64,000 nt of DNA. Origin: Agromyces aurantiacus. GTDB taxonomy: Bacteria; Actinomycetota; Actinomycetes; Actinomycetales; Microbacteriaceae. How positions within the stretch are numbered: the first letter of the stretch is position 1; every line of letters begins with the position of its first letter. The stretch covers positions 2,356,001 to 2,420,000 of the forward strand of contig NZ_JAFBBW010000001.1 in NCBI RefSeq assembly GCF_016907355.1, in the 5' to 3' direction. Below, in pieces: positions 1 to 64,000 of the stretch. The notes under the pieces are model-generated. The model saw only the letters and a program-made list of their open reading frames with translations, was not told the origin of the DNA and made no database searches. Made by a program: the position numbers and the translations under genes.

Positions 1-417
1 GACTCGATGGAGAAGCAGATGCGCGCCGAGCGCGACCGCCGCGCGCTCATCCTGACCGCCGAGGGCACGAAGCAGTCGGCGATCCTCACGGCCGAGGGCG
101 AGCGGCAGGCCGCCATCCTCAAGGCCGAGGGCGATGCGAAGGCGGCCGTGCTGCGCGCCCAGGGCGAGGCCGAGGCGATCCTCACGGTGTTCGACGCCAT
201 CCACAAGGGCGACGCCGACCCCAAGCTGCTCGGCTACCAGTACCTGCAGATGCTGCCGCAGCTGGCCGAGGGCGCGTCGAACAAGCTCTGGATCATCCCG
301 AGCGAGCTCACCGAGGCGCTGAAGGGCGTCGGCCGCGCGTTCGCGCCGAACGGCGAGACCGCGGCGGGCGGCACGGGCGTCGGCGGCGCCGGCACGCGAC
401 CGGGCGGGATCGCCTGA
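1..417 (+). CDS. SPFH/band-7 (stomatin-like) membrane protease-associated protein, C-terminal part
   Basis: The reading frame is open from the left edge and only the C-terminal 138 residues are present. They begin with DSMEKQMRAERDRRA and continue with repeats of the type ILTAEGxxQ(S/A)AIL, which is the Ala/Glu-rich coiled coil following the SPFH domain of stomatin and prohibitin homologues. A globular tail (residues about 75-110) and a Gly-rich end follow. Family members form oligomeric rings on the inner face of the membrane, often with an NfeD partner. The SPFH domain itself and the membrane anchor lie outside the window. The next gene starts 8 nt downstream, so the two are probably co-transcribed. 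Confidence 0.85.
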   Translation, partial: DSMEKQMRAERDRRALILTAEGTKQSAILTAEGERQAAILKAEGDAKAAVLRAQGEAEAILTVFDAIHKGDADPKLLGYQYLQMLPQLAEGASNKLWIIPSELTEALKGVGRAFAPNGETAAGGTGVGGAGTRPGGIA

Positions 418-425
418 GCGGTCCC

Positions 426-1178
426 GTGGCCTCACGCTGGTTCGACCTGCCGAGGCCGCGCGTGCTCGCGCATCGCGGCCTCGCCCTCGAGGCGCCCGAG
501 AACACGCTCGCGGCGTTCGAGCACGCCGTGCGGGCGGGTGCGGCGTACCTCGAGACCGACGTCCACGTGAGCGCCGACGGGGCCGCCGTGCTCGCGCATG
601 ATCCGACCCTCGAGCGCGTCGCGGGGCGCGCCGACGCCGTCGCGAGCCTCACGATGGCCGAGCTGCGTCGCATCGACCTGGGGTCGGGCCACGGGTACGG
701 CACGCTCGACGAGCTCCTGCATGCCTTCCCCGACGCGCGCCTGAACATCGACGTGAAGACCGACGCGGCCGAGCCCGCCACCATCGAGTCGATCCGGCGC
801 GGAGGCGCCGCCGACCGCGTCCTGCTGACCTCGTTCTCCGACGCGCGGCGCCGTCGGCTCGTGGCCGCGCTGCCCGGCATCGCGACGTCGGCGGGGCGCG
901 CGTCCGTGCTGCGCGCCCGCGCGGCATCCGTCACCCGCAGCGCGGCGCTCATGCGCCGCGCCACGACCGGCCTCGGCGCCCTGCAGATCCCCGAGCGGGT
1001 CGGGCGCATGACGCTCCTCTCCCCCGCACTCATCGGAGGGGCCCACGCCGCGGGCGTCGAGGTGCACGTCTGGACGGTCAACGACGTCGCCGACATGCGA
1101 CGCCTGCTCGCGCTCGGCATCGACGGGATCGTGACCGATCGGGCGGATCTCGCCCTTCGGGTCGTCTCCGGAATCTGA
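426..1178 (+). CDS. glycerophosphodiester phosphodiesterase family protein
   Basis: A 250-aa GDPD-type TIM barrel that hydrolyses glycerophosphodiesters to an alcohol and glycerol-3-phosphate. The family's ligands are visible: HRG near residue 17 followed by PENTLAAF, the E-x-D pair in YLETDVHV (about residue 40), HD in VLAHDPTL (about 56), and the late HVWTVND segment. No signal peptide is seen, so it is probably cytoplasmic. The start is a GTG lying 8 nt after the stop of the SPFH gene. The middle of the barrel is short and Arg/Ala-rich. The substrate cannot be read from the sequence. Confidence 0.88.
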   Translation: MASRWFDLPRPRVLAHRGLALEAPENTLAAFEHAVRAGAAYLETDVHVSADGAAVLAHDPTLERVAGRADAVASLTMAELRRIDLGSGHGYGTLDELLHAFPDARLNIDVKTDAAEPATIESIRRGGAADRVLLTSFSDARRRRLVAALPGIATSAGRASVLRARAASVTRSAALMRRATTGLGALQIPERVGRMTLLSPALIGGAHAAGVEVHVWTVNDVADMRRLLALGIDGIVTDRADLALRVVSGI

Positions 1179-1205
1179 GAGTTCCCCGGCAAAACCCCAG
1201 CCCGC

Positions 1206-1232
1206 GGAAAGAAGATGCCCAGCTTGATCGTT
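1206..1232 (+). promoter_or_regulatory. SigR/SigH-like promoter of rbpA
   Basis: GGAAA at 1206-1210 and CGTT at 1229-1232 are separated by 19 nt between GGAAA and GTT. This matches the GGAA-N18/19-GTT signature of thiol-stress ECF promoters (SigR of Streptomyces, SigH of mycobacteria). rbpA is a known SigR target in Streptomyces. The ribosome binding site AGAGGAG lies at 1251-1257, 6 nt before the ATG. Confidence 0.5.
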
Positions 1233-1263
1233 TATACCTGTTGACGATCGAGAGGAGTACGCC

Positions 1264-1626
1264 ATGGCGGACCGGAGCCTTCGGGGCATGCGAATCGGCG
1301 CGCAGAGCCTGCAGAGCGAGGATGGCGTCGTCTTCGCGGACCGCGCGGAGTACACGTACCAGTGCGAGACGTGCGGGCGCGAGACCACGATGGTGTTCTC
1401 GACGGAAGCCGAGATCCCCGAGACGTGGGAATGCCGCCACTGCGGCAACTCCGCGGTGCTCCTCGTCGACTCCAAGCCGGTCGAGATCGACCGCTCGGGC
1501 GAGAAGGTCGCCCGCACCCACTGGGACATGCTCCTCGAGCGCCGCACTCGCGCGGAGCTGGAGGAGATCCTCCAGGAGCGGCTGAACTACCTGCGCGCCC
1601 GTCGCGGTCAGCAGAAGAGCGCCTAG
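1264..1626 (+). CDS. rbpA: RNA polymerase-binding protein RbpA
   Basis: A 120-aa actinobacterial transcription factor that binds the principal sigma factor and the RNA polymerase beta' zipper and stabilises the open complex. The N-terminal tail holds the conserved SLRGMRIGAQS. The core domain has the Cys pairs CETCG and CRHCG, which form a zinc-like knuckle. The C-terminal sigma-interaction domain contains THWDMLLERRTRAELEEIL and the basic end. Length and sequence match the family throughout. The neighbouring converging gene is lnt, the same neighbourhood as in mycobacteria (rbpA beside ppm1/lnt). The two 3' ends overlap at 1623-1626, so the stop codons share bases and no terminator is visible between them. 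Confidence 0.97.
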   Translation: MADRSLRGMRIGAQSLQSEDGVVFADRAEYTYQCETCGRETTMVFSTEAEIPETWECRHCGNSAVLLVDSKPVEIDRSGEKVARTHWDMLLERRTRAELEEILQERLNYLRARRGQQKSA

Positions 1627-3242
1627 CCCGCCGAGACCTCGTCGACGCCCCGCCCGGACCCCGCCCGGCGCGGGGCGTTCCGCTGCGCGAGCACGCCCGC
1701 CGCGATCAGGCCGGCGATCGAGCCGATCACCAGCAGCAGCGGGACGGCGCCGCCGAGCACCACCGATGGCGTGAGCCCCTCGCGCAACTCGACGTCGGTG
1801 ACCATGGCCCCGGCCTCGTAGGCCGGCAGCGCGTCGATCGTCCGGCCCGTCGGATCGATCACCTGGCTCGTGCCGACCGTCGAGATGTTCACGACGGACC
1901 GCCCGGTCTCGATCGCTCGCAGTCGCGCGATCGCGAGCTGCTGCTCGTTCTCGTCGGTGCCGCGGAAGTCGGCGTTGTTGGTCTGGAACATGTACAGCTC
2001 GGCGCCGTCGCGCGCGCCCTCCCAGATCAGGTCGTCGTAGATGACGTCGAAGCAGATCGCGAGGCCGGTGACGGTGCCACCGAGGTCGAAGACCGGCGGC
2101 TCGGTGCCCGGTGAGTAGCCGCGCTGGACCAGGCCGGTCAGGTCGGGCACGAGCGCGTCGTAGAACCACCGGTCGGGGATGTACTCGCCGAACGGCACCG
2201 GGTTGCGCTTGGAGAAGCGGTCCACCGCGCCCTCGCCCGACCGCCACAGCAGCGAGGTGTTGAAGAACCGCTCGCCGTCGGTCGTCACGGTGTTCAGCAC
2301 GATCGGCGCATCGAGACGGTCGCCGAGCGAGTCGAACACGCGCGCCACCTCCGGGCTGCGGGTCGGGTCGATGTCGGAACCGCCCTCGGGCCAGAGCAGC
2401 ACGTCGATGCCGTCCTCGTCGAGCAGCGGCGCCGTCGCATCGAGCTGGGTCTGCAGGATGTCGCCCTGGGCGCGTTCGTCGAAGTAGCCGGCGGGGCCGT
2501 TGCCCTGGACGCTCGCCACCCGGAGCTCGCCGGCCGGCGTCGTCGGCCAGGCCGGGACCGCGACGGCCACGACCAGGAGCGCGGCGACGGGGATCGCGGT
2601 GCGCAGGTCGCGCCATTCGCGCAGCCGCACCCACTCGATGGCACCCGCGACGATCACGACCATGACGAACCCGAGCCCGGACGAGCCCACCCAGGACACG
2701 ACCTGCGCGAACGGGCTCTCGGACTGGCTCTGCGCCGCACGGCCCCACGGGAAGCCCCCGTACGGCAGCGTGCCGGTCGCCGCCTCGCGGAGCACCCAGA
2801 GGCCCGCGACGAGCAGTGGCAGGCCGATGAGCCGGACCCAGCTCGACGGGTTCGCGAGCGGCACCCAGCGGTACGCGAGCGCGATGAGCACCGCGCCGCC
2901 GGCCACGAACAGTGATTCGAAGATCGACAGCGCCAGCCACGGGACGGGTCCGAGGTAGAGCGTGGTCCATGAGACGTGGGTCAGGTAGAAACCGAGGCCG
3001 AACACCAGGCCGATGTGGAACGCGGCCCACGCCGACCGGCCGATGAGCGGGACCAGCGCGAGCGCGATGCCGACGAAGGCGAGCGGCCACGCGCCGACGT
3101 CCGGGAACCCGAGGTCGTACACCACGCCGCCGGCGGCCGAGACGAGCAGCGCGGCCCACAGCGGCATGAGCGGACGGACCCGGGCTGAGGTGGCGGGTGG
3201 CTCGGCCCGCACGTCGGCCGGGACCGCCGGACTCCCGCTCAC
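1623..3242 (-). CDS. lnt: apolipoprotein N-acyltransferase
   Basis: A 539-aa membrane enzyme that adds the third acyl chain to the N-terminal cysteine of lipoproteins. The N-terminal half contains about six hydrophobic spans (from PLMPLWAALLVSAAGGV onward). A periplasmic nitrilase domain follows, with the catalytic Glu in LLWPEGG, Lys in FSKRNPVPFGEY and Cys in ICFDVIYDD. A last membrane span lies near the C-terminus. It is not fused to a polyprenol mannosyltransferase, unlike mycobacterial Ppm1. The start is a GTG inside a GTGA overlap (3239-3242) with the helicase stop, so translation is coupled to helY. At least two lipoprotein substrates, the FKBP and GH3 proteins, are encoded in this window. 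Confidence 0.95.
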   Translation of the reverse strand: MSGSPAVPADVRAEPPATSARVRPLMPLWAALLVSAAGGVVYDLGFPDVGAWPLAFVGIALALVPLIGRSAWAAFHIGLVFGLGFYLTHVSWTTLYLGPVPWLALSIFESLFVAGGAVLIALAYRWVPLANPSSWVRLIGLPLLVAGLWVLREAATGTLPYGGFPWGRAAQSQSESPFAQVVSWVGSSGLGFVMVVIVAGAIEWVRLREWRDLRTAIPVAALLVVAVAVPAWPTTPAGELRVASVQGNGPAGYFDERAQGDILQTQLDATAPLLDEDGIDVLLWPEGGSDIDPTRSPEVARVFDSLGDRLDAPIVLNTVTTDGERFFNTSLLWRSGEGAVDRFSKRNPVPFGEYIPDRWFYDALVPDLTGLVQRGYSPGTEPPVFDLGGTVTGLAICFDVIYDDLIWEGARDGAELYMFQTNNADFRGTDENEQQLAIARLRAIETGRSVVNISTVGTSQVIDPTGRTIDALPAYEAGAMVTDVELREGLTPSVVLGGAVPLLLVIGSIAGLIAAGVLAQRNAPRRAGSGRGVDEVSAG

Positions 3243-5674
3243 GCCGCGGCCCCGTACGCGACCACGCCGCGGCGCACCGCGTCGATCGCGGCACGGGCGG
3301 TCGCGCCCAGTTCGGCGTCGGCGACGATCGAGACCTGGTCGAGCAGGTCGACGACCTGCTTCGCGAGCCGCACGAAGTCGCCCGCCGCGAGCTCGGTGTC
3401 GGCGAGCACGACGCCGAGCCCGACGCCGCGCGCCCAAGCGTGCATCGCCGACGCGAGCGCCGGCGACGGCTGCTCGCTGCCCGGAAGGCGGTGGTCGCGC
3501 TCGACGTCGTCGAGTTCGCTCCACGCGTCGGTCGTTCGGTCGAACGCCTCGCGGAACGCGCCCCTCGGCAGCCGGAACTGCAGGCCGCGCTCGTCGCGCC
3601 GCGGCTCGTACACGAGCGCCGCCGCCATCGCCGCGAGCGAGGGCACGTCCAGGCGATCCCAGTATCCGCGCCGCAGCGCTTCGGCCACCAGCAGGTCGCG
3701 CTCGCCGTAGATGCGCTTGAGCGTGCGCCCCGCCGCCGTGGAGACGAGTCCGCCCTGCCCGTCGGACTCGAGGTAGCCGAGCTCCTCGAGCACCTCGGCG
3801 ACGCGGTCGAAGCGCTTGGCGACCTGGCCGGTTCGCGTGCGGATCTGGCGCGAGAGGTCGTCGTGCTCCTTCTTCAGCCGCCACCAGCGCTCGGCCCACC
3901 GCGCGTGCTGCTCGCGCTCGGCGCAGCCGTGGCACGGATGCGCGCGCATGCGCTTGCGCTCCGCGGCGAGCTCGCGCTGCATCCGCTCGCGCTGCGCGTG
4001 CGTGGGATTGCCCTTCGCCTGCTGGCGTTCGAGCTCGCCGATGCGGCGACGCATCGCCGCGTACTCGCCGAAGTCGCCGAGGTGGCAGCGCATCGCCTGC
4101 TCGTACCCGGCCATCGACTCCTCCTGCTTGCGGAGGGTGCGAGCGAGGTCGACGACCGCGCGGTCGGCCTGGAACTGGGCGAAGGAGAGCTCGAGGATCT
4201 GGCGGGTGCGCTCGCGCCCGAACTGGTCGACGAGGTTCACCGCCATGTTGTACGTGGGGCTGAAACTCGAGTTCAGCGGGTAGCTGCGGCGCGAGGCGAG
4301 CGAGGCCACCGCCTCGGGGTCGAGTCCGTCCATCCACTGGATGACCGAATGTCCCTCGACGTCGATGCCGCGGCGGCCGGCGCGGCCGGTCAGCTGCGTG
4401 TACTCGCCCGGCGTGATCGGCACGCGCGCCTCGCCGTTGAACTTCTCGAGCTTCTCCAGCACGACCGAGCGGGCCGGCATGTTCACGCCGAGCGCGAGCG
4501 TCTCGGTCGCGAACACGACCTTGAGGAGCTTGCGCTGGAAGAGGTCCTCGACGATCTCCTTGAAGGTCGGCAGCATGCCGGCGTGGTGGGCGGCGACGCC
4601 GCGCTGGAGTCCCTCGAGCCATTCCCAGTAGCCGAGCACCGCGAGGTCGTCGTCGCGGAGCATCCGGGCGCGCTCCTCGACGATCGCGCGGATCTCGTCG
4701 CGCTCGGCGGCGTCGGTCAGCCGGATGCCGCTGCGCAGCACCTGTCGCACGGCCTGGTCGCATCCGGCCCGCGAGAAGATGAACACGATCGCGGGCAGCA
4801 GGTGCTTGCCGCGCAGCAGTTCCACGACGTCGGACCGGTCGGCCCGACCGCCGCCCTGACCGGGACCGTGGAAGCGGCCCCGGTCGCTTCCACGCCGGCC
4901 CCGCTGGGAGCGGCCCTGGATCGATCGCCCGCCGCTCGCTCGCGCGAGCCGCTGCAGTTCGGGGTTCACCCGGTGCGTGGCCGCCTGGCCCGACGAGTCG
5001 AAGAGGTCGACGAGCTTCGTGCCCACGAGCACGTGCTGCTCGAGCGGGACGGGCCGCTGCTCGGAGACGATCACGTCGGTCTCGCCGCGAACGGCCTGCA
5101 GCCAGTCGCCGAACTCCTCGGCGTTCGAGACCGTCGCGCTGAGGGAGACCAGGCGCACCGCCTCGGGGAGGTGGATGATGACCTCCTCCCAGACGGCGCC
5201 GCGGAAGCGGTCGGCGAGGTAGTGCACCTCGTCCATCACGACGAACGCGAGCCGGCCCAGCAGCGGCGAGTCGGCGTAGAGCATGTTGCGCAGCACCTCG
5301 GTCGTCATGACGACGATGCGCGCGCCGGAGTTGATGTTCGTGTCGCCCGTGAGCAGGCCCACGTTCTCGGCGCCCCACGTCTCGACGAACTCCTGGTACT
5401 TCTGGTTCGACAGGGCCTTGATCGGCGTGGTGTAGAACACCTTCTCGTCGCCCGCCTGCATCGCGAGGTAGACCGCGTATTCGGCCACCACCGTCTTGCC
5501 GGCGCCGGTGGGCGCCGCGACGAGCACGCTGCGCCCCTCGTCGAGGGCCGCGCAGGCCGCGCGCTGGAACGGGTCGAGATCGAACGAGAGGCCGGCGGCG
5601 AACTCCTGCAGCCTGGGCTGCCTCCGCTGCTGCCGCGAGAGCGCGTAGCGCTCCGCCGGTGAGAGGCTCATCAC
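3239..5674 (-). CDS. helY: HelY-like DEVH-box helicase (Ski2/Mtr4 family)
   Basis: An 811-aa superfamily 2 helicase. Walker A is APTGAGKTVVAEY (about residue 55), motif II is DEVH in VMDEVHYLAD (about 150), SLSATVSN is motif III and TQLTGRAGRRGID is motif VI. A Cys/His cluster HPCHGCAEREQH precedes a helical C-terminal region as in mycobacterial HelY. A disordered Gly/Arg-rich insertion (about residues 245-275) sits between the two helicase lobes. It lies downstream of tatC, the order seen in Mycobacterium. A -10-like TAGGCT (complement of 5681-5686) stands 6 nt before the GTG at 5674, predicting a leaderless internal promoter. An ATG at 5671 is the alternative start. Confidence 0.93.
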   Translation of the reverse strand: MMSLSPAERYALSRQQRRQPRLQEFAAGLSFDLDPFQRAACAALDEGRSVLVAAPTGAGKTVVAEYAVYLAMQAGDEKVFYTTPIKALSNQKYQEFVETWGAENVGLLTGDTNINSGARIVVMTTEVLRNMLYADSPLLGRLAFVVMDEVHYLADRFRGAVWEEVIIHLPEAVRLVSLSATVSNAEEFGDWLQAVRGETDVIVSEQRPVPLEQHVLVGTKLVDLFDSSGQAATHRVNPELQRLARASGGRSIQGRSQRGRRGSDRGRFHGPGQGGGRADRSDVVELLRGKHLLPAIVFIFSRAGCDQAVRQVLRSGIRLTDAAERDEIRAIVEERARMLRDDDLAVLGYWEWLEGLQRGVAAHHAGMLPTFKEIVEDLFQRKLLKVVFATETLALGVNMPARSVVLEKLEKFNGEARVPITPGEYTQLTGRAGRRGIDVEGHSVIQWMDGLDPEAVASLASRRSYPLNSSFSPTYNMAVNLVDQFGRERTRQILELSFAQFQADRAVVDLARTLRKQEESMAGYEQAMRCHLGDFGEYAAMRRRIGELERQQAKGNPTHAQRERMQRELAAERKRMRAHPCHGCAEREQHARWAERWWRLKKEHDDLSRQIRTRTGQVAKRFDRVAEVLEELGYLESDGQGGLVSTAAGRTLKRIYGERDLLVAEALRRGYWDRLDVPSLAAMAAALVYEPRRDERGLQFRLPRGAFREAFDRTTDAWSELDDVERDHRLPGSEQPSPALASAMHAWARGVGLGVVLADTELAAGDFVRLAKQVVDLLDQVSIVADAELGATARAAIDAVRRGVVAYGAAA

Positions 5675-5683
5675 CCCTCCAGC

Positions 5684-6493
5684 CTAGACAGCCGCGCCGA
5701 ACTCCAGTTCATTGCGCTTGGCCGCACGGCGGTCGTGGAGGTACGCGATGCCGTACGCGGCGAAGTACAGCCCGATCATCGGGACCGCGAGCATGAACAT
5801 CGACACGATGTCGGCCGACGGCGTCGCGAAGGCCGTGAACAGCACGATCACCAGGATCGCGATGCGCCAGGACTTGATGATCGAGGACGCGCTGATGATG
5901 CCGGCGAAGTTCAGCAGCACGATGAACACCGGCAGGACGAACGCGATGCCGATCGCGACGACGAGCTTGAGCACGAAGTCGATGTACTCCTTGGCCGTCA
6001 GGAGCGTCTCTGCGCCCTCTGGCACGAAGCTCGTCATGAGCTTCACGATGTTCGGCAGCACGAACCAGCCGGCGGCGCAGCCGGCGAAGAACAGCGGGAT
6101 CGCGGTCGCGAAGAACCCGAACGTGTACTTGCGCTCCTTGGTGTTCAGCCCCGGCACGAGGAACGCGAAGACCTGGTAGAGCCAGACGGGTGCCGAGATC
6201 ACGATGCCGAGCGTGAACGCGATCTGCAGTCGCAGGTCGAAGGCGCTCGAGATCGTCGGGAAGATGATCCCGGTGGTCGCTTCACCGGTGCCCTGCTGCG
6301 CCTCGACGACCGCGTTGACCGGCTCCTGGATGGCCTGCCACACGAACAGGTCGGTCAGGACCCAGCCGACCACCATGCCGAGCACGATCGCGAGTGCGGA
6401 GATGAAGAGGCGCTTGCGCAGTTCGAGCAGGTGCGCCCCGAGCGACATCCGCTTCTCGGGATTGCGGGTGCCGCGATCCTTCACGGCGGACAC
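5684..6493 (-). CDS. tatC: Sec-independent protein translocase subunit TatC
   Basis: A 269-aa polytopic membrane protein, the signal-peptide receptor of the Tat export system. It has six predicted spans. The family N-terminus SLGAHLLELRKRLF carries the conserved basic motif, and the cytoplasmic-loop motif FLVPGLNTKERK is present. The downstream loop VPEGAETLLTAKEYIDF and the segment AFATPSADIVSMF are typical. I place the start at GTG 6493, 5 nt after the tatA stop. GTG 6484 and ATG 6448 (giving MSLGAHLLEL) are alternatives and no strong ribosome site decides between them. It forms one unit with tatA. Confidence 0.93.
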   Translation of the reverse strand: MSAVKDRGTRNPEKRMSLGAHLLELRKRLFISALAIVLGMVVGWVLTDLFVWQAIQEPVNAVVEAQQGTGEATTGIIFPTISSAFDLRLQIAFTLGIVISAPVWLYQVFAFLVPGLNTKERKYTFGFFATAIPLFFAGCAAGWFVLPNIVKLMTSFVPEGAETLLTAKEYIDFVLKLVVAIGIAFVLPVFIVLLNFAGIISASSIIKSWRIAILVIVLFTAFATPSADIVSMFMLAVPMIGLYFAAYGIAYLHDRRAAKRNELEFGAAV

Positions 6494-6498
6494 GTCGG

Positions 6499-6786
6499 TC
6501 AGGCGCTCGGGCCGGCGTCCGTGCGCTTGGCCTGGTCGGCCGGCGCGGCCGGAGCCGCCGGTGCGGGCGCCGCGGGCGTCGTGGCGGACGGCTGCGCGGC
6601 CGCCTCGGTCTTCGCCGTGCCGTCGGCGGCCTCGGCGTCGCCCTCGGAGCGGACCTCGTTCTTGAGGATCTTCATCGACTGGCCCAGGCTGCGCGCGAGC
6701 GCGGGCAGCTTCGGCGCACCGAACAGCAGCAGGATCACCAGGAGGATGATCAGCGCGTGCCAACCGGTGAAGGCGTTTCCAAACAT
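6499..6786 (-). CDS. tatA: Sec-independent protein translocase subunit TatA
   Basis: A 95-aa pore-forming Tat subunit. It has one N-terminal membrane helix (ALIILLVILLLFG) followed by the family hinge GAPKLPALARSLGQSMKI and its amphipathic helix. The tail is long, Ala/Pro-rich and acidic/basic mixed, as in other actinobacterial TatA proteins. It starts with ATG. A CAGAAT hexamer lies 13 nt upstream on the coding strand and may be its -10. The paf-tat-helY arrangement supports the call. Confidence 0.93.
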   Translation of the reverse strand: MFGNAFTGWHALIILLVILLLFGAPKLPALARSLGQSMKILKNEVRSEGDAEAADGTAKTEAAAQPSATTPAAPAPAAPAAPADQAKRTDAGPSA

Positions 6787-6849
6787 AGGTGCTCGTCCAT
6801 TCTGGCGGGATGGTCCGGCCAGTCTACCTGCTCCGGAAGGGTGCCGACC

Positions 6850-7869
6850 TCACGCTTCGGTCACGCCGGTCGCGGTGCTCCCGGGGGTCTCGCGGTACCC
6901 GGCGAGACCGGCCTGCGCCCACTCGGCCACGGCCGTCCGCGCCTCCTCGGGCGCGACGACGGTGACCAGCCCGGGCAGCCCGGCGACGAGCCGCTTCAGG
7001 CCGTGCACGTGCGCGAGCCGCAGCGTCACGCGCAGTCGGTCGTCGACCTGCGTCTGCGTCGAGTCGGCGAGGTAGTCGGCGAGGAGCGGCAGCGTCGCCG
7101 GGGCCACGTCGACGACGACCTCGAGATCGTCGGGCGAGGCCTGGAAGAGCGTCTCGGGGATGGCGCGGCCCGAGTGGTCGCCGACGGGTTCGTCGGTGAC
7201 GCGCAGGTCGCTCATCCGGTCGACGCGGAAGTTGCGCACGTCCTCGCGGAGGTGGTCGTAGGCCTGCAGGTACCAGTCCGCGCCGAGCGACGCGATGCGC
7301 AGGGGGTCGACGCGCCGCCGGCGGCGCTCGCCGCGCGCGTTGAGGTAGTCGAACTCGAGGCGGTGGCCGGATGCCACGGCACGGCGCACGACCGCGAGCG
7401 ACTCGTCAGCGCCCTCCTCGGCGACGGCGAGCCGGCTCGGCGCGCCCGACGCGCCCGCGCGCAGCTTCTCGGTGAGCGCGGCGAGCGACGCGCGTCCGGC
7501 GTTCTCGGGCAGCGCCGAGAGGTACTGCAGGCCCGCGATGAGCGCGGCCGCCTCGCGCGCCGAGAGCCGGGGCGCGTCGTCGATGGCGACGTGGTGGACG
7601 ATGACGATGACGTCGTCCTCCTCGAAGGAGTCCCAGTCGATGTCGAAGAGGTCGTTCGGCTGGTAGGTGCCGGTCGCACCCGGCAGGCCCGAGGTCGCGA
7701 TCAGCCGCACCGCGTCGCGGATCTCCTGCTCGCCGACGCCGAAGTGGGCTGCGGCCTCGTGCACGTCGACGACCCGCTGCTCGAGCAGGTACGGCACGAG
7801 CGAGAGCAGGAAGACGAGCTTGTCGGGCGCGCGCAGGCCCGCCGGCCGCCGCGCGGACGGTCCGCTCAT
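6850..7869 (-). CDS. pafC: WYL-domain transcriptional regulator PafC
   Basis: A 339-aa protein with an N-terminal winged-helix segment (DKLVFLLSLVPYLLEQ...EAAAHFGVGEQEIRDAV), a WYL domain (WYLQAYDHLREDVRNFRVDRM at about residues 200-225) and a WCX C-terminal domain. In mycobacteria PafB and PafC form the activator of the LexA/RecA-independent DNA-damage response. Its ATG lies in an ATGA overlap with the pafB stop (7866-7869), so the two subunits are translationally coupled. The proteasome and pupylation genes it is named after are absent here, which fits a purely regulatory role. Four candidate target promoters occur in the window. Confidence 0.9.
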   Translation of the reverse strand: MSGPSARRPAGLRAPDKLVFLLSLVPYLLEQRVVDVHEAAAHFGVGEQEIRDAVRLIATSGLPGATGTYQPNDLFDIDWDSFEEDDVIVIVHHVAIDDAPRLSAREAAALIAGLQYLSALPENAGRASLAALTEKLRAGASGAPSRLAVAEEGADESLAVVRRAVASGHRLEFDYLNARGERRRRRVDPLRIASLGADWYLQAYDHLREDVRNFRVDRMSDLRVTDEPVGDHSGRAIPETLFQASPDDLEVVVDVAPATLPLLADYLADSTQTQVDDRLRVTLRLAHVHGLKRLVAGLPGLVTVVAPEEARTAVAEWAQAGLAGYRETPGSTATGVTEA

Positions 7870-8885
7870 GCCGCTCCTCCCCCGCGATGCGCCGCGGCGA
7901 CCGCCTCGAGCCGGTCGCGGACCGCGTCGCGCAACGACGCGGGCGCCAGCACGCGCACCTCGGGCCCGTACGAGGCGAGCTCGTCGGCGAGGATCGCCGC
8001 ATCGGTGTAGTGCAGTCGGATGACGCCGGCGTCGTCGTCGGCGACGGCGGCGCGCTTGCCCAGCCGCACCTCGGCATCGGACCCGGCACGCACCGACAGG
8101 TCGGCCGTGTTCGCCAGGCGCAGCGCCTGGAGATCGGCGAGCGCGCGATCCTGGATGTCGGCGGGCGGCGGGGGGAACGGGGCGCCGGGAACGGCCTGCA
8201 CCTCGCCGACGATCCGGGAGAGCAGGAAGGTGCGGCCTGCGCCGGCGTCGACGTCGCGTCCGTGCAGGTGCCAGCGGCCCTCGTGGAGCACGACCGCGTA
8301 CGGTTCCACCGTGCGCAGCCGCGGCTCGCGCTCGCCGGGCTTGAGGTAGCGGAACCGCACGCGCTGGCGCTTGTCGAGCGCCTGGCGGATGGGCTCGAAC
8401 GCGGCATCGCGCACCCGCAGCCGCGGCGCGTACCCGATCACGGGCTCACGCGGCTCGATGCCGAGCGAGCGGAGCTTCGTGAGGGCGCGCTGCGAGTCGG
8501 CCGACAGCGACGCCTCGCGCCACACCTCGGCGGCGAGGCCGAGCAGGGCGAGCTCGTCGGGCGTGAAGCGCACGTCGACGGGCAGGTCGTACTCGCCCTT
8601 CGGGATGCGGTACCGCAGCGCCTGGTTGTCGCCCGGGCGATCGGGCGACTCCACGGTCTCGAGCGGGATGCCGAGGTCGCGGATGTCGTCCTTGTCGCGC
8701 TCGAACTGCCGCTCGAGGTTCGCGTTGCCACCGCGCGCGTCGTAGCGCTCGGCGTACCCGCGAACGGTCGAGAGGATCTCGGACTTCAACAACCCGGTCT
8801 CGGTCGCGAGGAGCGCGAGGACGAGGCTGAAGAGCCGGTCCTCGACCGGGATCCTCGGCTCCCCCGAGCGCTTGGACGACGCCAC
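7866..8885 (-). CDS. pafB: WYL-domain transcriptional regulator PafB
   Basis: A 339-aa partner of PafC. An N-terminal winged-helix region (RLFSLVLALLATETGLLKSEIL...YDARGGNANLERQFERDKDDI) is followed by a WYL domain (GRWHLHGRDVDAGAGRTFLLSRI) and a WCX domain. TATGAT (complement of 8893-8898) lies 7 nt before GTG 8885, which predicts a leaderless start there. An in-frame ATG at 8897 would add four residues but overlaps that -10. Together with PafC it is expected to bind sigma-A-type promoters through TGTC-containing motifs after DNA damage. Confidence 0.9.
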   Translation of the reverse strand: MASSKRSGEPRIPVEDRLFSLVLALLATETGLLKSEILSTVRGYAERYDARGGNANLERQFERDKDDIRDLGIPLETVESPDRPGDNQALRYRIPKGEYDLPVDVRFTPDELALLGLAAEVWREASLSADSQRALTKLRSLGIEPREPVIGYAPRLRVRDAAFEPIRQALDKRQRVRFRYLKPGEREPRLRTVEPYAVVLHEGRWHLHGRDVDAGAGRTFLLSRIVGEVQAVPGAPFPPPPADIQDRALADLQALRLANTADLSVRAGSDAEVRLGKRAAVADDDAGVIRLHYTDAAILADELASYGPEVRVLAPASLRDAVRDRLEAVAAAHRGGGAA

Positions 8886-8927
8886 GTCAGCGATCATACT
8901 GAAGCGCCGGGGAGCCGCGACGCCCGG

Positions 8928-9878
8928 CTAGTCGCCGACCACACCGAGGATGTCGATCACGAAGAACAGGGTCGCGCCGCCCGGGATGGTGCCGGTGCCC
9001 GCGTCGCCGTAGCCGTCTTCGGGGGCGACGACGACGCCCACCTGCGAACCGACCTGCTGCCCGATGATCGCCTTCGAGAAGCCCGGGATGACCTGCGAGT
9101 CCGATTCCTCGCTCACGACGAAGGAGGTCGGGCCGCCCTGCTGCCAGGTGGAGTCGAAGACCGTGTTGTCGTCCCAGAGCACGCCGGTGTAATGCACGAC
9201 GACCTCATCGCCCGACTCGACCTCCTGGCCGTGGCCCTTCTTCAGGACCTCGACCTGCGTCGTGTCGAACGGCTCCGCGTCGGGGACCGTGATGCCGGGG
9301 CGCCCGTCGGGCGCGAGCACGACTGCCGGGAACCCGTCGCGCGTGAGCTGCGGCGCGCCGTTCGCCTTGGGAAGGAACGCCTGGTGCACGTCGAACACCA
9401 CGACGAGGCTGTCGTCGGCGCCGATCGCCAGCTGCTCGTTGCCCTCGTCGCCGAACGCGTCGGCCGGAGGCACGACGACGGCGACGCGCGAGCCCTCGCT
9501 CGCGCAGGTCAGGCCCTTGCTGAGGCCCGACAGCGTGCCCCCGCCCACCAGGACGGGCACGGGGTCCTCGTCGCCGAAGCCGACGACCTGGATCTCCTCG
9601 CCGGTCGAGCCGTTGTACACCGCGAGACCGACCAGCGCCTGCTGCCCGGCGGCGAGGTGCTCGCCGTCGCCCTCGATCACGGTCGAGCACTGCGTCGCCT
9701 CGGGGGTCAGCGGCGTCGGGAAGTCGACGCGCGGCGTCTCGCCGAAGTCGCCGCTCACCTCGACGAGGTCGGACGACGCGCCGGCGGACGCCTCGGGCTC
9801 GGGCGACGGCGCGGTGCAGCCGGTGAGCGTGACCGCGATCGCGGCCGCGGTGACCATGAGTGCGAGCGGGAGGCGCAC
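8928..9878 (-). CDS. FKBP-type peptidyl-prolyl isomerase lipoprotein with tandem FKBP domains
   Basis: A 316-aa exported lipoprotein. The signal peptide is RLPLALMVTAAAIAVTLTGC with lipobox LTGC (Cys near residue 20), followed by a Ser/Pro-rich linker. It contains two FKBP-like domains. The first is degenerate (about residues 75-170, including VPVLVGGGTLSGLSKGL). The second is canonical (about 215-310) with VVHYTGVLWDDNTVFDSTW, VIPGFSKAIIGQQVGS and the C-terminal ATLFFVIDILGV. It probably folds or holds exported proteins at the cell surface. The start is GTG 9878, with GAGGA 5 nt upstream. An alternative upstream start would bury the signal peptide. FKBP genes commonly sit beside pafBC in Micrococcales. 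Confidence 0.9.
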   Translation of the reverse strand: MRLPLALMVTAAAIAVTLTGCTAPSPEPEASAGASSDLVEVSGDFGETPRVDFPTPLTPEATQCSTVIEGDGEHLAAGQQALVGLAVYNGSTGEEIQVVGFGDEDPVPVLVGGGTLSGLSKGLTCASEGSRVAVVVPPADAFGDEGNEQLAIGADDSLVVVFDVHQAFLPKANGAPQLTRDGFPAVVLAPDGRPGITVPDAEPFDTTQVEVLKKGHGQEVESGDEVVVHYTGVLWDDNTVFDSTWQQGGPTSFVVSEESDSQVIPGFSKAIIGQQVGSQVGVVVAPEDGYGDAGTGTIPGGATLFFVIDILGVVGD

Positions 9879-9918
9879 GGATCCTCGTTTCGTCGGGTGG
9901 GAACGGGCCGCAGACAGC

Positions 9919-12589
<2,671 letters not shown>

Positions 12590-12638
12590 CGGCATCCGCT
12601 CGCCGGCAGGACCTCGCGCGCGGCCGTGATGCTCGGTG

Positions 12639-13460
12639 TCAGTAGGGCTGGAGGACGCCCGCGCCGAGCAGGATGAAGAGCGTGACGCCGAGCGCGATGC
12701 GGTAGATCACGAACGGCAGGAAGCTGTGCCGCGAGATCCACTTCATGAAGAAGGCGATCACGAGGATGGCGACGCCGAACGCCACCGCCGTCGCGACCGC
12801 GGTCTCGAGCGCGTTGTACACGGTCGGCTCGCCCATGCTCTTGAACAGTTGGTAGAGACCCGAGCCGAACACGGCCGGGATCGCGAGCAGGAACGCGTAC
12901 CGCGCCGCAGCGGCGCGCTCGTAGCCGAGCAGGAGGCCCATGGTGATGGTGCCGCCCGAGCGCGAGACGCCGGGGATCAGCGCGAGCGACTGCGCGAGGC
13001 CGAAGTACAGGCCGTGCGGGTAGGTCAGGTCGTCGAGGCCGCGCCGCTTCGCGCCGGCCCAGTCGGCCAGGCCGAGCACGATGCCGAACACGATCAGCAT
13101 GGTCGCGACGATGTAGAGCGAACGGAACGTCGTCTCGATCTGGTCCTGGAAGAGCAGGCCGAGCACCACGATCGGGATCGAGCCGACGATGATCAGCCAG
13201 CCCATGCGAGCGTCGGGGTCGCTGTGCGGGAGCTTGCCGCGCACGGCCTGGAACCAGTGCGACACGATGCGCACGATGTCGCGCCAGAAGAACACCACGA
13301 CCGCCGTCTCGGTGCCGAGCTGCGTGATGGCGGTGAACGCCGCACCGGGGTCGGCCGCGTTGGGCAGGAACTCGCCGAGGATGCGCAGGTGCGCGCTCGA
13401 GGAGACCGGCAGGAACTCGGTGAGTCCCTGCACGAGGCCGAGGATGATGGCTTCGAACAA
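12639..13460 (-). CDS. uppP: undecaprenyl-diphosphatase
   Basis: A 273-aa polytopic membrane enzyme that dephosphorylates undecaprenyl pyrophosphate to recycle the cell-wall lipid carrier, and that can confer bacitracin resistance. Both signature motifs are present: [17 protein letters not shown] at residues about 9-25 and [10 protein letters not shown] near 165. Seven to eight hydrophobic spans follow the usual topology. The start is TTG 13460, giving [12 protein letters not shown] as in homologues; no ATG or GTG exists in frame nearby. It converges on the PAC2 gene with 49 bp between the stops. Confidence 0.95.
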
Positions 13461-13540
13461 CGGCGCTTCGCCTTCCCGCCCTGCGCACGGCGAAGGGCAT
13501 CGGACCGTCGTGGTCGGGGGCTGGGTGGTGTGGGGCGTAC

Positions 13541-14896
13541 TCAGTACGCGAGCAGCAGGTCCCGCAGGACCCGCCTACCGAAGACTAGTGCGTCCAGCGG
13601 CACGCGCTCGTCCACGCCGTGGAACATCGCCGGGAAGTCAAGCCCCTCGGGCAGGCGCAGCGGGGCGAAGCCGTAGCCCGAGATGCCGAGCCGCGAGAGC
13701 GACTTGTTGTCGGTGCCGCCGCTCAGCAGGTACGGGAACACGCGCGCCTCGGGGTCGTGGGCGTGCAGGGCGGTCGTGACGGCGTCGACGAGGGGCCCGT
13801 GGGTCGGCGCCTCGAGGCCGACGTCCTGGTGCACGATCTGGATCTCGATGTCGGGCCCGATGAGCTCGCGGACCTCGGCGAGCACCGCGTCCTCCTCGCC
13901 CGGCAGCGTGCGGATGTCGACGAGCGCCTCGGCACGGTCGGGGATCACGTTGTGCTTGTACCCGGCGTCGAGGAGCGTGGGGTTCGACGTCGTGCGCAGG
14001 GTCGCGGTGATGAACCCCGACGCGGAGCCGGTGGCCAGCGCGAGCTCGTCGGGCGCGACCTGCTCGGGGTCGACGCCGAGCGCGTCGGCGATCGCGGCGA
14101 GCAGCTCGCGCGTCGTGCCCGTGAGCTTGACCGGCCACTCGCGTCGGCCGATGCGGGCGATCGCCTCGGCGAGCCGGGTGACGGCGTTGTCGCGGACGAG
14201 TCGCGAGCCGTGGGCGGCACGGCCGTGGGCGACGAGGCGGATCCAGACGAGCGACTTCTCCCCCGTCTGCAGGAGGTAGGCGCGCGTCCCGCCGACCGTG
14301 ATCGAGTAGCCGCCGACCTCGCTGATCGCCTCGGTGGCCCCCGCGAACAGCTCGGGATGCTCGTCGACCATCCAGCTCGCGCCGTAGATGCCGCCGGCCT
14401 CCTCGTCGGCGAAGAACGCGACGACGAGCTCGCGTTCGGGCAACCGGCCCTCGGCGAGGATGTCGCCGACCGCCGTGAGGATCATGGCGTCCATGTCCTT
14501 CATGTCGACCGCGCCGCGGCCCCAGAGCATGCCGTCGCGGACCTCGCCGGCGAACGGGTCGACGCTCCAGTTGCGGGGATCCGCGGGCACCACGTCGAGG
14601 TGGCCGTGCAGCACGAGCGCTGGCTTGGCCGGGTCCGCCCCGGGGATGCGCGCGACGACGTTCGCGCGCCGCGGCGCGGACTCGTGCATGACCGGGTCGA
14701 GGCCCATCGCGCGCAGGCGCGCCTCGACGTACTCGGCGGCCTCGCGCTCGCCGTTGGCGCGCCCCTCGCCGTGGTTGGTGGTGTCGAAGCGGATGAGGTC
14801 GCGCGCGATGATTGCGGTCTCGTCGAGCTCGACCTCGGCGCCGCCGGCGGGCTGCGCGGAGGGCGTGCGGGCGTCGGTCGGGGTCGTCTCGGCCAT
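13541..14896 (-). CDS. M20/M25/M40 family metallopeptidase
   Basis: A 451-aa dizinc hydrolase of the carboxypeptidase Ss1/ArgE/DapE fold. Metal ligands and catalytic residues are visible: [10 protein letters not shown] (His, Asp), [10 protein letters not shown] (bridging Asp), FADEEAGG (catalytic Glu pair) and FHGVDERV (late His). The central dimerisation domain carries the usual [10 protein letters not shown]. The substrate is undetermined; many actinobacterial members act on dipeptides or acylated amino acids. TACGGT (complement of 14904-14909) lies 7 nt before ATG 14896, predicting a leaderless mRNA and favouring this start over GTG 14905. No signal peptide is seen. Confidence 0.9.
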
Positions 14897-15011
14897 GCGC
14901 TCCACCGTACCGGGCGGGTGCGGCGGACGCCGCGGCGGGAGTGTTCAGCGGGCTCTCGAAACCGTGCTAGTGTCTTCTACGGCCGCTGAGCGATCAGCGG
15001 ATCAAGACAAC

Positions 15012-15095
15012 GCGCGGGTGGCGGAAATGGCAGACGCGCTAGCTTGAGGTGCTAGTGCCCTAACGGGCGTGGGGGTTCAAGTCCCCCCTCGCGCA
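15012..15095 (+). tRNA. tRNA-Leu (anticodon GAG)
   Basis: An 84-nt class II tRNA. The acceptor GCGCGGG pairs with CTCGCGC, the anticodon stem CTAGC/GCTAG encloses TTGAGGT (anticodon GAG at 15046-15048), and a long variable arm follows. The T-arm GGGGG-TTCAAGT-CCCCC is perfect. CCA is not encoded. Upstream, TAGTGT at 14968-14973 is a possible -10. The 5' leader forms a perfect 7-bp hairpin with a GCGA tetraloop (14983-15000). Confidence 0.97.
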
Positions 15096-15104
15096 CGCGT
15101 TGTC

Positions 15105-15136
15105 GAGAAGGCCGGATCTTCGGATCCGGCCTTCTC
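15105..15136 (+). terminator. intrinsic terminator after tRNA-Leu
   Basis: A perfect 14-bp stem (15105-15118 with 15123-15136) closed by a TTCG tetraloop begins 9 nt after the tRNA. It is followed by GCGTTTC rather than a long T run, as is usual at high GC. It separates the tRNA from the SOS-regulated operon. Confidence 0.85.
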
Positions 15137-15200
15137 GCGTTTCGGGGGTCGTTCGGTCGCCCACCCCCGGTCGGGGGCGTGGACGGACGGTCGGCAGGAC

Positions 15201-15229
15201 TTGCCGTATTCGAACATGTGTTCGAACAT
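15201..15229 (+). promoter_or_regulatory. LexA-controlled promoter of imuA'-imuB-dnaE2
   Basis: The SOS box TCGAACATGTGTTCGA occupies 15210-15225 and matches the actinobacterial/Gram-positive LexA operator (CGAAC-N4-GTTCG). It sits inside a candidate promoter: TTGCCG at 15201-15206, a 17-nt spacer and GAACAT at 15224-15229. A GTG follows 6 nt later at 15236. LexA bound here would cover the -35/-10 spacer and block RNA polymerase. Confidence 0.9.
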
Positions 15230-15235
15230 TGAGTG

Positions 15236-16027
15236 GTGACGATGACCGCTCCCCGATCCGCCCCGGCCGCCCAGGCGGCGCCCGCGGCGCGGCTCGAGCG
15301 GGTCGAGGAGCTGCAGGCGCGCATCCGCGGCATGCAGGCGACCCGGCTCGACTCGAAGGCGGTGCCCACGCATCCCGCGCTCGCGTCGGTGCTGCCCGGC
15401 GGCGCGCTGCGCGAGGGCGCGGTCGTGCAGGTCGAGGGGTCGATCACGCTGCTCATGGCCGCACTCGTCGGACCGTCGCAGAGCGGGCGCTGGGTCGCGG
15501 TCGCGGGCATCCCCGAGTTCGGCGTCGAGGCCGCCGCGCGGTTCGGCATCGACCTCGAGCGGCTCGTGCTCGTGCCCGAGCCCGGGCGGCAGTGGCTCAC
15601 GGTCGCGGCCGCGCTCGCCGACGTGATCCCGGTGGTCGCGGTGCGGCCCGCGGGGCGGCTCGCGCCCGCCGAGGCGTCGCGGTTCGCGGCGCGGCTGCGC
15701 CAGCGCGGCGCGCTCCTGCTCGTCGACGGCGAGTGGCCGGGCAGCGACGCCCGGCTCGAACTCGAGCGGAGCGAGTGGAGCGGGCTCGATCACGGCCACG
15801 GGCACCTCGCCGAGCGCGAGGTCGTCGTCCGGGTCACGGGCCGCGGCGAGGTGGGCCGCGGCACCCGCCGCCGCCTCCGGCTGCCATCGGGCGACCTGGG
15901 GTTCGCCGCGGTCGGCGAGGCGGGCGGGGCCGGGCTCGGCGCGGCATCCGTCGCCGCCCTCGACGGCAGCGCCGGCCCGGCCGGCGGCATCCTGCACCGG
16001 CCCGACTTCGCGGCGAGGGCGTCGTGA
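15236..16027 (+). CDS. imuA': ImuA'-type mutasome protein (RecA-like)
   Basis: A 263-aa protein at the head of the damage-inducible mutasome operon. It has the RecA-like core seen in ImuA/SulA-related proteins (LPGGALREGAVVQVEGSITLLMAALVG, then RWVAVAGIPEFGVEAAARFGIDLERLVLV) but no Walker A lysine motif, so it should not hydrolyse ATP. By family it tethers ImuB and DnaE2 for error-prone lesion bypass. The C-terminal 70 residues are Arg/Gly-rich. I choose GTG 15236, since it lies 6 nt from the -10; GTG 15233 and ATG 15242 are in frame nearby. Its stop overlaps the imuB start (GTGA, 16024-16027). Confidence 0.82.
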   Translation: MTMTAPRSAPAAQAAPAARLERVEELQARIRGMQATRLDSKAVPTHPALASVLPGGALREGAVVQVEGSITLLMAALVGPSQSGRWVAVAGIPEFGVEAAARFGIDLERLVLVPEPGRQWLTVAAALADVIPVVAVRPAGRLAPAEASRFAARLRQRGALLLVDGEWPGSDARLELERSEWSGLDHGHGHLAEREVVVRVTGRGEVGRGTRRRLRLPSGDLGFAAVGEAGGAGLGAASVAALDGSAGPAGGILHRPDFAARAS

Positions 16028-17574
16028 GCGCGGCCGTGCGCACCGTCGTGCTCTGGTGCCCCGACTGGCCCGTGCTGGCGGCATGCCGCGAGGCGGGCAT
16101 CGATCCGGCCGAGCCGGTCGCGCTCACCGAGGCCGGGCTCGTGCACTCGTGCTCGCCCGCGGCCCGGCGCGACGGCGTGGCGCGCGGCCTGCGGCTGCGC
16201 GAGGCGCAGTACCGCTCGACCGCGCTCACGGTGCTCGAGTACGACCCGGCGCTCGACCACCGCGCGTTCGAGCCGGTCGTGCGCGGCATCGAGGCGATCG
16301 TCCCGGGCGTGCAGGTGCTGCGGCCCGGCACGCTCGCGATGCGCGCGCGGGGCCCGGCCCGCTACTACGGCGGCGAGGATGCCGCGGCCCGCGCGCTGCT
16401 CGAGGCGGCCGCGGGGCTCGGGGTCGCCGCCGCGCGCGTGGGCGTGGCCGACGGCCCGTTCGCGGCCGAGCAGGCGGCGCGCGCGGCCGCACGGCGCGGC
16501 GAGCCCGTGCACGTGGTGCCCCCGGGCGAGGCGGCCGCGTTCCTCGCACCGCTGCCGGTCGCGCTCGTGGTCGACGCCCGCACCACGACGCTGCTCCACC
16601 GGCTCGGCGTGCGCACGCTCGGCGAGTTCGCGGCGCTGCCCGACGACGACGTGCGGCGGCGCTTCGGCGCGGCGGGCGCGTTCGCGCACGACCGCGCCGC
16701 GGGCCGCGAGCGGTCGCGCGTGGCGCCGCGCACTCCCCCGCCCGACTTCGAGGTCGCGCAGGACTTCGAGCCGCCGCTCGACCGCATCGACCAGCTCGCG
16801 TTCGCGTTCCGGGTGCGCGCCGACGAGTTCATCGAGCGCATGCGGACCAGGCGGCTCGTGTGCACCGGCATCCGCGTCGAGCTCGACGACGAGCGCGGCG
16901 GGCACTCGAGCCGCAGCTGGCTGCACCCGCACTGGTTCACGCCCGCCGACGTGGTCGATCGCGTGCGCTGGCAGCTGCAGGGCGCGGGCACGGCCGACTC
17001 CGGGCTCGACTCCCCCATCGTCCGGCTCCGCATCGTGCCCGAGCGGGTCGACTCGACGGGCAACCACGAGGAGGGGCTGTGGGGCGGCGGCCCCGACGAG
17101 CGCGTGCACCACGGGCTCACGCGCGTGCAGAGCATGCTCGGGCACGAGGGCGTGGTGACGGCGGCGATCGGCGGCGGGCGCATGCTCGCCGACCGGCAGG
17201 TGCTCGTGCCGTGGGGCGACCGCGCGCCCGAGCGCACCGCGGCCGAGGCGCCGTGGCCGGGGAGCCTGCCCGCGCTCGCGCCGGCGAGCGTGTTCCGCGA
17301 GCGGCTGCCGGTCGCGCTCGTCGACGCGGGCGATGCGGCGGTGTCGGTCGACGCGCGCGGGGCGATCTCGGCGGCGCCCGCGTCGTTCGCGATCGGCTCG
17401 GGTCGCCCGGCGCCCGTGCGCGCCTGGGCGGGTCCGTGGCCGGTCGTCGAGCGCTGGTGGGATGCCGAGCGCGCCCGCCGCGTGCACCGGTTCCAGGTCG
17501 TCGACCACGACGGCTGCGCGTGGCTGCTGGTGCGCGACGTCGAGGGCTGGTGGGCCGAGGCGAGGTACGACTGA
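16024..17574 (+). CDS. imuB: ImuB, catalytically inactive Y-family polymerase homologue
   Basis: A 516-aa protein with the Y-family DNA polymerase fold that acts as the hub of the mutasome, binding the beta clamp and DnaE2. The N-terminus VVLWCPDWPVLAACREAG replaces the metal-binding Asp motif of active DinB-type enzymes. The SxDE palm motif is also absent, as expected for ImuB. The thumb/HhH region (LHRLGVRTLGEFAALPDDDVRRRFG) and little-finger region (DRIDQLAFAFRVRADEF) are recognisable. GTG start, coupled by a 4-nt overlap to imuA'. The long Ala-rich stretches reflect base composition. Confidence 0.9.
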   Translation: MSAAVRTVVLWCPDWPVLAACREAGIDPAEPVALTEAGLVHSCSPAARRDGVARGLRLREAQYRSTALTVLEYDPALDHRAFEPVVRGIEAIVPGVQVLRPGTLAMRARGPARYYGGEDAAARALLEAAAGLGVAAARVGVADGPFAAEQAARAAARRGEPVHVVPPGEAAAFLAPLPVALVVDARTTTLLHRLGVRTLGEFAALPDDDVRRRFGAAGAFAHDRAAGRERSRVAPRTPPPDFEVAQDFEPPLDRIDQLAFAFRVRADEFIERMRTRRLVCTGIRVELDDERGGHSSRSWLHPHWFTPADVVDRVRWQLQGAGTADSGLDSPIVRLRIVPERVDSTGNHEEGLWGGGPDERVHHGLTRVQSMLGHEGVVTAAIGGGRMLADRQVLVPWGDRAPERTAAEAPWPGSLPALAPASVFRERLPVALVDAGDAAVSVDARGAISAAPASFAIGSGRPAPVRAWAGPWPVVERWWDAERARRVHRFQVVDHDGCAWLLVRDVEGWWAEARYD

Positions 17575-17601
17575 TGGGCGCGACGCGCTAGGGGGCGGGC
17601 G

Positions 17602-20600
17602 ATGGGCTGGAACAACCCCGAGATCCCGTGGTCGGAGCTGGAGCGGCGGCTCTCCGACCGGCAGCGGCCGAGCGCCTCGAAGGTCGTGGCCGACGGCGGC
17701 GACAGCCCCGGATGGAGCCGCAAGCGCCATCCGTACCGCCCGTCGTCGCACGCCGACGAGCGGCCGGTCGGCCCCGTCGTGCCGTACGCCGAGCTGCACG
17801 CGCATTCGACGTTCAGCTTCCTCGACGGCGCGTCGGGCCCCGAGCGGCTCGTCGAGGAGGCGCACCGGCTCGGCCTCAGCGGCATCGCGATCACCGACCA
17901 CGACGGCTTCTACGGCGTCGTGCGCTTCGCGGAGGCCGCCGAGAGCTACCCCGAGCTCGACACGGTCTTCGGCGCCGAGCTCTCGTTCGGGCTCACCGAG
18001 CCGCAGATGGGCGCGGCCGACCCCGAGGGCGACCACCTGCTCGTGCTCGCGGCGCGCGAGGAGGGCTACCACCGGCTCGCGTCGGCGATCACCGCCGGCC
18101 AGCTCGCCGGCGGTGAGAAGGGCCGCCCGGTGTACGACCTCGACGACCTCGCCGCGCGCGCCGACGGCCACTGGGTGGTCTCGACGGGGTGCCGCAAGGG
18201 GGCTGTGCGCCGGGCGCTCGCGGGCGAGGGCGGGGCGGATGCCGCATGGCGCGAACTCGACCGGCTCGTCGCGCTGTTCGGGCGCGACCACGTCGTCGTC
18301 GAGCTCACCGACCACGGCGACCCGATGGACCAGGTGCGCAACGACGCGCTCGCGGAGCTCGCCGCCCGGGCCCGTGTGCCCGTGCTCGCGACGAACGCGG
18401 TGCACTACGCGACGCCCGGCGAGCATCGGCTCGCGTCGGCGCTCGCGGCGGTGCGAGCCCGGCGCAGCCTCGACGAGCTCGACGGCTGGCTGCCGGCCAC
18501 CGACGGCCTGCACCTGCGCTCGGGCGCCGAGATGCTCGCACGCTTCGACCGCTATCCCGGCGCGGTCGCCCACTCGGTGACGCTCGCGCGCGACCTGTCG
18601 TTCCGGCTGCGCAGCGCCCGGCCGAAGCTGCCCCGGCAGGAGGTGCCCGAGGGGCACACGCCCATGTCGTGGCTGCGCGAGCTCGTGTGGGCGGGCGCCG
18701 ACCGCCGCTACCCGGGCATGCCCGGGCACGTGCGCGAACGGCTCGCGAAGGAGCTCGACGTGATCGAGCAGAAGGACTTCCCGGGCTACTTCCTCATCGT
18801 GCACGACCTCGTGCAGGAGGCACGCCGGCGCGGCATCCTGTGCCAGGGTCGCGGCTCGGCGGCCAACTCGGCGGTCTGCTACGTGCTCGACATCACGGGC
18901 GTCGACTCGATCTTCTACGAGCTGCCGTTCGAGCGGTTCCTGTCGTCGCTGCGCGACGAGGAGCCCGACATCGACGTCGACTTCGACTCCGACCGCCGGG
19001 AGGAGATCATCCAGTACGTCTACGGCAAGTACGGCCGGCACAACGCCGCGCAGGTCGCGAACGTCATCAGCTATCGCCCCAAGGGCGCGGTGCGCGACAT
19101 GGCGAAGGCGCTCGGCTACTCGACCGGCCAGCAGGATGCGTGGTCGCGCCAGGTCGAGCGGTGGGGCGCCGTCGTCGAGACGCAGGACCACGACATCCCC
19201 GACGCCGTCGTCGAGCTCGCCGAGCAGCTGCTGACCTTCCCGCGACACCTCGGCATCCACTCGGGCGGCATGGTGCTCACCGACCGGCCAGTCGGCGAGG
19301 TGTGCCCGATCGAGCACGCGCGCATGGAGCACCGCACCGTGCTGCAGTGGGACAAGGACGACTGCGCGTGGATGGGCCTCGTGAAGTTCGACCTCCTCGG
19401 GCTCGGCATGCTCGCCGCGCTGCAGTACACGTTCGACCTCGTGCGCGAGCACACGGGTGAGGAGTGGGAGCTCGCGACGATCCCGAAGGAGGAGCCCGCG
19501 GTCTACGACATGCTGTGCCGGGCCGACTCGATCGGCGTGTTCCAGGTCGAGTCGCGCGCGCAGATGGGCACGCTCCCCCGGCTCAAGCCCCGCTGCTTCT
19601 ACGACCTCGTCGTCGAGATCGCGCTCATCCGCCCCGGGCCGGTGCAGGGCGGCGCGGTGCACCCGTACATCCGCCGGCGCACGGGCGAGGAGCAGGTGAG
19701 CTACCTGCACCCCAAGCTCGAACCGGTGCTGCGACGCACGCTCGGCGTGCCGCTCTTCCAGGAGCAGCTCATGCAGATGGCCGTCGCGGTGGGCGACTGC
19801 GACGCAGCCGACGCCGACCTGCTGCGCCGCGCGATGGGCTCCAAGCGCGGCGTCGAGAAGATCGAGCGGCTGCGCGCGAAGCTCTACGACGGGATGGCGC
19901 GCAACGGCATCGAGCCCGATGTCGCCAACACGATCTACGAGAAGATCGAGGCATTCGCGAACTTCGGCTTCGCCGAGAGCCACGCCATCAGCTTCGGCCT
20001 GCTCGTGTACGCGAGCTCGTGGCTGAAGCTGCACTATCCGGCGGCGTTCCTCGCGGCGCTGCTGCGCGCGCAGCCCATGGGCTTCTACTCGCCGCACACG
20101 CTCACGGCCGACGCGCGCCGGCACGGCGTCGAGCTGCTCCGGCCCGACCTCGCGCGCTCCGGCGTGCACGCCGGGCTCGAGCCGATCAGGGCGGCGGGCC
20201 CCGATGAGCCGGCGACGGATGCCGCAGCGGGGGTGAGCGGCATCCGTCGCCCCACGGGCCTGCCCGAGTGCGCCCACGCGACCCAGCCGCCCGTCGGCGA
20301 CTTCGATCGCAACGCTCCCGACCGCTCGGCCGAGCATCGCCGCGACGGCGCGTTCGCGGTGCGGCTGGGGCTCGCCGACGTGACCTCGATCGGCGCGAAG
20401 GTCGCCGAGCGCATCGTCGCCGAGCGCGAGCAGCACGGCCCGTACCGCGACATGGCCGACCTGTCGCGACGTGCCGACCTCGACGCCGCGCAACTCGAGG
20501 CGCTCGCCGCGGCCGGCGCGTTCGAGTGCTTCGACCTGCAGCCGCGCCAGGCGCTGTGGCTCGCGGGCGAAGCCGCGCAGGACCGCGCCGACTTCCTGCC

Positions 20601-21057
20601 CGGCGCGGTCGTCGTGGTGCAGCCGCCGCTGCTGCCGATGCTCAACGACGCCGAGCAGGTCGTGTACGACCTGTGGGCCACAGGCATCTCGCCCGACGAC
20701 CACCCGATCCGGCACGTGCGCGACCGGCTCGACGCGCGCGGGGTCGTGCGCATCGACCGCCTGCGCGAGGCCGAGTCGGGCCGGCGCATCGAGGTCGGCG
20801 GGGTCGTCACGCACCGTCAGCGTCCGGCGACCGCGAGCGGCATCACGTTCATGAACCTGGAGGACGAGTCGGGCACGCTCAACGTGATCGCGAGCGTCGG
20901 CGTCTGGACGCGGTACCGCCGCATCGCGCGCGAGGCGCCCGCGATGGTCGTGCGCGGCATCCTCGAGCGCTCCCGCGAGGGCGTGGTCAACCTCGTCGCC
21001 GACCGCTTCGAGCCGCTGACCGTGTCGACCACCAACCGGTCGCGCGACTTCCGCTGA
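17602..21057 (+). CDS. dnaE2: error-prone DNA polymerase DnaE2
   Basis: An 1151-aa C-family polymerase alpha subunit that carries out mutagenic translesion synthesis. The PHP domain begins with ELHAHSTFSFLDG and ITDHDG (residues about 68-100). The palm carries PDIDVDFDSDRREEII with the catalytic Asp residues (about residue 455). The fingers, the HhH region (ADVTSIGAKVAERIV) and a C-terminal OB fold (GITFMNLEDESGTLNVI) follow. Between palm/fingers and HhH there is a Pro/Ala/Arg-rich stretch (about residues 862-912) longer than I expect for the family. ATG start 27 nt after imuB; same operon, SOS-inducible. Confidence 0.95.
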   Translation: MGWNNPEIPWSELERRLSDRQRPSASKVVADGGDSPGWSRKRHPYRPSSHADERPVGPVVPYAELHAHSTFSFLDGASGPERLVEEAHRLGLSGIAITDHDGFYGVVRFAEAAESYPELDTVFGAELSFGLTEPQMGAADPEGDHLLVLAAREEGYHRLASAITAGQLAGGEKGRPVYDLDDLAARADGHWVVSTGCRKGAVRRALAGEGGADAAWRELDRLVALFGRDHVVVELTDHGDPMDQVRNDALAELAARARVPVLATNAVHYATPGEHRLASALAAVRARRSLDELDGWLPATDGLHLRSGAEMLARFDRYPGAVAHSVTLARDLSFRLRSARPKLPRQEVPEGHTPMSWLRELVWAGADRRYPGMPGHVRERLAKELDVIEQKDFPGYFLIVHDLVQEARRRGILCQGRGSAANSAVCYVLDITGVDSIFYELPFERFLSSLRDEEPDIDVDFDSDRREEIIQYVYGKYGRHNAAQVANVISYRPKGAVRDMAKALGYSTGQQDAWSRQVERWGAVVETQDHDIPDAVVELAEQLLTFPRHLGIHSGGMVLTDRPVGEVCPIEHARMEHRTVLQWDKDDCAWMGLVKFDLLGLGMLAALQYTFDLVREHTGEEWELATIPKEEPAVYDMLCRADSIGVFQVESRAQMGTLPRLKPRCFYDLVVEIALIRPGPVQGGAVHPYIRRRTGEEQVSYLHPKLEPVLRRTLGVPLFQEQLMQMAVAVGDCDAADADLLRRAMGSKRGVEKIERLRAKLYDGMARNGIEPDVANTIYEKIEAFANFGFAESHAISFGLLVYASSWLKLHYPAAFLAALLRAQPMGFYSPHTLTADARRHGVELLRPDLARSGVHAGLEPIRAAGPDEPATDAAAGVSGIRRPTGLPECAHATQPPVGDFDRNAPDRSAEHRRDGAFAVRLGLADVTSIGAKVAERIVAEREQHGPYRDMADLSRRADLDAAQLEALAAAGAFECFDLQPRQALWLAGEAAQDRADFLPGAVVVVQPPLLPMLNDAEQVVYDLWATGISPDDHPIRHVRDRLDARGVVRIDRLREAESGRRIEVGGVVTHRQRPATASGITFMNLEDESGTLNVIASVGVWTRYRRIAREAPAMVVRGILERSREGVVNLVADRFEPLTVSTTNRSRDFR

Positions 21058-21086
21058 CCCGCCGCCCGCGGGCGTACAGTGAGCGT

Positions 21087-21128
21087 GTGGCTGAGGCATC
21101 CGCTGCCGGACGCCGGAACACGGCGTGA
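21087..21128 (+). CDS. possible 13-codon leader peptide upstream of the MFS gene
   Basis: TACAGT at 21075-21080 lies exactly 6 nt before GTG 21087. This is the same -10/start geometry as the well-defined genes around it. The frame reads MAEASAAGRRNTA and stops with TGA at 21126-21128, 3 nt before the GTG of the transporter gene. It could be a leaderless upstream ORF that delivers ribosomes to the MFS gene, or a coincidence. Nothing in the peptide suggests attenuation by a specific amino acid. Confidence 0.35.
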   Translation: MAEASAAGRRNTA

Positions 21129-21131
21129 GCC

Positions 21132-22298
21132 GTGACCACGACGCCGCCGCAGCACCGGCTCTTCACGCCGGCGTTCATCGCGCTCGGCGTCGCCGAACTG
21201 GCCTACTTCACGGCGGTCGGCGTGCCGATCTACGCGCTGCCCGTGTACGTCACGGGCCCGCTCGGCGGCGACGAGGCCGCGGCGGGGGTCGCCTACGGCG
21301 CCTTCGCGATCTCGGCGCTCGCGCTCCGGCCGTTCGCCGGGCGGCTCTCCGACCGGCGCGGTCGGCTGCCGCTGCTCATCGGCGGCGCGCTGGTCGCGGC
21401 GGCGAGCCTCGCGCTGCTCGCGGTCGCGGCGAACCTCGTCGTGGTCGTGCTGCTGCGCCTGCTCGCCGGCGTCGCCGAGGCGGCGTTCTTCGTCGCCGCC
21501 TTCGCCGCACTCGCCGACCTGGCGCCGCCGTCCCGCATGGGCGAGGCGCTGTCGTACAACTCCCTCGGCCTCTACCTCGGCATCGCGTTCGGCCCGCCGC
21601 TCGGCGAGATCCTCGTCGAACGATGGGGCTTCGCCGCGGCCTGGTATGGGGCGGCCGCGCTGGCCGTCGTCGCGGCGGGCCTGAGCCTCCGAGTCGGCGA
21701 GACGCGGCAGTCGATGCCGCCGGCCGACGGGCCGCGACGCATCCTGCACCGGCCGGCGATCCCGATCGCACTCGGCTTCGTCGCCACGCTCGCAGCGTCG
21801 GGCGGATTCCTCGCGTTCTCGTCGTTGCACGCGCACCGCATCGGACTCGATCCGGCGAGCCTGGCCCTCCTCGTCTACGGCGGGACGGTCGTCGTGTGCC
21901 GCATCGCATTCGCGCGCATCCCCGATCGGCTGCCCTCGCTCCCCCTCGCGGCCGCGTCGCTGGCGGTCATGGCGCTCGGCATCGGCATCGTGGCGATCTG
22001 GCCGGCGCCGGCGGGGATGCTGGTGGGCGTGGTGGTGCTCGCGGTCGGCATCACGTTCAGCACGCCCGCGTTCTTCTCGGCGATCTTCGCGACCGCGTCG
22101 CCCGCCGAGCGCGGCACCGCGTCGGGCACCGCGTCTGCGGCGCTCGACCTCGGCCTCGGCATCGGACCCATCCTGCTCGGCTTCCTCGCGGAGCCGTACG
22201 GGATCCCGTGGGCCTTCGCCGCGGCGGCGGGCGTCGCGCTCGCGGGCGGCGCCTGGACGCTGCACCTCGCGCGGCGCGCGCGACCGCAGGCGGCCTGA
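21132..22298 (+). CDS. MFS transporter (12 TM, drug/sugar efflux type)
   Basis: A 388-aa major facilitator with 12 predicted spans. The loop 2-3 signature GRLSDRRGRLPLLIGG and the motif after TM5 (LGLYLGIAFGPPLGEILVERWG) are clear, which suggests an exporter-like MFS. The substrate is unknown. GTG start at 21132, three nucleotides after a short upstream frame whose own leaderless-type promoter is at 21075-21080. It lies 75 bp after dnaE2 but has its own -10, so it is probably outside the SOS operon. Confidence 0.88.
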   Translation: MTTTPPQHRLFTPAFIALGVAELAYFTAVGVPIYALPVYVTGPLGGDEAAAGVAYGAFAISALALRPFAGRLSDRRGRLPLLIGGALVAAASLALLAVAANLVVVVLLRLLAGVAEAAFFVAAFAALADLAPPSRMGEALSYNSLGLYLGIAFGPPLGEILVERWGFAAAWYGAAALAVVAAGLSLRVGETRQSMPPADGPRRILHRPAIPIALGFVATLAASGGFLAFSSLHAHRIGLDPASLALLVYGGTVVVCRIAFARIPDRLPSLPLAAASLAVMALGIGIVAIWPAPAGMLVGVVVLAVGITFSTPAFFSAIFATASPAERGTASGTASAALDLGLGIGPILLGFLAEPYGIPWAFAAAAGVALAGGAWTLHLARRARPQAA

Positions 22299-22388
22299 TC
22301 GCCCGACCCGGCCGGGTCCCTGCCGACGCGTGGTCACGGCCCGACGTGTCGCCGCCGCGCGGGGCGCCGCCGTCGGTACCCTCATCCG

Positions 22389-23264
22389 GTGCCCCCAGCC
22401 TCCAACGACCGCTTCGGACCCGACCGCTACGGCGAGGACGTGCTCGCCGGCGACTGGCGCGCCGCGGGACGCCGCACCATCCGCGAGGTGCCGGCCGACC
22501 GCGACCTCGTCGTCGAGCTCGCCGCCGACGGGTACTGCGGCGCGGTCGTCGGGGTCGAGAAGCAGGCGGTGGTGCTCGAGGACCGCCACGGGCGGACGCG
22601 CATGTTCCCGCTCGGGCACGGATTCATGGTCGACGGCGAACCGGTGCGACTCGTCGCCCCGAAGGCCGCGGCGCCCGCGGGCCGGCTGCGGACGGCGTCG
22701 GGCTCGTTCGCGGTGGAGTCGGGGCGGGCCGCGAAGGTCGCGCTGCCGAGCCGCATCTTCGTCGAGGGGCGGCACGACGCCGAGCTCGTCGAGAAGATCT
22801 GGGGCGCCGACCTGCGCGTCGAGGGCGTCGTCGTCGAGTACCTGGAGGGCGTCGACGTGCTCGACGACGTGCTCGACGAGTTCCGCCCCGGACCCGGTCG
22901 CCGCGTCGGCGTGCTGGTCGACCACCTGGTGCCCGGGTCGAAGGAGCAGCGGATCGCCGACGCGGTCATGCGCGGGCCGCACCGCGGCCACGTGCTCGTC
23001 GTCGGCCACCCGTACATCGACATCTGGCAGGCGGTGAAGCCCGCGCGGATCGGCCGGGAGGCGTGGCCGCAGATCCCGCGCGGCACCTCGTGGAAGCACG
23101 GCGTGTGCGCGGCGTTCGGCTGGCCGCACGCCGAGCAGGCCGACATCGCGCGGGCATGGCAGCGGATCCTCGGCCAGGTGCGCGGCTACGGCGACCTCGA
23201 GCCGGACCTCCTCGGCCGCGTGGAGGAACTCATCGACTTCGTGACTTCGCCGCCCACGGCCTGA
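22389..23264 (+). CDS. DUF3097 family protein with Toprim-like segment
   Basis: A 291-aa actinobacterial conserved protein of unknown function. The N-terminus (FGPDRYGEDVLAGDWRAAGRR) and a central segment are family features. The central part reads like a Toprim fold: IFVEGRHDAELVEKIWG (Glu, Asp) about residue 120, then VGVLVDHLVPGSKEQRI (Asp, about 180) and VLVVGHPYIDIWQAV. Toprim domains occur in nucleic-acid nicking and relinking enzymes; activity here is an inference. TACCCT at 22377-22382 lies 6 nt before GTG 22389, so it is probably leaderless. Confidence 0.85.
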   Translation: MPPASNDRFGPDRYGEDVLAGDWRAAGRRTIREVPADRDLVVELAADGYCGAVVGVEKQAVVLEDRHGRTRMFPLGHGFMVDGEPVRLVAPKAAAPAGRLRTASGSFAVESGRAAKVALPSRIFVEGRHDAELVEKIWGADLRVEGVVVEYLEGVDVLDDVLDEFRPGPGRRVGVLVDHLVPGSKEQRIADAVMRGPHRGHVLVVGHPYIDIWQAVKPARIGREAWPQIPRGTSWKHGVCAAFGWPHAEQADIARAWQRILGQVRGYGDLEPDLLGRVEELIDFVTSPPTA

Positions 23265-23273
23265 CCCGACCCG

Positions 23274-24368
23274 CTACGCGATCGAGGTGCCGAAGGCGAG
23301 CCCGAGCAGGTAGGTGACGGCGGCCGCGCCGAGGCCGATCGCGAGCTGCCGCAGGGCGCGCTTGAGCGGCGACGCGCCCGAGAGCAGGCCGACGGTGGCG
23401 CCGGTGAGCAGGAGCGCGATGCCGACGAGCACCGTGGCGGTGACGACCGCGGCGAGCCCCGACATCCCGAACAGGTACGGCAGCACGGGGATCAGCGCGC
23501 CCGAGGCGAAGAACAGGAAGCTCGAGATCGCGGCGCTCATGCCCGTGCCGACGGCCTCGTCGTCGTGCTCGACCGCGCCGATCGCGTCGGTGGGCGCGGG
23601 CGTGCGCTCGGCGGCGTGCACGCGCGCGATCACGAGCGCGGCCTGCTCGACGGCGTCCTGCGGCTCCATGCCGCGGGCCCGGTAGACGAGCGCGAGCTCG
23701 TTGGCGTCGATGTCGAGGTCGACGAGCGCCTCGCGGGCCCCGGGATCCGGGGCGGACGCCTCGAGCAGCTCGCGCTGGGAGCGCACGGAGACGTACTCGC
23801 CCGCGCCCATCGACAGCGCGCCGGCGAGCAGGCCCGCGATGCCCGTGAAGAGCACGACGGGCGCGGGCACGCCGGTCGCGCCGATGCCGAGCACGAGCGC
23901 GAGGTTCGAGACGAGCCCGTCGTTGGCGCCGAACACGGCCGCCCGGAAGGTGCCGGCGAGCCGTCGGCGGCCGCGGGCCGCGAGCCCGCGCACGACCTCG
24001 CCGTGGATGCGCTCGTCGGCGGCCATGGCCGCGGTCGCGTGCGGATCGCTCGAGTACGGCGAGCGGGCCTCCGCGCGCTGCGCGAGCGCGAGCACGAAGA
24101 TCGAGCCGAAGCGCCGGGCGAGGCTTGCGAGCAGTCGCGTGCGCACGTCGGCGCGCGGGATGCCGTCGTGGTCGCCGTCGAGCAGCGCCATCCAGTGCGC
24201 CTCGTGGCGCCCCTCGGCGGCCGCGAGTGCGAGCAGGATGTCGCGCTCCTCACCCTCGCGGCGCGCGGCGAGCTCGCGGTAGACCGCGGCCTCGGCCCGC
24301 TCGTCGGCGATGTAGCGCTTCCATCGGGCGCGGTCGGCTGGGGTGCCCTGGGGCTGGTCGGCGGTCAT
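23274..24368 (-). CDS. ferritin-like/VIT1-CCC1 fusion (iron/manganese transporter)
   Basis: A 364-aa protein in two parts. Residues about 1-135 are a ferritin-like (rubrerythrin/ERV1-type) four-helix bundle with carboxylate/His ligands in DERAEAAVYREL, AAAEGRHEAHW and AADERIHGEVV. Residues about 140-364 are a VIT1/CCC1 membrane domain with the conserved VFGANDGLVSNLALVLG and five predicted spans. Such membrane ferritins export or store Fe(II)/Mn(II). The start is an ATG behind GGAGCAGC. The mRNA leader of about 85 nt is strongly structured (see 24369-24466), unlike most genes here. Confidence 0.9.
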   Translation of the reverse strand: MTADQPQGTPADRARWKRYIADERAEAAVYRELAARREGEERDILLALAAAEGRHEAHWMALLDGDHDGIPRADVRTRLLASLARRFGSIFVLALAQRAEARSPYSSDPHATAAMAADERIHGEVVRGLAARGRRRLAGTFRAAVFGANDGLVSNLALVLGIGATGVPAPVVLFTGIAGLLAGALSMGAGEYVSVRSQRELLEASAPDPGAREALVDLDIDANELALVYRARGMEPQDAVEQAALVIARVHAAERTPAPTDAIGAVEHDDEAVGTGMSAAISSFLFFASGALIPVLPYLFGMSGLAAVVTATVLVGIALLLTGATVGLLSGASPLKRALRQLAIGLGAAAVTYLLGLAFGTSIA

Positions 24369-24466
24369 GCTGCTCCATCGGTCGCGGGCGCCCGGCCGCG
24401 ACCGGTGCCGGCGGCGGGTGTGCCCGCCTCGTCGCGTCGGCCCCGCGGGGCCTTCGAAAGGCTAGC
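24369..24466 (-). promoter_or_regulatory. promoter and structured 5' leader of the ferritin-CCC1 gene
   Basis: On the coding strand, TAGCCT (complement of 24459-24464) is a candidate -10. The leader then contains a perfect palindrome GGCCCCGCGGGGCC (24439-24452), a GGCGGG/CCCGCC hairpin (24413-24428) and a GGTCGCGG/CCGCGACC hairpin (24380-24403) that ends just before the ribosome site. A metal-responsive role is only a suggestion from the downstream gene. Confidence 0.4.
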
Positions 24467-24545
24467 GGCACGGATGGCGCGCACACCCGCCGAACGACCG
24501 GATTGGCAGCATTTCGGCCGCCCGAACCGCCGCGACGCCACGCCC

Positions 24546-25022
24546 TCAGCCGACGAGCTGCTGCCAGCCGTCGCCTTCGACGTGCTCGAAGATGAGGTTC
24601 GTCTCGGTGTGCGCGACCGCAGGGTGGCCGGTGAGGTGGGCGAGCACGAACTCGCGCAGCTCCTCCGCGTCGCGCGCGGCGACGTGGAGCAGGTAGTCCT
24701 CGGCGCCCGCCATGTGGAACACGCCGAGCACGCCGGGCAGGTGCGGCACGGCGTTGCGGAAGGCGTCGATCTCGCTGCGGTCGTGCTTCACCAGTCGGAT
24801 GGCGATGAGCGCCTGCAGGGAGACGCCGAGCGAGGCGAGGTCGACGTCGACGTGGTAGCCGCGAACGGTGCCGAGGCTCTGGAGTCGGCGCAGGCGCAGG
24901 GAGACGGTCGACTCGGCGACCCCCACCTCGGCGGCCAGTGCGGCGCCCGACGCGCGCGCGTTGCGCGACAGCGCGGACAGCAGCGCCCGGTCGACGCGAT
25001 CCAGTTCCGGCTTCTGCGCCAT
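24546..25022 (-). CDS. Lrp/AsnC-family transcriptional regulator
   Basis: A 158-aa regulator with an N-terminal helix-turn-helix (LDRVDRALLSALSRNARASGAALAAEVGVAESTVSLRLRRLQ) and a C-terminal RAM amino-acid-sensing domain (VLGVFHMAGAEDYLLHVAARD, with HTETNLIFEHVE). It is divergent from a trans-sulfuration enzyme and probably controls it and itself in response to an amino acid. The start is ATG 25022 with AAAGGGG upstream. A good promoter lies further up: TTGCAT, 17 nt, CAGAAT (complement of 25053-25081). Confidence 0.9.
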   Translation of the reverse strand: MAQKPELDRVDRALLSALSRNARASGAALAAEVGVAESTVSLRLRRLQSLGTVRGYHVDVDLASLGVSLQALIAIRLVKHDRSEIDAFRNAVPHLPGVLGVFHMAGAEDYLLHVAARDAEELREFVLAHLTGHPAVAHTETNLIFEHVEGDGWQQLVG

Positions 25023-25132
25023 ACGGCCGCCCCTTTCGCTGGTCTGGTGAAGATTCTGCGCGCGTGAGGTTCGATATGCAAGCATCTGCACACCGACTTG
25101 AGCGACGTCACAGATTCTGCTTCATTGCTCCC
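25023..25132. promoter_or_regulatory. divergent promoter/operator region between lrp and the trans-sulfuration gene
   Basis: For the minus-strand lrp gene, TTGCAT (complement of 25076-25081) and CAGAAT (complement of 25053-25058) are 17 nt apart. For the plus gene, TTGAGC at 25098-25103 and TTCATT at 25121-25126 are 17 nt apart, with ATG 6 nt later. The 9-mer AGATTCTGC occurs twice (25051-25059 and 25112-25120), once over the lrp -10 and once in the spacer of the other promoter. The palindrome ATGCAAGCAT (25076-25085) overlaps the lrp -35. These are likely Lrp contact sites. Confidence 0.5.
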
Positions 25133-26368
25133 ATGCTGACACCGACGTCGAACCTCGAGACCCGTGCCGTCCACGCTGGGATGGAGGGAGTGCGGGAGCA
25201 GGGCTCCCACGTTCCCACGATCGATCTTTCCACGACCAACCCGCTCGGCGACGTCGAGAACGGCGGACTGTCGTACGAGGAGCTCGCGACGGGCGGCTGC
25301 CTCACCGAAGGCCGCTCGGCGGTGTACCAGCGCCTCTGGCACCCCGGAGTGGCGCGGTTCGAGACCGCGCTCGCCGACCTCGAGGGCGCCGAGGGCGCGG
25401 TCGCGTTCGGCAGCGGCATGGCGGCCCTCGCGGCCACGCTCATCGCGCTGACGAGCGCGGGCACGCCGCACGTCGTCGCGGTCCGCCCGCTCTACGGCGG
25501 CACCGACCACGTGCTCGAGAGCGGCCTGCTCGGCACCGAGGTGACCTGGACCGACGTCGACGGGATCGCCGCCGCCATCCGCCCCGAGACCGGCCTCGTG
25601 ATCGTCGAGACGCCCGCGAACCCCACGCTCGAGCTCGTCGACCTGCGCCGGGTCGCGGATGCCGCGGGCCGCGTTCCTCTGCTGGTCGACAACACCTTCG
25701 CGACCCCGGTGCTCCAGCGCCCGCTCGAGCACGGCGCGACGCTCGTGCTGCACAGCGCCACGAAGTACCTCGGCGGGCACGGCGACGCGATGGGCGGCGT
25801 GGTCGCCGGGCCGATCGAGTGGGTCGAGCGGTTCCGCCGCGTGCGAGCGCTCACCGGCGGGCTGCTGCATCCCATGGGCGCCTACCTGCTGCACCGCGGC
25901 ATCCGCACCCTGCCCGTGCGCGTGCGCGCCCAGCAGGCCACCGCGGCGGAGCTCGCTGCCCGGCTCGAGGCGCACCCGGCCGTCGCGCGCGTCCGCTATC
26001 CGGGCCTGCCGGGCCAGGACCCGAACGGCCTGATCGGCCGCCAGCTCGCCGGCCCGGGCTCGATCATCGCCCTCGAGCTCGCCGGCGGCTACGAGGCCGC
26101 GTGCCGCTTCACGGAGGCGTGCCGGCTCGTGACCCACGCGGTGTCGCTGGGCGGCGTCGACTCGCTCGTGCAGCATCCCGCGTCGCTGACGCACCGCCCG
26201 GTCGCGGCGCACGCCAAGCCCGACGGCGGCGTCGTGCGCCTCTCGATCGGCCTCGAGCACGTCGACGACCTCGCGGCCGACCTCATGGCCGCGCTCGACG
26301 CGGCGGCGATGCCTCAGGACCTCGGTCGATCGTCGGAGCTCGCGACGTCGGCCGACGCGGTCGGCTGA
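25133..26368 (+). CDS. trans-sulfuration family PLP enzyme (methionine gamma-lyase / cystathionine gamma-synthase type)
   Basis: A 411-aa pyridoxal-phosphate enzyme of the Cys/Met metabolism family. The PLP lysine lies in LHSATKYLGGHGD (about residue 208). AFGSGMAALAATL, IVETPANPTLELVDL and LLVDNTFATPVLQRPLEHGA are diagnostic. Family members cleave or form C-S bonds of methionine, cystathionine or homocysteine; the tyrosine/cysteine pattern does not let me choose one. The divergent Lrp regulator fits methionine gamma-lyase. ATG 25133 is preceded by a candidate leaderless promoter. Its last 55 bp overlap the 3' end of the converging MFS gene. Confidence 0.85.
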   Translation: MLTPTSNLETRAVHAGMEGVREQGSHVPTIDLSTTNPLGDVENGGLSYEELATGGCLTEGRSAVYQRLWHPGVARFETALADLEGAEGAVAFGSGMAALAATLIALTSAGTPHVVAVRPLYGGTDHVLESGLLGTEVTWTDVDGIAAAIRPETGLVIVETPANPTLELVDLRRVADAAGRVPLLVDNTFATPVLQRPLEHGATLVLHSATKYLGGHGDAMGGVVAGPIEWVERFRRVRALTGGLLHPMGAYLLHRGIRTLPVRVRAQQATAAELAARLEAHPAVARVRYPGLPGQDPNGLIGRQLAGPGSIIALELAGGYEAACRFTEACRLVTHAVSLGGVDSLVQHPASLTHRPVAAHAKPDGGVVRLSIGLEHVDDLAADLMAALDAAAMPQDLGRSSELATSADAVG

Positions 26369-27732
26369 CCCGAACCGGCGTCGTCCCTCGGCGGCGCGGG
26401 GTTGCGGATCCCGATCCACGACACTGCGCCGCCGATCACGAGCAGCACGGCGGTCGCGACGGCTGCCCGCCGGTATCCGTCTGCGTCGAGCGATCCAGCG
26501 ACGATGACGCCGATCGACGCGGTCGACACCAGGCCCGCGATGCGCGCGACGGCGTTGTTGACCGCCGAGCCGATGCCGGCCCTCGCCGGGTCGACCGCGC
26601 CGAGGATCGCGGCCGTGAGCGGGGCGACGGTCATCGCCATGCCCAGCCCCACGACCACCATGCCGGGGAACACCTGCCACCAGTACTGCACCGGCAGGTC
26701 GACTGCGAGCGTCAGCAGGTAGCCCACGGCCACCACGATCGGCCCGAGGGTCATGAAGATCCGTGGCCCGTACCGGCCGCCGAGCGTGCCGAACCAGGAC
26801 CCCAGCAGCACGAGCATCGCGGTCGGCGGCAGGATCGCGAGGCCGGCGAGCGTCGCCGGGAACCCGCCGGCCTCCTGCAGGAAGATCGGCAGGGCGAACA
26901 GCCCGAGCATGAACGCCGCGTAGATGAACCACGTCGCGAGGTTGCCCGCGGCGAAGTTGCGGGCGTGGAACAGCGACAACGGCAGCATGGGTGCGGGCGC
27001 ACGGCGCTCCCACAGCACGAACGCGACGAGGGAGGCGACGCCCACCGCCGCCGGCACGTACACGAGCGGGTCGGCCCAGCCGAGTCGGCCCTGCTCGATC
27101 AGCGCGAACACCGTGCCGCCGAGCCCGACCACCCCGAGCGCGGCGCCGAGCCAGTCGACGCGCGCGCGGTCGGGGTGCGGTTCGTCGCGGCCGAGCGGGT
27201 GGAGCATCACGAGTGCGACCGCGATCGGCAGGACGTTGATCGCGAAGACGAGTCGCCACGACACCACGTCGACGAGCGCGCCGCCGAGGATCGGCCCGAT
27301 CAGGAACGCGCTGGTCGTCCACGCGGTCCACCGCCCGATCGCGCGACCCTGCTCGGCCGAGGGGAACGTCGCGATGATCAGGGCGAGCGAACTCGGCACG
27401 AGCAGCGCGCCCGCGGCGCCCTGGAGCGCGCGGCCGAGGATGAACACGACCCCATCGACGGCGAACGTGCACACGAGCGACGTGACGCCGAACCCGATGA
27501 GCCCGATCCGCAGGATGCGCAGTCGCCCGAACGAGTCGGAGAGCGAGCCCGCCAGGAGGATCAGCGAGCCGAGCGTGAGCAGGTACGCGTCGACCGCCCA
27601 CTGCTGAAGGGCGAGCCCCCCACCCAGCTCGCCCTCGATCGCGGGAAGGGCGATGTTGATGACCGCGCCGTCGAGAAAGGCGATGAACGCGACGATGATC
27701 GCGATGACGAGCACTCGCATGCGTCGGTCCAT
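26314..27732 (-). CDS. MFS transporter, DHA2-type (14 TM drug:H+ antiporter)
   Basis: A 472-aa exporter of the EmrB/QacA group with about 14 spans. Motif A is LLAGSLSDSFGRLRILRIG (about residues 63-81), motif C-like is WTTSAFLIGPILGGALVDVVSWRLVFAINV, and LGRALQGAAGALLVPSSLALI is typical. It probably exports hydrophobic compounds; the substrate is unknown. TAGCAT (complement of 27740-27745) lies 7 nt before ATG 27732, which favours this start (MDRRMRVLV) over ATG 27741. The 3' end overlaps the trans-sulfuration gene by 55 bp. Confidence 0.88.
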   Translation of the reverse strand: MDRRMRVLVIAIIVAFIAFLDGAVINIALPAIEGELGGGLALQQWAVDAYLLTLGSLILLAGSLSDSFGRLRILRIGLIGFGVTSLVCTFAVDGVVFILGRALQGAAGALLVPSSLALIIATFPSAEQGRAIGRWTAWTTSAFLIGPILGGALVDVVSWRLVFAINVLPIAVALVMLHPLGRDEPHPDRARVDWLGAALGVVGLGGTVFALIEQGRLGWADPLVYVPAAVGVASLVAFVLWERRAPAPMLPLSLFHARNFAAGNLATWFIYAAFMLGLFALPIFLQEAGGFPATLAGLAILPPTAMLVLLGSWFGTLGGRYGPRIFMTLGPIVVAVGYLLTLAVDLPVQYWWQVFPGMVVVGLGMAMTVAPLTAAILGAVDPARAGIGSAVNNAVARIAGLVSTASIGVIVAGSLDADGYRRAAVATAVLLVIGGAVSWIGIRNPAPPRDDAGSGQPTASADVASSDDRPRS

Positions 27733-27782
27733 GCGCGCCATGCTACGCCGGGCCGCCGACGGCCGGGCGCCGCGTCGGGTTC

Positions 27783-27839
27783 GCCGGCTCAACGCCCGGC
27801 CCGCCGGGTCAGCGGCCCGGCCCGCCGGCTCAGCGCCCC
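27783..27839. repeat. three tandem copies of a 20-21 bp GC-rich unit at the 3' end of the helicase gene
   Basis: Units at 27783-27802, 27803-27823 and 27824-27839 read GCCGG(C/G)TCA(A/G)CG(G)CCCGGCCC, the last truncated. The TCA in each is a TGA on the minus strand. The third copy contains the actual stop of the helicase gene (27830-27832), so the repeat looks like duplication of that gene's end. Confidence 0.6.
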
Positions 27840-29662
27840 GACAGGCGACGTCGCAGCAACTCGATGCGGGCCTGCAGCTGCGTCACGGTCGCCTGCGCGA
27901 CCTCGGGCCCGCCGCACGCCCGGCGGAGCTCGGCGTGCACGAGGGAGTGCGCCTGCCCCGTCTGGCGCGCATAGAGACCGACCAGGCTGTTGAGCAGCGA
28001 GCGCTGCTCCTTCAGCGTGCGATACAGCGCGACGGGCTCGGCGGTGCCGGCCTCCTCGCCCTCGCCGCCCGCCTCGGCGGACGCCGCCTGCTTGCGCCGA
28101 TCGGACGCGCGCCGAGCCTGCCGCGCCTGGCGGTGCCGGAGCAGCTCGGCCACCTGGTCGGGCTCGAGGATACCGGGGATGCCGATGAAGTCGAGCTCCT
28201 CGTCGCTGCCCGGCTCGGCGAACGTGCCGAACTCGGTGCCGTCGAAGACGACCCGGTCGAACGTCGCGTCGGAGCCGAGCGCCTGCCACGTGAACTCGGC
28301 CTCGAGCTCGTCGGAGGCCTTCTCGTCGCGATTGGCCGACTCGAGCAGGCCGTCCTCGAGGCCGGGATCGTCGTCGCCGTCGCCGGACCGGCGGTCGAGC
28401 GCGTGGTCGCGCTGGCGCTCGAGCTCGGAGGCGAGCGCCATGAGCACCGGCACGTTCGGCAGGAACACCGAGGCGGTCTCGCCGCGTCGGCGTGCGCGCA
28501 CGAATCGGCCGATCGCCTGCGCGAAGAACAGCGGCGTCGACGAGCTCGTGGCGTACACGCCGACGGCCAGCCGCGGCACGTCGACGCCCTCGGAGACCAT
28601 GCGCACCGCCACCATCCACCGGCTGGTCCCGTTCGAGAACTCCTCGATGCGCGCCGAGGCCTCCTTCTCGTCGGAGAGCACCACGGTGACCTTCTCGCCG
28701 CAGATGCCCTCGAGGATCTCGGCGTACGCGCGCGCGACCGACTGGTCGGTCGCGATCACGAGCCCGCCCGCGTCGGGAATGGCGTGCCGTACCTCGGTGA
28801 GCCGCCGGTCGGCGGCCTGCAGCACCGACGGGATCCACTCCCCGGTCGGCTCGAGCGCCGTGCGCCACGCGGCCGAGTGGATGTCCTTCGTGGCGTCCTC
28901 ACCGAGCCGCGCCTCCATCTCGTCGCCGGCCTTGGTGCGCCAGCGCATGCTGCCGGCGTAGACCATGAAGATCACGGGGCGCACGACGCCGTCGGCGAGC
29001 GCGCGGCCGTAGCCGTAGTCGTAGTCGGTGCTCGAGACGCGGATGCCCTGCGCGTCGGGCTCGTAGTGCACGAACGGGATCGGCGCGGTGTCGCTGCGGA
29101 ACGGCGTGCCCGTCAGCGAGAGACGGCGGGTTGCGGGCTCGAAGGCCTCGCGGATGGCGTCGCCCCACGACAGCGTGTCGCCACCGTGGTGCACCTCGTC
29201 GAGGATCACGAGCGTGCGCCCGGAGAGGGTCAGCTCGCGGTGCAGCGCCGGCCGCACCGCGACCTGCGCGTAGGTCACGGCCACGCCGTGGTAGTGCCGG
29301 GCGCTGCGGCCGTGGGCGTTGCGGAAGCCCGGGTCGAGCCGGATGCCGGCGCGCGCCGCAGCATCCGCCCACTGGCGCTTGAGGTGGTCGGTCGGGGCGA
29401 CCACGGTGATGCGGTCGATGGTGCGTCGGGCGCGCAGCTCGGCGGCGAGGCGCAGCGCGAAGGTGGTCTTGCCTGCGCCGGGCGTGGCGGCGGCGAGGAA
29501 GTCGCGCGGCTCGGTCTCGAAGTAGCGGTCGAGGGCCTCGGCCTGCCAGGCGCGCAGCTTGGAGGCGGTGCCCCAGGGCGCGCGGGCGGGGAACGACGGT
29601 GAGAGGTGCTCGGCGGCCGAGGTGCCCGGCAGGTGGGGGCCGGAAGGGGTCGCGGTGCTCAC
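27830..29662 (-). CDS. DEAD/DEAH-box (SF2) helicase, RadD/XPB-like
   Basis: A 610-aa superfamily 2 ATPase. Walker A is ATPGAGKTTFALRLAAEL (about residue 60), motif II is VILDEVHHGG (about 150), motif III LTGTPFRSD (about 185), and motif VI FAQAIGRFVRARRRGE (about 385). The C-terminal 150 residues are an acidic linker and a helical domain of unknown function. It resembles RadD/XPB-type repair helicases. GTG start with TAGCCT 8 nt upstream and TGTCAGTC 8 nt further (29685-29692), the pattern of PafBC-dependent DNA-damage promoters. Three copies of a 20-bp repeat cover its stop. Confidence 0.88.
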   Translation of the reverse strand: MSTATPSGPHLPGTSAAEHLSPSFPARAPWGTASKLRAWQAEALDRYFETEPRDFLAAATPGAGKTTFALRLAAELRARRTIDRITVVAPTDHLKRQWADAAARAGIRLDPGFRNAHGRSARHYHGVAVTYAQVAVRPALHRELTLSGRTLVILDEVHHGGDTLSWGDAIREAFEPATRRLSLTGTPFRSDTAPIPFVHYEPDAQGIRVSSTDYDYGYGRALADGVVRPVIFMVYAGSMRWRTKAGDEMEARLGEDATKDIHSAAWRTALEPTGEWIPSVLQAADRRLTEVRHAIPDAGGLVIATDQSVARAYAEILEGICGEKVTVVLSDEKEASARIEEFSNGTSRWMVAVRMVSEGVDVPRLAVGVYATSSSTPLFFAQAIGRFVRARRRGETASVFLPNVPVLMALASELERQRDHALDRRSGDGDDDPGLEDGLLESANRDEKASDELEAEFTWQALGSDATFDRVVFDGTEFGTFAEPGSDEELDFIGIPGILEPDQVAELLRHRQARQARRASDRRKQAASAEAGGEGEEAGTAEPVALYRTLKEQRSLLNSLVGLYARQTGQAHSLVHAELRRACGGPEVAQATVTQLQARIELLRRRLSGR

Positions 29663-29670
29663 TGGATGGG

Positions 29671-29692
29671 AGGCTACCCGAGCCGACTGACA
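29671..29692 (-). promoter_or_regulatory. PafBC/RecA-NDp-like promoter of the SF2 helicase gene
   Basis: On the minus strand: TGTCAGTC (29692-29685), an 8-nt spacer, TAGCCT (29676-29671), then 8 nt to the GTG at 29662. The known actinobacterial LexA-independent damage promoter is TTGTCRGTG-N8-TANNNT; seven of the eight positions TGTCRGTG match, and the spacing is exact. Confidence 0.55.
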
Positions 29693-29726
29693 CACGGCCA
29701 GTCGGCGGGCTGTGCAGAATGGAGGG

Positions 29727-30554
29727 ATGGTCACCCAGCAGCACCCCTGGTCGAGGTACGTCGCGATCGGCGACTCGTTCACGGAGGGCATCGGCGACCC
29801 CGAGCCCGGCTCGCCCGGCGGCCACCGCGGCTGGGCCGACCGCGTCGCCGAGGTGCTCTCGCAGGGCACCGACGACTTCGCGTACGCCAACCTCGCGATC
29901 CGGGGCCGGCTGATCCAGCAGATCATCGACGAGCAGGTCGAGCCCGCGCTCGAGCTGCGCCCCGACCTCATCACGATCTCCGCGGGCGGGAACGACGTCA
30001 TCCGGCCGCGCACCGACCCCGACGAGATCTCGGCGCGCTTCGAGTACGCGATCGAGCGGCTCTCCCGCGACCGCGCGACGATCGTGATCTTCACGGGCGT
30101 CGACGTGGGCTTCTCCCCCGTGTTCCGCGGCATCCGCGGCAAGGTCGCGATCTACAACGAGAACCTGCGCGCGATCGCGCAGAAGCACGACTGCATCGTC
30201 GCCGACCAGTGGGCGCTCGCCGAGATCCAGGACCAGCGCATGTGGGACCGCGACCGCCTGCACCTGAACTCGCTCGGGCACCACGAAGTGGCGCGGATGG
30301 TGCTGCGCGCCCTCAACGTCGAGAACGACCTCGAGCCGATGAAGCCCGAGCCGCTGCCCGTGCGGTCGTGGCGTGCGGCGCGCACCGAGGATCTCTCGTG
30401 GGCGCGCGAGTACCTCGTGCCATGGGTGCTGCGCCGCATCCGGCACCAGTCCTCGGGCGACTCCGTCACCGCCAAGCGTCCCGACGCCGGGCCCTACTCC
30501 GTGCGGATCGCGGATGCGCTCGCCGACGAGCCGCCGAGCACCGGCGCCGACTGA
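29727..30554 (+). CDS. SGNH/GDSL hydrolase family protein
   Basis: A 275-aa esterase-like protein with the SGNH blocks: GDSFTEG (nucleophile Ser, about residue 17), NLAIRGR (Gly), ISAGGNDV (Asn, about 88) and DRLHLNSLGH (Asp, His, about 178-185). It lacks a signal peptide, so it is probably intracellular. Substrate unknown. The C-terminal 75 residues beyond the catalytic domain are basic and extended. CAGAAT at 29715-29720 lies 6 nt before ATG 29727, so translation is probably leaderless; GGAGGG directly abutting the ATG is too close to act as a ribosome site. Confidence 0.88.
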   Translation: MVTQQHPWSRYVAIGDSFTEGIGDPEPGSPGGHRGWADRVAEVLSQGTDDFAYANLAIRGRLIQQIIDEQVEPALELRPDLITISAGGNDVIRPRTDPDEISARFEYAIERLSRDRATIVIFTGVDVGFSPVFRGIRGKVAIYNENLRAIAQKHDCIVADQWALAEIQDQRMWDRDRLHLNSLGHHEVARMVLRALNVENDLEPMKPEPLPVRSWRAARTEDLSWAREYLVPWVLRRIRHQSSGDSVTAKRPDAGPYSVRIADALADEPPSTGAD

Positions 30555-30631
30555 CGCGCGAGTTCGCAGGATGGCGCGCCGGATGGCGCCCTCCTCCAAC
30601 CCGCCAGCAGCGTTGGATGCGCCCGGCGACG

Positions 30632-31924
30632 CTAGTCGAGCCCGCCGGGGTTGGTCAGCCGCCACCACGTGCCCGGATCGTCGACGGTGCCGTCGAGCAC
30701 GAGCGGCACCTCGATGCGTTGCGTGCCCGCGGTGACCACGGCGGTGCCGACGTCGGAGCCGTCCTGCGCGAGCCGGATGGGCTCGGCGTCGACCGAGACG
30801 TCCACCGGCGTGTCGGACCACACGACGACGCTCGCCGACTCGGAGGTGCGAGCCGAGGCGGTGTCGCCCCACGGAGTCGAGTAGGTGGCCAGCTCGGTGC
30901 CGGCCTTCACAGCGACCACCTCGTGGAAGCCGGGCGCGATGGTGTCGATCATCTCGGCGATGGCCTGTCGCACCGCCGGATGGTTCGCGCCGCCGAGCAG
31001 CACGCCGACGATCGTCACCGACGACGAGCCGACCGCGACGTCGGCCGAGAACAGCAGGTTCGCCGCGTCATCCGTCGTGCCGGTCTTGATCCCGTCGACG
31101 CCGTGCGTGCCGAGCAGCTTGTTCGAGTTCTTCAGGGTGCCGAGCTCGGGGATGTCGACCTGCTTGGTCGCGACGATGTCGGCGAGGGTCGGCTCCTCGA
31201 GCGCGAGCTGCCCGAGCCGCACCAGGTCGGTCGCGCTCGCCGTGTTCTCGAGCGAGAGCCCGCTCGGGTCGGCGATCCGCAGCGTCGACAGGCCGTGCTC
31301 GTCCGCCCACGCGTTCGCCCGCTCGACGTAGGCGTCGACGGACCCGAAGCCCCAGACGGCGAGCGAGTTCGCGTAGTTGTTGCCCGAGGGCAGGAGCATC
31401 GCCTCGAGGCTCTCCTTGAGGCTCAGTGTCGAGCCTGGCACCACCGGAGCGACGGAGCCGTTCTGGGCGACCATGTCCCAGTAGATCGCGACGTCGGCAT
31501 CGGTGTACCGGATGTCGGGGCCGCCCTCGCCCGCCGGGATCGGGTGCTGCTCGAGCAGCACGAGCGATGTGACGACCTTCGCGATGCTCGCGATCGGCAT
31601 GGACGACGCCTCGTTCCCCGCGGCCAGCGTGCCGTCGAAGCCGACGGCGCCGACGGCCCACGCCCCGAAGTCGGGCTGGTCGACGACCTGGGGCGCCGCG
31701 GCGAGGGGCGCCGGGTCGATGACGGCCGGCGCGGCGGCGGGCACGGGGGCGCCGAGCGTCGTGGTGGCGTACGCACCGCCGCCCACGAGCCCCGCGAGGA
31801 GCATGCCGAGGGTGCCGAAGACGACGAACCGGCGACGGCGGTACACCCGCGCGGAGGGGCGGGGCGACCGGTCTGCGGTGAGAGCGGCCGGGGCGGGAGG
31901 GGCCGGGGCGGGTGTTCGAGCCAT
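30632..31924 (-). CDS. D-alanyl-D-alanine carboxypeptidase (penicillin-binding protein, peptidase S11)
   Basis: A 430-aa low-molecular-weight PBP that trims the terminal D-Ala of peptidoglycan stem peptides. An N-terminal membrane anchor (VVFGTLGMLLAGLVGGGAYA, residues about 34-53) follows a basic cytoplasmic tail. Active-site motifs are SIAK (SxxK, about residue 114), SGN (about 177) and KTG in DGIKTGTTDDAANLL (about 290). A C-terminal beta domain completes it. TATCCT (complement of 31932-31937) lies 7 nt before the ATG, a clear leaderless arrangement in a 23-bp gap after the next gene. Confidence 0.93.
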   Translation of the reverse strand: MARTPAPAPPAPAALTADRSPRPSARVYRRRRFVVFGTLGMLLAGLVGGGAYATTTLGAPVPAAAPAVIDPAPLAAAPQVVDQPDFGAWAVGAVGFDGTLAAGNEASSMPIASIAKVVTSLVLLEQHPIPAGEGGPDIRYTDADVAIYWDMVAQNGSVAPVVPGSTLSLKESLEAMLLPSGNNYANSLAVWGFGSVDAYVERANAWADEHGLSTLRIADPSGLSLENTASATDLVRLGQLALEEPTLADIVATKQVDIPELGTLKNSNKLLGTHGVDGIKTGTTDDAANLLFSADVAVGSSSVTIVGVLLGGANHPAVRQAIAEMIDTIAPGFHEVVAVKAGTELATYSTPWGDTASARTSESASVVVWSDTPVDVSVDAEPIRLAQDGSDVGTAVVTAGTQRIEVPLVLDGTVDDPGTWWRLTNPGGLD

Positions 31925-31947
31925 CCGTTGCAGGATACCCAGCGGAG

Positions 31948-32745
31948 CTATGCGAGCGCGTACAACGCGACGGCCGCGGCCGCCGCGACGTTCAGCGAAT
32001 CGACGCCGTGCGCCATGGGGATGGTGACGACGGTGTCGGCGGCCGCGAGCGCCTGCCGCGAGAGCCCATCGCCCTCGGCGCCGAGCACCAGCGCGAGGCG
32101 CTCGGGCGGATCGGCGGCGAGCTGGCGCATCGTGACCGCGTCGTCGCTCAGGGCGAGGGCGGCCACGCGGAAGCCGTGCCCGGTGAGCAGCTCGCGCGCC
32201 GCCTGCCACTCGGGGAGCCGGGTCCACGGCACCTGGAACACGGTGCCCATGCTCACCCGCACGCTGCGCCGGTAGAGCGGGTCGGCGCACCGCGGCGTCA
32301 CGAGCACCGCATCGGCGCCGAGCGCGGCGACCGAGCGGAAGATCGCGCCGACGTTGGTGTGGTCGACGATGTCCTCGAGGATCGCGACGCGCCGAGACGC
32401 CGCGAGCAGCACGCCGGGGTCGGGCAGGGCGGGCCGCTCGAACGCGGCGAGCGCGCCGCGGTGCACGCGGTAGCCCGTGATCGCCTCGAGCTGGGCGGGG
32501 TCGGCGAGGTGCACGGGGATGTCGAACGGCTCGAGCGCGGCCTGCAGGCCGGGCAGCCACTTCTCCTCCATGAGCACCGAGCGGGGCACGCATCCGGCGT
32601 CGAGGGCCCGGCGGATCACCTTGGCCGACTCGGCGATGAAGATGCCGCGCTCCGGTTCGGTGATGCTGCGCAGCGCCACATCCGTCAGACTGGCGTAGTC
32701 GGCGACGGCGTCGGTCGCGGCGTCCCGCACGTGTTCGATTCGCAT
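31948..32745 (-). CDS. SpoU/TrmH-family RNA 2'-O-methyltransferase
   Basis: A 265-aa SPOUT methyltransferase. The N-terminal substrate-binding domain (RGIFIAESAKVIRRALDAG) is followed by the trefoil-knot catalytic domain with the three family motifs: VDHTNVGAIFRSVAALGADAVLV, LVLGAEGDGLS and IPMAHGVDSLNVAAAAAVAL. It probably methylates a ribose in tRNA or rRNA; the specific site is not predictable. CAGGCT lies 6 nt before the ATG on the coding strand. It sits upstream of and close to the carboxypeptidase gene. Confidence 0.92.
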   Translation of the reverse strand: MRIEHVRDAATDAVADYASLTDVALRSITEPERGIFIAESAKVIRRALDAGCVPRSVLMEEKWLPGLQAALEPFDIPVHLADPAQLEAITGYRVHRGALAAFERPALPDPGVLLAASRRVAILEDIVDHTNVGAIFRSVAALGADAVLVTPRCADPLYRRSVRVSMGTVFQVPWTRLPEWQAARELLTGHGFRVAALALSDDAVTMRQLAADPPERLALVLGAEGDGLSRQALAAADTVVTIPMAHGVDSLNVAAAAAVALYALA

Positions 32746-32826
32746 GGGTCAAGCCTGCCGGGTGCCGGAAACAATCCGGAAACGTCGGGCGTTGAGAATC
32801 TGGAGCACCGCAGGAAGGGAGAGCCC

Positions 32827-33672
32827 GTGGTCACTGGGATCGACGTGCCGGCCCCGAGCGGCGTCCTGCTCGACGAGGCGATCGGCCTGATGCGCGGCGC
32901 TCGCGTGGCCGTGCTCACGGGCGCGGGGGTCAGCACCGACTCGGGCATCCCCGACTACCGCGGCGCGGGAGCGCCGCCGCGCAGCCCGATGACGTTCCAG
33001 ACGTTCCTCAACTCCGAGAGCGCGCGCAAGCGCTACTGGGCGGGCAGCCACCTCGGCTGGCGGCACTTCGGCGCCGCCGAGCCGAACGACGGGCATCGCG
33101 CGCTGGCCGCGCTCGAGGCGGGCGGCGTCGTGTCGGGCGTGGTCACGCAGAACGTCGACGGGTTGCACCGCCGGGCCGGCAGCACGCATGTCGTCGAGCT
33201 GCACGGCGCATCCGACCGGGTGCTGTGCCTCTCGTGCGGGCAGGTGTTCGCGCGCCAGTCGATCGCCGAGCGGCTCGAGCAGCTCAACCCGCACATCGAC
33301 CTCGAGGTCGCCATCCGCCCCAACCCCGACGGCGACGTCGACGTCGACGACCCCGACGCGATCGTGATCCCCGAATGCACCGTGTGCGGCGGCGTGCTCA
33401 AGCCCGACGTGGTCTTCTTCGGGGAGTTCGTGCCGACGCCCGTCTACCGGCAGGCGGCCTCGCTCGTGCAGGGCGCCGACGTGCTGCTCGTGGCGGGTTC
33501 CTCGCTCGTCGTGAACTCGGGCGTGCGCCTGCTCGAGATCGCGCGGCGCCGGCGGGTGCCGATCATCGTCGTGAACCGCGGCGTCACGAAGGGCGACGCG
33601 CGCGCGACCGTCAAGCTCGACGCGGGCGCCACCGAGACGCTCACGGCGATGGCGGAGGCGCTCGTCGCCTGA
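32827..33672 (+). CDS. NAD-dependent protein deacetylase (sirtuin)
   Basis: A 281-aa Sir2-family enzyme. NAD-binding motif GAGVSTDSGIPDYRG (about residues 30-45), TQNVDGLHRRAG (about 105) and the catalytic His in VELHG are present. The zinc ribbon has CLSCG and CTVCGG pairs. An acidic insertion (PNPDGDVDVDDPDA) lies between the Cys pairs. It removes acyl groups from protein lysines. GTG start preceded by AAGGGAG, so unlike many neighbours it has a normal ribosome binding site. It is divergent from the SpoU gene. Confidence 0.95.
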   Translation: MVTGIDVPAPSGVLLDEAIGLMRGARVAVLTGAGVSTDSGIPDYRGAGAPPRSPMTFQTFLNSESARKRYWAGSHLGWRHFGAAEPNDGHRALAALEAGGVVSGVVTQNVDGLHRRAGSTHVVELHGASDRVLCLSCGQVFARQSIAERLEQLNPHIDLEVAIRPNPDGDVDVDDPDAIVIPECTVCGGVLKPDVVFFGEFVPTPVYRQAASLVQGADVLLVAGSSLVVNSGVRLLEIARRRRVPIIVVNRGVTKGDARATVKLDAGATETLTAMAEALVA

Positions 33673-33709
33673 CCGCGCGGGTCGCGATCGGCTCGCTCTG
33701 CGGACCGGG

Positions 33710-34804
33710 TCAGCGCCGCGCGTGCGCCGCGCGCCCGTTCGCCTCGCCGACCTCGAGCAGCAGCTCGAGGAGCCGCTCGGCGGACGCACTCCAGGTGAAG
33801 CGACCCACCAGGTCGGCGGATGCCGCGGAGCGGCGCTCCCATTCGCCCGGCTCGTCGAGCGACGCGATCGCCCGGGCCGCGGCGTCGGCGTCGTCGGCCG
33901 GGAAGTACACGGCCGCGTCGCCGCCGATCTCACGGAAGATCGGGATGTCGGTGACCACGACGGGCGTGCCGAACCGCATGGCCTCGACGAGCGGGATGCC
34001 GAATCCCTCGGCCTTCGACGCGGTCACGAGCGCGGTCGCGCCGGCCAGGAGCTCGGCGTACTCGGCGTCGGTCGCCCCGTCGTGGAACACGAGCCGCGCC
34101 TCGGGCGCGAGCCGGGTGAGCCGGCGCCGCTCCTCATCGGAGATGCGGCTCATGAGGTGCAGCTCGTGGTCGGGCAGCAGGGCGGCGGCGCGCACGAGCG
34201 TGTCGACGCCCTTGTACGACATGAACGAGCCCATGTAGACGAGGTGCTTCGCGGTCGGCCGGGTGCGCGGCAGCTCCGGCGTGCCGAGTTCGTCGGCGGC
34301 GTTGTGCACGACCGTGAGGGGCCGCCTCGTGAGCCGGTGCGTCCGGATCAGGCCGGCGCTCGTCTCCGAGACGGTGACGACCGCGTCGGCGCGGTTCAGC
34401 AGCATCCGCTGCGGCCACCACGCCAGGTGGTAGAGGCGCCACAGCCCGCGCACGAACGCGGGCAGGTCGCGCGGCGGCGTGCGGTTCTCGTAGTAGATGA
34501 GGTCGTGCAGGGTGAGCACGAGGCCGTAGTCGCGCCCCCACGAGCCCATCGTCTGCATGGGCGAGAACACGACGTCGGGCCTGAGCTTGCGCACCTGCCG
34601 GGCGACCCACGGCTCGCGCGGGCTCGTCGGGCTGCTGACGAGCTCCCAGGGCAGCGCGGGCAGCTTCGCGAGCTGGCGGTGGTCGCTGATGAGCATGGTG
34701 ACCGGATGCCGCCGGCCGATCTCGGCCACGAGCGCCGCCGTGAAGCGACTGATGCCGTCGTGGTGGTCGATGCGCACGTAGCGGCAGTCGAACACGATCC
34801 TCAC
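33710..34804 (-). CDS. glycosyltransferase family 4 protein
   Basis: A 364-aa GT-B glycosyltransferase. The N-domain starts MRIVFDCRYVRIDHHDGISRFTAALV, and the C-domain has the nucleotide-sugar site: YMGSFMSYKGVDTLVRA, then LVTASKAEGFGIPLVEAMRFGTPVVVTDIPIFREIGGDAA with the E-x7-E motif. It probably adds a mannosyl or related residue to a surface glycan or lipid; donor and acceptor are unknown. Start GTG 34804 within a GTGA overlap with the hydrolase stop (34801-34804), so the two are coupled. Confidence 0.9.
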   Translation of the reverse strand: MRIVFDCRYVRIDHHDGISRFTAALVAEIGRRHPVTMLISDHRQLAKLPALPWELVSSPTSPREPWVARQVRKLRPDVVFSPMQTMGSWGRDYGLVLTLHDLIYYENRTPPRDLPAFVRGLWRLYHLAWWPQRMLLNRADAVVTVSETSAGLIRTHRLTRRPLTVVHNAADELGTPELPRTRPTAKHLVYMGSFMSYKGVDTLVRAAALLPDHELHLMSRISDEERRRLTRLAPEARLVFHDGATDAEYAELLAGATALVTASKAEGFGIPLVEAMRFGTPVVVTDIPIFREIGGDAAVYFPADDADAAARAIASLDEPGEWERRSAASADLVGRFTWSASAERLLELLLEVGEANGRAAHARR

Positions 34805-35715
34805 GCGGCATCCCCCTCGAGGAACTCGCGGATGCGCCCGGCGGCCTCCGCGGGCGTCTCGTAGTGGATGAGGTGGCCGACGCCGGGGATGACGGCGAGC
34901 TCGGCGTCGTCGAAGAGCGGCCGCAGCCGGTGCTGCGCGGCCAGCGGCGTCACGTCGTCGCGTTCGGCCGCGACGAGCAGCACCGGCACGTGGATCGCGG
35001 GCGCGTACTCGCGGACGTCATGGCTGACGGAGGCTTCGAATGCCTCGAGCACCGCGTCGCGGTCGCCGAACGCCGAGAAGTACCGGTCGTGCTGGTCGTG
35101 GATGAAGCGGCGCAGCGCCGGCTCCTCGGTCTTGGCCATGGTCACGCTCATCACGCGCACGATCCCCCGGTTGCGCAGCAGGGCGAAGCCGAGCCGCTCG
35201 GGCAGCGCGGCCGCGATGCGGTAGTACGCGACCGCCAGCCGGGTCATGATCGCGCGGGGGCCCTCGAGCGCGGGCGCGCCGATCGGGTTGACGAGCACGA
35301 GCTCGCGGGGCGCGAGTCCTCTGGCGACGGCGGCCGACGTGATGATCGAGCCGAACGAATGGCCGAGGAGCACCCACCCGCGCGGTCCGTCGGCGGCCGC
35401 GCCATCCGTCACGCCGGCCGCCTCGGCGAACTCGCCGAGCCACGCCGCGTAGGCGTCGATGTCGTGCGGCCCCTCGGCGAACGGCGAGGACTCGCCGAAG
35501 CCCGGCAGGTCGGGCACGATCAGCCGGTACCCCGGAAGCTTCGCGACGATCGGCTCGAGCCCGTGGTGGTCGCCGCGGAATCCGTGCACCATCACGATCG
35601 CGGGCGCGCCCGGGTCGCCGTACTCCCACCACGCGGTGTCGCTGCCGTGCACGTGGGCACGGCGTTCGCGCACCGGGATGCGCGCGAGGTCGTCGGCGTA
35701 CGGTGAGGCGATCAT
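34801..35715 (-). CDS. alpha/beta hydrolase
   Basis: A 304-aa alpha/beta-fold hydrolase. The oxyanion-hole motif is MVHGFRGDHHG (about residue 42), the nucleophile elbow LLGHSFGSIITSA (Ser about 125), and the catalytic His is in IPGVGHLIHYETPAE. A helical cap lies between. It could be an esterase, lipase or haloalkane-type enzyme; the sequence does not decide. TAGGAT (complement of 35723-35728) lies 7 nt before ATG 35715, predicting a leaderless mRNA shared with the coupled glycosyltransferase. It is divergent from the exonuclease gene. Confidence 0.85.
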   Translation of the reverse strand: MIASPYADDLARIPVRERRAHVHGSDTAWWEYGDPGAPAIVMVHGFRGDHHGLEPIVAKLPGYRLIVPDLPGFGESSPFAEGPHDIDAYAAWLGEFAEAAGVTDGAAADGPRGWVLLGHSFGSIITSAAVARGLAPRELVLVNPIGAPALEGPRAIMTRLAVAYYRIAAALPERLGFALLRNRGIVRVMSVTMAKTEEPALRRFIHDQHDRYFSAFGDRDAVLEAFEASVSHDVREYAPAIHVPVLLVAAERDDVTPLAAQHRLRPLFDDAELAVIPGVGHLIHYETPAEAAGRIREFLEGDAA

Positions 35716-35747
35716 CCGTGTCATCCTACGGCGCGGCGCCTGAGCGC

Positions 35748-35769
35748 TGTCGGCGGGCGCGGATACCGT
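35748..35769 (+). promoter_or_regulatory. PafBC/RecA-NDp-like promoter of the DnaQ-like exonuclease gene
   Basis: TGTCGGCG at 35748-35755, 8 nt, then TACCGT at 35764-35769, with ATG 7 nt later at 35777. Compared with TGTCRGTG-N8-TANNNT there is one mismatch. The downstream gene is a DEDD exonuclease, consistent with a damage-response target. Confidence 0.55.
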
Positions 35770-35776
35770 GACCGGC

Positions 35777-36478
35777 ATGGAGCACTCCCCCGCCGCGTCG
35801 TGGGCCGACACCCTCGCCGTCTTCGACCTCGAGACGACCGGCATCGACATCGACACCTGCCGCATCGTCACCGCCCACGTCGGCGTGATCGGCCCCGATG
35901 GCGAGGTGCTCGAGCAACGGCAGTGGATCGTCGATCCGGGCGTCGAGATCCCGACCGCCGCGACGCTCATCCACGGCATCACGACCGAGCGCGCGCGCCT
36001 CGAGGGCCTCGCCGCCGTGCAGGGGGTCGCCGAGATCATCGGGGCGCTGCGGGATGTCGCGGCGCGCGGCCTGCCGATCGTCGCGTACAACGCCGCCTAC
36101 GACCTCTCGGTGCTCCACCGCGAGGCCGAGCGGTACGGGCACGAGGCGTTCCGCGGGCCCGGCTACGTGGTCGACCCGCTCGTGATCGACAAGGCCGTCG
36201 ACCGCTATCGGCGCGGCAAGCGCACGCTCACGGCCGCGTGCGAGCACTACGGCGTCGAGCTGCTCGCGGCGCACGATGCCGGAGCCGATGCGATCGCCGC
36301 CGGGCGCGTCGCGCAGGCGATCGCGCGCGCGTTCCCCGAGGTCGCGGCCTGCGCGGTCGCCGAACTGCACGCCCGCCAGGTCGACTGGTGCCGTGAGCAG
36401 GCCGAGGGCTACCAGGAGTGGCGCCGCCGCAACGGCGAGCCCGAGTTCACGACCTCAGGGGCGTGGCCGCTGCGCTGA
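35777..36478 (+). CDS. DnaQ-like 3'-5' exonuclease (DEDDh)
   Basis: A 233-aa exonuclease of the RNase T/DNA polymerase III epsilon fold. ExoI is VFDLETTGID (Asp, Glu), the middle motif VAYNAAYDLSVL (Asp, about residue 103), and ExoIII is AAHDAGADAIAA (His, Asp, about 170), the DEDDh signature. Preceding HGITTERARLEG is usual for the family. No UvrC or BRCT domain is fused to it. It may be a standalone proofreading or repair nuclease. The start is ATG 35777, 7 nt after the -10. An in-frame GTG at 35768 overlaps the -10. Confidence 0.9.
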   Translation: MEHSPAASWADTLAVFDLETTGIDIDTCRIVTAHVGVIGPDGEVLEQRQWIVDPGVEIPTAATLIHGITTERARLEGLAAVQGVAEIIGALRDVAARGLPIVAYNAAYDLSVLHREAERYGHEAFRGPGYVVDPLVIDKAVDRYRRGKRTLTAACEHYGVELLAAHDAGADAIAAGRVAQAIARAFPEVAACAVAELHARQVDWCREQAEGYQEWRRRNGEPEFTTSGAWPLR

Positions 36479-36528
36479 GCGCCCGGTTGCCCGTCGCGTT
36501 CGCGGCATCGCCGTGGAATCCTTGGGTC

Positions 36529-37020
36529 ATGGAGGCATCCCGCGTGAACCGGTCCGAGACCGAAGCCCTCGTCGACGCGACCGCCCTGTGGATCCTGGGC
36601 GACACCCCGGTCGACACCGTGCTCGAAGCCGCCGTCGACCTCATCGTCGCCGGCGCCGACTCGGCGGCGCTGCGTGAACTCGCCGGCATGTCGGATGCCG
36701 AGGATCCGTGGCAGATCCGCGCCGTGCTCGGCCGCACGTTCGACGAACTCGGCCTCGAGATGCCCGACGCGGGCGCGACCGACACCGTGCGCCTCGCGCT
36801 GCGCGAGCTCGGCGCGCTGCTGCTGCACGACCGGATCTCGGTGCGCGAGCTCATCGATCGCGCCCGCGCCCTCGTGGGCGACGCCGCGGGCACCGTGGGG
36901 GCGGCGGAGCTGATCGAGATCGGCGAGGCGCTCGACTCGGGCCGCTCGACCGCGCACGAGGCCCAGTTGGCCTCGATCGACTGGGCGACCGGGTACCTGA
37001 GGCCGCCGGCCGCGTCGTGA
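36529..37020 (+). CDS. conserved hypothetical protein (163 aa, helical)
   Basis: I do not recognise a named family. The 163-aa product is almost wholly helical, acidic and soluble, with motifs such as VDATALWILGDTPVDTVLEAAVDLIVAG and DSAALRELAGMSDAEDPWQIRAVLGRTFDELGLEMP. It has no signal peptide or membrane span. It lies 50 bp after the exonuclease on the same strand and could share its transcript. Start ATG 36529 is chosen because it begins the coding-like stretch. Confidence 0.7.
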   Translation: MEASRVNRSETEALVDATALWILGDTPVDTVLEAAVDLIVAGADSAALRELAGMSDAEDPWQIRAVLGRTFDELGLEMPDAGATDTVRLALRELGALLLHDRISVRELIDRARALVGDAAGTVGAAELIEIGEALDSGRSTAHEAQLASIDWATGYLRPPAAS

Positions 37021-37051
37021 GCGGGTGCCGCGGTCTCCCGGGGACGACGAA

Positions 37052-37077
37052 GGGCGGCCGACCGGAGTCGACCGCCC
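37052..37077 (-). terminator. terminator after rpmE2
   Basis: An 11-bp stem (37052-37062 with 37067-37077), loop CGGA on the plus strand. One pair is C.A on the plus strand but G.U in the minus-strand RNA, so the hairpin is fully paired only for transcripts from rpmE2. It lies 14 nt beyond the rpmE2 stop. Confidence 0.7.
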
Positions 37078-37090
37078 CTCGTTCGGCGCC

Positions 37091-37339
37091 TTACGCGCCG
37101 AAGTTCTTGAAGCGCTTGTTGAACTTCTCGACGCGACCGGCCGAGTCCATGATGCGCTGCTTGCCCGTGTAGAACGGGTGCGACTCCGACGAGATCTCGA
37201 CGTCGATGACCGGGTAGGTCTGGCCGTCGAGCTCGATCGTCTTGTCGCTCGAGACCGTCGAGCGGGTGAGGAACGTGGCGCCCGAGGCCAGGTCGCGGAA
37301 GACGACGGCGTCGTAGGCGGGGTGGATGTCGGACTTCAT
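37091..37339 (-). CDS. rpmE2: 50S ribosomal protein L31 type B
   Basis: An 82-aa ribosomal protein. It is the zinc-independent paralogue: the four Cys of type A L31 are absent, and the type B signature [28 protein letters not shown] is present. Type B L31 usually replaces the Cys form under zinc limitation, under Zur control; I see no clear Zur box. It ends in TAA. A -10-like TAGACT (complement of 37418-37423) gives a leader of about 70 nt that can fold CCCTGCC/GGCGGGG, possibly an autoregulatory structure. Confidence 0.95.
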
Positions 37340-37447
37340 GGTGAATCCTCGCTGGTCGGATGATGGGTTCGCCCCGCCTCAGGGCAGGGAAGCTGGCGGC
37401 CTTCGGGCCAAAACACGAGTCTAGCAGAGATCGATCGGGATGCCGCG

Positions 37448-38239
37448 TCAGGCGGCCGTGCGGCGCGCGGTGTACCGCCCGTCGCGCTCGCTCAGCTCGA
37501 TCGGCATGCCGAACGTCTCGCTGAGCGTCTCCCCCGTGAGCGCCTCGGCGATGGGGCCGGAGGCGCGGATCTTCCCGCCGGCGAGGAGCATCGCGTGCGT
37601 GAAGCCCGCCGGGATCTCCTCGACGTGGTGGGTGACCATGACGATCGCCGGCGACGTCGGCGACGAGGCGAACCCGCCGAGGAGCGCAACGAGCTCTTCA
37701 CGGGCGCCGAGGTCGAGCGACGCGGCGGGCTCGTCGAGCAGCAGCAGCTCGGGGTCGGTCATGACCGAGCGGGCGATCTGCACGCGCTTCTGCTCGCCGT
37801 CGGACAGGCTGCCGAACCGGCGGCCCGCGAACCCCTCGAGGCCCCACTCCTTCAGCACGCGCTGCGCGCGCCGGTCGTCGATGCCCTCGTACTCCTCGTT
37901 CCAGCGGCCCGTGACCGAGTAGGCCGCCGTGAGCACGGCGTCGAGCACGGTCTCGTTCTTCGGGATGCGGCGGGCCATCGCCGTGGAGGCGAAGCCGATC
38001 ATCGGACGCAGCTCGAACACGTCGACCTTGCCGAGCGATTCCTGCAGCACCTCTGCAGAGCCCGACGTGGGGTGCATGGCCGCGGCGGCGATCTGCAGCA
38101 GCGTGGTCTTGCCCGCGCCGTTCGGCCCGAGGATCACCCAGCGCTCGTCGGATCCGACGCTCCAGTCGATGTCGTCGAGGATCGTGTTGCCGTCGCGGAC
38201 CACCGACACATGCTGGAACTGCAGAACAGGAGAGGCCAT
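37448..38239 (-). CDS. ABC transporter ATP-binding protein (ModF/YlmA-like, single domain)
   Basis: A 263-aa ATPase domain. Walker A is GPNGAGKTTLLQ (about residue 39), the signature LSDGEQKRVQIARS (LSDGE rather than LSGGQ), Walker B LLLLDEPAASLD, and the switch His is in VTHHVEEI. No permease or binding protein is adjacent, so its partner is unknown; relatives include molybdate/iron-linked and orphan ATPases. TAGCAT (complement of 38247-38252) lies 7 nt before ATG 38239, so it is probably leaderless. Confidence 0.9.
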   Translation of the reverse strand: MASPVLQFQHVSVVRDGNTILDDIDWSVGSDERWVILGPNGAGKTTLLQIAAAAMHPTSGSAEVLQESLGKVDVFELRPMIGFASTAMARRIPKNETVLDAVLTAAYSVTGRWNEEYEGIDDRRAQRVLKEWGLEGFAGRRFGSLSDGEQKRVQIARSVMTDPELLLLDEPAASLDLGAREELVALLGGFASSPTSPAIVMVTHHVEEIPAGFTHAMLLAGGKIRASGPIAEALTGETLSETFGMPIELSERDGRYTARRTAA

Positions 38240-38292
38240 GCCAACCATGCTAGTGGGACGGCCGGAGCCGCTCCGCGCAGCCCCGGAGCCGC

Positions 38293-39483
38293 TCAGCGCC
38301 CCGCGAGGACGCGCTCGTAGAGGGCCCGCGTGGCCGCCCCGATGGCGTCCCACGCGAAGTGCTCCTCCGCGCGCCGCCGCCCCGCCGCGCCCATCTGCGC
38401 GGCGCGATCCGGGTCGCTCACGACGCGCGTGAGCGCCTCGGCCAGGTCTGCGACGAACCGGTCGGGATCGAGCGGGGTCCCGGTGCCGTCGTCGTGCTGC
38501 TCGATGGGCACGAGGACGCCCGTGACGCCGTCGTCCACGACCTCGGGGATGCCGCCGGTCGCCGTGCCGACGACGGCCGCGCCGCACGCCATGGCCTCGA
38601 GGTTGACGATGCCGAGCGGCTCGTACACCGAGGGGCACACGAACGCGGTCGCGGCCGTGAGGAGCGCGGTGAGCTCGTCGCGCGGCAGGTGCCGGTCGAT
38701 CCAGACCACGCCTTCGCGGGTCCGCCCGAGCTCGGCGACGAGCCCTGAGACCTCGGCCATGATCTCGGGGGTGTCGGGCGCCCCGGCGCAGAGCACGAGC
38801 TGCACGTCGGCGGGCAGCGAGCGTGCGGCGCGCAGCAGGTAGGGCAGGCCCTTCTGCCGGGTGATGCGGCCCACGAACACGATCGACGGCCGGTCGGGGT
38901 CGACGCCGAGCGCGCGCACCTGGTCGGGGTCGTCGTTGGGCTTCCAGTCGGCCAGGTCGATGCCGTTGTACACGACCGAGACGCGGTCGGGGTCGATGCC
39001 GGGGTACGAGCGCAGGATGTCGCGGCGCATGCCGTCGCTCACGGCGATCACCGCGTCGGCGTCCTCGAACGCGGTCCGCTCCACCCAGCTCGAGACCCGG
39101 TACCCCCCGCCGAGCTGCTCGGCCTTCCACGGCCGCAGCGGTTCGAGGCTGTGCGCCGTCACGACGTGCGGGATGCCGTGCAGCTGCTTGGCGGTGAATC
39201 CCGCGAAGTTGGCGTACCACGTGTGCGAGTGCACGAGGTCGGCCCCCGCGGCATCCTGGGCCATCAGCAGGTCGACGCCCATCGTCGCCAATGCGGCGTT
39301 GGCGGCCGCGAACTCGGCCGGCGTCGCATAGCCGGTGGTGCCTGCTTCGTCGCGCGGTGCCCCGAAGCAGCGCACCTGCACGTCGAGGTCGCGCCGCAGC
39401 GCGCGGACGAGCTCGGCGACGTGGACGCCCGCCCCTCCGTAGATCTCGGGCGGGTATTCCCGGGTGAGGAGGTCGACTCGCAT
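38293..39483 (-). CDS. glgA: glycogen synthase, actinobacterial GT4 type
   Basis: A 396-aa GT-B enzyme. N-terminal [30 protein letters not shown] is the actinobacterial glycogen synthase signature. The C-domain has [19 protein letters not shown] and [34 protein letters not shown]. In mycobacteria the orthologue (GlgM) makes maltose-1-phosphate from ADP-glucose; in other actinobacteria it is annotated as GlgA. It is divergent from glgC, its substrate supplier. TAACGT (complement of 39490-39495) lies 6 nt before the ATG; TTGACG further up is a possible -35. Confidence 0.93.
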
Positions 39484-39561
39484 GCGGCAACGTTAGCCCG
39501 TTCCCGTCACGCGCCGTCAACCACCTGTGCCGTCCGCCACGGGCCTGACTACGCTGGGCAC
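39484..39561. promoter_or_regulatory. divergent glgA/glgC promoter region
   Basis: In 78 bp both genes show a -10-like hexamer 6 nt before their ATG: TAACGT for glgA (complement of 39490-39495) and TACGCT for glgC (39550-39555). Both mRNAs are therefore predicted to be leaderless, and the two promoters are close enough to be co-regulated. Confidence 0.6.
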
Positions 39562-40812
39562 ATGGTGGCGACGCGCAAGATCTTCGGCATTGTCCTCGCT
39601 GGCGGCGAGGGCAAGCGCCTGATGCCCCTCACCGAGGACCGGGCCAAGCCCGGCGTCCCGTTCGGCGGGCAGTACCGGCTCATCGACTTCGCGCTGTCGA
39701 ACCTCGTCAACTCGGGCCTGCGCCAGATGGTGGTGCTCACGCAGTACAAGTCGCACAGCCTCGACCGGCACGTGTCGCAGACGTGGCGGCTCGACGGCAT
39801 GCTCGGCTCGTACATCGCCTCGGTGCCCGCGCAGCAGCGCCTCGGCAAGCGCTGGTTCTCGGGGTCGGCCGACGCCATCCTGCAGAGCCTCAACCTCATC
39901 TACGACGAGCAGCCCGACATCATCGTCGTGGTCGGCGCCGACCACGTGTACCGCATGGACTTCAGCCAGATGATCCAGGCGCACATCGACTCGGGCGCCG
40001 AGGCCACCGTCGCCGCCATCCGCCAGCCGATCTCGCTCGCGAACCAGTTCGGCGTCATCGAGGTCGACGCGAAGTCGCCCGAGCGCATCCACCGGTTCCT
40101 CGAGAAGCCGAGCGACCCCGAGGGCCTGCCCGACTCCCCCGACGAGGTGCTCGCCTCGATGGGCAACTACGTCTTCAACGCCGACGCGCTCATCGACGCG
40201 GTGCTGCGCGACGGCGAGCGCACCGACTCGAGCCACGACATGGGCGGCGACATCATCCCCGCGTTCGTGGCGCAGGGCACCGCCGGCGTGTACGACCTCA
40301 AGCGCAACGACGTGCCGGGCTCGACCGACCGCGACCGCTACTACTGGCGCGACGTGGGAACGATCGACTCGTTCTTCGAGGCCCACCAGGACCTCATCTC
40401 GGTGCTGCCGGTGTTCAACCTCTACAACCAGGAGTGGCCGATCTTCAGCCAGCAGGTGAACTCGCCGCCCGCGAAGTTCACCCGCGACGCGCGCGGGTCG
40501 CTCGGCACCGTGATCGACTCGATCGTCTCGCTCGGCTCGGTCATCTCGGGCGCGCACGTGGAGCGCAGCGTGCTCGGCCCGTGGGCGATCGTGGGCTCGG
40601 GAGCGAACGTGTCCGACTCGATCCTGTTCGACCGTGCGCGCATCGAGGCCGGGGCGACCGTGCGCCGGGCGATCCTCGACAAGGAGGTCGTCGTCGAGGA
40701 GGGCGCCCACATCGGCCTGAACCGCGCGGAGGACCTCGCGCGCGGCTTCGTGGTCACCGACAGCGGCATCACGGTGGTGGGCAAGGGCTCGCACGTCCGG
40801 GCCACCGCGTGA
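39562..40812 (+). CDS. glgC: glucose-1-phosphate adenylyltransferase
   Basis: A 416-aa ADP-glucose pyrophosphorylase, the committed step of glycogen synthesis. The nucleotidyltransferase core has [26 protein letters not shown] (catalytic and activator-binding residues), [22 protein letters not shown] and FLEKPSDP. The C-terminal left-handed beta helix ([32 protein letters not shown]) is complete. Length is typical. ATG start with TACGCT 6 nt before. The stop overlaps the next gene's start as GTGA (40809-40812). Confidence 0.97.
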
Positions 40813-41471
40813 GCGCCGCCGCCCCCGGCCGCTCCGGCGGCCTGCTCGTCGTGCTCGACGCCGACTCGACGCTGATCCGCGAGGAGGCCATCGAGCTCCT
40901 CGCCGAGGCGGCCGGCAGCCTCGAGCACGTCGCCGCGGTGACCGAACGGGCGATGCGCGGCGAGCTCGACTTCGCCGCGAGCCTGCGCGAGCGCGTCGCG
41001 ACCCTCGCCGGGCTCCCCGTCGCCGAGGTCGTCGCGGCTCGCGAGCGGCTCACCCCGACGCCCGGCGTGCAGGAGCTCATCGACGGCGTCCACGCGGCCG
41101 GCGGCCGGGTGGGCGTGGTCTCCGGCGGATTCCACGAACTCCTCGACCCGCTCGCCGAGCGCCTCGGCCTCGATTTCTGCCGCGCCAACCGCCTCGAGGT
41201 CGACGGTGGTCGGCTCACGGGCCGCGTGCTCGGCGACATCGTCGACGCCGAGGCGAAGCGGCACGCGCTCGAGGAGTGGGCCGCGGCATCCGGCACGCCC
41301 CTCGCGCGCACCATCGCGGTGGGCGACGGCGCGAACGACCTGCGCATGCTCGACCGGGCGGCGCTCGGCGTCGCGTTCTGCGCGAAGCCCGTCGTGCGGG
41401 CCGAGGCGGATGTCGCGATCGACCGCGTCGACCTCAGCGGCGTGCTCGCGCTGGCGGGCCTGCGGGGCTGA
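40809..41471 (+). CDS. serB: phosphoserine phosphatase
   Basis: A 220-aa HAD phosphatase of the SerB type that makes serine from phosphoserine. Motif [21 protein letters not shown], motif [23 protein letters not shown], and motif [27 protein letters not shown] are diagnostic. The N-terminal ACT domains of some SerB proteins are absent. It is coupled to glgC by a 4-nt overlap, the same pairing seen in related actinobacteria. Confidence 0.93.
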
Positions 41472-41557
41472 GCCCGCGCACGTCCGCGGCTGCGGGCACG
41501 CTGGGAGTTCCATCCGAACGCATGGAGATCGCCGCGGCGCCGTCATAGCCTGCCGCC

Positions 41558-42502
41558 ATGAACGCTCGCAACGTCGCACGTGCCCTCACCACGCTCGCCC
41601 TCGCGGGCGCGCTCGCCGCAGCCGGATCGATGCCGGCCCTCGCCGCGCCATCCGGCGATCACCCCGGCCGACTGGCCGAGTCGTACCCGCTGCCCACCGG
41701 CTACCAGCCCGAGGGCATCGCGATCGACGCGCGCGGCACCGCCTACGTGGGCTCGCTCGCAGACGGGTCCATCCGCGGGATCGACCTCCGCACCGGGGAG
41801 TCCGAGCTCGTGAGCCCGGCGGTCGGCAGCCCATCGGTCGGCCTCAAGGTCGACCGGTTCGACCACCTGTTCGTCGCCGGCGGACCATCGGGCACGGCCC
41901 GCGTCGTCGACACGACGAGCGGCGAGGTGCTCGCCGAGTACGCGCTGGGCGCGGGCTTCATCAACGACGTGGCGATCACAACGGACTCCGCCTGGTTCAC
42001 GAACAGCGCGGCCGCCGAGCTGTACCGGATCCCGCTCGGCGCGAACGGCAGCCTGCCCGAGCAGTCGGACGTCGAGACGCTCGCCCTCGGCGGCGACTGG
42101 CAGCAGCAGCCCGGCTTCAACGCGAACGGGATCGCGGTCACGCCCGACGGCAGCGCCCTGCTCGTCGTGCAGTCCTCGACGGCGACGCTCTACCGGGTCG
42201 ACCCCACCACCGGCGACGCCACGGCGGTGGACCTCGGCGGCGAGTCGCTGACGTTCGGCGACGGCCTGCTCACGGTCGGCAACCGGCTCTACGCCGTGCA
42301 GAACCGACTCGGCATCGTGTCGGAGTTCCGGCTGGCACCGGATGGGACGAGCGGCACCCTCCTCGACCGGATCACGAGCCCGCTGTTCGACGTGCCCACG
42401 ACGGTCGCCGCCTACCGCGACAGCCTGTTCCTGCCGAACGCGCGGTTCGGCACGCCCGACCCGGCGAACGCCGCGTACGACGTCATCCGCGTGGAGCGGT
42501 AG
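41558..42502 (+). CDS. secreted SMP-30/gluconolactonase-like beta-propeller protein
   Basis: A 314-aa exported protein. The Sec signal peptide is MNARNVARALTTLALAGALAAAGSMPALA, cleaved after ALA (about residue 29). The mature part is a six-bladed propeller with repeated strands such as GIAIDARGTAYVGSL, GLKVDRFDHLFVAGG, GIAVTPDGSALLVVQ. It matches the SMP-30-like secreted proteins of actinobacteria, sometimes misnamed superoxide dismutase. Function unknown; a lactonase is possible. TAGCCT at 41546-41551 lies 6 nt before ATG 41558, so it is probably leaderless. Confidence 0.85.
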   Translation: MNARNVARALTTLALAGALAAAGSMPALAAPSGDHPGRLAESYPLPTGYQPEGIAIDARGTAYVGSLADGSIRGIDLRTGESELVSPAVGSPSVGLKVDRFDHLFVAGGPSGTARVVDTTSGEVLAEYALGAGFINDVAITTDSAWFTNSAAAELYRIPLGANGSLPEQSDVETLALGGDWQQQPGFNANGIAVTPDGSALLVVQSSTATLYRVDPTTGDATAVDLGGESLTFGDGLLTVGNRLYAVQNRLGIVSEFRLAPDGTSGTLLDRITSPLFDVPTTVAAYRDSLFLPNARFGTPDPANAAYDVIRVER

Positions 42503-42523
42503 CCGGCCGGACCTCCGCCGGGA

Positions 42524-43234
42524 TCAGTGGCCCATGCCGAGGCCGCCGTCGACCGGGATGACGGCGCCGGAGATGTAGCCGGCGTCGTCGCCCGCGATCC
42601 ATGCGACGACCTTTGCGACCTCGTCGGGCGTCGCGAAGCGGCCGGCGGGGATGTTCTTCTTGTACTCGGCCTGCTGGGCCTCGGGGAGCGCGTCGGTCAT
42701 GTCGGTCTCGATGAACCCGGGTGCCACGACGTTCGCGGTGATGCCGCGCGCGCCGAGCTCGCGCGTGAGCGAGCGCGCCATGCCGACCAGGCCGGCCTTC
42801 GAGGCCGAGTAGTTGACCTGCCCGGCCGAGCCGTACAGCCCGACGACGCTCGAGATGAGCACGATGCGGCCGAAGCGGGCCTTGAGCATGCCCTTCGACG
42901 CGCGCTTGACCACGCGGAACGCGCCCGTGAGGTTCGTGTCGACGACGCTCGTGAACTCCTCCTCGCTCATGCGCATGAGCAGGGTGTCGCGCGTGATGCC
43001 CGCATTGGCGACGACGACCTCGACGGGTCCGAGTTCGGCCTCGACCTCGGCGAACGCGCGGTCGATCGACTCGGCGTCGGTCACGTCGGCGCGGACCGTG
43101 AGGGCCCCCTCCGGACCCTCGCCCGAGCGAGCGGTCACGGCGACGCGGTGACCCTGGGCGAGGAACTGCTGCGCGATCGCGTAGCCGATGCCGCGGTTGC
43201 CTCCGGTCACCAGCACGGTGCGGGTCGTGGTCAT
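42524..43234 (-). CDS. fabG: 3-oxoacyl-[ACP] reductase
   Basis: A 236-aa short-chain dehydrogenase that reduces 3-oxoacyl-ACP in fatty acid synthesis. Cofactor motif TGGNRGIGYAIAQ, NAGITRD, and the catalytic Ser-Tyr-Lys in ISSVVGLYGSAGQVNYSASKAG are present, and GFIETDMTDALP is characteristic of FabG. Start ATG 43234 has GGAG at a good distance. ATG 43246 (adding MESA) is the alternative. TATGCT about 50 nt upstream on the coding strand is a possible -10, giving a normal leader. Confidence 0.92.
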   Translation of the reverse strand: MTTTRTVLVTGGNRGIGYAIAQQFLAQGHRVAVTARSGEGPEGALTVRADVTDAESIDRAFAEVEAELGPVEVVVANAGITRDTLLMRMSEEEFTSVVDTNLTGAFRVVKRASKGMLKARFGRIVLISSVVGLYGSAGQVNYSASKAGLVGMARSLTRELGARGITANVVAPGFIETDMTDALPEAQQAEYKKNIPAGRFATPDEVAKVVAWIAGDDAGYISGAVIPVDGGLGMGH

Positions 43235-43376
43235 GGCGGACTCCATCTCTCTTCCCTGGGGTGCGTCAAGGCCGGAAGGCCCGTCCCAGCATAGAGGTTG
43301 CCGAGTACGCGGGTTCGGGCCCGTGTCGGCGACGTAGGCTTGATGGCGAGGAGCGCCGTCGGCCACGGCGACCACG

Positions 43377-43700
43377 ATGAAGCACCAGCCCCTGCAGTCG
43401 ATCACGTCGCTGCCTCCGTCGCCGGAGGAGGAGCGTCGCGCGCGCATGATCAAGTACACGGTCATGATGGCGATCCGCGTCGCGTGCATCTTCGCGCTGC
43501 TCTTCGCCAAGGGATGGTGGATCCTCGTCTTCGCCGCGGGCGCCGTCTTCCTTCCGTACTTCGCGGTGATCGTCGCGAACGTCGGCACGAGCCGGGCGGG
43601 CGGCGAGGTCGAGCGGCCCGGCGGCATCGTGCCGCTCCGGCCCGAGCCGTTCGAGCCCGAGCCCGACCGCGACGACGAGACCCCGGAGGCCGAGCGGTGA
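43377..43700 (+). CDS. DUF3099 family membrane protein
   Basis: A 107-aa small membrane protein of the DUF3099 family, found in actinobacteria. Residues about 1-25 are cytoplasmic with ITSLPPSPEEERRARMIKYTVMM. Two hydrophobic spans follow (IRVACIFALLFAKGWW, ILVFAAGAVFLPYFAVIVANV), then an acidic Pro-rich tail. Function unknown. It begins an operon with two downstream genes joined by 4-nt overlaps, ending in SURF1. Confidence 0.85.
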   Translation: MKHQPLQSITSLPPSPEEERRARMIKYTVMMAIRVACIFALLFAKGWWILVFAAGAVFLPYFAVIVANVGTSRAGGEVERPGGIVPLRPEPFEPEPDRDDETPEAER

Positions 43701-43975
43701 TCGGCTCCCCCGGCGCCGCCCCCGACGGCGGCTGCTCCCGCGCGGGCTGCCGCGAGGCGGCGTCCTGGCGCATCGACTGGCGGAACCCGAAGATCCACGG
43801 TGCGGATCGGGTGAAGACCTGGCTCGCGTGCGACGAGCACGTCGACTACCTCCGCGAGTTCCTGGCCGCGCGCTCGTTCCCAGTGCGCGTGTCGGCGTTC
43901 GACGCGGCGTCCACGGATGCCGCGGCGCCGCTGCCGCTCGGCGACCTTCCGGCCGCGGGCGGTGAGCGCGCGTGA
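43697..43975 (+). CDS. small Cys/His protein (actinobacterial family often misnamed acetone carboxylase)
   Basis: A 92-aa soluble protein. The conserved core is CSRAGCREAASWRIDWRNPKIH followed by WLACDEHVDYLREFLAAR. The spacing of three Cys and two His suggests a metal site. In databases this family often carries the label acetone carboxylase, which is too short to be true. Position between DUF3099 and SURF1, with GTGA overlaps on both sides (43697-43700, 43972-43975), hints at a role near the membrane or in cytochrome oxidase assembly. Confidence 0.8.
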   Translation: MIGSPGAAPDGGCSRAGCREAASWRIDWRNPKIHGADRVKTWLACDEHVDYLREFLAARSFPVRVSAFDAASTDAAAPLPLGDLPAAGGERA

Positions 43976-44838
43976 GCGACTGGCGCTTCCTCGCCTCGCC
44001 GCGCTGGGCGGGCTACCTCGCGCTCGTGATCGTCTTCGCGATCGCGTGCTCGGCGCTCGGCACCTGGCAGCTCAATCGTCGGGCCGAGGCGCTCGCCGAG
44101 GTCGCGCGCATCGACGCGAACTACGACGCCGACCCCGTGCCGGTGGCCGAGGCGCTGCCCGAGCTCGACGGTTTCGACATCGACCAGCGCTGGCAGGTCG
44201 TCGCCCTGGAGGGCGAGTACCTGCACGACGAGGAGGTCGTCGTACGCAACCGGCCCTACGAGGGCAGCACGGGCTTCGAGGTCCTCACTCCCCTGCGGCT
44301 CGAGGACGGCACGGTGTTCATGGTCGACCGCGGGTGGGTCGCCCAGGGCTCCGACGGACGACCCGCCGAGGTGCCGGCCGCGCCCGACGGCGAGGTCTCC
44401 GTGACCGCGCGACTCAAGGCCGGTGAGCAGCGCATCGCCGGTCGCACCTCGTCGGGGTCGGAGCTGGCGACGATCGACCTCGACGAGCTCGCCGACCGCG
44501 TCGGCGAACCGGCCTACACGGGGGCCTACGGCATCCTCGTCCAGACGGGCGCCGACGCCGGCGAGCCGCCCCTCGCGCTCGCGCGGCCCGTGCGCGACGA
44601 GGGTCCGCATCTCTCGTACGCGCTGCAGTGGTTCGTGTTCGCCCTGCTCGCGTTCGTGGCGCTGGGCTGGTTCGCGAACCAGGAGCGCAAGACGCTGGCG
44701 ATGGATGCCGCGGAGCGCCCGGGAACGGGCACGCGCACGCCGCAGCGCCCGGCTCCTGCGGAGCCGAAGCGGCCGACCAGACCGCCGCGCAGCCGCAGCG
44801 ACGCCGATGTCGAAGACGAGATCCTCGACCGCCGCTGA
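43972..44838 (+). CDS. SURF1 family cytochrome oxidase biogenesis protein
   Basis: A 288-aa membrane protein. TM1 is AGYLALVIVFAIACSALGTWQL with the family motif GTWQLNRRAE. A periplasmic domain of about 165 residues (including VVRNRPYEGSTGFEVLTPL and MVDRGWV) follows, then TM2 (HLSYALQWFVFALLAFVALGWF) carrying the conserved YALQWF. SURF1 assists assembly of heme a3 and the copper site in aa3 oxidases. A Pro/Arg-rich cytoplasmic tail of about 60 residues is added. GTG start coupled to the preceding small gene. Confidence 0.93.
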   Translation: MSDWRFLASPRWAGYLALVIVFAIACSALGTWQLNRRAEALAEVARIDANYDADPVPVAEALPELDGFDIDQRWQVVALEGEYLHDEEVVVRNRPYEGSTGFEVLTPLRLEDGTVFMVDRGWVAQGSDGRPAEVPAAPDGEVSVTARLKAGEQRIAGRTSSGSELATIDLDELADRVGEPAYTGAYGILVQTGADAGEPPLALARPVRDEGPHLSYALQWFVFALLAFVALGWFANQERKTLAMDAAERPGTGTRTPQRPAPAEPKRPTRPPRSRSDADVEDEILDRR

Positions 44839-44919
44839 ACGCGTCACGCGGCGGGGGTCGCGTATTCGGGGGCGACGTATCGTGGGAGGCGGAGACGCGC
44901 CACACCTGGGAGGTCGACG

Positions 44920-45520
44920 ATGAGCGACGATCCGCAGCGCGCCGCGTGGCAGTACCGGCTCGATCGCCTCGCGCGCGACGAGGCGACCACCCGTGGCGAC
45001 GTGCAGGACGTCTCCGACGCGTCGTCGGAACCCGCTCGACCGTCCACCCAGGCGGAGCGGTCGGCGTACGTCGAGAACGCGATCCAGCAGGCGATCCGCC
45101 GCGGCGAGTTCGACGACCTCCCCGGCGCGGGGAAGCCGCTCGAAGGCCTCACCGGACGGCATGATCCCGACTGGTGGATCCGTCGCAAGATCGAGCGCGA
45201 GCGGTTGACCGGCCTGGGCCCGCCCGCGCTCACCCTGCGGGTCGAGGACGCGCAGCTCGAGTCCCGCCTGGACGGGATCCACCGCGAGTCGGACGTGCGC
45301 GAGGCGCTCGACGACTTCAACCGGCGCCATCGAGGCGCGGCGCCAGCTGCTCGGCGGGCCGCCCGTCGTGACCCCGACTCGCGATGTCGATCACGAGATC
45401 CGTGCGTGGCGAGCGCGTCGCGAGGCTCGGCGGCTCCGAGCGGCCGAGGAGCGCGCGCAGTACGAGCGCGAGCAGGCGCAGCGGACGCCGCCGAAGCGGT
45501 GGTGGCGGCGCCGCGGCTGA
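44920..45520 (+). pseudogene. DUF1992 (DnaJC28-like) gene, frameshifted
   Basis: ATG 44920 opens a frame (with GGGAGG upstream) that encodes the DUF1992 core: YVENAIQQAIRRGEFDDLPGAGKPLEGL, PDWWIRRKIERERLTGLGPPALTLRVED and VREALDDFNRR. At about 45328 the frame then runs into Arg/Ala nonsense. Moving to the next frame at 45329 restores a family-like C-terminus: IEARRQLLGGPPVVTPTRDV, HEIRAWRARREARRLRAAEE and KRWWRRRG, stopping at 45518-45520. The family usually has NRRVIEAR at this point, so two bases (one GT pair) appear to be missing, or one base is extra. Either a recent mutation or a sequence error; without it the product would be about 200 aa. Confidence 0.85.
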
Positions 45521-45550
45521 CCCCGGCGCCGGCCCCCAGCGCGCCAGCGG

Positions 45551-45772
45551 TCACCAGGAGAGCTCGACCTCCAGCTCGTTCTCGCCCTCGCCGCCGAGCT
45601 CCACTTCCACCTTGAGGTGGACCTCGTCGGGGATGCGCACGGTGACGAGCCGTCCGGCGCGCGAGAACTCGACTGAATTGTTCCTCGCCAACTCGTCGGC
45701 GAGTGCGTGGAGCTTGGCGGCCGCCTCCTCGCGGCTCATGCGCTGGGCGTCCTCGATGTCGAACAGGTCCAT
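45551..45772 (-). CDS. amphi-Trp domain-containing protein
   Basis: A 73-aa protein. After an N-terminal helix (MDLFDIEDAQRMSREEAAAKLHALADELARNN) comes a short beta-rich amphi-Trp domain with VTVRIPDEVHLKVEVE and the family's terminal ELEVELSW. Function unknown; the family is scattered in bacteria and haloarchaea. GGGGAGGGG just before the ATG is a strong ribosome site. It converges on the frameshifted DUF1992 gene with 30 bp between stops. Confidence 0.85.
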   Translation of the reverse strand: MDLFDIEDAQRMSREEAAAKLHALADELARNNSVEFSRAGRLVTVRIPDEVHLKVEVELGGEGENELEVELSW

Positions 45773-45867
45773 GGCCCCTCCCCTGGTCTCCTGCTCTCGA
45801 CCGTACCTTCCCCTGCAGTCCCGCGCACCGACATCCGGGCGTGGACGTCCTCGCGTTGCCCGATCCC

Positions 45868-46485
45868 TCAATGCGAGCTGCTTGGCTCCTCCGCGCTTCG
45901 CATCTCGAATGCCTGCGTGAACGCGGGGCCGTCCGGATCCCCGACGATGGCCTCGAGCTTGAGTCCGCCGAACGCGGATCGGCTGACGAGGAGCGTCCAT
46001 TCGATCTCATGGTCGTCGTTGCTCATCGAAACGTGCAGGTTGTCATGATTCAGCCGCCAGGTTCCCTCCGCATCGAGGTGCTCCGCGGCCATCTCCACGA
46101 CACCGGTGCCCCAGTACGCCGACTGATCGGGGACGGTCAGGTCGCGAGCCGTCGCCTTTCCCGCCTCTGTCAAGTGCAATTCGCCGGGAGCATCGCCTGA
46201 CGCGCTCACCCAGGTCCCGACCAGCGCTGCGTCTGCGGTGTCGCCGATCGGCTGCGGCGCATATCCGAACGCCAAGACGATGACTGAAGTTGCTGCGACG
46301 GAACACGTCAGCAACGTCACGAAGACGCCATCGAGCCACCGAGACGTCTGCGCCCGCGAGGCGCCTCCTTCATGGTCGCGTCGACGCGCGATGGAGGTTC
46401 GGACGACGAGGATCGTGGCGATGATGAGAACCAGGTAGCCAACCGCGCAGGCCATCAGGAAGGGCAGAACGATGATGGCATTCAC
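45868..46485 (-). CDS. hypothetical membrane-anchored protein
   Basis: A 205-aa protein I cannot assign. Two N-terminal hydrophobic spans (VLPFLMACAVGYLVLIIATILVV and VFVTLLTCSVAATSVIVLAFGY) flank a short basic loop. About 120 extracytoplasmic residues follow that look beta-rich (GTWVSASGDAPGELHLTEAGKA, AEGTWRLNHDNLHVSMSNDDHEIEW), like small lipocalin-type or immunity-type domains. Codon use is less GC-biased than its neighbours, with many A/T third positions, which suggests recent acquisition. GTG 46485 with GGAG 5 nt upstream. Confidence 0.65.
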   Translation of the reverse strand: MNAIIVLPFLMACAVGYLVLIIATILVVRTSIARRRDHEGGASRAQTSRWLDGVFVTLLTCSVAATSVIVLAFGYAPQPIGDTADAALVGTWVSASGDAPGELHLTEAGKATARDLTVPDQSAYWGTGVVEMAAEHLDAEGTWRLNHDNLHVSMSNDDHEIEWTLLVSRSAFGGLKLEAIVGDPDGPAFTQAFEMRSAEEPSSSH

Positions 46486-46721
46486 GGTGTCTCCGAAGTT
46501 CGACGTGGCCGCGTCGCGGCCGACTGCCACCAACGTACGGGAACACAGCGTCCCCCCTCGGTTCCGAGCCACGGGTGGACCCTGAGCGGACGATCGTCAC
46601 CGATGCCTGCCGATGCCCGCGGTGGGGAACTCGGTCGCGTGGCCGTCGAGTTCGAGTGCCGGACGCCTTGGGCCGAGATCCTGCATTGCCTCGCAGGTCG
46701 CCCGGCTGCGACGATGGCGCG

Positions 46722-47480
46722 ATGATCGATCAACAGCGGCTCTGGGACGAACGGGCCGCGCGCGACTACGACACGCCGGGCGAAGGCATGTTCGCGCCTG
46801 ATGTGCTCGACCGGACGGTCGAGCGACTGGCTCGGCTCGCCGACGGCGGGAGGGCGCTGGAGTTCGCGATCGGCACCGGTCGGGTCGCCATCCCGCTGTC
46901 CGCGGCCGGCGTCGACGTGAGCGGGATCGAGCTGTCCCACGCGATGATCGCCCGGCTGCGCGAGAAGGTCGGCGAAGCGGAGATCCCAGTGGTGCAAGGC
47001 GACATGACGACGACGTTCGCGGGCCGCGACTTCTCGTTGGCGTTCCTCGTGTTCAACACGATCGCCAACCTGCTCACGCAGGACGAGCAGGTCGAGTGCT
47101 TCCGCAACGCTGCTCGTCACCTGAGGCCCGGCGGTCGATTCGTCGTCGAGCTCTGGGTCCCCCAGCTGCGATCCCTCGCACCCGGCCATCCCGGCACGGT
47201 CGAGGTCAGCCGGCCGGGGTACCTGCTGGTGGACACGTACGACACCATCCGTCAGTTGGTCATCTCGCACCACGTGCGTTTCGGCCCCGACCTCGCCGAC
47301 GGGAGCGACGCGCGGATGTCGCGGACACCGCAGCGATACGTCTGGCCGGGCGAACTGGACCTCATGGCGCGCCTCGCGGGCTTCGACCTCGAAGCACGCT
47401 GGGCGGACTGGGACGGCGAGCAGTTCACCGCGGATTCCCGGAGCCACGTGTCCGTGTACCGGCTGGCCGGGCCCGGCTGA
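46722..47480 (+). CDS. class I SAM-dependent methyltransferase
   Basis: A 252-aa methyltransferase of the Methyltransf_25/11 type. Motif I is ALEFAIGTGRVAIPLSAAGVDVSGIELS (with Ala-Ile in place of the usual Gly-Cys, so EFAIGTGR). A post-motif VVQGDMTT and RHLRPGGRFVVELWVP follow. Substrate unknown. GACGAT at 46710-46715 lies 6 nt before ATG 46722, so probably leaderless. The 237 bp upstream, back to the unknown membrane protein, holds no gene I can support. Confidence 0.85.
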   Translation: MIDQQRLWDERAARDYDTPGEGMFAPDVLDRTVERLARLADGGRALEFAIGTGRVAIPLSAAGVDVSGIELSHAMIARLREKVGEAEIPVVQGDMTTTFAGRDFSLAFLVFNTIANLLTQDEQVECFRNAARHLRPGGRFVVELWVPQLRSLAPGHPGTVEVSRPGYLLVDTYDTIRQLVISHHVRFGPDLADGSDARMSRTPQRYVWPGELDLMARLAGFDLEARWADWDGEQFTADSRSHVSVYRLAGPG

Positions 47481-47482
47481 TC

Positions 47483-49081
47483 TCAGGCGAGCTCGATGAG
47501 CTCCTGGTACTCGCGGCTCCAGTGGTCCTCGACGCCGTCGGGCATGATGAGCACCCGCTCGGGATTCAGGGCCTCGACGGCGCCCGGGTCGTGCGAGACG
47601 AGCACGACGGCGCCCTCGTAGTGCGCGAGCGCGTCGAGGATCTCGGCGCGGCTCGCGGGGTCGAGGTTGTTCGTCGGCTCGTCGAGGAGGAGCACGTTCG
47701 CCCCCGAGACGACGATCATCGCGAGCGCGAGCCTGGTCTTCTCACCGCCGGAGAGCACGCCGGCGGGCTTGTGCACGTCGTCGCCGGTGAAGAGGAACGA
47801 GCCGAGCACCTTGCGAGCCTCGGTCTCGGTCAGGTTCGGCGAGGCGCTGACCATGTTCTGCAGCACGGTGCGCTTCACGTCGAGGGTCTCGTGCTCCTGC
47901 GCGTAGTAGCCGACGCGCAGTCCATGGCCCGGTTCGACGACGCCCGTGTCGGGTCGGTCGACGCCCGCGAGGATCCGCAGGAGCGTGGTCTTGCCCGCGC
48001 CGTTCAGGCCGATGATGACGACCTTCGACCCGCGGTCGATCGCGAGGTCGACGGCGGTGAAGATCTCGAGCGAGCCGTAGCTCTTCGACAAGTCGGCCGC
48101 GGTGAGCGGCGTGCGACCGCAGGGTGCGGGGGTCGGGAACCGGAGCTTCGCGACGCGATCGACGGCGCGCACCTCCTCGAGGCCGGCGAGCAGCTTCTCG
48201 GCGCGCGCGACCATCTGGTGGGCGGCGGCGGCCTTGGTGGCCTTCGCACCGAACTTCGCGGCCTGCTGGCGCAGCGCGTCGGCCTTCTTCTCGGCGTTGA
48301 CGCGTTCCTTCTTGCGGCGCTCCTCGTCGGCGGCGCGCTGGCGCAGGTAGTGCTTCCAGCCCATGTTGTAGATGTCGATGACCGAGCGGTTCGCGTCGAG
48401 GTAGAACACGCGGTTCACGACCTCGCCGACGAGCTCGACGTCGTGGCTGATGACGATGACGCCGCCCTTGTAGCCCTTGAGGAATTCGCGGAGCCACACG
48501 ACGGAGTCGGCGTCGAGGTGGTTGGTCGGCTCGTCGAGGATCATCGTGTCGGCGTCGGAGAAGAGGATCCGGGCGAGCTCGATGCGGCGGCGCTGGCCGC
48601 CCGAGAGCGTCTTCAGCGGCTGGTCGAGGATGCGGTCGGGCAGGTTGAGGTTCGAGGCGATCGACGCGGCCTCGGCCTCGGCCGCGTACCCGCCGAGCGC
48701 CTGGAAGCGGTCGGTGAGGGTGCCGTAGCGCTTCATCGCCTTCGCCGCGATCTCCGCATCGTCGGAGCCCATGAGCTCGGATGCCTCGTGCATGCCGAGC
48801 ACGAGGGAGCCGAGGCCGCGCGCGTCGAGGATGCGGGTGCGGGCCAGCATCTCGGGGTCGCCCGACCGCGGATCCTGGGGCAGGTAGCCGATCTCGCCGG
48901 ACCGGTCGATGCGGCCTGCGGTGGGCAGCGTCTCGCCGGCGAGCGTCTTCGTGAGCGTCGTCTTCCCGGCGCCGTTGCGCCCGACGAGCCCGATCTTGTC
49001 GCCGTCGGAGACGCGGAAGTTCACGCCCTCCATGAGCACGCGCGCGCCCACGCGGATCTCCAGGTCCTGGACGGCGAGCAC
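47483..49081 (-). CDS. ABC-F family ATP-binding protein
   Basis: A 532-aa protein with two ABC domains in one chain and no membrane part. Domain 1: Walker A GRNGAGKTTLTK, signature LSGGQRRRIELA, Walker B MILDEPTNHLD. A charged linker (AADEERRKKERVNAEKKADALRQQAAKF) is followed by domain 2: Walker A GLNGAGKTTLLR, LSGGEKTRLALA, LLLDEPTNNLD. ABC-F proteins act on ribosomes, in translation or antibiotic protection; this one looks like a housekeeping form. GTG start behind GGAGGTCACC, a good ribosome site. Confidence 0.93.
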   Translation of the reverse strand: MLAVQDLEIRVGARVLMEGVNFRVSDGDKIGLVGRNGAGKTTLTKTLAGETLPTAGRIDRSGEIGYLPQDPRSGDPEMLARTRILDARGLGSLVLGMHEASELMGSDDAEIAAKAMKRYGTLTDRFQALGGYAAEAEAASIASNLNLPDRILDQPLKTLSGGQRRRIELARILFSDADTMILDEPTNHLDADSVVWLREFLKGYKGGVIVISHDVELVGEVVNRVFYLDANRSVIDIYNMGWKHYLRQRAADEERRKKERVNAEKKADALRQQAAKFGAKATKAAAAHQMVARAEKLLAGLEEVRAVDRVAKLRFPTPAPCGRTPLTAADLSKSYGSLEIFTAVDLAIDRGSKVVIIGLNGAGKTTLLRILAGVDRPDTGVVEPGHGLRVGYYAQEHETLDVKRTVLQNMVSASPNLTETEARKVLGSFLFTGDDVHKPAGVLSGGEKTRLALAMIVVSGANVLLLDEPTNNLDPASRAEILDALAHYEGAVVLVSHDPGAVEALNPERVLIMPDGVEDHWSREYQELIELA

Positions 49082-49164
49082 GGTGACCTCCGGTGGGGGC
49101 GGTGATGGGGGTGGACGTGCCGAACGGCACAGCCCTCCAGTCTAGCGGGGGCGGGGATGCCGAG

Positions 49165-49186
49165 TGTCGCCGGGGCCCGGCAGACT
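49165..49186 (+). promoter_or_regulatory. PafBC/RecA-NDp-like promoter of the AlkZ-like gene
   Basis: TGTCGCCG at 49165-49172, 8 nt, CAGACT at 49181-49186, then 6 nt to ATG 49193. Six of eight positions of TGTCRGTG match and the spacing is exact. It is weaker than the other three, but the gene is also of a DNA-repair-like family. Confidence 0.4.
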
Positions 49187-49192
49187 GGCGTG

Positions 49193-50302
49193 ATGGCGAC
49201 CGACTCCTCCCCCGCGCTGCGCGCGGCCCGGCTCGCGGCGCACGGCTTCCGCGACCGCACCGACGACGTGGTCGCGGTCGTGGAACGGCTCGGGGCCATC
49301 CAGGCGCAGGACCTCGCCGCCGCCAAGTGGGCGGTCGGCAGCCGGATGTCGCACCCCACCGTCGAGGCGGTCGACGACGCGATCGAGTCGCGCCGGATCG
49401 TGCGCTCGTGGCCCATGCGCGGCACGCTCCACCTCATCCCGACGCGGATGCTGCGGCCGGTCCTCTCGATCACCGGGCCGCGGGTGATCGCGCAGGCGGG
49501 GCTCCGGCACCGGCAGCTCGAGTTGGGCCCCGCCGAGTACCGCACCGCGCGCGCGACGGTCGAGCGCGAGCTCGCGGGCGGGGCCAGCGCGACGCGCGAG
49601 CAGCTCGCCGCGATGTGGGCTGCCGCCGGTCTCGAGACTCCTGGCCAGCGCCTGTACCATCTGATCTGGTGGCTCGCACAGGACGCCGTGCTGTGCGGCG
49701 GGCCGGTCGACGGGCGCGTGCAGCACTTCGCCCTGCTCGACGAGTGGGCGCCCGCCCCGTCCGATGCCCCGACCGAGCGCGACGAGGTGCTCGGCGAGCT
49801 GTTCGCCGCGTACGTCGGCGGACACGGTCCGGCGACGATCGCCGACTTCGCGTGGTGGGCGGGGCTCACGCTCGCCGATGCGCGCACGGCGCGTGCCGCC
49901 GCCGGCGAGCTCGTCGAACCGTTCCCGGGCCGCGACGAACGGTACGTGCGCGCGGGGTCGACGGATGGCACCGCCGCGCGCCCCAGCGGCGCGCTCGCGC
50001 TCGCCGGATTCGACGAGTACTTCCTCGGCTACGCCGACCGGTCGGCCGTGTGCGAGCCCGAGTTCGCCGAGCTGGTCGTGCCCGGCCGGAACGGCGTGTT
50101 CCAGCCATTGCTCGTGCTCGACGGACGGGTCGTCGGAACCTGGGCGCGCACCGGCACCGCGGCCCGGCCCCGGGTCGAGCTCCGCTGGTTCCGGTCGGTG
50201 CCCTCGGCCGCGTCGGCGCGGTTCCGACGTCCGGTCCACGCCTGGGCGCGGTTCGCGGGGATCGCGCTCGCGGAGATCGACGAGCGCGTCCACGGGGCGT
50301 GA
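49193..50302 (+). CDS. winged-helix DNA-binding protein (HTH_42, AlkZ/YcaQ-like)
   Basis: A 369-aa member of the family that includes the DNA glycosylases AlkZ (interstrand crosslink unhooking) and YcaQ. The diagnostic LGAIQAQDLAAAKWAVGSRM (the catalytic QxD/QxQ region) is at about residue 35. Tandem winged helices follow (PTRMLRPVL, EQLAAMWAAAGL), then GHGPATIADFAWWAGLTLADA and a beta domain with DEYFLGYADRS and GVFQPLLVLDGRVVGTW. Whether this one is an active glycosylase is unproven. The start is ATG 49193; the upstream in-frame region overlaps the promoter. Confidence 0.85.
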   Translation: MATDSSPALRAARLAAHGFRDRTDDVVAVVERLGAIQAQDLAAAKWAVGSRMSHPTVEAVDDAIESRRIVRSWPMRGTLHLIPTRMLRPVLSITGPRVIAQAGLRHRQLELGPAEYRTARATVERELAGGASATREQLAAMWAAAGLETPGQRLYHLIWWLAQDAVLCGGPVDGRVQHFALLDEWAPAPSDAPTERDEVLGELFAAYVGGHGPATIADFAWWAGLTLADARTARAAAGELVEPFPGRDERYVRAGSTDGTAARPSGALALAGFDEYFLGYADRSAVCEPEFAELVVPGRNGVFQPLLVLDGRVVGTWARTGTAARPRVELRWFRSVPSAASARFRRPVHAWARFAGIALAEIDERVHGA

Positions 50303-50342
50303 GCGCGCCGACGCGCCATCCGTCGCCTCGCCTGCACATGAC

Positions 50343-50376
50343 GATGGGCGGCCCGGCTGATGCCGGACCGCCCATC
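50343..50376 (-). terminator. terminator after yceI
   Basis: A 15-bp stem (50343-50357 with 50362-50376), loop TGAT. As at 37052, the single C.A mismatch of the plus strand becomes a G.U pair in minus-strand RNA, so it serves yceI, whose stop is 17 nt away. It also lies 41 nt beyond the stop of the converging AlkZ-like gene. Confidence 0.7.
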
Positions 50377-50392
50377 GGGTGCGTCGTGCGTC

Positions 50393-50959
50393 CTACTCCT
50401 GGACGAGCGCCGCCTGCAGCTCGATCGTGATCGTGACCTGCTCGCCGACGAGCACGCCGCCGGTCTCGAGGGTCGCGTTCCATGTGAGGCCGAAGTCCTC
50501 GCGGTTGATCACGGTCTTCGCGGTCGCGCCGCCCTTGTAGTTGCCGTACGGGTCGGTGCCGAACCCGCCGAAGTCGAAGTCGAAGGTGACGGGCTTCGTG
50601 ACGCCCTTGATCGTGAGGTCGCCGTCCACCTTGAAGTCACCGCCCTCGACGCGGACACCGGTCGAGACGAACTCGATCGTCGGGTACTGCTCGGCCTGGA
50701 AGAAGTCGTTCGTGCGCAGGTGCGCATCGCGGTTCGGCTCGTTCGTGTTGATCGAGGCGACCTCCGCCGTCGCGGTCACGCGCGAGTCCAGCGGGTCGGC
50801 CCCGGTCTCGAACGTGGCGTCGAAGCGCTCGAACTTGCCCTTGACCTTGCTGATCATGAGGTGTCGGACGCTGAAGGCCACCTCGCTGTGCGTCGGGTCG
50901 ATCTTCCAGGTGCCGGCGCGGTAGCCGGGGATCTCGATCGTCGTCTCGGTCGTCGTCAT
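50393..50959 (-). CDS. YceI family lipocalin-like protein
   Basis: A 188-aa polyisoprenoid-binding-type barrel. The family opening GTWKIDPTHSEVAFSVRHLMISKVKGKFERFDATF and the later KVDGDLTIKGVTKPVTFDFDFGG and INREDFGLTWNATLETGGVLVGEQVTITIELQA are complete. No signal peptide, so it is cytoplasmic, as usual in actinobacteria. Its role is unclear; it may bind lipophilic isoprenoids. It is unusually low in Ala/Arg for this genome and likely well expressed. Confidence 0.93.
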   Translation of the reverse strand: MTTTETTIEIPGYRAGTWKIDPTHSEVAFSVRHLMISKVKGKFERFDATFETGADPLDSRVTATAEVASINTNEPNRDAHLRTNDFFQAEQYPTIEFVSTGVRVEGGDFKVDGDLTIKGVTKPVTFDFDFGGFGTDPYGNYKGGATAKTVINREDFGLTWNATLETGGVLVGEQVTITIELQAALVQE

Positions 50960-51029
50960 GCGGTTGCTCCCAGTGGTTGCTCTGCGGCCGATCGGCCACA
51001 GTCAATGCAAACGCATGAAGGTTCGCGAT

Positions 51030-52205
51030 CTATTCCCGACCGGCGAGCGTGATCTCCCGACGCAGTTCCAGCACGCGCTCGGCCGCGTCGTCGAGGCGCT
51101 CCATCGGGATCCGTCCGGCCGCGACGGCCGCGGCGACCGAGCCGACGAGCCCGTCGACGCTGATCCCGAACTCCGACGGGTCGGCCGGCAGCACGTAGAG
51201 CAGCAGGTCGCCGCCCGCGGCGATCGCGCGGACCGCGTTCTCGCCCGGGTCGGCGTACTCCGGCAGCTCGTTGTGCTGCAGCATGAGCATGTCGTCGGTG
51301 ACCACGACCCCGTCGAACCCGAGCTCGTCGCGCAGGATCCGGTGCCATTCGGGCGACAGCGACGCCGGCGCGGCATCGACCGCGGGGTACGCGAGGTGGC
51401 CGGTCATCACCAGTTCCGCACCGGCATCGATCCCTGCGCGGAACGGCACCGAGGCGCCCCCACGCCAGTCGTCGAGCGTGAGCGGCGCGCTCGGGATCGA
51501 CGTGTGGGAGTCGCCGGGCGCGGCGCCGTGGCCCGGAAAGTGCTTGAGCGTGGTCGCCACCACGCCGTGCTCGCCGTCGACGGCGGCGGCGACGCGCTCG
51601 GCCGCAGTGGCGGGATCGGTGCCCAGGACGCGCTCGAAGATGAACGAGCCCGGGTCGGCCGTGACATCCGCCACGACGCCGAAGTTGACGTTCACGCCCG
51701 ACGCCGCGAGCGCCGCGGCCCTGGCGGCGAACGCGTCGCGGACCGCGTCGGCGGGCTGACCGCGCAGGTCGCCGGGCGCGGGTGCGGGGTCCCACGGGAT
51801 CCGGCTCACGATCCCGCCCTCCTGGTCGATGCCGACGAGCGTCGCGGCCTCGGGGTCGGTCTGGAGCGCCCCCGCGAGCGCGGCGGTGGCGGCCTGGTCG
51901 GGCGGGATGTTGTCGCCCATGAGGATCACGCCCGCGATGCCCTGGTCCACGAGCGCCCGCAGCGGGGCGGGGTCGGTGCCCGGCGCGTGGAGCATGAGCA
52001 GGGAGGCGGCCTTCTGCTCGACGGACATCCCGGCCACGCGTTCGGCGGCCCACTCGGCGGCCGTCGGCGGGGTCGGGGTGGGCGTCGGCGATGGGGTGTG
52101 GGCGGCCGTCGGCGTTGCCGAGGGCGCGGCCGCGGGCCCGGCGCATCCGGCGAGCATCGACAGCGCGACCGCGGCGGTCAGGAGGGAGGGGACGGCGCGA
52201 CGCAC
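51030..52205 (-). CDS. glycoside hydrolase family 3 lipoprotein (NagZ-like beta-N-acetylhexosaminidase)
   Basis: A 391-aa exported lipoprotein. Signal and lipobox MRRAVPSLLTAAVALSMLAGC, then a Ser/Thr/Pro-rich linker (residues about 24-48). The GH3 barrel has LVGIDQEGGIVSRI, the NagZ-type TTLKHFPGHGAAPGDSHTSIP (general acid/base His) and nucleophile Asp in FDGVVVTDDMLML. It should remove terminal GlcNAc from muropeptides or glycans at the cell surface. TAGACT (complement of 52212-52217) lies 6 nt before GTG 52205; a leaderless start. Confidence 0.92.
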   Translation of the reverse strand: MRRAVPSLLTAAVALSMLAGCAGPAAAPSATPTAAHTPSPTPTPTPPTAAEWAAERVAGMSVEQKAASLLMLHAPGTDPAPLRALVDQGIAGVILMGDNIPPDQAATAALAGALQTDPEAATLVGIDQEGGIVSRIPWDPAPAPGDLRGQPADAVRDAFAARAAALAASGVNVNFGVVADVTADPGSFIFERVLGTDPATAAERVAAAVDGEHGVVATTLKHFPGHGAAPGDSHTSIPSAPLTLDDWRGGASVPFRAGIDAGAELVMTGHLAYPAVDAAPASLSPEWHRILRDELGFDGVVVTDDMLMLQHNELPEYADPGENAVRAIAAGGDLLLYVLPADPSEFGISVDGLVGSVAAAVAAGRIPMERLDDAAERVLELRREITLAGRE

Positions 52206-52260
52206 CGGGCGAGTCTACGACGCCGCGGATCGGAGGCGGCTCCGAGGCAGGGTAGAACGG

Positions 52261-53088
52261 ATGGTGATGAACCTCGACGAGCACGACCGCGAGATCCTGC
52301 GCCGGTACGCGGCCGACGCCACCTTCATGGCGGGCGGTGCGGCGGCGATCCTGCTGCAGCTCGCCGATCCGCGCATCGCCGCCGGGGTGGCCCGGCACAG
52401 CGGGTTCCGCGAGCGCCCGCTCGACCGGCTCGCGGCGACCCACCAGTACCTGATGGCGCTGTGGTTCGGCGACGAGCGCGACATCCGGGCCGTGGTCCGT
52501 GCCGTGAACGCCCGACACGCGCACGTGCGCGGCGACGACGCGCCCCGGTACGACGCGCGTGAGCCCGACGCACAGCGCTGGGTGGCCGCGACGATCCTGC
52601 ACGTCGGCACCGACCTCGAACGGCGGATGTCGCGCAGGCCGCTCGACCCGGCGACGGCCGACGCACTCGTCCGCGCCTACGCCCCGCTCGCCGGACGCCT
52701 GCAGGGCGCCTCGGCCGGATGGCCGTCGACCCGCGCGGAGTTCGACGCCTGGTGGTCCGAGCGGCTGTCGCACCTCGAGGTCGGCCCCGAGGCGCGCGCG
52801 GTCGCGCGCGACCTGCTCGCCGGCACTGGCCTGCCCGCGCCGCTGCGCCCGCTCATGGCGCCCGTGCGCCTGGTGACGGTCGCGCTGCTGCCGCCCGAGG
52901 TCCGAGCGGGCTACGGCTTCGGGTGGACGCCGCGCATCCAGCGGGTCGCGGGCGCCTGGATCGCGGTGCTCGGTGCCGCCCGGCGCATCGTGCCGATGCC
53001 GGTGCGCACCATTCCCATGCGGATATCGCTCCGGCGCGTGCGGCAGCGCAGCCGCTACGCTGAGGGTGACCTGCGAGGACGAGGATGA
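52261..53088 (+). CDS. oxygenase MpaB family protein (DUF2236)
   Basis: A protein of about 275 residues of the latex-clearing protein/MpaB family. The characteristic heme-region sequence is LRRYAADATFMAGGAAAILLQLADPRIAAGVARHSGFRERPLDRL, with later ILHVGTDLE. Some family members bind heme b and oxygenate; a specific substrate cannot be given. The start is unsettled among ATG 52261, GTG 52264 and ATG 52267; TAGAAC at 52253-52258 would suit the last two. Its stop overlaps the next start as ATGA (53085-53088). A basic C-terminal end (RISLRRVRQRSR) is present. Confidence 0.82.
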   Translation: MVMNLDEHDREILRRYAADATFMAGGAAAILLQLADPRIAAGVARHSGFRERPLDRLAATHQYLMALWFGDERDIRAVVRAVNARHAHVRGDDAPRYDAREPDAQRWVAATILHVGTDLERRMSRRPLDPATADALVRAYAPLAGRLQGASAGWPSTRAEFDAWWSERLSHLEVGPEARAVARDLLAGTGLPAPLRPLMAPVRLVTVALLPPEVRAGYGFGWTPRIQRVAGAWIAVLGAARRIVPMPVRTIPMRISLRRVRQRSRYAEGDLRGRG

Positions 53089-53579
53089 CCCAGCACGCAT
53101 CGCACCGCGGCGAGCCGCTCGACGCGATCGACCGACGCATCGTCGCGGAACTGAGCCGCGACGGCCGGCTCTCGGTGCGCACCCTCGCCGAGCGCGTGCA
53201 CATCTCCCGCACGGCGGCGCACAACCGCGTGCTCGCGCTGCAGCAGCGCGGGGTGATCACGGGGTTCGGCGCGCAGATCGACCGCAAGGCGATCGGCCTG
53301 AACATCTCCGCGCTCGTGGTGGTCCGCATCGGCGACGTCTCGTGGGAGGAGATCGCAGCCAAGCTCGCGACGCTGCCCTTCGTCGAGAAGGTGCAGGCCG
53401 TCTCGGGCGACATCGACATCATCCTCACCGTCAGCGCGCCCGACCACGAGCAGCTGAGCCAGGCGATCCTGCGCGACATCCACGACATGCCGGGCGTCGT
53501 CTCGACGCGGTCGCACCTGATCCTCGCCGAGATCGACGGTCGCCCGCCCGCGCAGTCGCTGGACATCTGGCGCTCCTGA
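53085..53579 (+). CDS. Lrp/AsnC-family regulator (BkdR-like)
   Basis: A 164-aa regulator with an HTH (LDAIDRRIVAELSRDGRLSVRTLAERVHISRTAAHNRVLALQQRG) and a RAM domain (VEKVQAVSGDIDIILTVSAPDHEQL). It directly precedes the branched-chain dehydrogenase operon, as BkdR does in other bacteria. It would sense branched-chain amino acids and control that operon. Unusually it is translated with an upstream oxygenase-like gene through an ATGA overlap. GAGGACGAGG before the ATG is an additional ribosome site. Confidence 0.88.
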   Translation: MTQHASHRGEPLDAIDRRIVAELSRDGRLSVRTLAERVHISRTAAHNRVLALQQRGVITGFGAQIDRKAIGLNISALVVVRIGDVSWEEIAAKLATLPFVEKVQAVSGDIDIILTVSAPDHEQLSQAILRDIHDMPGVVSTRSHLILAEIDGRPPAQSLDIWRS

Positions 53580-53686
53580 GCCGCGTTTCACGGACGCGCG
53601 GCATCCGTTGCGCACGCGGCGTGCCGTTCGTTCACGGTTGCGCCGTACCCCGAGCGGGGGGCCGGAGACTGTCGCACCATGGCCGT

Positions 53687-54835
53687 ATGAGCCTCAACGT
53701 CGAGCATCACGAGACCCGCGTCCTGCCCTCCGAGAAGCCCCTGCGACTGCTGGACAACGCCGGCCATGCGCTGCACGGCCGCGAGACCGGCGGCTTCGAG
53801 CTGCCGCCCGTCGAGACCCTGCTCGAGCTCTACCGGCGCATGGTCATCGCCCGCCGCTTCGACGTGCAGGTCACGGCGCTGACCAAGCAGGGCCGGCTCG
53901 CGACCTACCCGTCGGCGTACGGCCAGGAGGCCTGCGAGATCGGCGTGATCTCGGCGATCACCGCCGACGACTGGTTCTTCCCCACCTACCGCGACAGCAT
54001 CGCCCTGCTCACGCGCGGGCTCGCGCCCGCCGAGATCCTCCAGTCGTTCCGCGGCGACTGGCACAACGGCTGGGACCAGCACGCCCACCGCACCGCCTCC
54101 ATGGCCACCCCGCTCGCCACGCAGGCGCTGCACGCCGTCGGCCTCGCGCACGCCGCCCGGCTGCGCCGCGACCCCATCGTGACCCTCACCTACCTCGGTG
54201 ACGGCGCCACGAGCGAGGGCGACGCGCACGAGGCGTTCAACTTCGCCGCCGTCTGGCAGACGCCGACCGTGTTCCTCGTGCAGAACAACCAGTTCGCCAT
54301 CAGCACGCCGCTCGCCAGGCAGACGCACGCGACGACCCTCGCCGACAAGGCGGTCGGTTATGGCATGCCCGGGTACCACGTCGACGGCAACGACATCGCC
54401 GCGATGTACGCGGTCGCGTCGGCCGCCGTCGAGCGCGCCCGTTCGGGCGGCGGCCCCACGCTCATCGAGGGCCTGACCTACCGCATCGAGTCGCACACGA
54501 ACTCCGACGACCCCACGCGGTATCGCCAGCAGCGCGACGTCGAGCACTGGAAGCGGCGCGACCCGATCGAGCGGCTCGAGAAGTACCTGGTGTCGGAGGG
54601 CGCGCTCACCGACGTCGTCCGGGCCGAAATCGGCGAGGCGGCCGAGGAGCTCGCGGCGCGCACCCGCGACGCCATGTCGGAGGAGCCGCAGCTCGACCCG
54701 CTCGAGCTCTTCGACCACGTCTACGCGACGCCGCGGGCCGCGCTCGCCGAGCAGCGCGCCGCGCTCGAGGCCGAGCTGGCCGCGCACGCCGCGCACGTCG
54801 CGCACGCCGGCGCCGCGGGGGTGCCCGCCCGATGA
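53687..54835 (+). CDS. bkdA: branched-chain 2-oxoacid dehydrogenase E1 component, alpha subunit
   Basis: A 382-aa thiamine-diphosphate subunit. LYRRMVIARRFDVQVTALTKQGRLATYPSAYGQEAC is the family N-domain. The ThDP-binding motif is LGDGATSEGDAHEAFNFAAVWQTPTVFLVQNN (GDG-x26-NN). The phosphorylation-loop region is YRIESHTNSDDPTRYR. Substrate could be branched-chain oxoacids or pyruvate; the BkdR-like regulator and fused E2 favour the former. CACCAT lies 6 nt before ATG 53687. The tail is Ala-rich. It is coupled to the next gene by ATGA (54832-54835). Confidence 0.9.
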   Translation: MSLNVEHHETRVLPSEKPLRLLDNAGHALHGRETGGFELPPVETLLELYRRMVIARRFDVQVTALTKQGRLATYPSAYGQEACEIGVISAITADDWFFPTYRDSIALLTRGLAPAEILQSFRGDWHNGWDQHAHRTASMATPLATQALHAVGLAHAARLRRDPIVTLTYLGDGATSEGDAHEAFNFAAVWQTPTVFLVQNNQFAISTPLARQTHATTLADKAVGYGMPGYHVDGNDIAAMYAVASAAVERARSGGGPTLIEGLTYRIESHTNSDDPTRYRQQRDVEHWKRRDPIERLEKYLVSEGALTDVVRAEIGEAAEELAARTRDAMSEEPQLDPLELFDHVYATPRAALAEQRAALEAELAAHAAHVAHAGAAGVPAR

Positions 54836-55860
54836 GCACCGCCGCGACCGAACGCGCAGCGGATGCCGCGGCATCCGCCCCGCAGCCCCTGACCATGGCC
54901 GGCGCGCTCAACGCCGCGCTCCGCGACGCGATGGAGGCCGACGACCGCGTCGTCGTCTACGGCGAGGACGTCGGGCCGCTCGGCGGCGTCTTCCGCGTCA
55001 CCGACGGCCTGCAGGCCCGGTTCGGCGACGAGCGCGTCTGGGACTCGCCGCTCGCCGAGTCCGGCATCGTCGGCACGGCCGTCGGCATGGCCATGTACGG
55101 CCTCCGGCCCGTCGTCGAGATGCAGTTCGACGCGTTCAGCTACCCGGCCTTCGAGCAGATCGTCTCGCACGTCGCCAAGATGCGGAACCGCACGAAGGGC
55201 CACGTCAGCCTTCCGATGGTGATCCGCATCCCGTGCGCGGGCGCCATCGGGGGCGTCGAGCACCACTCCGACTCCTCGGAGGCGTACTGGGCCGCGACAC
55301 CCGGCCTCACCGTGGTCATGCCGTCCAACCCGGCCGACGCGTACTCGATGCTGCGCGAGGCGATCGAGAGCGACGACCCGGTCGTGTTCATGGAGCCCAA
55401 GAGCCGCTACTGGTCGAAGGCGACCCTCGAGCTGCCCGTGCGGACGGAGCCGATGGACCGGGCGCAGGTCGTCCGCGAGGGGTCGGATGTCACGCTCATC
55501 GGCTACGGCCCGACCGTGCGCACCGCGCTCGACGCGGCTGCCGCGGCCGAGGCCGAGGGGCTCTCGATCGAGGTGGTCGACCTGCGGAGCCTCTCGCCGT
55601 TCGACGACGAGACGGTCGGCGCGTCGGTGCGCAAGACGTCGCGCGCCGCCGTCATCCACGAGGCCGCCCAGTTCGGCGGCTACGGCGCCGAGGTCGCGGC
55701 ACGACTGACCGAGCGGAACTTCTTCCACCTCGCCGCGCCGATCCTGCGCATCACCGGATGGGACATCCCGTACCCCTCGCCCAAGCTCGAGGAGCACCAC
55801 CTGCCGACGCCCGATCGCGTGCTCGACGCGCTCGCCTCGTGGGAATGGGACCTGGCATGA
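54832..55860 (+). CDS. bkdB: branched-chain 2-oxoacid dehydrogenase E1 component, beta subunit
   Basis: A 342-aa transketolase-like subunit. ALNAALRDAMEADDRVVVYGEDVGPLGGVFRVTDGLQARFG (with the catalytic Glu in GEDVG), SPLAESGIVGTAVGMAMYGLRPVVEMQF and VIRIPCAGAIGGVEHHSDSSEAYW are typical. The C-domain VTLIGYGPTVRTALDA binds E1-alpha and E2. Forms the alpha2beta2 E1 tetramer with the preceding gene. ATGA overlaps on both sides fix the start and stop. Confidence 0.93.
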   Translation: MSTAATERAADAAASAPQPLTMAGALNAALRDAMEADDRVVVYGEDVGPLGGVFRVTDGLQARFGDERVWDSPLAESGIVGTAVGMAMYGLRPVVEMQFDAFSYPAFEQIVSHVAKMRNRTKGHVSLPMVIRIPCAGAIGGVEHHSDSSEAYWAATPGLTVVMPSNPADAYSMLREAIESDDPVVFMEPKSRYWSKATLELPVRTEPMDRAQVVREGSDVTLIGYGPTVRTALDAAAAAEAEGLSIEVVDLRSLSPFDDETVGASVRKTSRAAVIHEAAQFGGYGAEVAARLTERNFFHLAAPILRITGWDIPYPSPKLEEHHLPTPDRVLDALASWEWDLA

Positions 55861-57392
55861 GCGCGCGCGAGTTCATCCTGCCCGACCTCGGCGAGGGCCT
55901 GACCGAGGCCGAGGTCGTCGCGTGGCTCGTCCAGCCCGGCGACGAGGTCGCGATCGACCAGCCCGTCGTCGAGCTCGAGTCGGCCAAGTCGGTCGTGCAA
56001 CTGCCGACGCCGTTCGCCGGCGTCGTGGAGTCGCTTGGCGGCGACGTCGGCCAGGTGCTCCACGCCGGCGACGTGCTCATGCGGCTCACTCCGGTCGGCG
56101 CGGCCGCGGGATCGCCCGCCGAAGCACCGTCCGCGGCCGACGCGGAGGTGCGCGCAGACCGCGCTGGCGCGCCCGCGTCCGCGTCCGCGCCGGTCGCCGC
56201 CGAGCCCGGCGTCGCCGTGCCGACCGAGGCCGCCTCCGAGGAGTCGGGCGCCGTGCTCATCGGCTACGGCACCCGGACCAGCGCCGCGACCGCGCGGTCG
56301 TCGACGGCGCCGTCGCGATTCGGCGCCCGGCGTGCCGGTGCGGGCGCGGCGACCGAACGCGCCGCCTCCCCCGCTGCGCCCGCCGAACCGCCGGCTGCGC
56401 GACCCGAACCTGCCGCGGCCGCGACCGAGGATCCGCGCGACGCGCTCGACCACGACCGGCACTCCCCCGTCGTCTCCCCGATCGTCCGCAGGCTTGCGCG
56501 CGAGCACGGCTTCGACGCATCCGAGTTGCTCGGCTCGGGTGCCGACGGACTCGTCACGCGCGCGGACGTCGAGGCGTTCATCAGCGAGCTCGACGCGGCA
56601 CGCGCCGGCACGCACACCGGCGTCACCGCCGCGCACGCGGGCGCCGCGCCATCCGTCAGCCCGCCCGCCGCCGCACGGCCCGCGGCATCACCGGTCGCCA
56701 AGGGCGAGCACCGCGTCCCCCTCGACCGCACCGGCCGCGCGGCCGCCGCGCACTTCACGCGGTCGCGCCGGGAGATCCCCGAGGCGACCGTGTGGATGGA
56801 CGTCGACGCGACCGGGCTGCTGGCCGCGCGCCGTCAGCTGCAGGAGGCCACGGGCGAGCGCTTCGGCCTGACCGCGCTCGTCGCGCGATTCGTCGTCGCC
56901 GCCCTCACGCGCCACCCGTCGCTCAATGCGAGCTTCGACGCCGAGCGCGACGAGCTCGTCATGCACTCGGCGATCAACCTCGGGCTCGCCGCGCAGACCC
57001 CGCGCGGGCTGCTCGTGCCGGTCGTGCACGGCGCCGAGCGGATGTCGCTGCGCGAGCTGCGCGACGCGGTGCAGGCGCGCACCGAGCAGGCCGGCTCCGG
57101 CGCGTTCCCGCCGGACGCGCTCGCGGGCGGCACGTTCACGTTCAACAACTACGGCACCCTGGGCGTGGACGGATCGGCCGCCATCATCAACCACCCCGAG
57201 GCCGCGATGCTCGGCATCGGGCGGCTGCTCGAGCGACCGTGGGTCGTCGACGGGCAGCTCGCGGTGCGCACGGTCACCGAGCTGACCCTCTCGTTCGACC
57301 ACCGAGTCTGCGACGGCGCCGAGGCTGCGGCGTTCCTGACCGACGTCGCGCGCTGCATCGAGCATCCGATCTCGCTGCTCGCGGACCTCTGA
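55857..57392 (+). CDS. bkdC: dihydrolipoamide acyltransferase (E2) of the 2-oxoacid dehydrogenase complex
   Basis: A 511-aa E2 core protein. Residues 1-80 are the lipoyl domain with the lipoylated Lys in ELESAKSVVQLPTPFAG. A long Ala/Pro linker (about 80-195) precedes a peripheral-subunit-binding domain (VVSPIVRRLAREHGFDASELLGSGADGLVTRADVEAFI). After a second linker comes the catalytic domain, with the acyltransferase motif SFDHRVCDGAEAAAFL (His and Asp). No E3 gene follows, so dihydrolipoamide dehydrogenase is encoded elsewhere. A terminator follows at 57430-57462. Confidence 0.93.
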   Translation: MSAREFILPDLGEGLTEAEVVAWLVQPGDEVAIDQPVVELESAKSVVQLPTPFAGVVESLGGDVGQVLHAGDVLMRLTPVGAAAGSPAEAPSAADAEVRADRAGAPASASAPVAAEPGVAVPTEAASEESGAVLIGYGTRTSAATARSSTAPSRFGARRAGAGAATERAASPAAPAEPPAARPEPAAAATEDPRDALDHDRHSPVVSPIVRRLAREHGFDASELLGSGADGLVTRADVEAFISELDAARAGTHTGVTAAHAGAAPSVSPPAAARPAASPVAKGEHRVPLDRTGRAAAAHFTRSRREIPEATVWMDVDATGLLAARRQLQEATGERFGLTALVARFVVAALTRHPSLNASFDAERDELVMHSAINLGLAAQTPRGLLVPVVHGAERMSLRELRDAVQARTEQAGSGAFPPDALAGGTFTFNNYGTLGVDGSAAIINHPEAAMLGIGRLLERPWVVDGQLAVRTVTELTLSFDHRVCDGAEAAAFLTDVARCIEHPISLLADL

Positions 57393-57429
57393 CGGCTCGC
57401 GGGCCGCTGGGCTCCGGCCCTCGGAACGA

Positions 57430-57462
57430 CCGAGGCGCACCCCACGACGGGGTGCGCCTCGG
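57430..57462. terminator. bidirectional terminator between bkdC and the next gene
   Basis: A perfect 14-bp stem (57430-57443 with 57449-57462) with loop ACGAC sits between two converging genes. Being perfect on both strands, it can end both transcripts. Confidence 0.85.
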
Positions 57463-57484
57463 CCGTGTCCGGGCTCCAGCCGGA

Positions 57485-58000
57485 TCAGAAGAAGTCGTCG
57501 GGCGTGCCCGCGGCGCGCTCGACATCGCGCGTCTCGATGCGTGCGGCGGCGAGCTTGGCCACCGCCACGCGGAGGCCGGATTCCATCTGCGCGGCCCAGG
57601 CGTCGGACTCGCGCGCGGTCGTCTCCGCGGCGCGGGCGCGGGCTTCGGCGGCGTCGGCGGCGCGACGCGCGTCGGCCACCTGGCGCAGCGCGAGCGAGAT
57701 GCCGTAGTAGGCCGCGACCATCGTCGCGATGGGCGCCGCGACGACCGCGAGGGCACTCACGCCGGCGCCGTTGGGGGTGAAGGCGACGACGAGTGCGAAG
57801 GCGAGGAACAGCGCCGCGATCGCGACGATGACCACGAGCATGAAGCGGAGGTCGCGGCTCCAGGCGGTCGAGCGGCGGGCCGACGACTCGGCCGCCGGTT
57901 CGGTTGAGGCGGGCTCGGGCGGGGCGGCGAACACGGCCGTGTCGCCGTACGCGGCGGAGCCGAGCGTCGGATCGGAGGTTCGGGAGGTCGTATCGCTCAT
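57485..58000 (-). CDS. hypothetical membrane protein with C-terminal coiled coil
   Basis: A 171-aa protein of no family I recognise. The N-terminal 45 residues are disordered and Ala/Ser/Pro-rich. Two spans follow (FMLVVIVAIAALFLAFALVVAF, ALAVVAAPIATMVAAYYGISLAL). After them an Ala/Arg/Glu heptad-rich segment (RQVADARRAADAAEARARAAETTARESDAW) is predicted to be a coiled coil. It ends in DDFF. A strong sigma-70-type promoter lies upstream (58034-58062), and AAGGGA before the ATG is a ribosome site. Confidence 0.75.
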   Translation of the reverse strand: MSDTTSRTSDPTLGSAAYGDTAVFAAPPEPASTEPAAESSARRSTAWSRDLRFMLVVIVAIAALFLAFALVVAFTPNGAGVSALAVVAAPIATMVAAYYGISLALRQVADARRAADAAEARARAAETTARESDAWAAQMESGLRVAVAKLAAARIETRDVERAAGTPDDFF

Positions 58001-58033
58001 GTCGCGGATCCCTTGCGTTCGGAACGTCCCCTC

Positions 58034-58062
58034 ATTCTGTGCCGCGTTCGGGGGGCGGTCAA
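58034..58062 (-). promoter_or_regulatory. near-consensus housekeeping promoter
   Basis: On the minus strand TTGACC (58062-58057), a 17-nt spacer and CAGAAT (58039-58034). It is one of the closest matches in the window to a standard -35/-10 pair, and it drives the membrane coiled-coil gene with a leader of about 27 nt. Confidence 0.7.
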
Positions 58063-58143
58063 GGAAGCGCGCCGTCGGCGTGCGCCGCGCAGGCCTGTCT
58101 CCGTCCGGGCCCCCGCGGCGCCGGCCGAGCCCCGCGACGACGA

Positions 58144-58165
58144 TGTCGGTGGGTCCTGAGATGCT
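58144..58165 (+). promoter_or_regulatory. PafBC/RecA-NDp-like promoter of the 71-aa gene
   Basis: TGTCGGTG at 58144-58151 is a full match to TGTCRGTG. Eight nucleotides later comes GATGCT at 58160-58165, and ATG 58172 follows after 6 nt. The -10 has G in place of the first T but keeps A and the final T. Confidence 0.55.
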
Positions 58166-58171
58166 CTCAGT

Positions 58172-58387
58172 ATGGAACCCGTCGAACTCAAGCAGACCCG
58201 GGAGCTCGCCGTCGGCGACACGCTGGTCAGCGCGACCGGCGGCGTCTACGAGATCACGAAGCTGACCCGCATCGGCCGTGGCATTCGCGTGCAGTACACG
58301 ACGCCCGAAGGCCGTTCGGGCCGGTTCACCGCGGCGCCCGATGCCGTCACGCGCGTGCGACCCGCCGGCTCGCTGCACGCGGCGTAG
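58172..58387 (+). CDS. small hypothetical protein, possible SH3-like barrel
   Basis: A 71-aa protein of unknown family. The sequence alternates short strands (LAVGDTLVSATGGVYEITKLTRIGRG, IRVQYTTPEGRSGRFTA), suggesting a compact SH3/Tudor-like beta barrel. Lacks membrane spans and Cys. Its promoter (58144-58165) is the best match in the window to the LexA-independent damage motif, so it may be damage-inducible. Start ATG is fixed by the leaderless spacing. A terminator at 58438-58466 follows. Confidence 0.7.
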   Translation: MEPVELKQTRELAVGDTLVSATGGVYEITKLTRIGRGIRVQYTTPEGRSGRFTAAPDAVTRVRPAGSLHAA

Positions 58388-58437
58388 CGCCGAGCCCGTC
58401 TCGACCGCCGCTCGGCCGGACCGCTCCGGAAACGACC

Positions 58438-58466
58438 GAACGCGATGCTCGATGAGCATCGCGTTC
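58438..58466. terminator. bidirectional terminator between the 71-aa gene and tRNA-Ala
   Basis: A perfect 13-bp stem (58438-58450 with 58454-58466) with a 3-nt loop GAT. On the plus strand it is followed by TCTCGTG. It lies 10 nt beyond the tRNA 3' end on the minus strand, so it probably ends both units. Confidence 0.8.
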
Positions 58467-58476
58467 TCTCGTGAAA

Positions 58477-58552
58477 TGGTGGATCTGAGGGGACTCGAAC
58501 CCCTGACCCCCTGCATGCCATGCAGGTGCGCTACCAGCTGCGCCACAGACCC
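58477..58552 (-). tRNA. tRNA-Ala (anticodon GGC)
   Basis: On the minus strand the acceptor GGGTCTG pairs with CAGATCC, the D-arm GCGC-AGCTGGTA-GCGC is normal, and the anticodon stem CCTGC/GCAGG encloses ATGGCAT (anticodon GGC). The T-arm GGGG-TTCGAGT-CCCC is complete. The 3' CCA is encoded (58479-58477), unlike in the tRNA-Leu of this window. Confidence 0.97.
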
Positions 58553-58630
58553 GTTTCGGGATGCCGCCCCGCTCGGGGCAACGGATTCAGCCTACACCAG
58601 CCCCCGGCTCGAAATGAAATCGAGGCGGCC

Positions 58631-59038
58631 TCACGCGGAGGCCCCGCCGGCGGGCGCGGTGGACGACCCGTCGCGCTCGATGAGCGGCGCAACGGGGATC
58701 GACGGGCAGTCCCGCCAGAGCCGCTCGAGGCCGTAGTACATGCGCTCTTCGCGGTGGAAGACGTGCACGACGAGGTCGCCGAAGTCGAGCAGGGCCCAGC
58801 GGCCCGCGTCGCGACCCTCGCGGCGCATGACCTCCTGGCCGGCGTCGCGGACCGACTCGACGACCGCATCGGCGATCGCGACGACGTTGCGCTCGCTGTT
58901 GCCGCTGACCAGCAGAAAGACGTCGGTGAACGGCAGCGGTTCCGACACGTCCAGCGCGACCAGGTCCTCGCCCCCCTTGGCATCGGCGGCGCGTGCGGCG
59001 ACGGCGAGCAGGCGGTGTGCGTGGTCGGATGCGGTCAT
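58631..59038 (-). CDS. rsfS: ribosome silencing factor RsfS
   Basis: A 135-aa protein (YbeB/DUF143 family) that binds L14 of the large subunit and blocks subunit joining in starvation. KGGEDLVALDVSEPLPFTDVFLLVSGNSERNVVAIADAVVE and ALLDFGDLVVHVFHREERMYYGLERLW are conserved throughout. The last 20 residues are a Ser/Ala/Pro tail. It stands 31 bp after the Pro-rich membrane protein gene, in the nadD-rsfS cluster typical of bacteria. Confidence 0.95.
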   Translation of the reverse strand: MTASDHAHRLLAVAARAADAKGGEDLVALDVSEPLPFTDVFLLVSGNSERNVVAIADAVVESVRDAGQEVMRREGRDAGRWALLDFGDLVVHVFHREERMYYGLERLWRDCPSIPVAPLIERDGSSTAPAGGASA

Positions 59039-59069
59039 GTCCTCGACTTCCTGGATACGGTCACGACGA

Positions 59070-60383
59070 TCAGAACAGGCCCGCGACCGCGCCGACGACG
59101 AGTGTGGCGACGACGCCGAGCGCGAGCACGCCCGCGGTCACGGCCAGGACGAGCGGCACGTTCATGCCCTCCTTCGAGGGCGGCGCCATCATGGCCTTGC
59201 TCGGACCCTGGGTGCTGATCGCGCGGGTCGCCGCGATGGGCGCGACCCCGGGGCCGGCGACATCCTCGACATTGCTGTCGAAGAGGCGGTCGACCTCGCT
59301 CGAGTCGATCTGGCTCGGGTGCACCCCCGTGGAGCCGTAGCTGCGCGGCAGGTCGATCGACCCCGTGACGATGATCTCGCCGCTGGGCGCCAGCGGCGTG
59401 CCCAGCGCGCCCTGGTCGGGCAGCGTCGGCAGGATCAGCGCGTTCGTGGTCGTCGGCACGCCGCGCGGCGACCCGCCCCGCGAGAGCAGTTGGTCGTAGG
59501 GCTCGACCCGCTCGTCGGGCAGGTTGAGCTGCGACGTCCAGTGGCCGACCGGCTTCGGCGCGGCGACCGGCTCGTCGAGTCCGGCGTCGACGGTCGTGTG
59601 CGGCGCGGCGGCACGACCGGGCGCCGGCTGGTGCGGATGGCGCGTCGGCGCCTGGGGTGCCGGGCCGCGACCGCCCTGGCCCGCCTGCGGCGGTCGCTGC
59701 GGCTGCGGCGGACCGGGCCCGCGCTGCGGGGCGGGGGCCGGTCGCTGGGGCGCGATCTCGTCGACCTCGTCGACGTCGGCGAACCCGTCGCCGGAGTGCG
59801 ACTCGAGCATCGCGCGGAGCTCGCGGCGCGTGAGCGTCCGCTCGGGCGTGGTCTGCTGCGGCGGCGCGCTGCGAGGCCGCCCCTGCGGCGGACGGGGCGC
59901 TCCGCCCTGCGGCCGCTGCGGGCCCGTGGCGCGCGGATCGGCCTGCGGAACGGGCATGGCACCCGAGGTGGTCGCGTCGCGCGGCCGGGGCGGCGTGGAC
60001 TGCGGGTACTGCGGCGGCGGTGCACCCTGCGGCCCGCGCGACGGCGCGTCGGACCACGCCTGGGGCGGGCGGCCGGGCGCCTGGGGTGCGGGCCGCGACT
60101 CGGCCGGCCGCTGCGGCGGAACTCCGGCCGGCGCGCCCGAGGGCACACCGCGCGCGGGCGCGCCGTACCCGCCGCCCTGCGGACCGGCGGGCTGCGGGAC
60201 GCGCTGCTGCTGCGGATACGGCTGCTGCGCCGGATAGGACGGCGGCGCGGCGGGCTGCTGGGCCGGGGCGGGCGCCGCGGCATCCGGATGCTGGGCCGCC
60301 GCGGCAGCCTGCTGCTGCTCGCGCAGCCGCTCGAGCTCGCGAATCTCGCGGCGCGTGAGCTGCGGTTCCTGCGACGACGTCAT
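59070..60383 (-). CDS. Pro/Gln-rich single-span membrane protein between nadD and rsfS
   Basis: A 437-aa protein. Residues about 1-330 are low-complexity Pro/Gln/Ala-rich and mostly disordered. A single membrane helix is near the C-terminus ([30 protein letters not shown]), which would leave the long N-terminal part in the cytoplasm. A short basic motif is duplicated: LTRREIR at 9-15 and LTRRELR at 184-190. Function unknown. Its ATG overlaps the nadD stop (60380-60383), so expression is tied to NAD synthesis genes. Relatives occur at this locus in other Microbacteriaceae, by recollection. Confidence 0.75.
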
Positions 60384-60979
60384 TCGACACTCCGGTAGAG
60401 GTGGTGCTTGGAGATGTACTGGACGACCCCGTCAGGCACCAGGTACCACACCGGGAAGCCCCGGTGCACTCGGCTCCGGCAGTCCGTCGACGAGATCGCC
60501 AGCGCCGGAACCTCCAGCAAGCTTACGTCCTGCTCAGGCAGACCCGAAACGGACAGCACGTGTCCCGGTCGACTCACAGCCACGAAGTGCGCGAGCGACC
60601 AGAGCTCCTCGACGTCCTTCCAGGAGAGGATCTGCGCGATCGCATCGGCACCCGAGATGAAGAACAGGTCTGCGTCGGGGCGCTCGGCCCGGATGTCGCG
60701 CAGGGTGTCGATCGTGTACGTGGGCTTCTCGCGGTCGATGTCGACGCGGCTGACCGTGAAGCGCGGATTCGACGCCGTCGCGATGACGGTCATCAGGTAC
60801 CGGTGCTCGGCCGGCGTCACGACCTCTTTGTAGTACGGCCGGCCGGTCGGCACGAAGACGACCTCGTCGAGCGCGAACGACTGCGCCACCTCGCTGGCCG
60901 CGACGAGGTGCCCGTGGTGGATGGGGTCGAACGTGCCGCCCATCACGCCGATGCGTGGCCGGCGCGTCTCGGTGGTCAC
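60380..60979 (-). CDS. nadD: nicotinate-nucleotide adenylyltransferase
   Basis: A 199-aa nucleotidyltransferase making deamido-[28 protein letters not shown] is the ATP-binding GxFxxxHxGH motif, and the second [28 protein letters not shown] motif (SSTxxR) is present. Start GTG 60979 has GAGG 6 nt upstream, and puts the catalytic motif 10 residues in. An open stretch further upstream overlaps the preceding gene and is not used. Followed by the overlapping Pro-rich membrane protein. Confidence 0.94.
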
Positions 60980-60995
60980 GACCGCCTCGGCCGCC

Positions 60996-61217
60996 TCAGT
61001 GACCGCCGGGCTCCGCTCCGGCGTGGCGGGCCGCGTAGGCCTCGGCCTTGGCGCGGTGGCGGTTCGCGACATCACGGTACGAGAAGGCGACGGCGCCGAG
61101 CACGAAGAAGATGACGATCGCGATGACGCCGTACATGATCGGCTCCATCGGGAGCTCCCTCGCGTGCACGGTCTCGGTCATCACCGTGCTCGTCAGCACT
61201 GCGGTCGCCAGGCTCAT
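60996..61217 (-). CDS. small membrane protein, DUF-type
   Basis: A 73-aa protein with one clear span ([21 protein letters not shown]) followed by the conserved-looking [20 protein letters not shown]. The cytoplasmic end is His/Gly-rich. Function unknown. AAGGAG lies 7-9 nt before ATG 61217, one of the best ribosome sites in the window, so I choose that start over ATG 61181 or 61148. Lies 16 bp before nadD and 71 bp after proA. Confidence 0.72.
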
Positions 61218-61288
61218 TCGCCGCTCCTTCAGGTCTCGCGGGGGGTAACGCTCACGACAGTCTAGCGGGACGCGGATGTCGGGTCGCG

Positions 61289-62584
61289 TCAGGCTCGCAC
61301 GTGCCCCGCGCCGCGCACGATCCACTTCGTGCTGGTGAGCTCGGGCAGGCCCATGGGCCCACGTGCGTGCAGCTTCTGCGTCGAGATGCCGACCTCGGCG
61401 CCGAAGCCGAACTCGGCGCCGTCGGTGAAGCGCGTGGACGCGTTGACCATGACCGCGGCCGCGTCGACCTCCTCGAGGAAGCGGTCGGCGTTGCCGAGGT
61501 CGTTCGTCACGATCGACTCGGTGTGCTTGGTCGAGTAGCGGCGGATGTGGGCGAGCGCGTCGTCGAGCGAGTCGACGATGCCGACCGACAGGTCGAGGCT
61601 CATGTGCTCGGTCGCCCAGTCCTCGTCGGTCGTCGGCACGGCCGCCGGATGGAGCGCGCGCACGCGCTCGTCGCCGTGGACCGTGACCCCGGATGCCTCG
61701 AGGCGCGCGAGCACCGGCGGCAGCAGCCGCTCCGCGGCGTCGGCGTGCACGAGCAGCGTCTCGAGCGCGTTGCACACGCTCGGACGCTGCACCTTCGCGT
61801 TGTGAACGAGGTCGACCGACCAGTCCTCGCGGGCGCTCGCATCGAGGAACATGTGCACGACTCCCGCACCGGTCTCGATCACCGGGACGGTGGCCTCGTC
61901 GACGACGGCCCGGATGAGCGCCGCGCTCCCCCGCGGGATGAGCACGTCGACGTGGTCGCGCGCCCGCATGAGGTGGCGGGCGCCCTCGCGGCCGAAGTCG
62001 TCGACGGTCTGCACGGCCTCGCCGGGAAGCCCGGCAGCGGCGATGGCCTCGCGGAGCACGTCCACGAGCACGGCATTGGTGCGCTCGGCGGCCGAACCGC
62101 CGCGCAGCGCGACCGCGTTGCCGCTCTTCAGGGCGAGCGCGGCGATGTCGACCGTCACGTTCGGGCGGGCCTCGTAGATGGCGCCGACCACGCCGAGCGG
62201 CACGCGCACCTGCTCGATGCGCACGCCGTTGGGCAGCGTGCGCCCACTGACGGTCTCGCCGACGGGGTCGGTGAGCGCGACGACGTCGAGCACGGCGTCG
62301 GCGATCGCGCCGATGCGCCGCTCGTCGAGCGTGAGCCGGTCGAGCAGGCCCGTGCCGAGGCCCGACTCGCGGCCGGCCTCGAGGTCGAGCCGGTTGGCGG
62401 CCACGATGTCGTCGACGCGCGCCCTGAGGCGGTCGCTGATCGCCTGCAGCGCGGCATCCTTCTCGGCGGTCGTCGCGCGCGCGAGGCGGCGCGAGGCCTC
62501 CTTCGCGGCGGCGAGGCGCTCGTCGAGGACGGTCGCGAGGTCGCTCGCGAGATCGGCGGCAGGATCGGTGCGCACGTCGGTCAT
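61289..62584 (-). CDS. proA: glutamate-5-semialdehyde dehydrogenase (gamma-glutamyl phosphate reductase)
   Basis: A 431-aa aldehyde-dehydrogenase-fold enzyme, second step of proline synthesis. [43 protein letters not shown] is the NADP site. The catalytic Cys is in [19 protein letters not shown]. The C-terminal [39 protein letters not shown] is the ProA signature. TAGGCT (complement of 62592-62597) lies 7 nt before ATG 62584, so proA has its own leaderless promoter, apart from proB 46 bp upstream. Confidence 0.96.
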
Positions 62585-62630
62585 ACTGCCAAGCCTAGTT
62601 CGCCGGGGCGGATGCCCGGCCTCTGTGACG

Positions 62631-63422
62631 TCAGCTCGCGGCGGGCTCGAACCACGTGCCGATGGGTTCGCCGGCCAGTGCCTCGGCGACGAGCGAGGTC
62701 GCCGTGATGAGCACGCCCGCACCGGATGCCGCGGCGATGCGCGCGGCAGAGACCTTCGTCTCGGCGCCGCCCGTGCCGACCCCGGCCCGGCCGATCGAGC
62801 CGATCTCGACGCCGGCCAGCTCGTCGCCGAACGGCACGTGCACGATGCGCTCGGCACCCTCGAGGTGCGGCGGCCGCGTGTAGAGCGCGTCGACGTCGGA
62901 GAGCAGCACGAGCAACTCGGCATCGACGAGCTCGGCGACCATGGCCGCGAGCCGGTCGTTGTCGCCGAAGCGGATCTCGTGGGTCGCGACCGTGTCGTTC
63001 TCGTTGACGATGGGCAGGATCCGCAGGCCGAGCAGTCGCTCCATGGCGCGCTGCGCGTTCAGCCGGTGCGTCTCGTTCTCGAGGTCGCCCGCCGTGAGCA
63101 GCACTTGCCCCGCGACGATGCCGTAGCGGCGCAGCGAGTCCTGGTAGCGGTAGATGAGCACGTTCTGCCCGACCGAGGCCGCCGCCTGCTGGGTCGCGAG
63201 GTCGTCGGGCCGGGCGTCGAGCCTGAGGAACGGCATGCCCGTCGCGATCGCGCCCGACGAGACGAGGACCACTTCGGCGCCCCGGGCGTGCGCCGCGGCG
63301 AGGGCATCGACCAAGGGCTCGATCTGGCCGGCGTTCTCGCCCGAGATCGACGACGAGCCGACCTTGACGACGATGCGCTTCGCCGACGCGACGCCCTCGC
63401 GCGTCAGCGGGCGACGCGTCAT
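62631..63422 (-). CDS. proB: glutamate 5-kinase
   Basis: A 263-aa amino-acid kinase, first step of proline synthesis. [37 protein letters not shown] and [45 protein letters not shown] are the family cores, with [19 protein letters not shown]. It ends after the kinase domain, so the PUA domain of E. coli ProB is absent, and feedback behaviour may differ. Its ATG overlaps the Obg stop (63419-63422), tying it to obg. Confidence 0.95.
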
Positions 63423-64000
63423 CGATCGCCCTCGTCGCCGGCGGTCTCGGCGCCGGCCTCAGTGCCGGCATCGGCGTCGGTCCAGATGCCCGCCTCGCGC
63501 TCGCGCTCGAGCTCGGCTCTGGCCTCGGCCTTCGCGTCCATCCGGTCGTGGTACTCGTCGCGCCGCTGCACGCGCGTCGCGCGACGGTGGTCGTCGAGTC
63601 GGAAGTCGGTGCCGCGGGGTGCGGTCATGAGCTCGGCCGTCGAGGTGAGCGTGGGCTCCCAGTCGAACACGACGCCTGCACCCGGCCCGATCACCACGGT
63701 CGATCCGGCGACCGCGCCGGCGCGGACGAGCTCGTCCTCGACGCCGAGGCGCGCGAGGCGGTCGGCGAGGTAGCCGACGGCCTCGTCGTTCTGGAAGTCG
63801 GTCTGCGCGACCCAGCGCTCGGGCTTGGCGCCGAGGATGCGGTAGAGGGTGCCGTAGCTGCCACCCTCGGGGCGCACGACGAAGTCGGCCTCGTGCACCG
63901 GCTTCGGGCGCAGCACGATGCGCGGCGCCGCGGGCGCCTGCGCGGCGTCCTTCCGGGCGCGGTCGACGACCTCGCCGAGCGCGAACCCGAGCTGCCGCAG
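63419..64000 (-). CDS. obg: GTPase Obg, C-terminal part (truncated by the window edge)
   Basis: The 5' part is outside the window; 193 residues remain. They hold the end of the GTPase ([18 protein letters not shown]) and the actinobacterial OCT domain ([66 protein letters not shown]). An acidic tail of about 50 residues follows. Obg acts in 50S assembly and stress control. The order obg-proB-proA is usual in actinobacteria. Confidence 0.93.

Follow-up and report, generated by a model that had tools for sequence, protein, structure and literature searches.

Introduction

The PafBC (RecA-NDp) DNA-damage circuit is already known, and the papers considered here concern mainly mycobacteria. The promoters of the mycobacterial regulon share a −26 element TGTCR, an 8-nt spacing and a −10 element TANNNT; the repair-gene targets include recA and uvrA, which carry an extra LexA box; and pafC adjoins tatA/tatC. 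If the circuit works as it does in mycobacteria, damage would produce single-stranded DNA that binds PafBC, and PafBC would join the sigma-A RNA polymerase at the promoter. PafB would then read the −26 element (TGTC[G/A]G in the present case) instead of a −35 box, and transcription would start at, or a few bases from, the start codon to give leaderless mRNAs (mechanism after portions of PMC11804915, PMC5656591 and PMC8223512).

Two further systems are close. The Streptomyces RecA-NDp promoters (recA, SCO6735) carry the same motif as that treated below, and SCO6735 is UV-inducible, 5-fold, in S. coelicolor (from sections of PMC5087735). As far as those sections go, the Streptomyces motif was described for single genes; an initial search in PMC9380542 suggested that it is not conserved in S. 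venezuelae, and the question was left open there. DriD of Caulobacter is likewise a WYL activator, activated by single-stranded DNA and independent of the SOS response, according to parts of PMC12340889 and PMC6789036; it belongs to another phylum, and the likeness concerns the regulator.

Here, we examined a stretch of 64,000 nucleotides from Agromyces aurantiacus (the window), in which a first-pass annotation had read four promoters as a possible damage regulon. What is new is the host, the extent of the circuit there and some of its predicted members.

Structure of the four promoters

The features of the window are listed in Table 1. All four promoters that had been described as carrying TGTC, an N8 gap, a −10 hexamer and 6–8 nt to the start codon were found where they had been placed, and the reported pattern is confirmed as real. 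The consensus on which their reading was based also agrees with the published tTGTCRgtg-8nt-TannnT, as it is given in the relevant part of PMC5656591.

Table 1 Positions of the promoters, genes and regulatory features in the window
Feature	Position	Strand	Description
PafC	6850..7869	minus	HTH_PafC, WYL, WCX
PafB	7866..8885	minus	WYL, WCX
SF2 helicase	27830..29662	minus	610 aa; ResIII and Helicase_C
Helicase promoter, PafBC-type	29671..29692	minus	TGTCAGTC-N8-TAGCCT-N8-GTG; TGTCAGTC 29692-29685, TAGCCT 29676-29671, GTG 29662
DnaQ-like promoter, PafBC-type	35748..35769	plus	TGTCGGCG-N8-TACCGT-N7-ATG (ATG 35777)
DEDDh exonuclease (DnaQ-like)	35777..36478	plus	DNA polymerase III epsilon-like, PRK07942, 233 aa
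AlkZ-like promoter, PafBC-like	49165..49186	plus	TGTCGCCG-N8-CAGACT-N6-ATG (ATG 49193)
AlkZ-like DNA glycosylase family protein	49193..50302	plus	PF06224, 369 aa
71-aa promoter, PafBC-like	58144..58165	plus	TGTCGGTG-N8-GATGCT-N6-ATG (ATG 58172)
Inverted repeat over the 71-aa promoter −10	58157..58169		TGAGA-N3-TCTCA; candidate operator of a second regulator
71-aa protein	58172..58387	plus	predicted small beta barrel

The −26 element TGTCR is present in 4/4 promoters, as is the exact 8-nt gap between the TGTCRGTG position and the −10. A full TANNNT occurs in the helicase and DnaQ-like promoters only, which thus combine the correct spacing with both core elements. The first-position T is missing from the −10 of the AlkZ-like and 71-aa promoters; since their −10 is not TANNNT, these two are classed as working like PafBC promoters and not as full members of the regulon. 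The AlkZ-like gene also has an alternative in-frame GTG, at N3 from CAGACT.

As regards LexA, no box with ≤3 mismatches was found within 200 nt upstream of the four sites, and the matches of that quality within 200 nt of them all lie inside coding regions. A perfect LexA box occurs elsewhere in the window, at 15210. The motif sites of recA and uvrA in this genome have an additional LexA box with one mismatch, an arrangement with a mycobacterial precedent in portions of PMC8223512.

Occurrence of the motif in the genome

It had been argued that four TGTC sites at one position are far above chance. This argument is weaker than claimed, because the loose pattern TGTC-N12-NANNNT is matched or exceeded in the window at three other spacings: 12 occurrences, against 15, 12 and 12 at spacings 15, 18 and 21. 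The excess itself stands on the genome scan described here and on the orthologous promoters. The stricter TGTC-N12-TANNNT occurs twice in the window, both times at the named promoters (helicase and DnaQ-like), and 49 times across the genome, as compared with 21 for the reversed pattern. TGTCR-N12-TANNNT was found 45 times, while 12 other spacings gave a mean of 6.8 (82 summed; Poisson 4e-22); the reversed TGTCR pattern gave 123 in total over the same 13 spacings, about 9.5 per spacing. For TGTCRGNG-N8-TANNNT, the counts were 23 and, reversed, 1. Thus, the scan for the motif near start codons that had been proposed reveals enrichment at a single spacing, and it also reveals a preference for start-codon positions: 31 of the 49 sites lie 6–9 nt before a start codon, as compared with 9 of 40 off-spacing controls (Fisher 1.3e-4; three off-spacing rows of the listing, which coincide with or lie next to another site, were left out of the controls).

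Replication or repair genes follow the motif at 18 or more of the 49 sites (at least 18/49), and none were seen behind the start-proximal off-spacing controls (0/8 scanned). The targets include recA (L003), uvrB (L004), uvrA (L054), recF, mfd, a UvrD/PcrA-type gene, radA and recQ, and further ruvA, rarA, dnaX, xseB, SRAP and another AlkZ-like gene, among others. Of the 42 targets scanned, 24 have no obvious role in replication or repair.

These data bear on the reading that the promoters are leaderless ones of the housekeeping kind, TGTC being either accidental or a weak −35 box. It is in line with the counts of the loose pattern in the window and with the 9/40 off-spacing sites that are start-proximal too. 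However, a −35 box stands about 17 nt from the −10 and TTGTCR only 10 nt, and the excess tied to one spacing, the repair-gene targets and the exact register in orthologues (see below) speak against an accident. The register does so for the class of sites, any single one of which could still be accidental. We regard this reading as the least probable of those considered, with hardly any chance of being correct.

The Agromyces sites also differ from the mycobacterial ones. The leading T, a weakly conserved lower-case t in the published consensus, is absent from all 49 sites (0/49); position 7 of the element is often C, A or G; and TGAC variants occur. In Agromyces, most sites lie 6–9 nt from a start codon. 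The AlkZ-like, PRK07942-type exonuclease and 71-aa targets are further differences. In one Streptomyces genome, the motif was present in a 1.18-Mb stretch, counted with a spacing control in place of the earlier description gene by gene, and 6 of 13 sites there have the leading T.

Conservation of the orthologous promoters

The comparison of orthologous promoters that had been suggested was carried out on 72 promoters of the four genes, genus-wide, with TGTC ignored when the promoters were placed. TGTC occurs at the exact spacing in 53 of the 72, and at any other spacing in at most one; within the genus, conservation of the motif in register holds for the promoters of each of the four genes.

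The helicase gene was matched in 29 of 30 genomes, its own included. Its genus promoters have TGTC in register in 16/19 and NGTC in 19/19, and the motif was found at none of 8 loci outside the genus. The DnaQ-like promoters have TGTC in 9/19 and TGAC in 7/19, TGAC or TGTG replacing TGTC in 10/19. Among 80 named DnaQ-like loci, the spacing was 12 in 46, 8 in 1 and any other value from 4 to 20 in 0; in 13 of the 80, neither form of the motif was found. Outside the genus, the motif occurs at 6 of 11 DnaQ-like loci, 4 of them with TANNNT.

For the AlkZ-like gene, TGTC occurs in 13/19 and NGTC in register in 17/19 genus promoters; 11 further loci outside the genus, paralogues included, gave none with the motif (0/11) and one with GGTCGGTG in register. 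The 71-aa promoters have TGTC in 15/15, as TGTCGGTG in 14 and as TGTCGGCG in the remaining one. The first-position T of the −10 is missing from the listed genus orthologues of both genes too, and the two promoters are, judged from these sequences, conserved variants with a C/G-A-N3-T −10.

This kept non-canonical −10, together with the conserved palindrome across the 71-aa −10, would also suit a mixed case, in which the helicase and DnaQ-like genes are PafBC targets and the AlkZ-like and 71-aa genes (CANNNT/GANNNT −10) are mainly under another factor, PafBC being weak or inactive there. The near-invariant −26 elements of the 71-aa promoters and the NGTC register of the AlkZ-like ones argue against it. 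So does a second AlkZ-like gene in the genome (L065), which has TGTCGGCA-N8-TAGGGT, though no motif was found at the third (L107). On balance, we consider the mixed case unlikely.

The palindrome of the 71-aa promoter is the only exact copy in the genome. It is perfect in 11 of 12 main-clade 71-aa promoters, with a varying centre, and missing in the 3 others; every named organism among the matches listed for the 71-aa protein is an Agromyces. We tentatively suggest, as a reading with a rather modest chance of being right, that this gene is a two-input damage switch, activated by PafBC via TGTCGGTG and repressed by a local regulator via the palindrome over the −10. Its product would be a small SH3/Tudor-like barrel that is induced by damage, associates with RNA polymerase, nucleic acid or the ribosome, and adjusts the PafBC response of Agromyces. 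The dedicated repressor at the palindrome is perhaps the 71-aa protein itself.

The pafBC genes and the identity of the regulator

The presence of pafBC at 6850-8885 was borne out by the domains of PafC and PafB; no HTH model matched PafB. The PafC match in the genome lies at G000:C1:2363456-2363824. The pafC gene adjoins tatA/tatC, which is the mycobacterial gene order. The locus differs from that of mycobacteria: its FKBP and TrmI-like genes lie too close together for proteasome genes to fit between them.

At the class level, the motif exceeds the control in 38/38 genomes (1357 vs 109), and PafC is matched in every one of them at E ≤ 1e-15; the g17 group of the motif counts comprises 11 genomes. 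Outside the class, motif and PafC are imperfectly correlated: in family f27, none of 38 genomes has a strong PafC match, yet the sites number 148 vs 78, while families f25 (24 vs 12), f18 (35 vs 25), f56 (11 vs 18) and f38 (15 vs 23) mostly have PafC-type matches and no clear motif enrichment.

The TGTC element might be read by ClgR and not, or not only, by PafBC. A passage of PMC5656591, citing Wang et al. 2011, states that ClgR recognises the P1/RecA-NDp promoter in M. smegmatis, but the activation of P1 is attributed to PafBC in the same paper and, in the parts concerned, in later ones, and we hold a role of ClgR to be very improbable. Taken together, the four promoters very probably belong to, or vary from, the PafBC regulon in Agromyces, and the original interpretation as a damage regulon is supported at the level of sequence comparison. 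From the analogy, we infer that PafBC binds these promoters, that damage induces them and that their transcripts are translated without a leader.

Implications

A search of one literature collection found no PafBC paper for the Microbacteriaceae, and the present work supplies a target list with controls for this family. The motif is also seen over a megabase of one genome of Streptomyces, a genus in which its conservation had been doubted. Since the sites are mostly start-codon-proximal, damage-induced leaderless translation becomes directly testable. The predicted damage response gains two AlkZ-like glycosylases, one of them encoded elsewhere in the genome, as well as a helicase, an exonuclease and a small protein.

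Occurrence of the motif in the window and in the genome

The first-pass annotation had placed PafBC-type sites in the promoters of the SF2 helicase gene (minus strand), the DnaQ-like exonuclease gene, the AlkZ-like gene, and the gene of a 71-aa protein, and all four were found in place when the sequence was re-read. The helicase and DnaQ-like promoters have a full TANNNT −10 element; the AlkZ-like and 71-aa promoters carry CAGACT and GATGCT, respectively. It had also been argued that four such sites among about twenty promoters exceed chance. This does not hold in the window for the loose pattern: TGTC-N12-NANNNT (spacing 12) occurs 12 times, and the raw counts for spacings 15, 18, and 21 are 15, 12, and 12. 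The strict pattern, TGTC-N12-TANNNT, has two copies in the window, both at named promoters. The case needed data from beyond the window. A further sequence, CGTCGGCG-N8-TAGCAT, lies 7 nt ahead of the ATG of an EmrB-like MFS transporter gene; C replaces the first T, and the layout is the same.

In the genome, scanned as a single contig of 3,884,057 bases, the motif is enriched at spacing 12. TGTC-N12-TANNNT occurs 49 times, versus 21 for the reversed pattern. TGTCR and TANNNT combine at spacings 7 to 19 in 127 sites (123 for the reversed pattern), of which 45 have spacing 12 and 82 are spread over the other twelve spacings (mean 6.8; Poisson 4e-22). The extended form TGTCRGNG-N8-TANNNT was found 23 times, versus 1 for the control. 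A coding start follows at 6–9 nt after 31 of the 49 motif sites (26 of these at 6 or 7 nt), versus 9 of 40 off-spacing controls, which are consecutive rows among the sites listed, with three adjoining rows omitted (Fisher 1.3e-4); starts were called by a simple rule, G+C by codon position, and individual ones may be wrong.

Predicted targets

Downstream proteins were scanned at 42 of the 49 sites (all except loci L042, L047, L050, L053, L059, L060, and L067), and replication or repair genes were found behind at least 18 of the 49 (Table). The names radA, recQ, recF, rarA, and dnaX are our readings of domains and sequence, and mfd is an NCBIfam match below the cut-off because the scanned piece is cut. 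Domains of nuclease or DNA-modification type (Mrr, OLD-like TOPRIM, HsdM, and an RNase_T exonuclease) occur in four further targets; among the remainder are transporters, hydrolases, and proteins assigned to no family. Among the start-proximal off-spacing controls, nine in number, none of the eight scanned proteins has a repair domain. The motif also stands ahead of MFS, EamA, and ABC transporter genes and hydrolases (L039, L041, L046, L062, L063, L070, L072, and L073), which may reflect either damage-linked detoxification or chance.

Features in the window and predicted targets in the Agromyces genome
Feature	Position	Basis
Helicase, TatC, TatA, PafC, PafB, FKBP, and TrmI-like genes, in this order (paf locus)	3239-11763	Domain scan
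Perfect LexA box TCGAACATGTGTTCGA	15210-15225	
DNA polymerase III alpha-type gene, downstream of this box	17602-21057	
Site ahead of the EmrB-like MFS transporter gene	27740-27761 (minus)	
Inverted repeat TGAGA-N3-TCTCA	58157-58169	
recA, recF, uvrA, uvrB, mfd, radA, recQ, ruvA, rarA, dnaX, xseB, SRAP	Own genome	Motif sites
UvrD/PcrA-type helicase, second UvrD-like protein, RNase_H_2 nuclease	Own genome	Motif sites
Another AlkZ-like gene (L065); the window's helicase and exonuclease	Own genome	Motif sites

Conservation of the four promoters

For each gene, the top match in each genome of the genus that had one (our own included) was examined: NANNNT was picked 6–9 nt ahead of an in-frame start, blind to TGTC, and the position of TGTC was then read. 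TGTC stands at spacing 12 in 53 of 72 promoters (AlkZ, 13/19; 71-aa, 15/15; DnaQ, 9/19; helicase, 16/19), and at most once at any other single spacing from 6 to 28. NGTC is in place in the other three helicase promoters and in four of the six other AlkZ promoters, and the DnaQ promoters without TGTC have TGAC (7) or TGTG (3). The commonest base reaches a mean frequency of 0.49–0.60 in the 22 upstream columns and 0.65–0.79 in the remaining spacer, compared with mostly 0.84–1.0 in the TGTC columns, where the minimum is 0.63 (third DnaQ column). TGACGG replaces TGTCGG in register in part of the Agromyces DnaQ promoters (e.g., L130, L131, L189, and L191-L201), and the TGAC variant is enriched over 60 Agromyces genomes (225 vs 71).

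Beyond the genus, the motif was found at none of 8 helicase loci and at none of 11 further AlkZ loci, paralogues included, one of which has GGTCGGTG-N8-TAGCGT. It occurs at 6 of 11 DnaQ loci (TANNNT in 4), several of which are only ~33–46% identical and may not be orthologues. Among the best 80 of 99 DnaQ-like relatives, the first 27 are all Agromyces (best identity 93%); most of the set is labelled Microbacteriaceae, and it also holds a Sinomonas, unplaced MAGs, and one entry with the label Planococcus. At these 80 loci, of the spacings from 4 to 20, TGTC and TANNNT are combined only at spacing 12 (in 46, a few of them not adjoining the start) and spacing 8 (in one). A one-base variant is present at 21 further loci, and 13 show neither form.

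Of the four promoter cores, that of the 71-aa gene shows the strongest conservation. The protein has 84 relatives, every organism named among the matches listed being Agromyces, and its predicted structure is a small barrel of middling model quality. An inverted repeat (Table) covers the −10 element in 12 main-clade promoters, perfectly in 11, with varying centre bases; it is absent from three more distant promoters, and the genome holds no other exact copy. We read this promoter as PafBC-like with a putative private second operator.

Relation to PafBC across the phylum

As had been stated, pafC and pafB lie in the window, between tatA/tatC and the FKBP gene. No Pup or proteasome domain was found at this locus, and the gap from FKBP to the TrmI-like gene leaves little room. 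The survey of the phylum took in 396 genomes. In each of the 38 from our class, motifs outnumber controls (1357 vs 109; by a factor of three or more in 35) and PafC is matched at E ≤ 1e-15. Outside the class, the counts are 714 versus 271 in the 158 genomes with such a match and 693 versus 526 in the 200 without. The link is not a clean one: family f27 shows enrichment but no PafC, and in f25, f56, f38, and f18 the motif is not clearly enriched despite PafC-type matches. The HTH_PafC model is not specific to PafC, since it matches five named control genomes as well, including E. coli and B. subtilis.

In Streptomyces, one report describes an initial search suggesting that S. venezuelae lacks conservation of the M. 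smegmatis motif (PMC9380542), and another places RecA-NDp promoters at recA and SCO6735 of S. coelicolor (PMC5087735). Eleven genomes of group g17 have 31–74 motif sites versus 1–6 controls. Among them, G359 can be assigned to Streptomyces by its PafC, every organism named among the matches listed being of this genus. In 1.18 Mb of G359, TGTCRG-N10-TANNNT occurs 13 times (other spacings, 0–3; reversed, 0), and 7 of the 13 lie 6–9 nt ahead of a start. The scan covered the downstream proteins of ten of these sites, and five are dnaX, radA, recQ, pcrA, and an HhH-GPD glycosylase (L307-L365). These spacing-specific counts and targets, read from sequence, thus place a RecA-NDp-type motif in a genus where one species had raised doubt.

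LexA and the proposed mechanism

The PafBC-type regulon is already known, and two papers contain both of the terms PafBC and leaderless. A search with most subscription papers outside its reach yielded no paper that links PafBC to Microbacteriaceae or to AlkZ, and none that combines Agromyces, DNA damage response, and regulon.

In the published model, as given in four papers (PMC11804915, PMC8223512, PMC6789036, PMC5656591), ssDNA activates PafBC, and sigma-A polymerase then accepts promoters with the −26 motif. The Agromyces sites fit this model, and their mRNAs are predicted to be leaderless because the distance from motif to start codon is short. No LexA box with up to three mismatches was found within 200 nt upstream of the four sites. 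A box with a single mismatch occurs at the recA and uvrA motif sites, and the genes behind the perfect box (Table) are probably a LexA-controlled dnaE2 (mutasome) cassette. LexA and PafBC-type responses therefore appear to coexist in this genome, as in mycobacteria.
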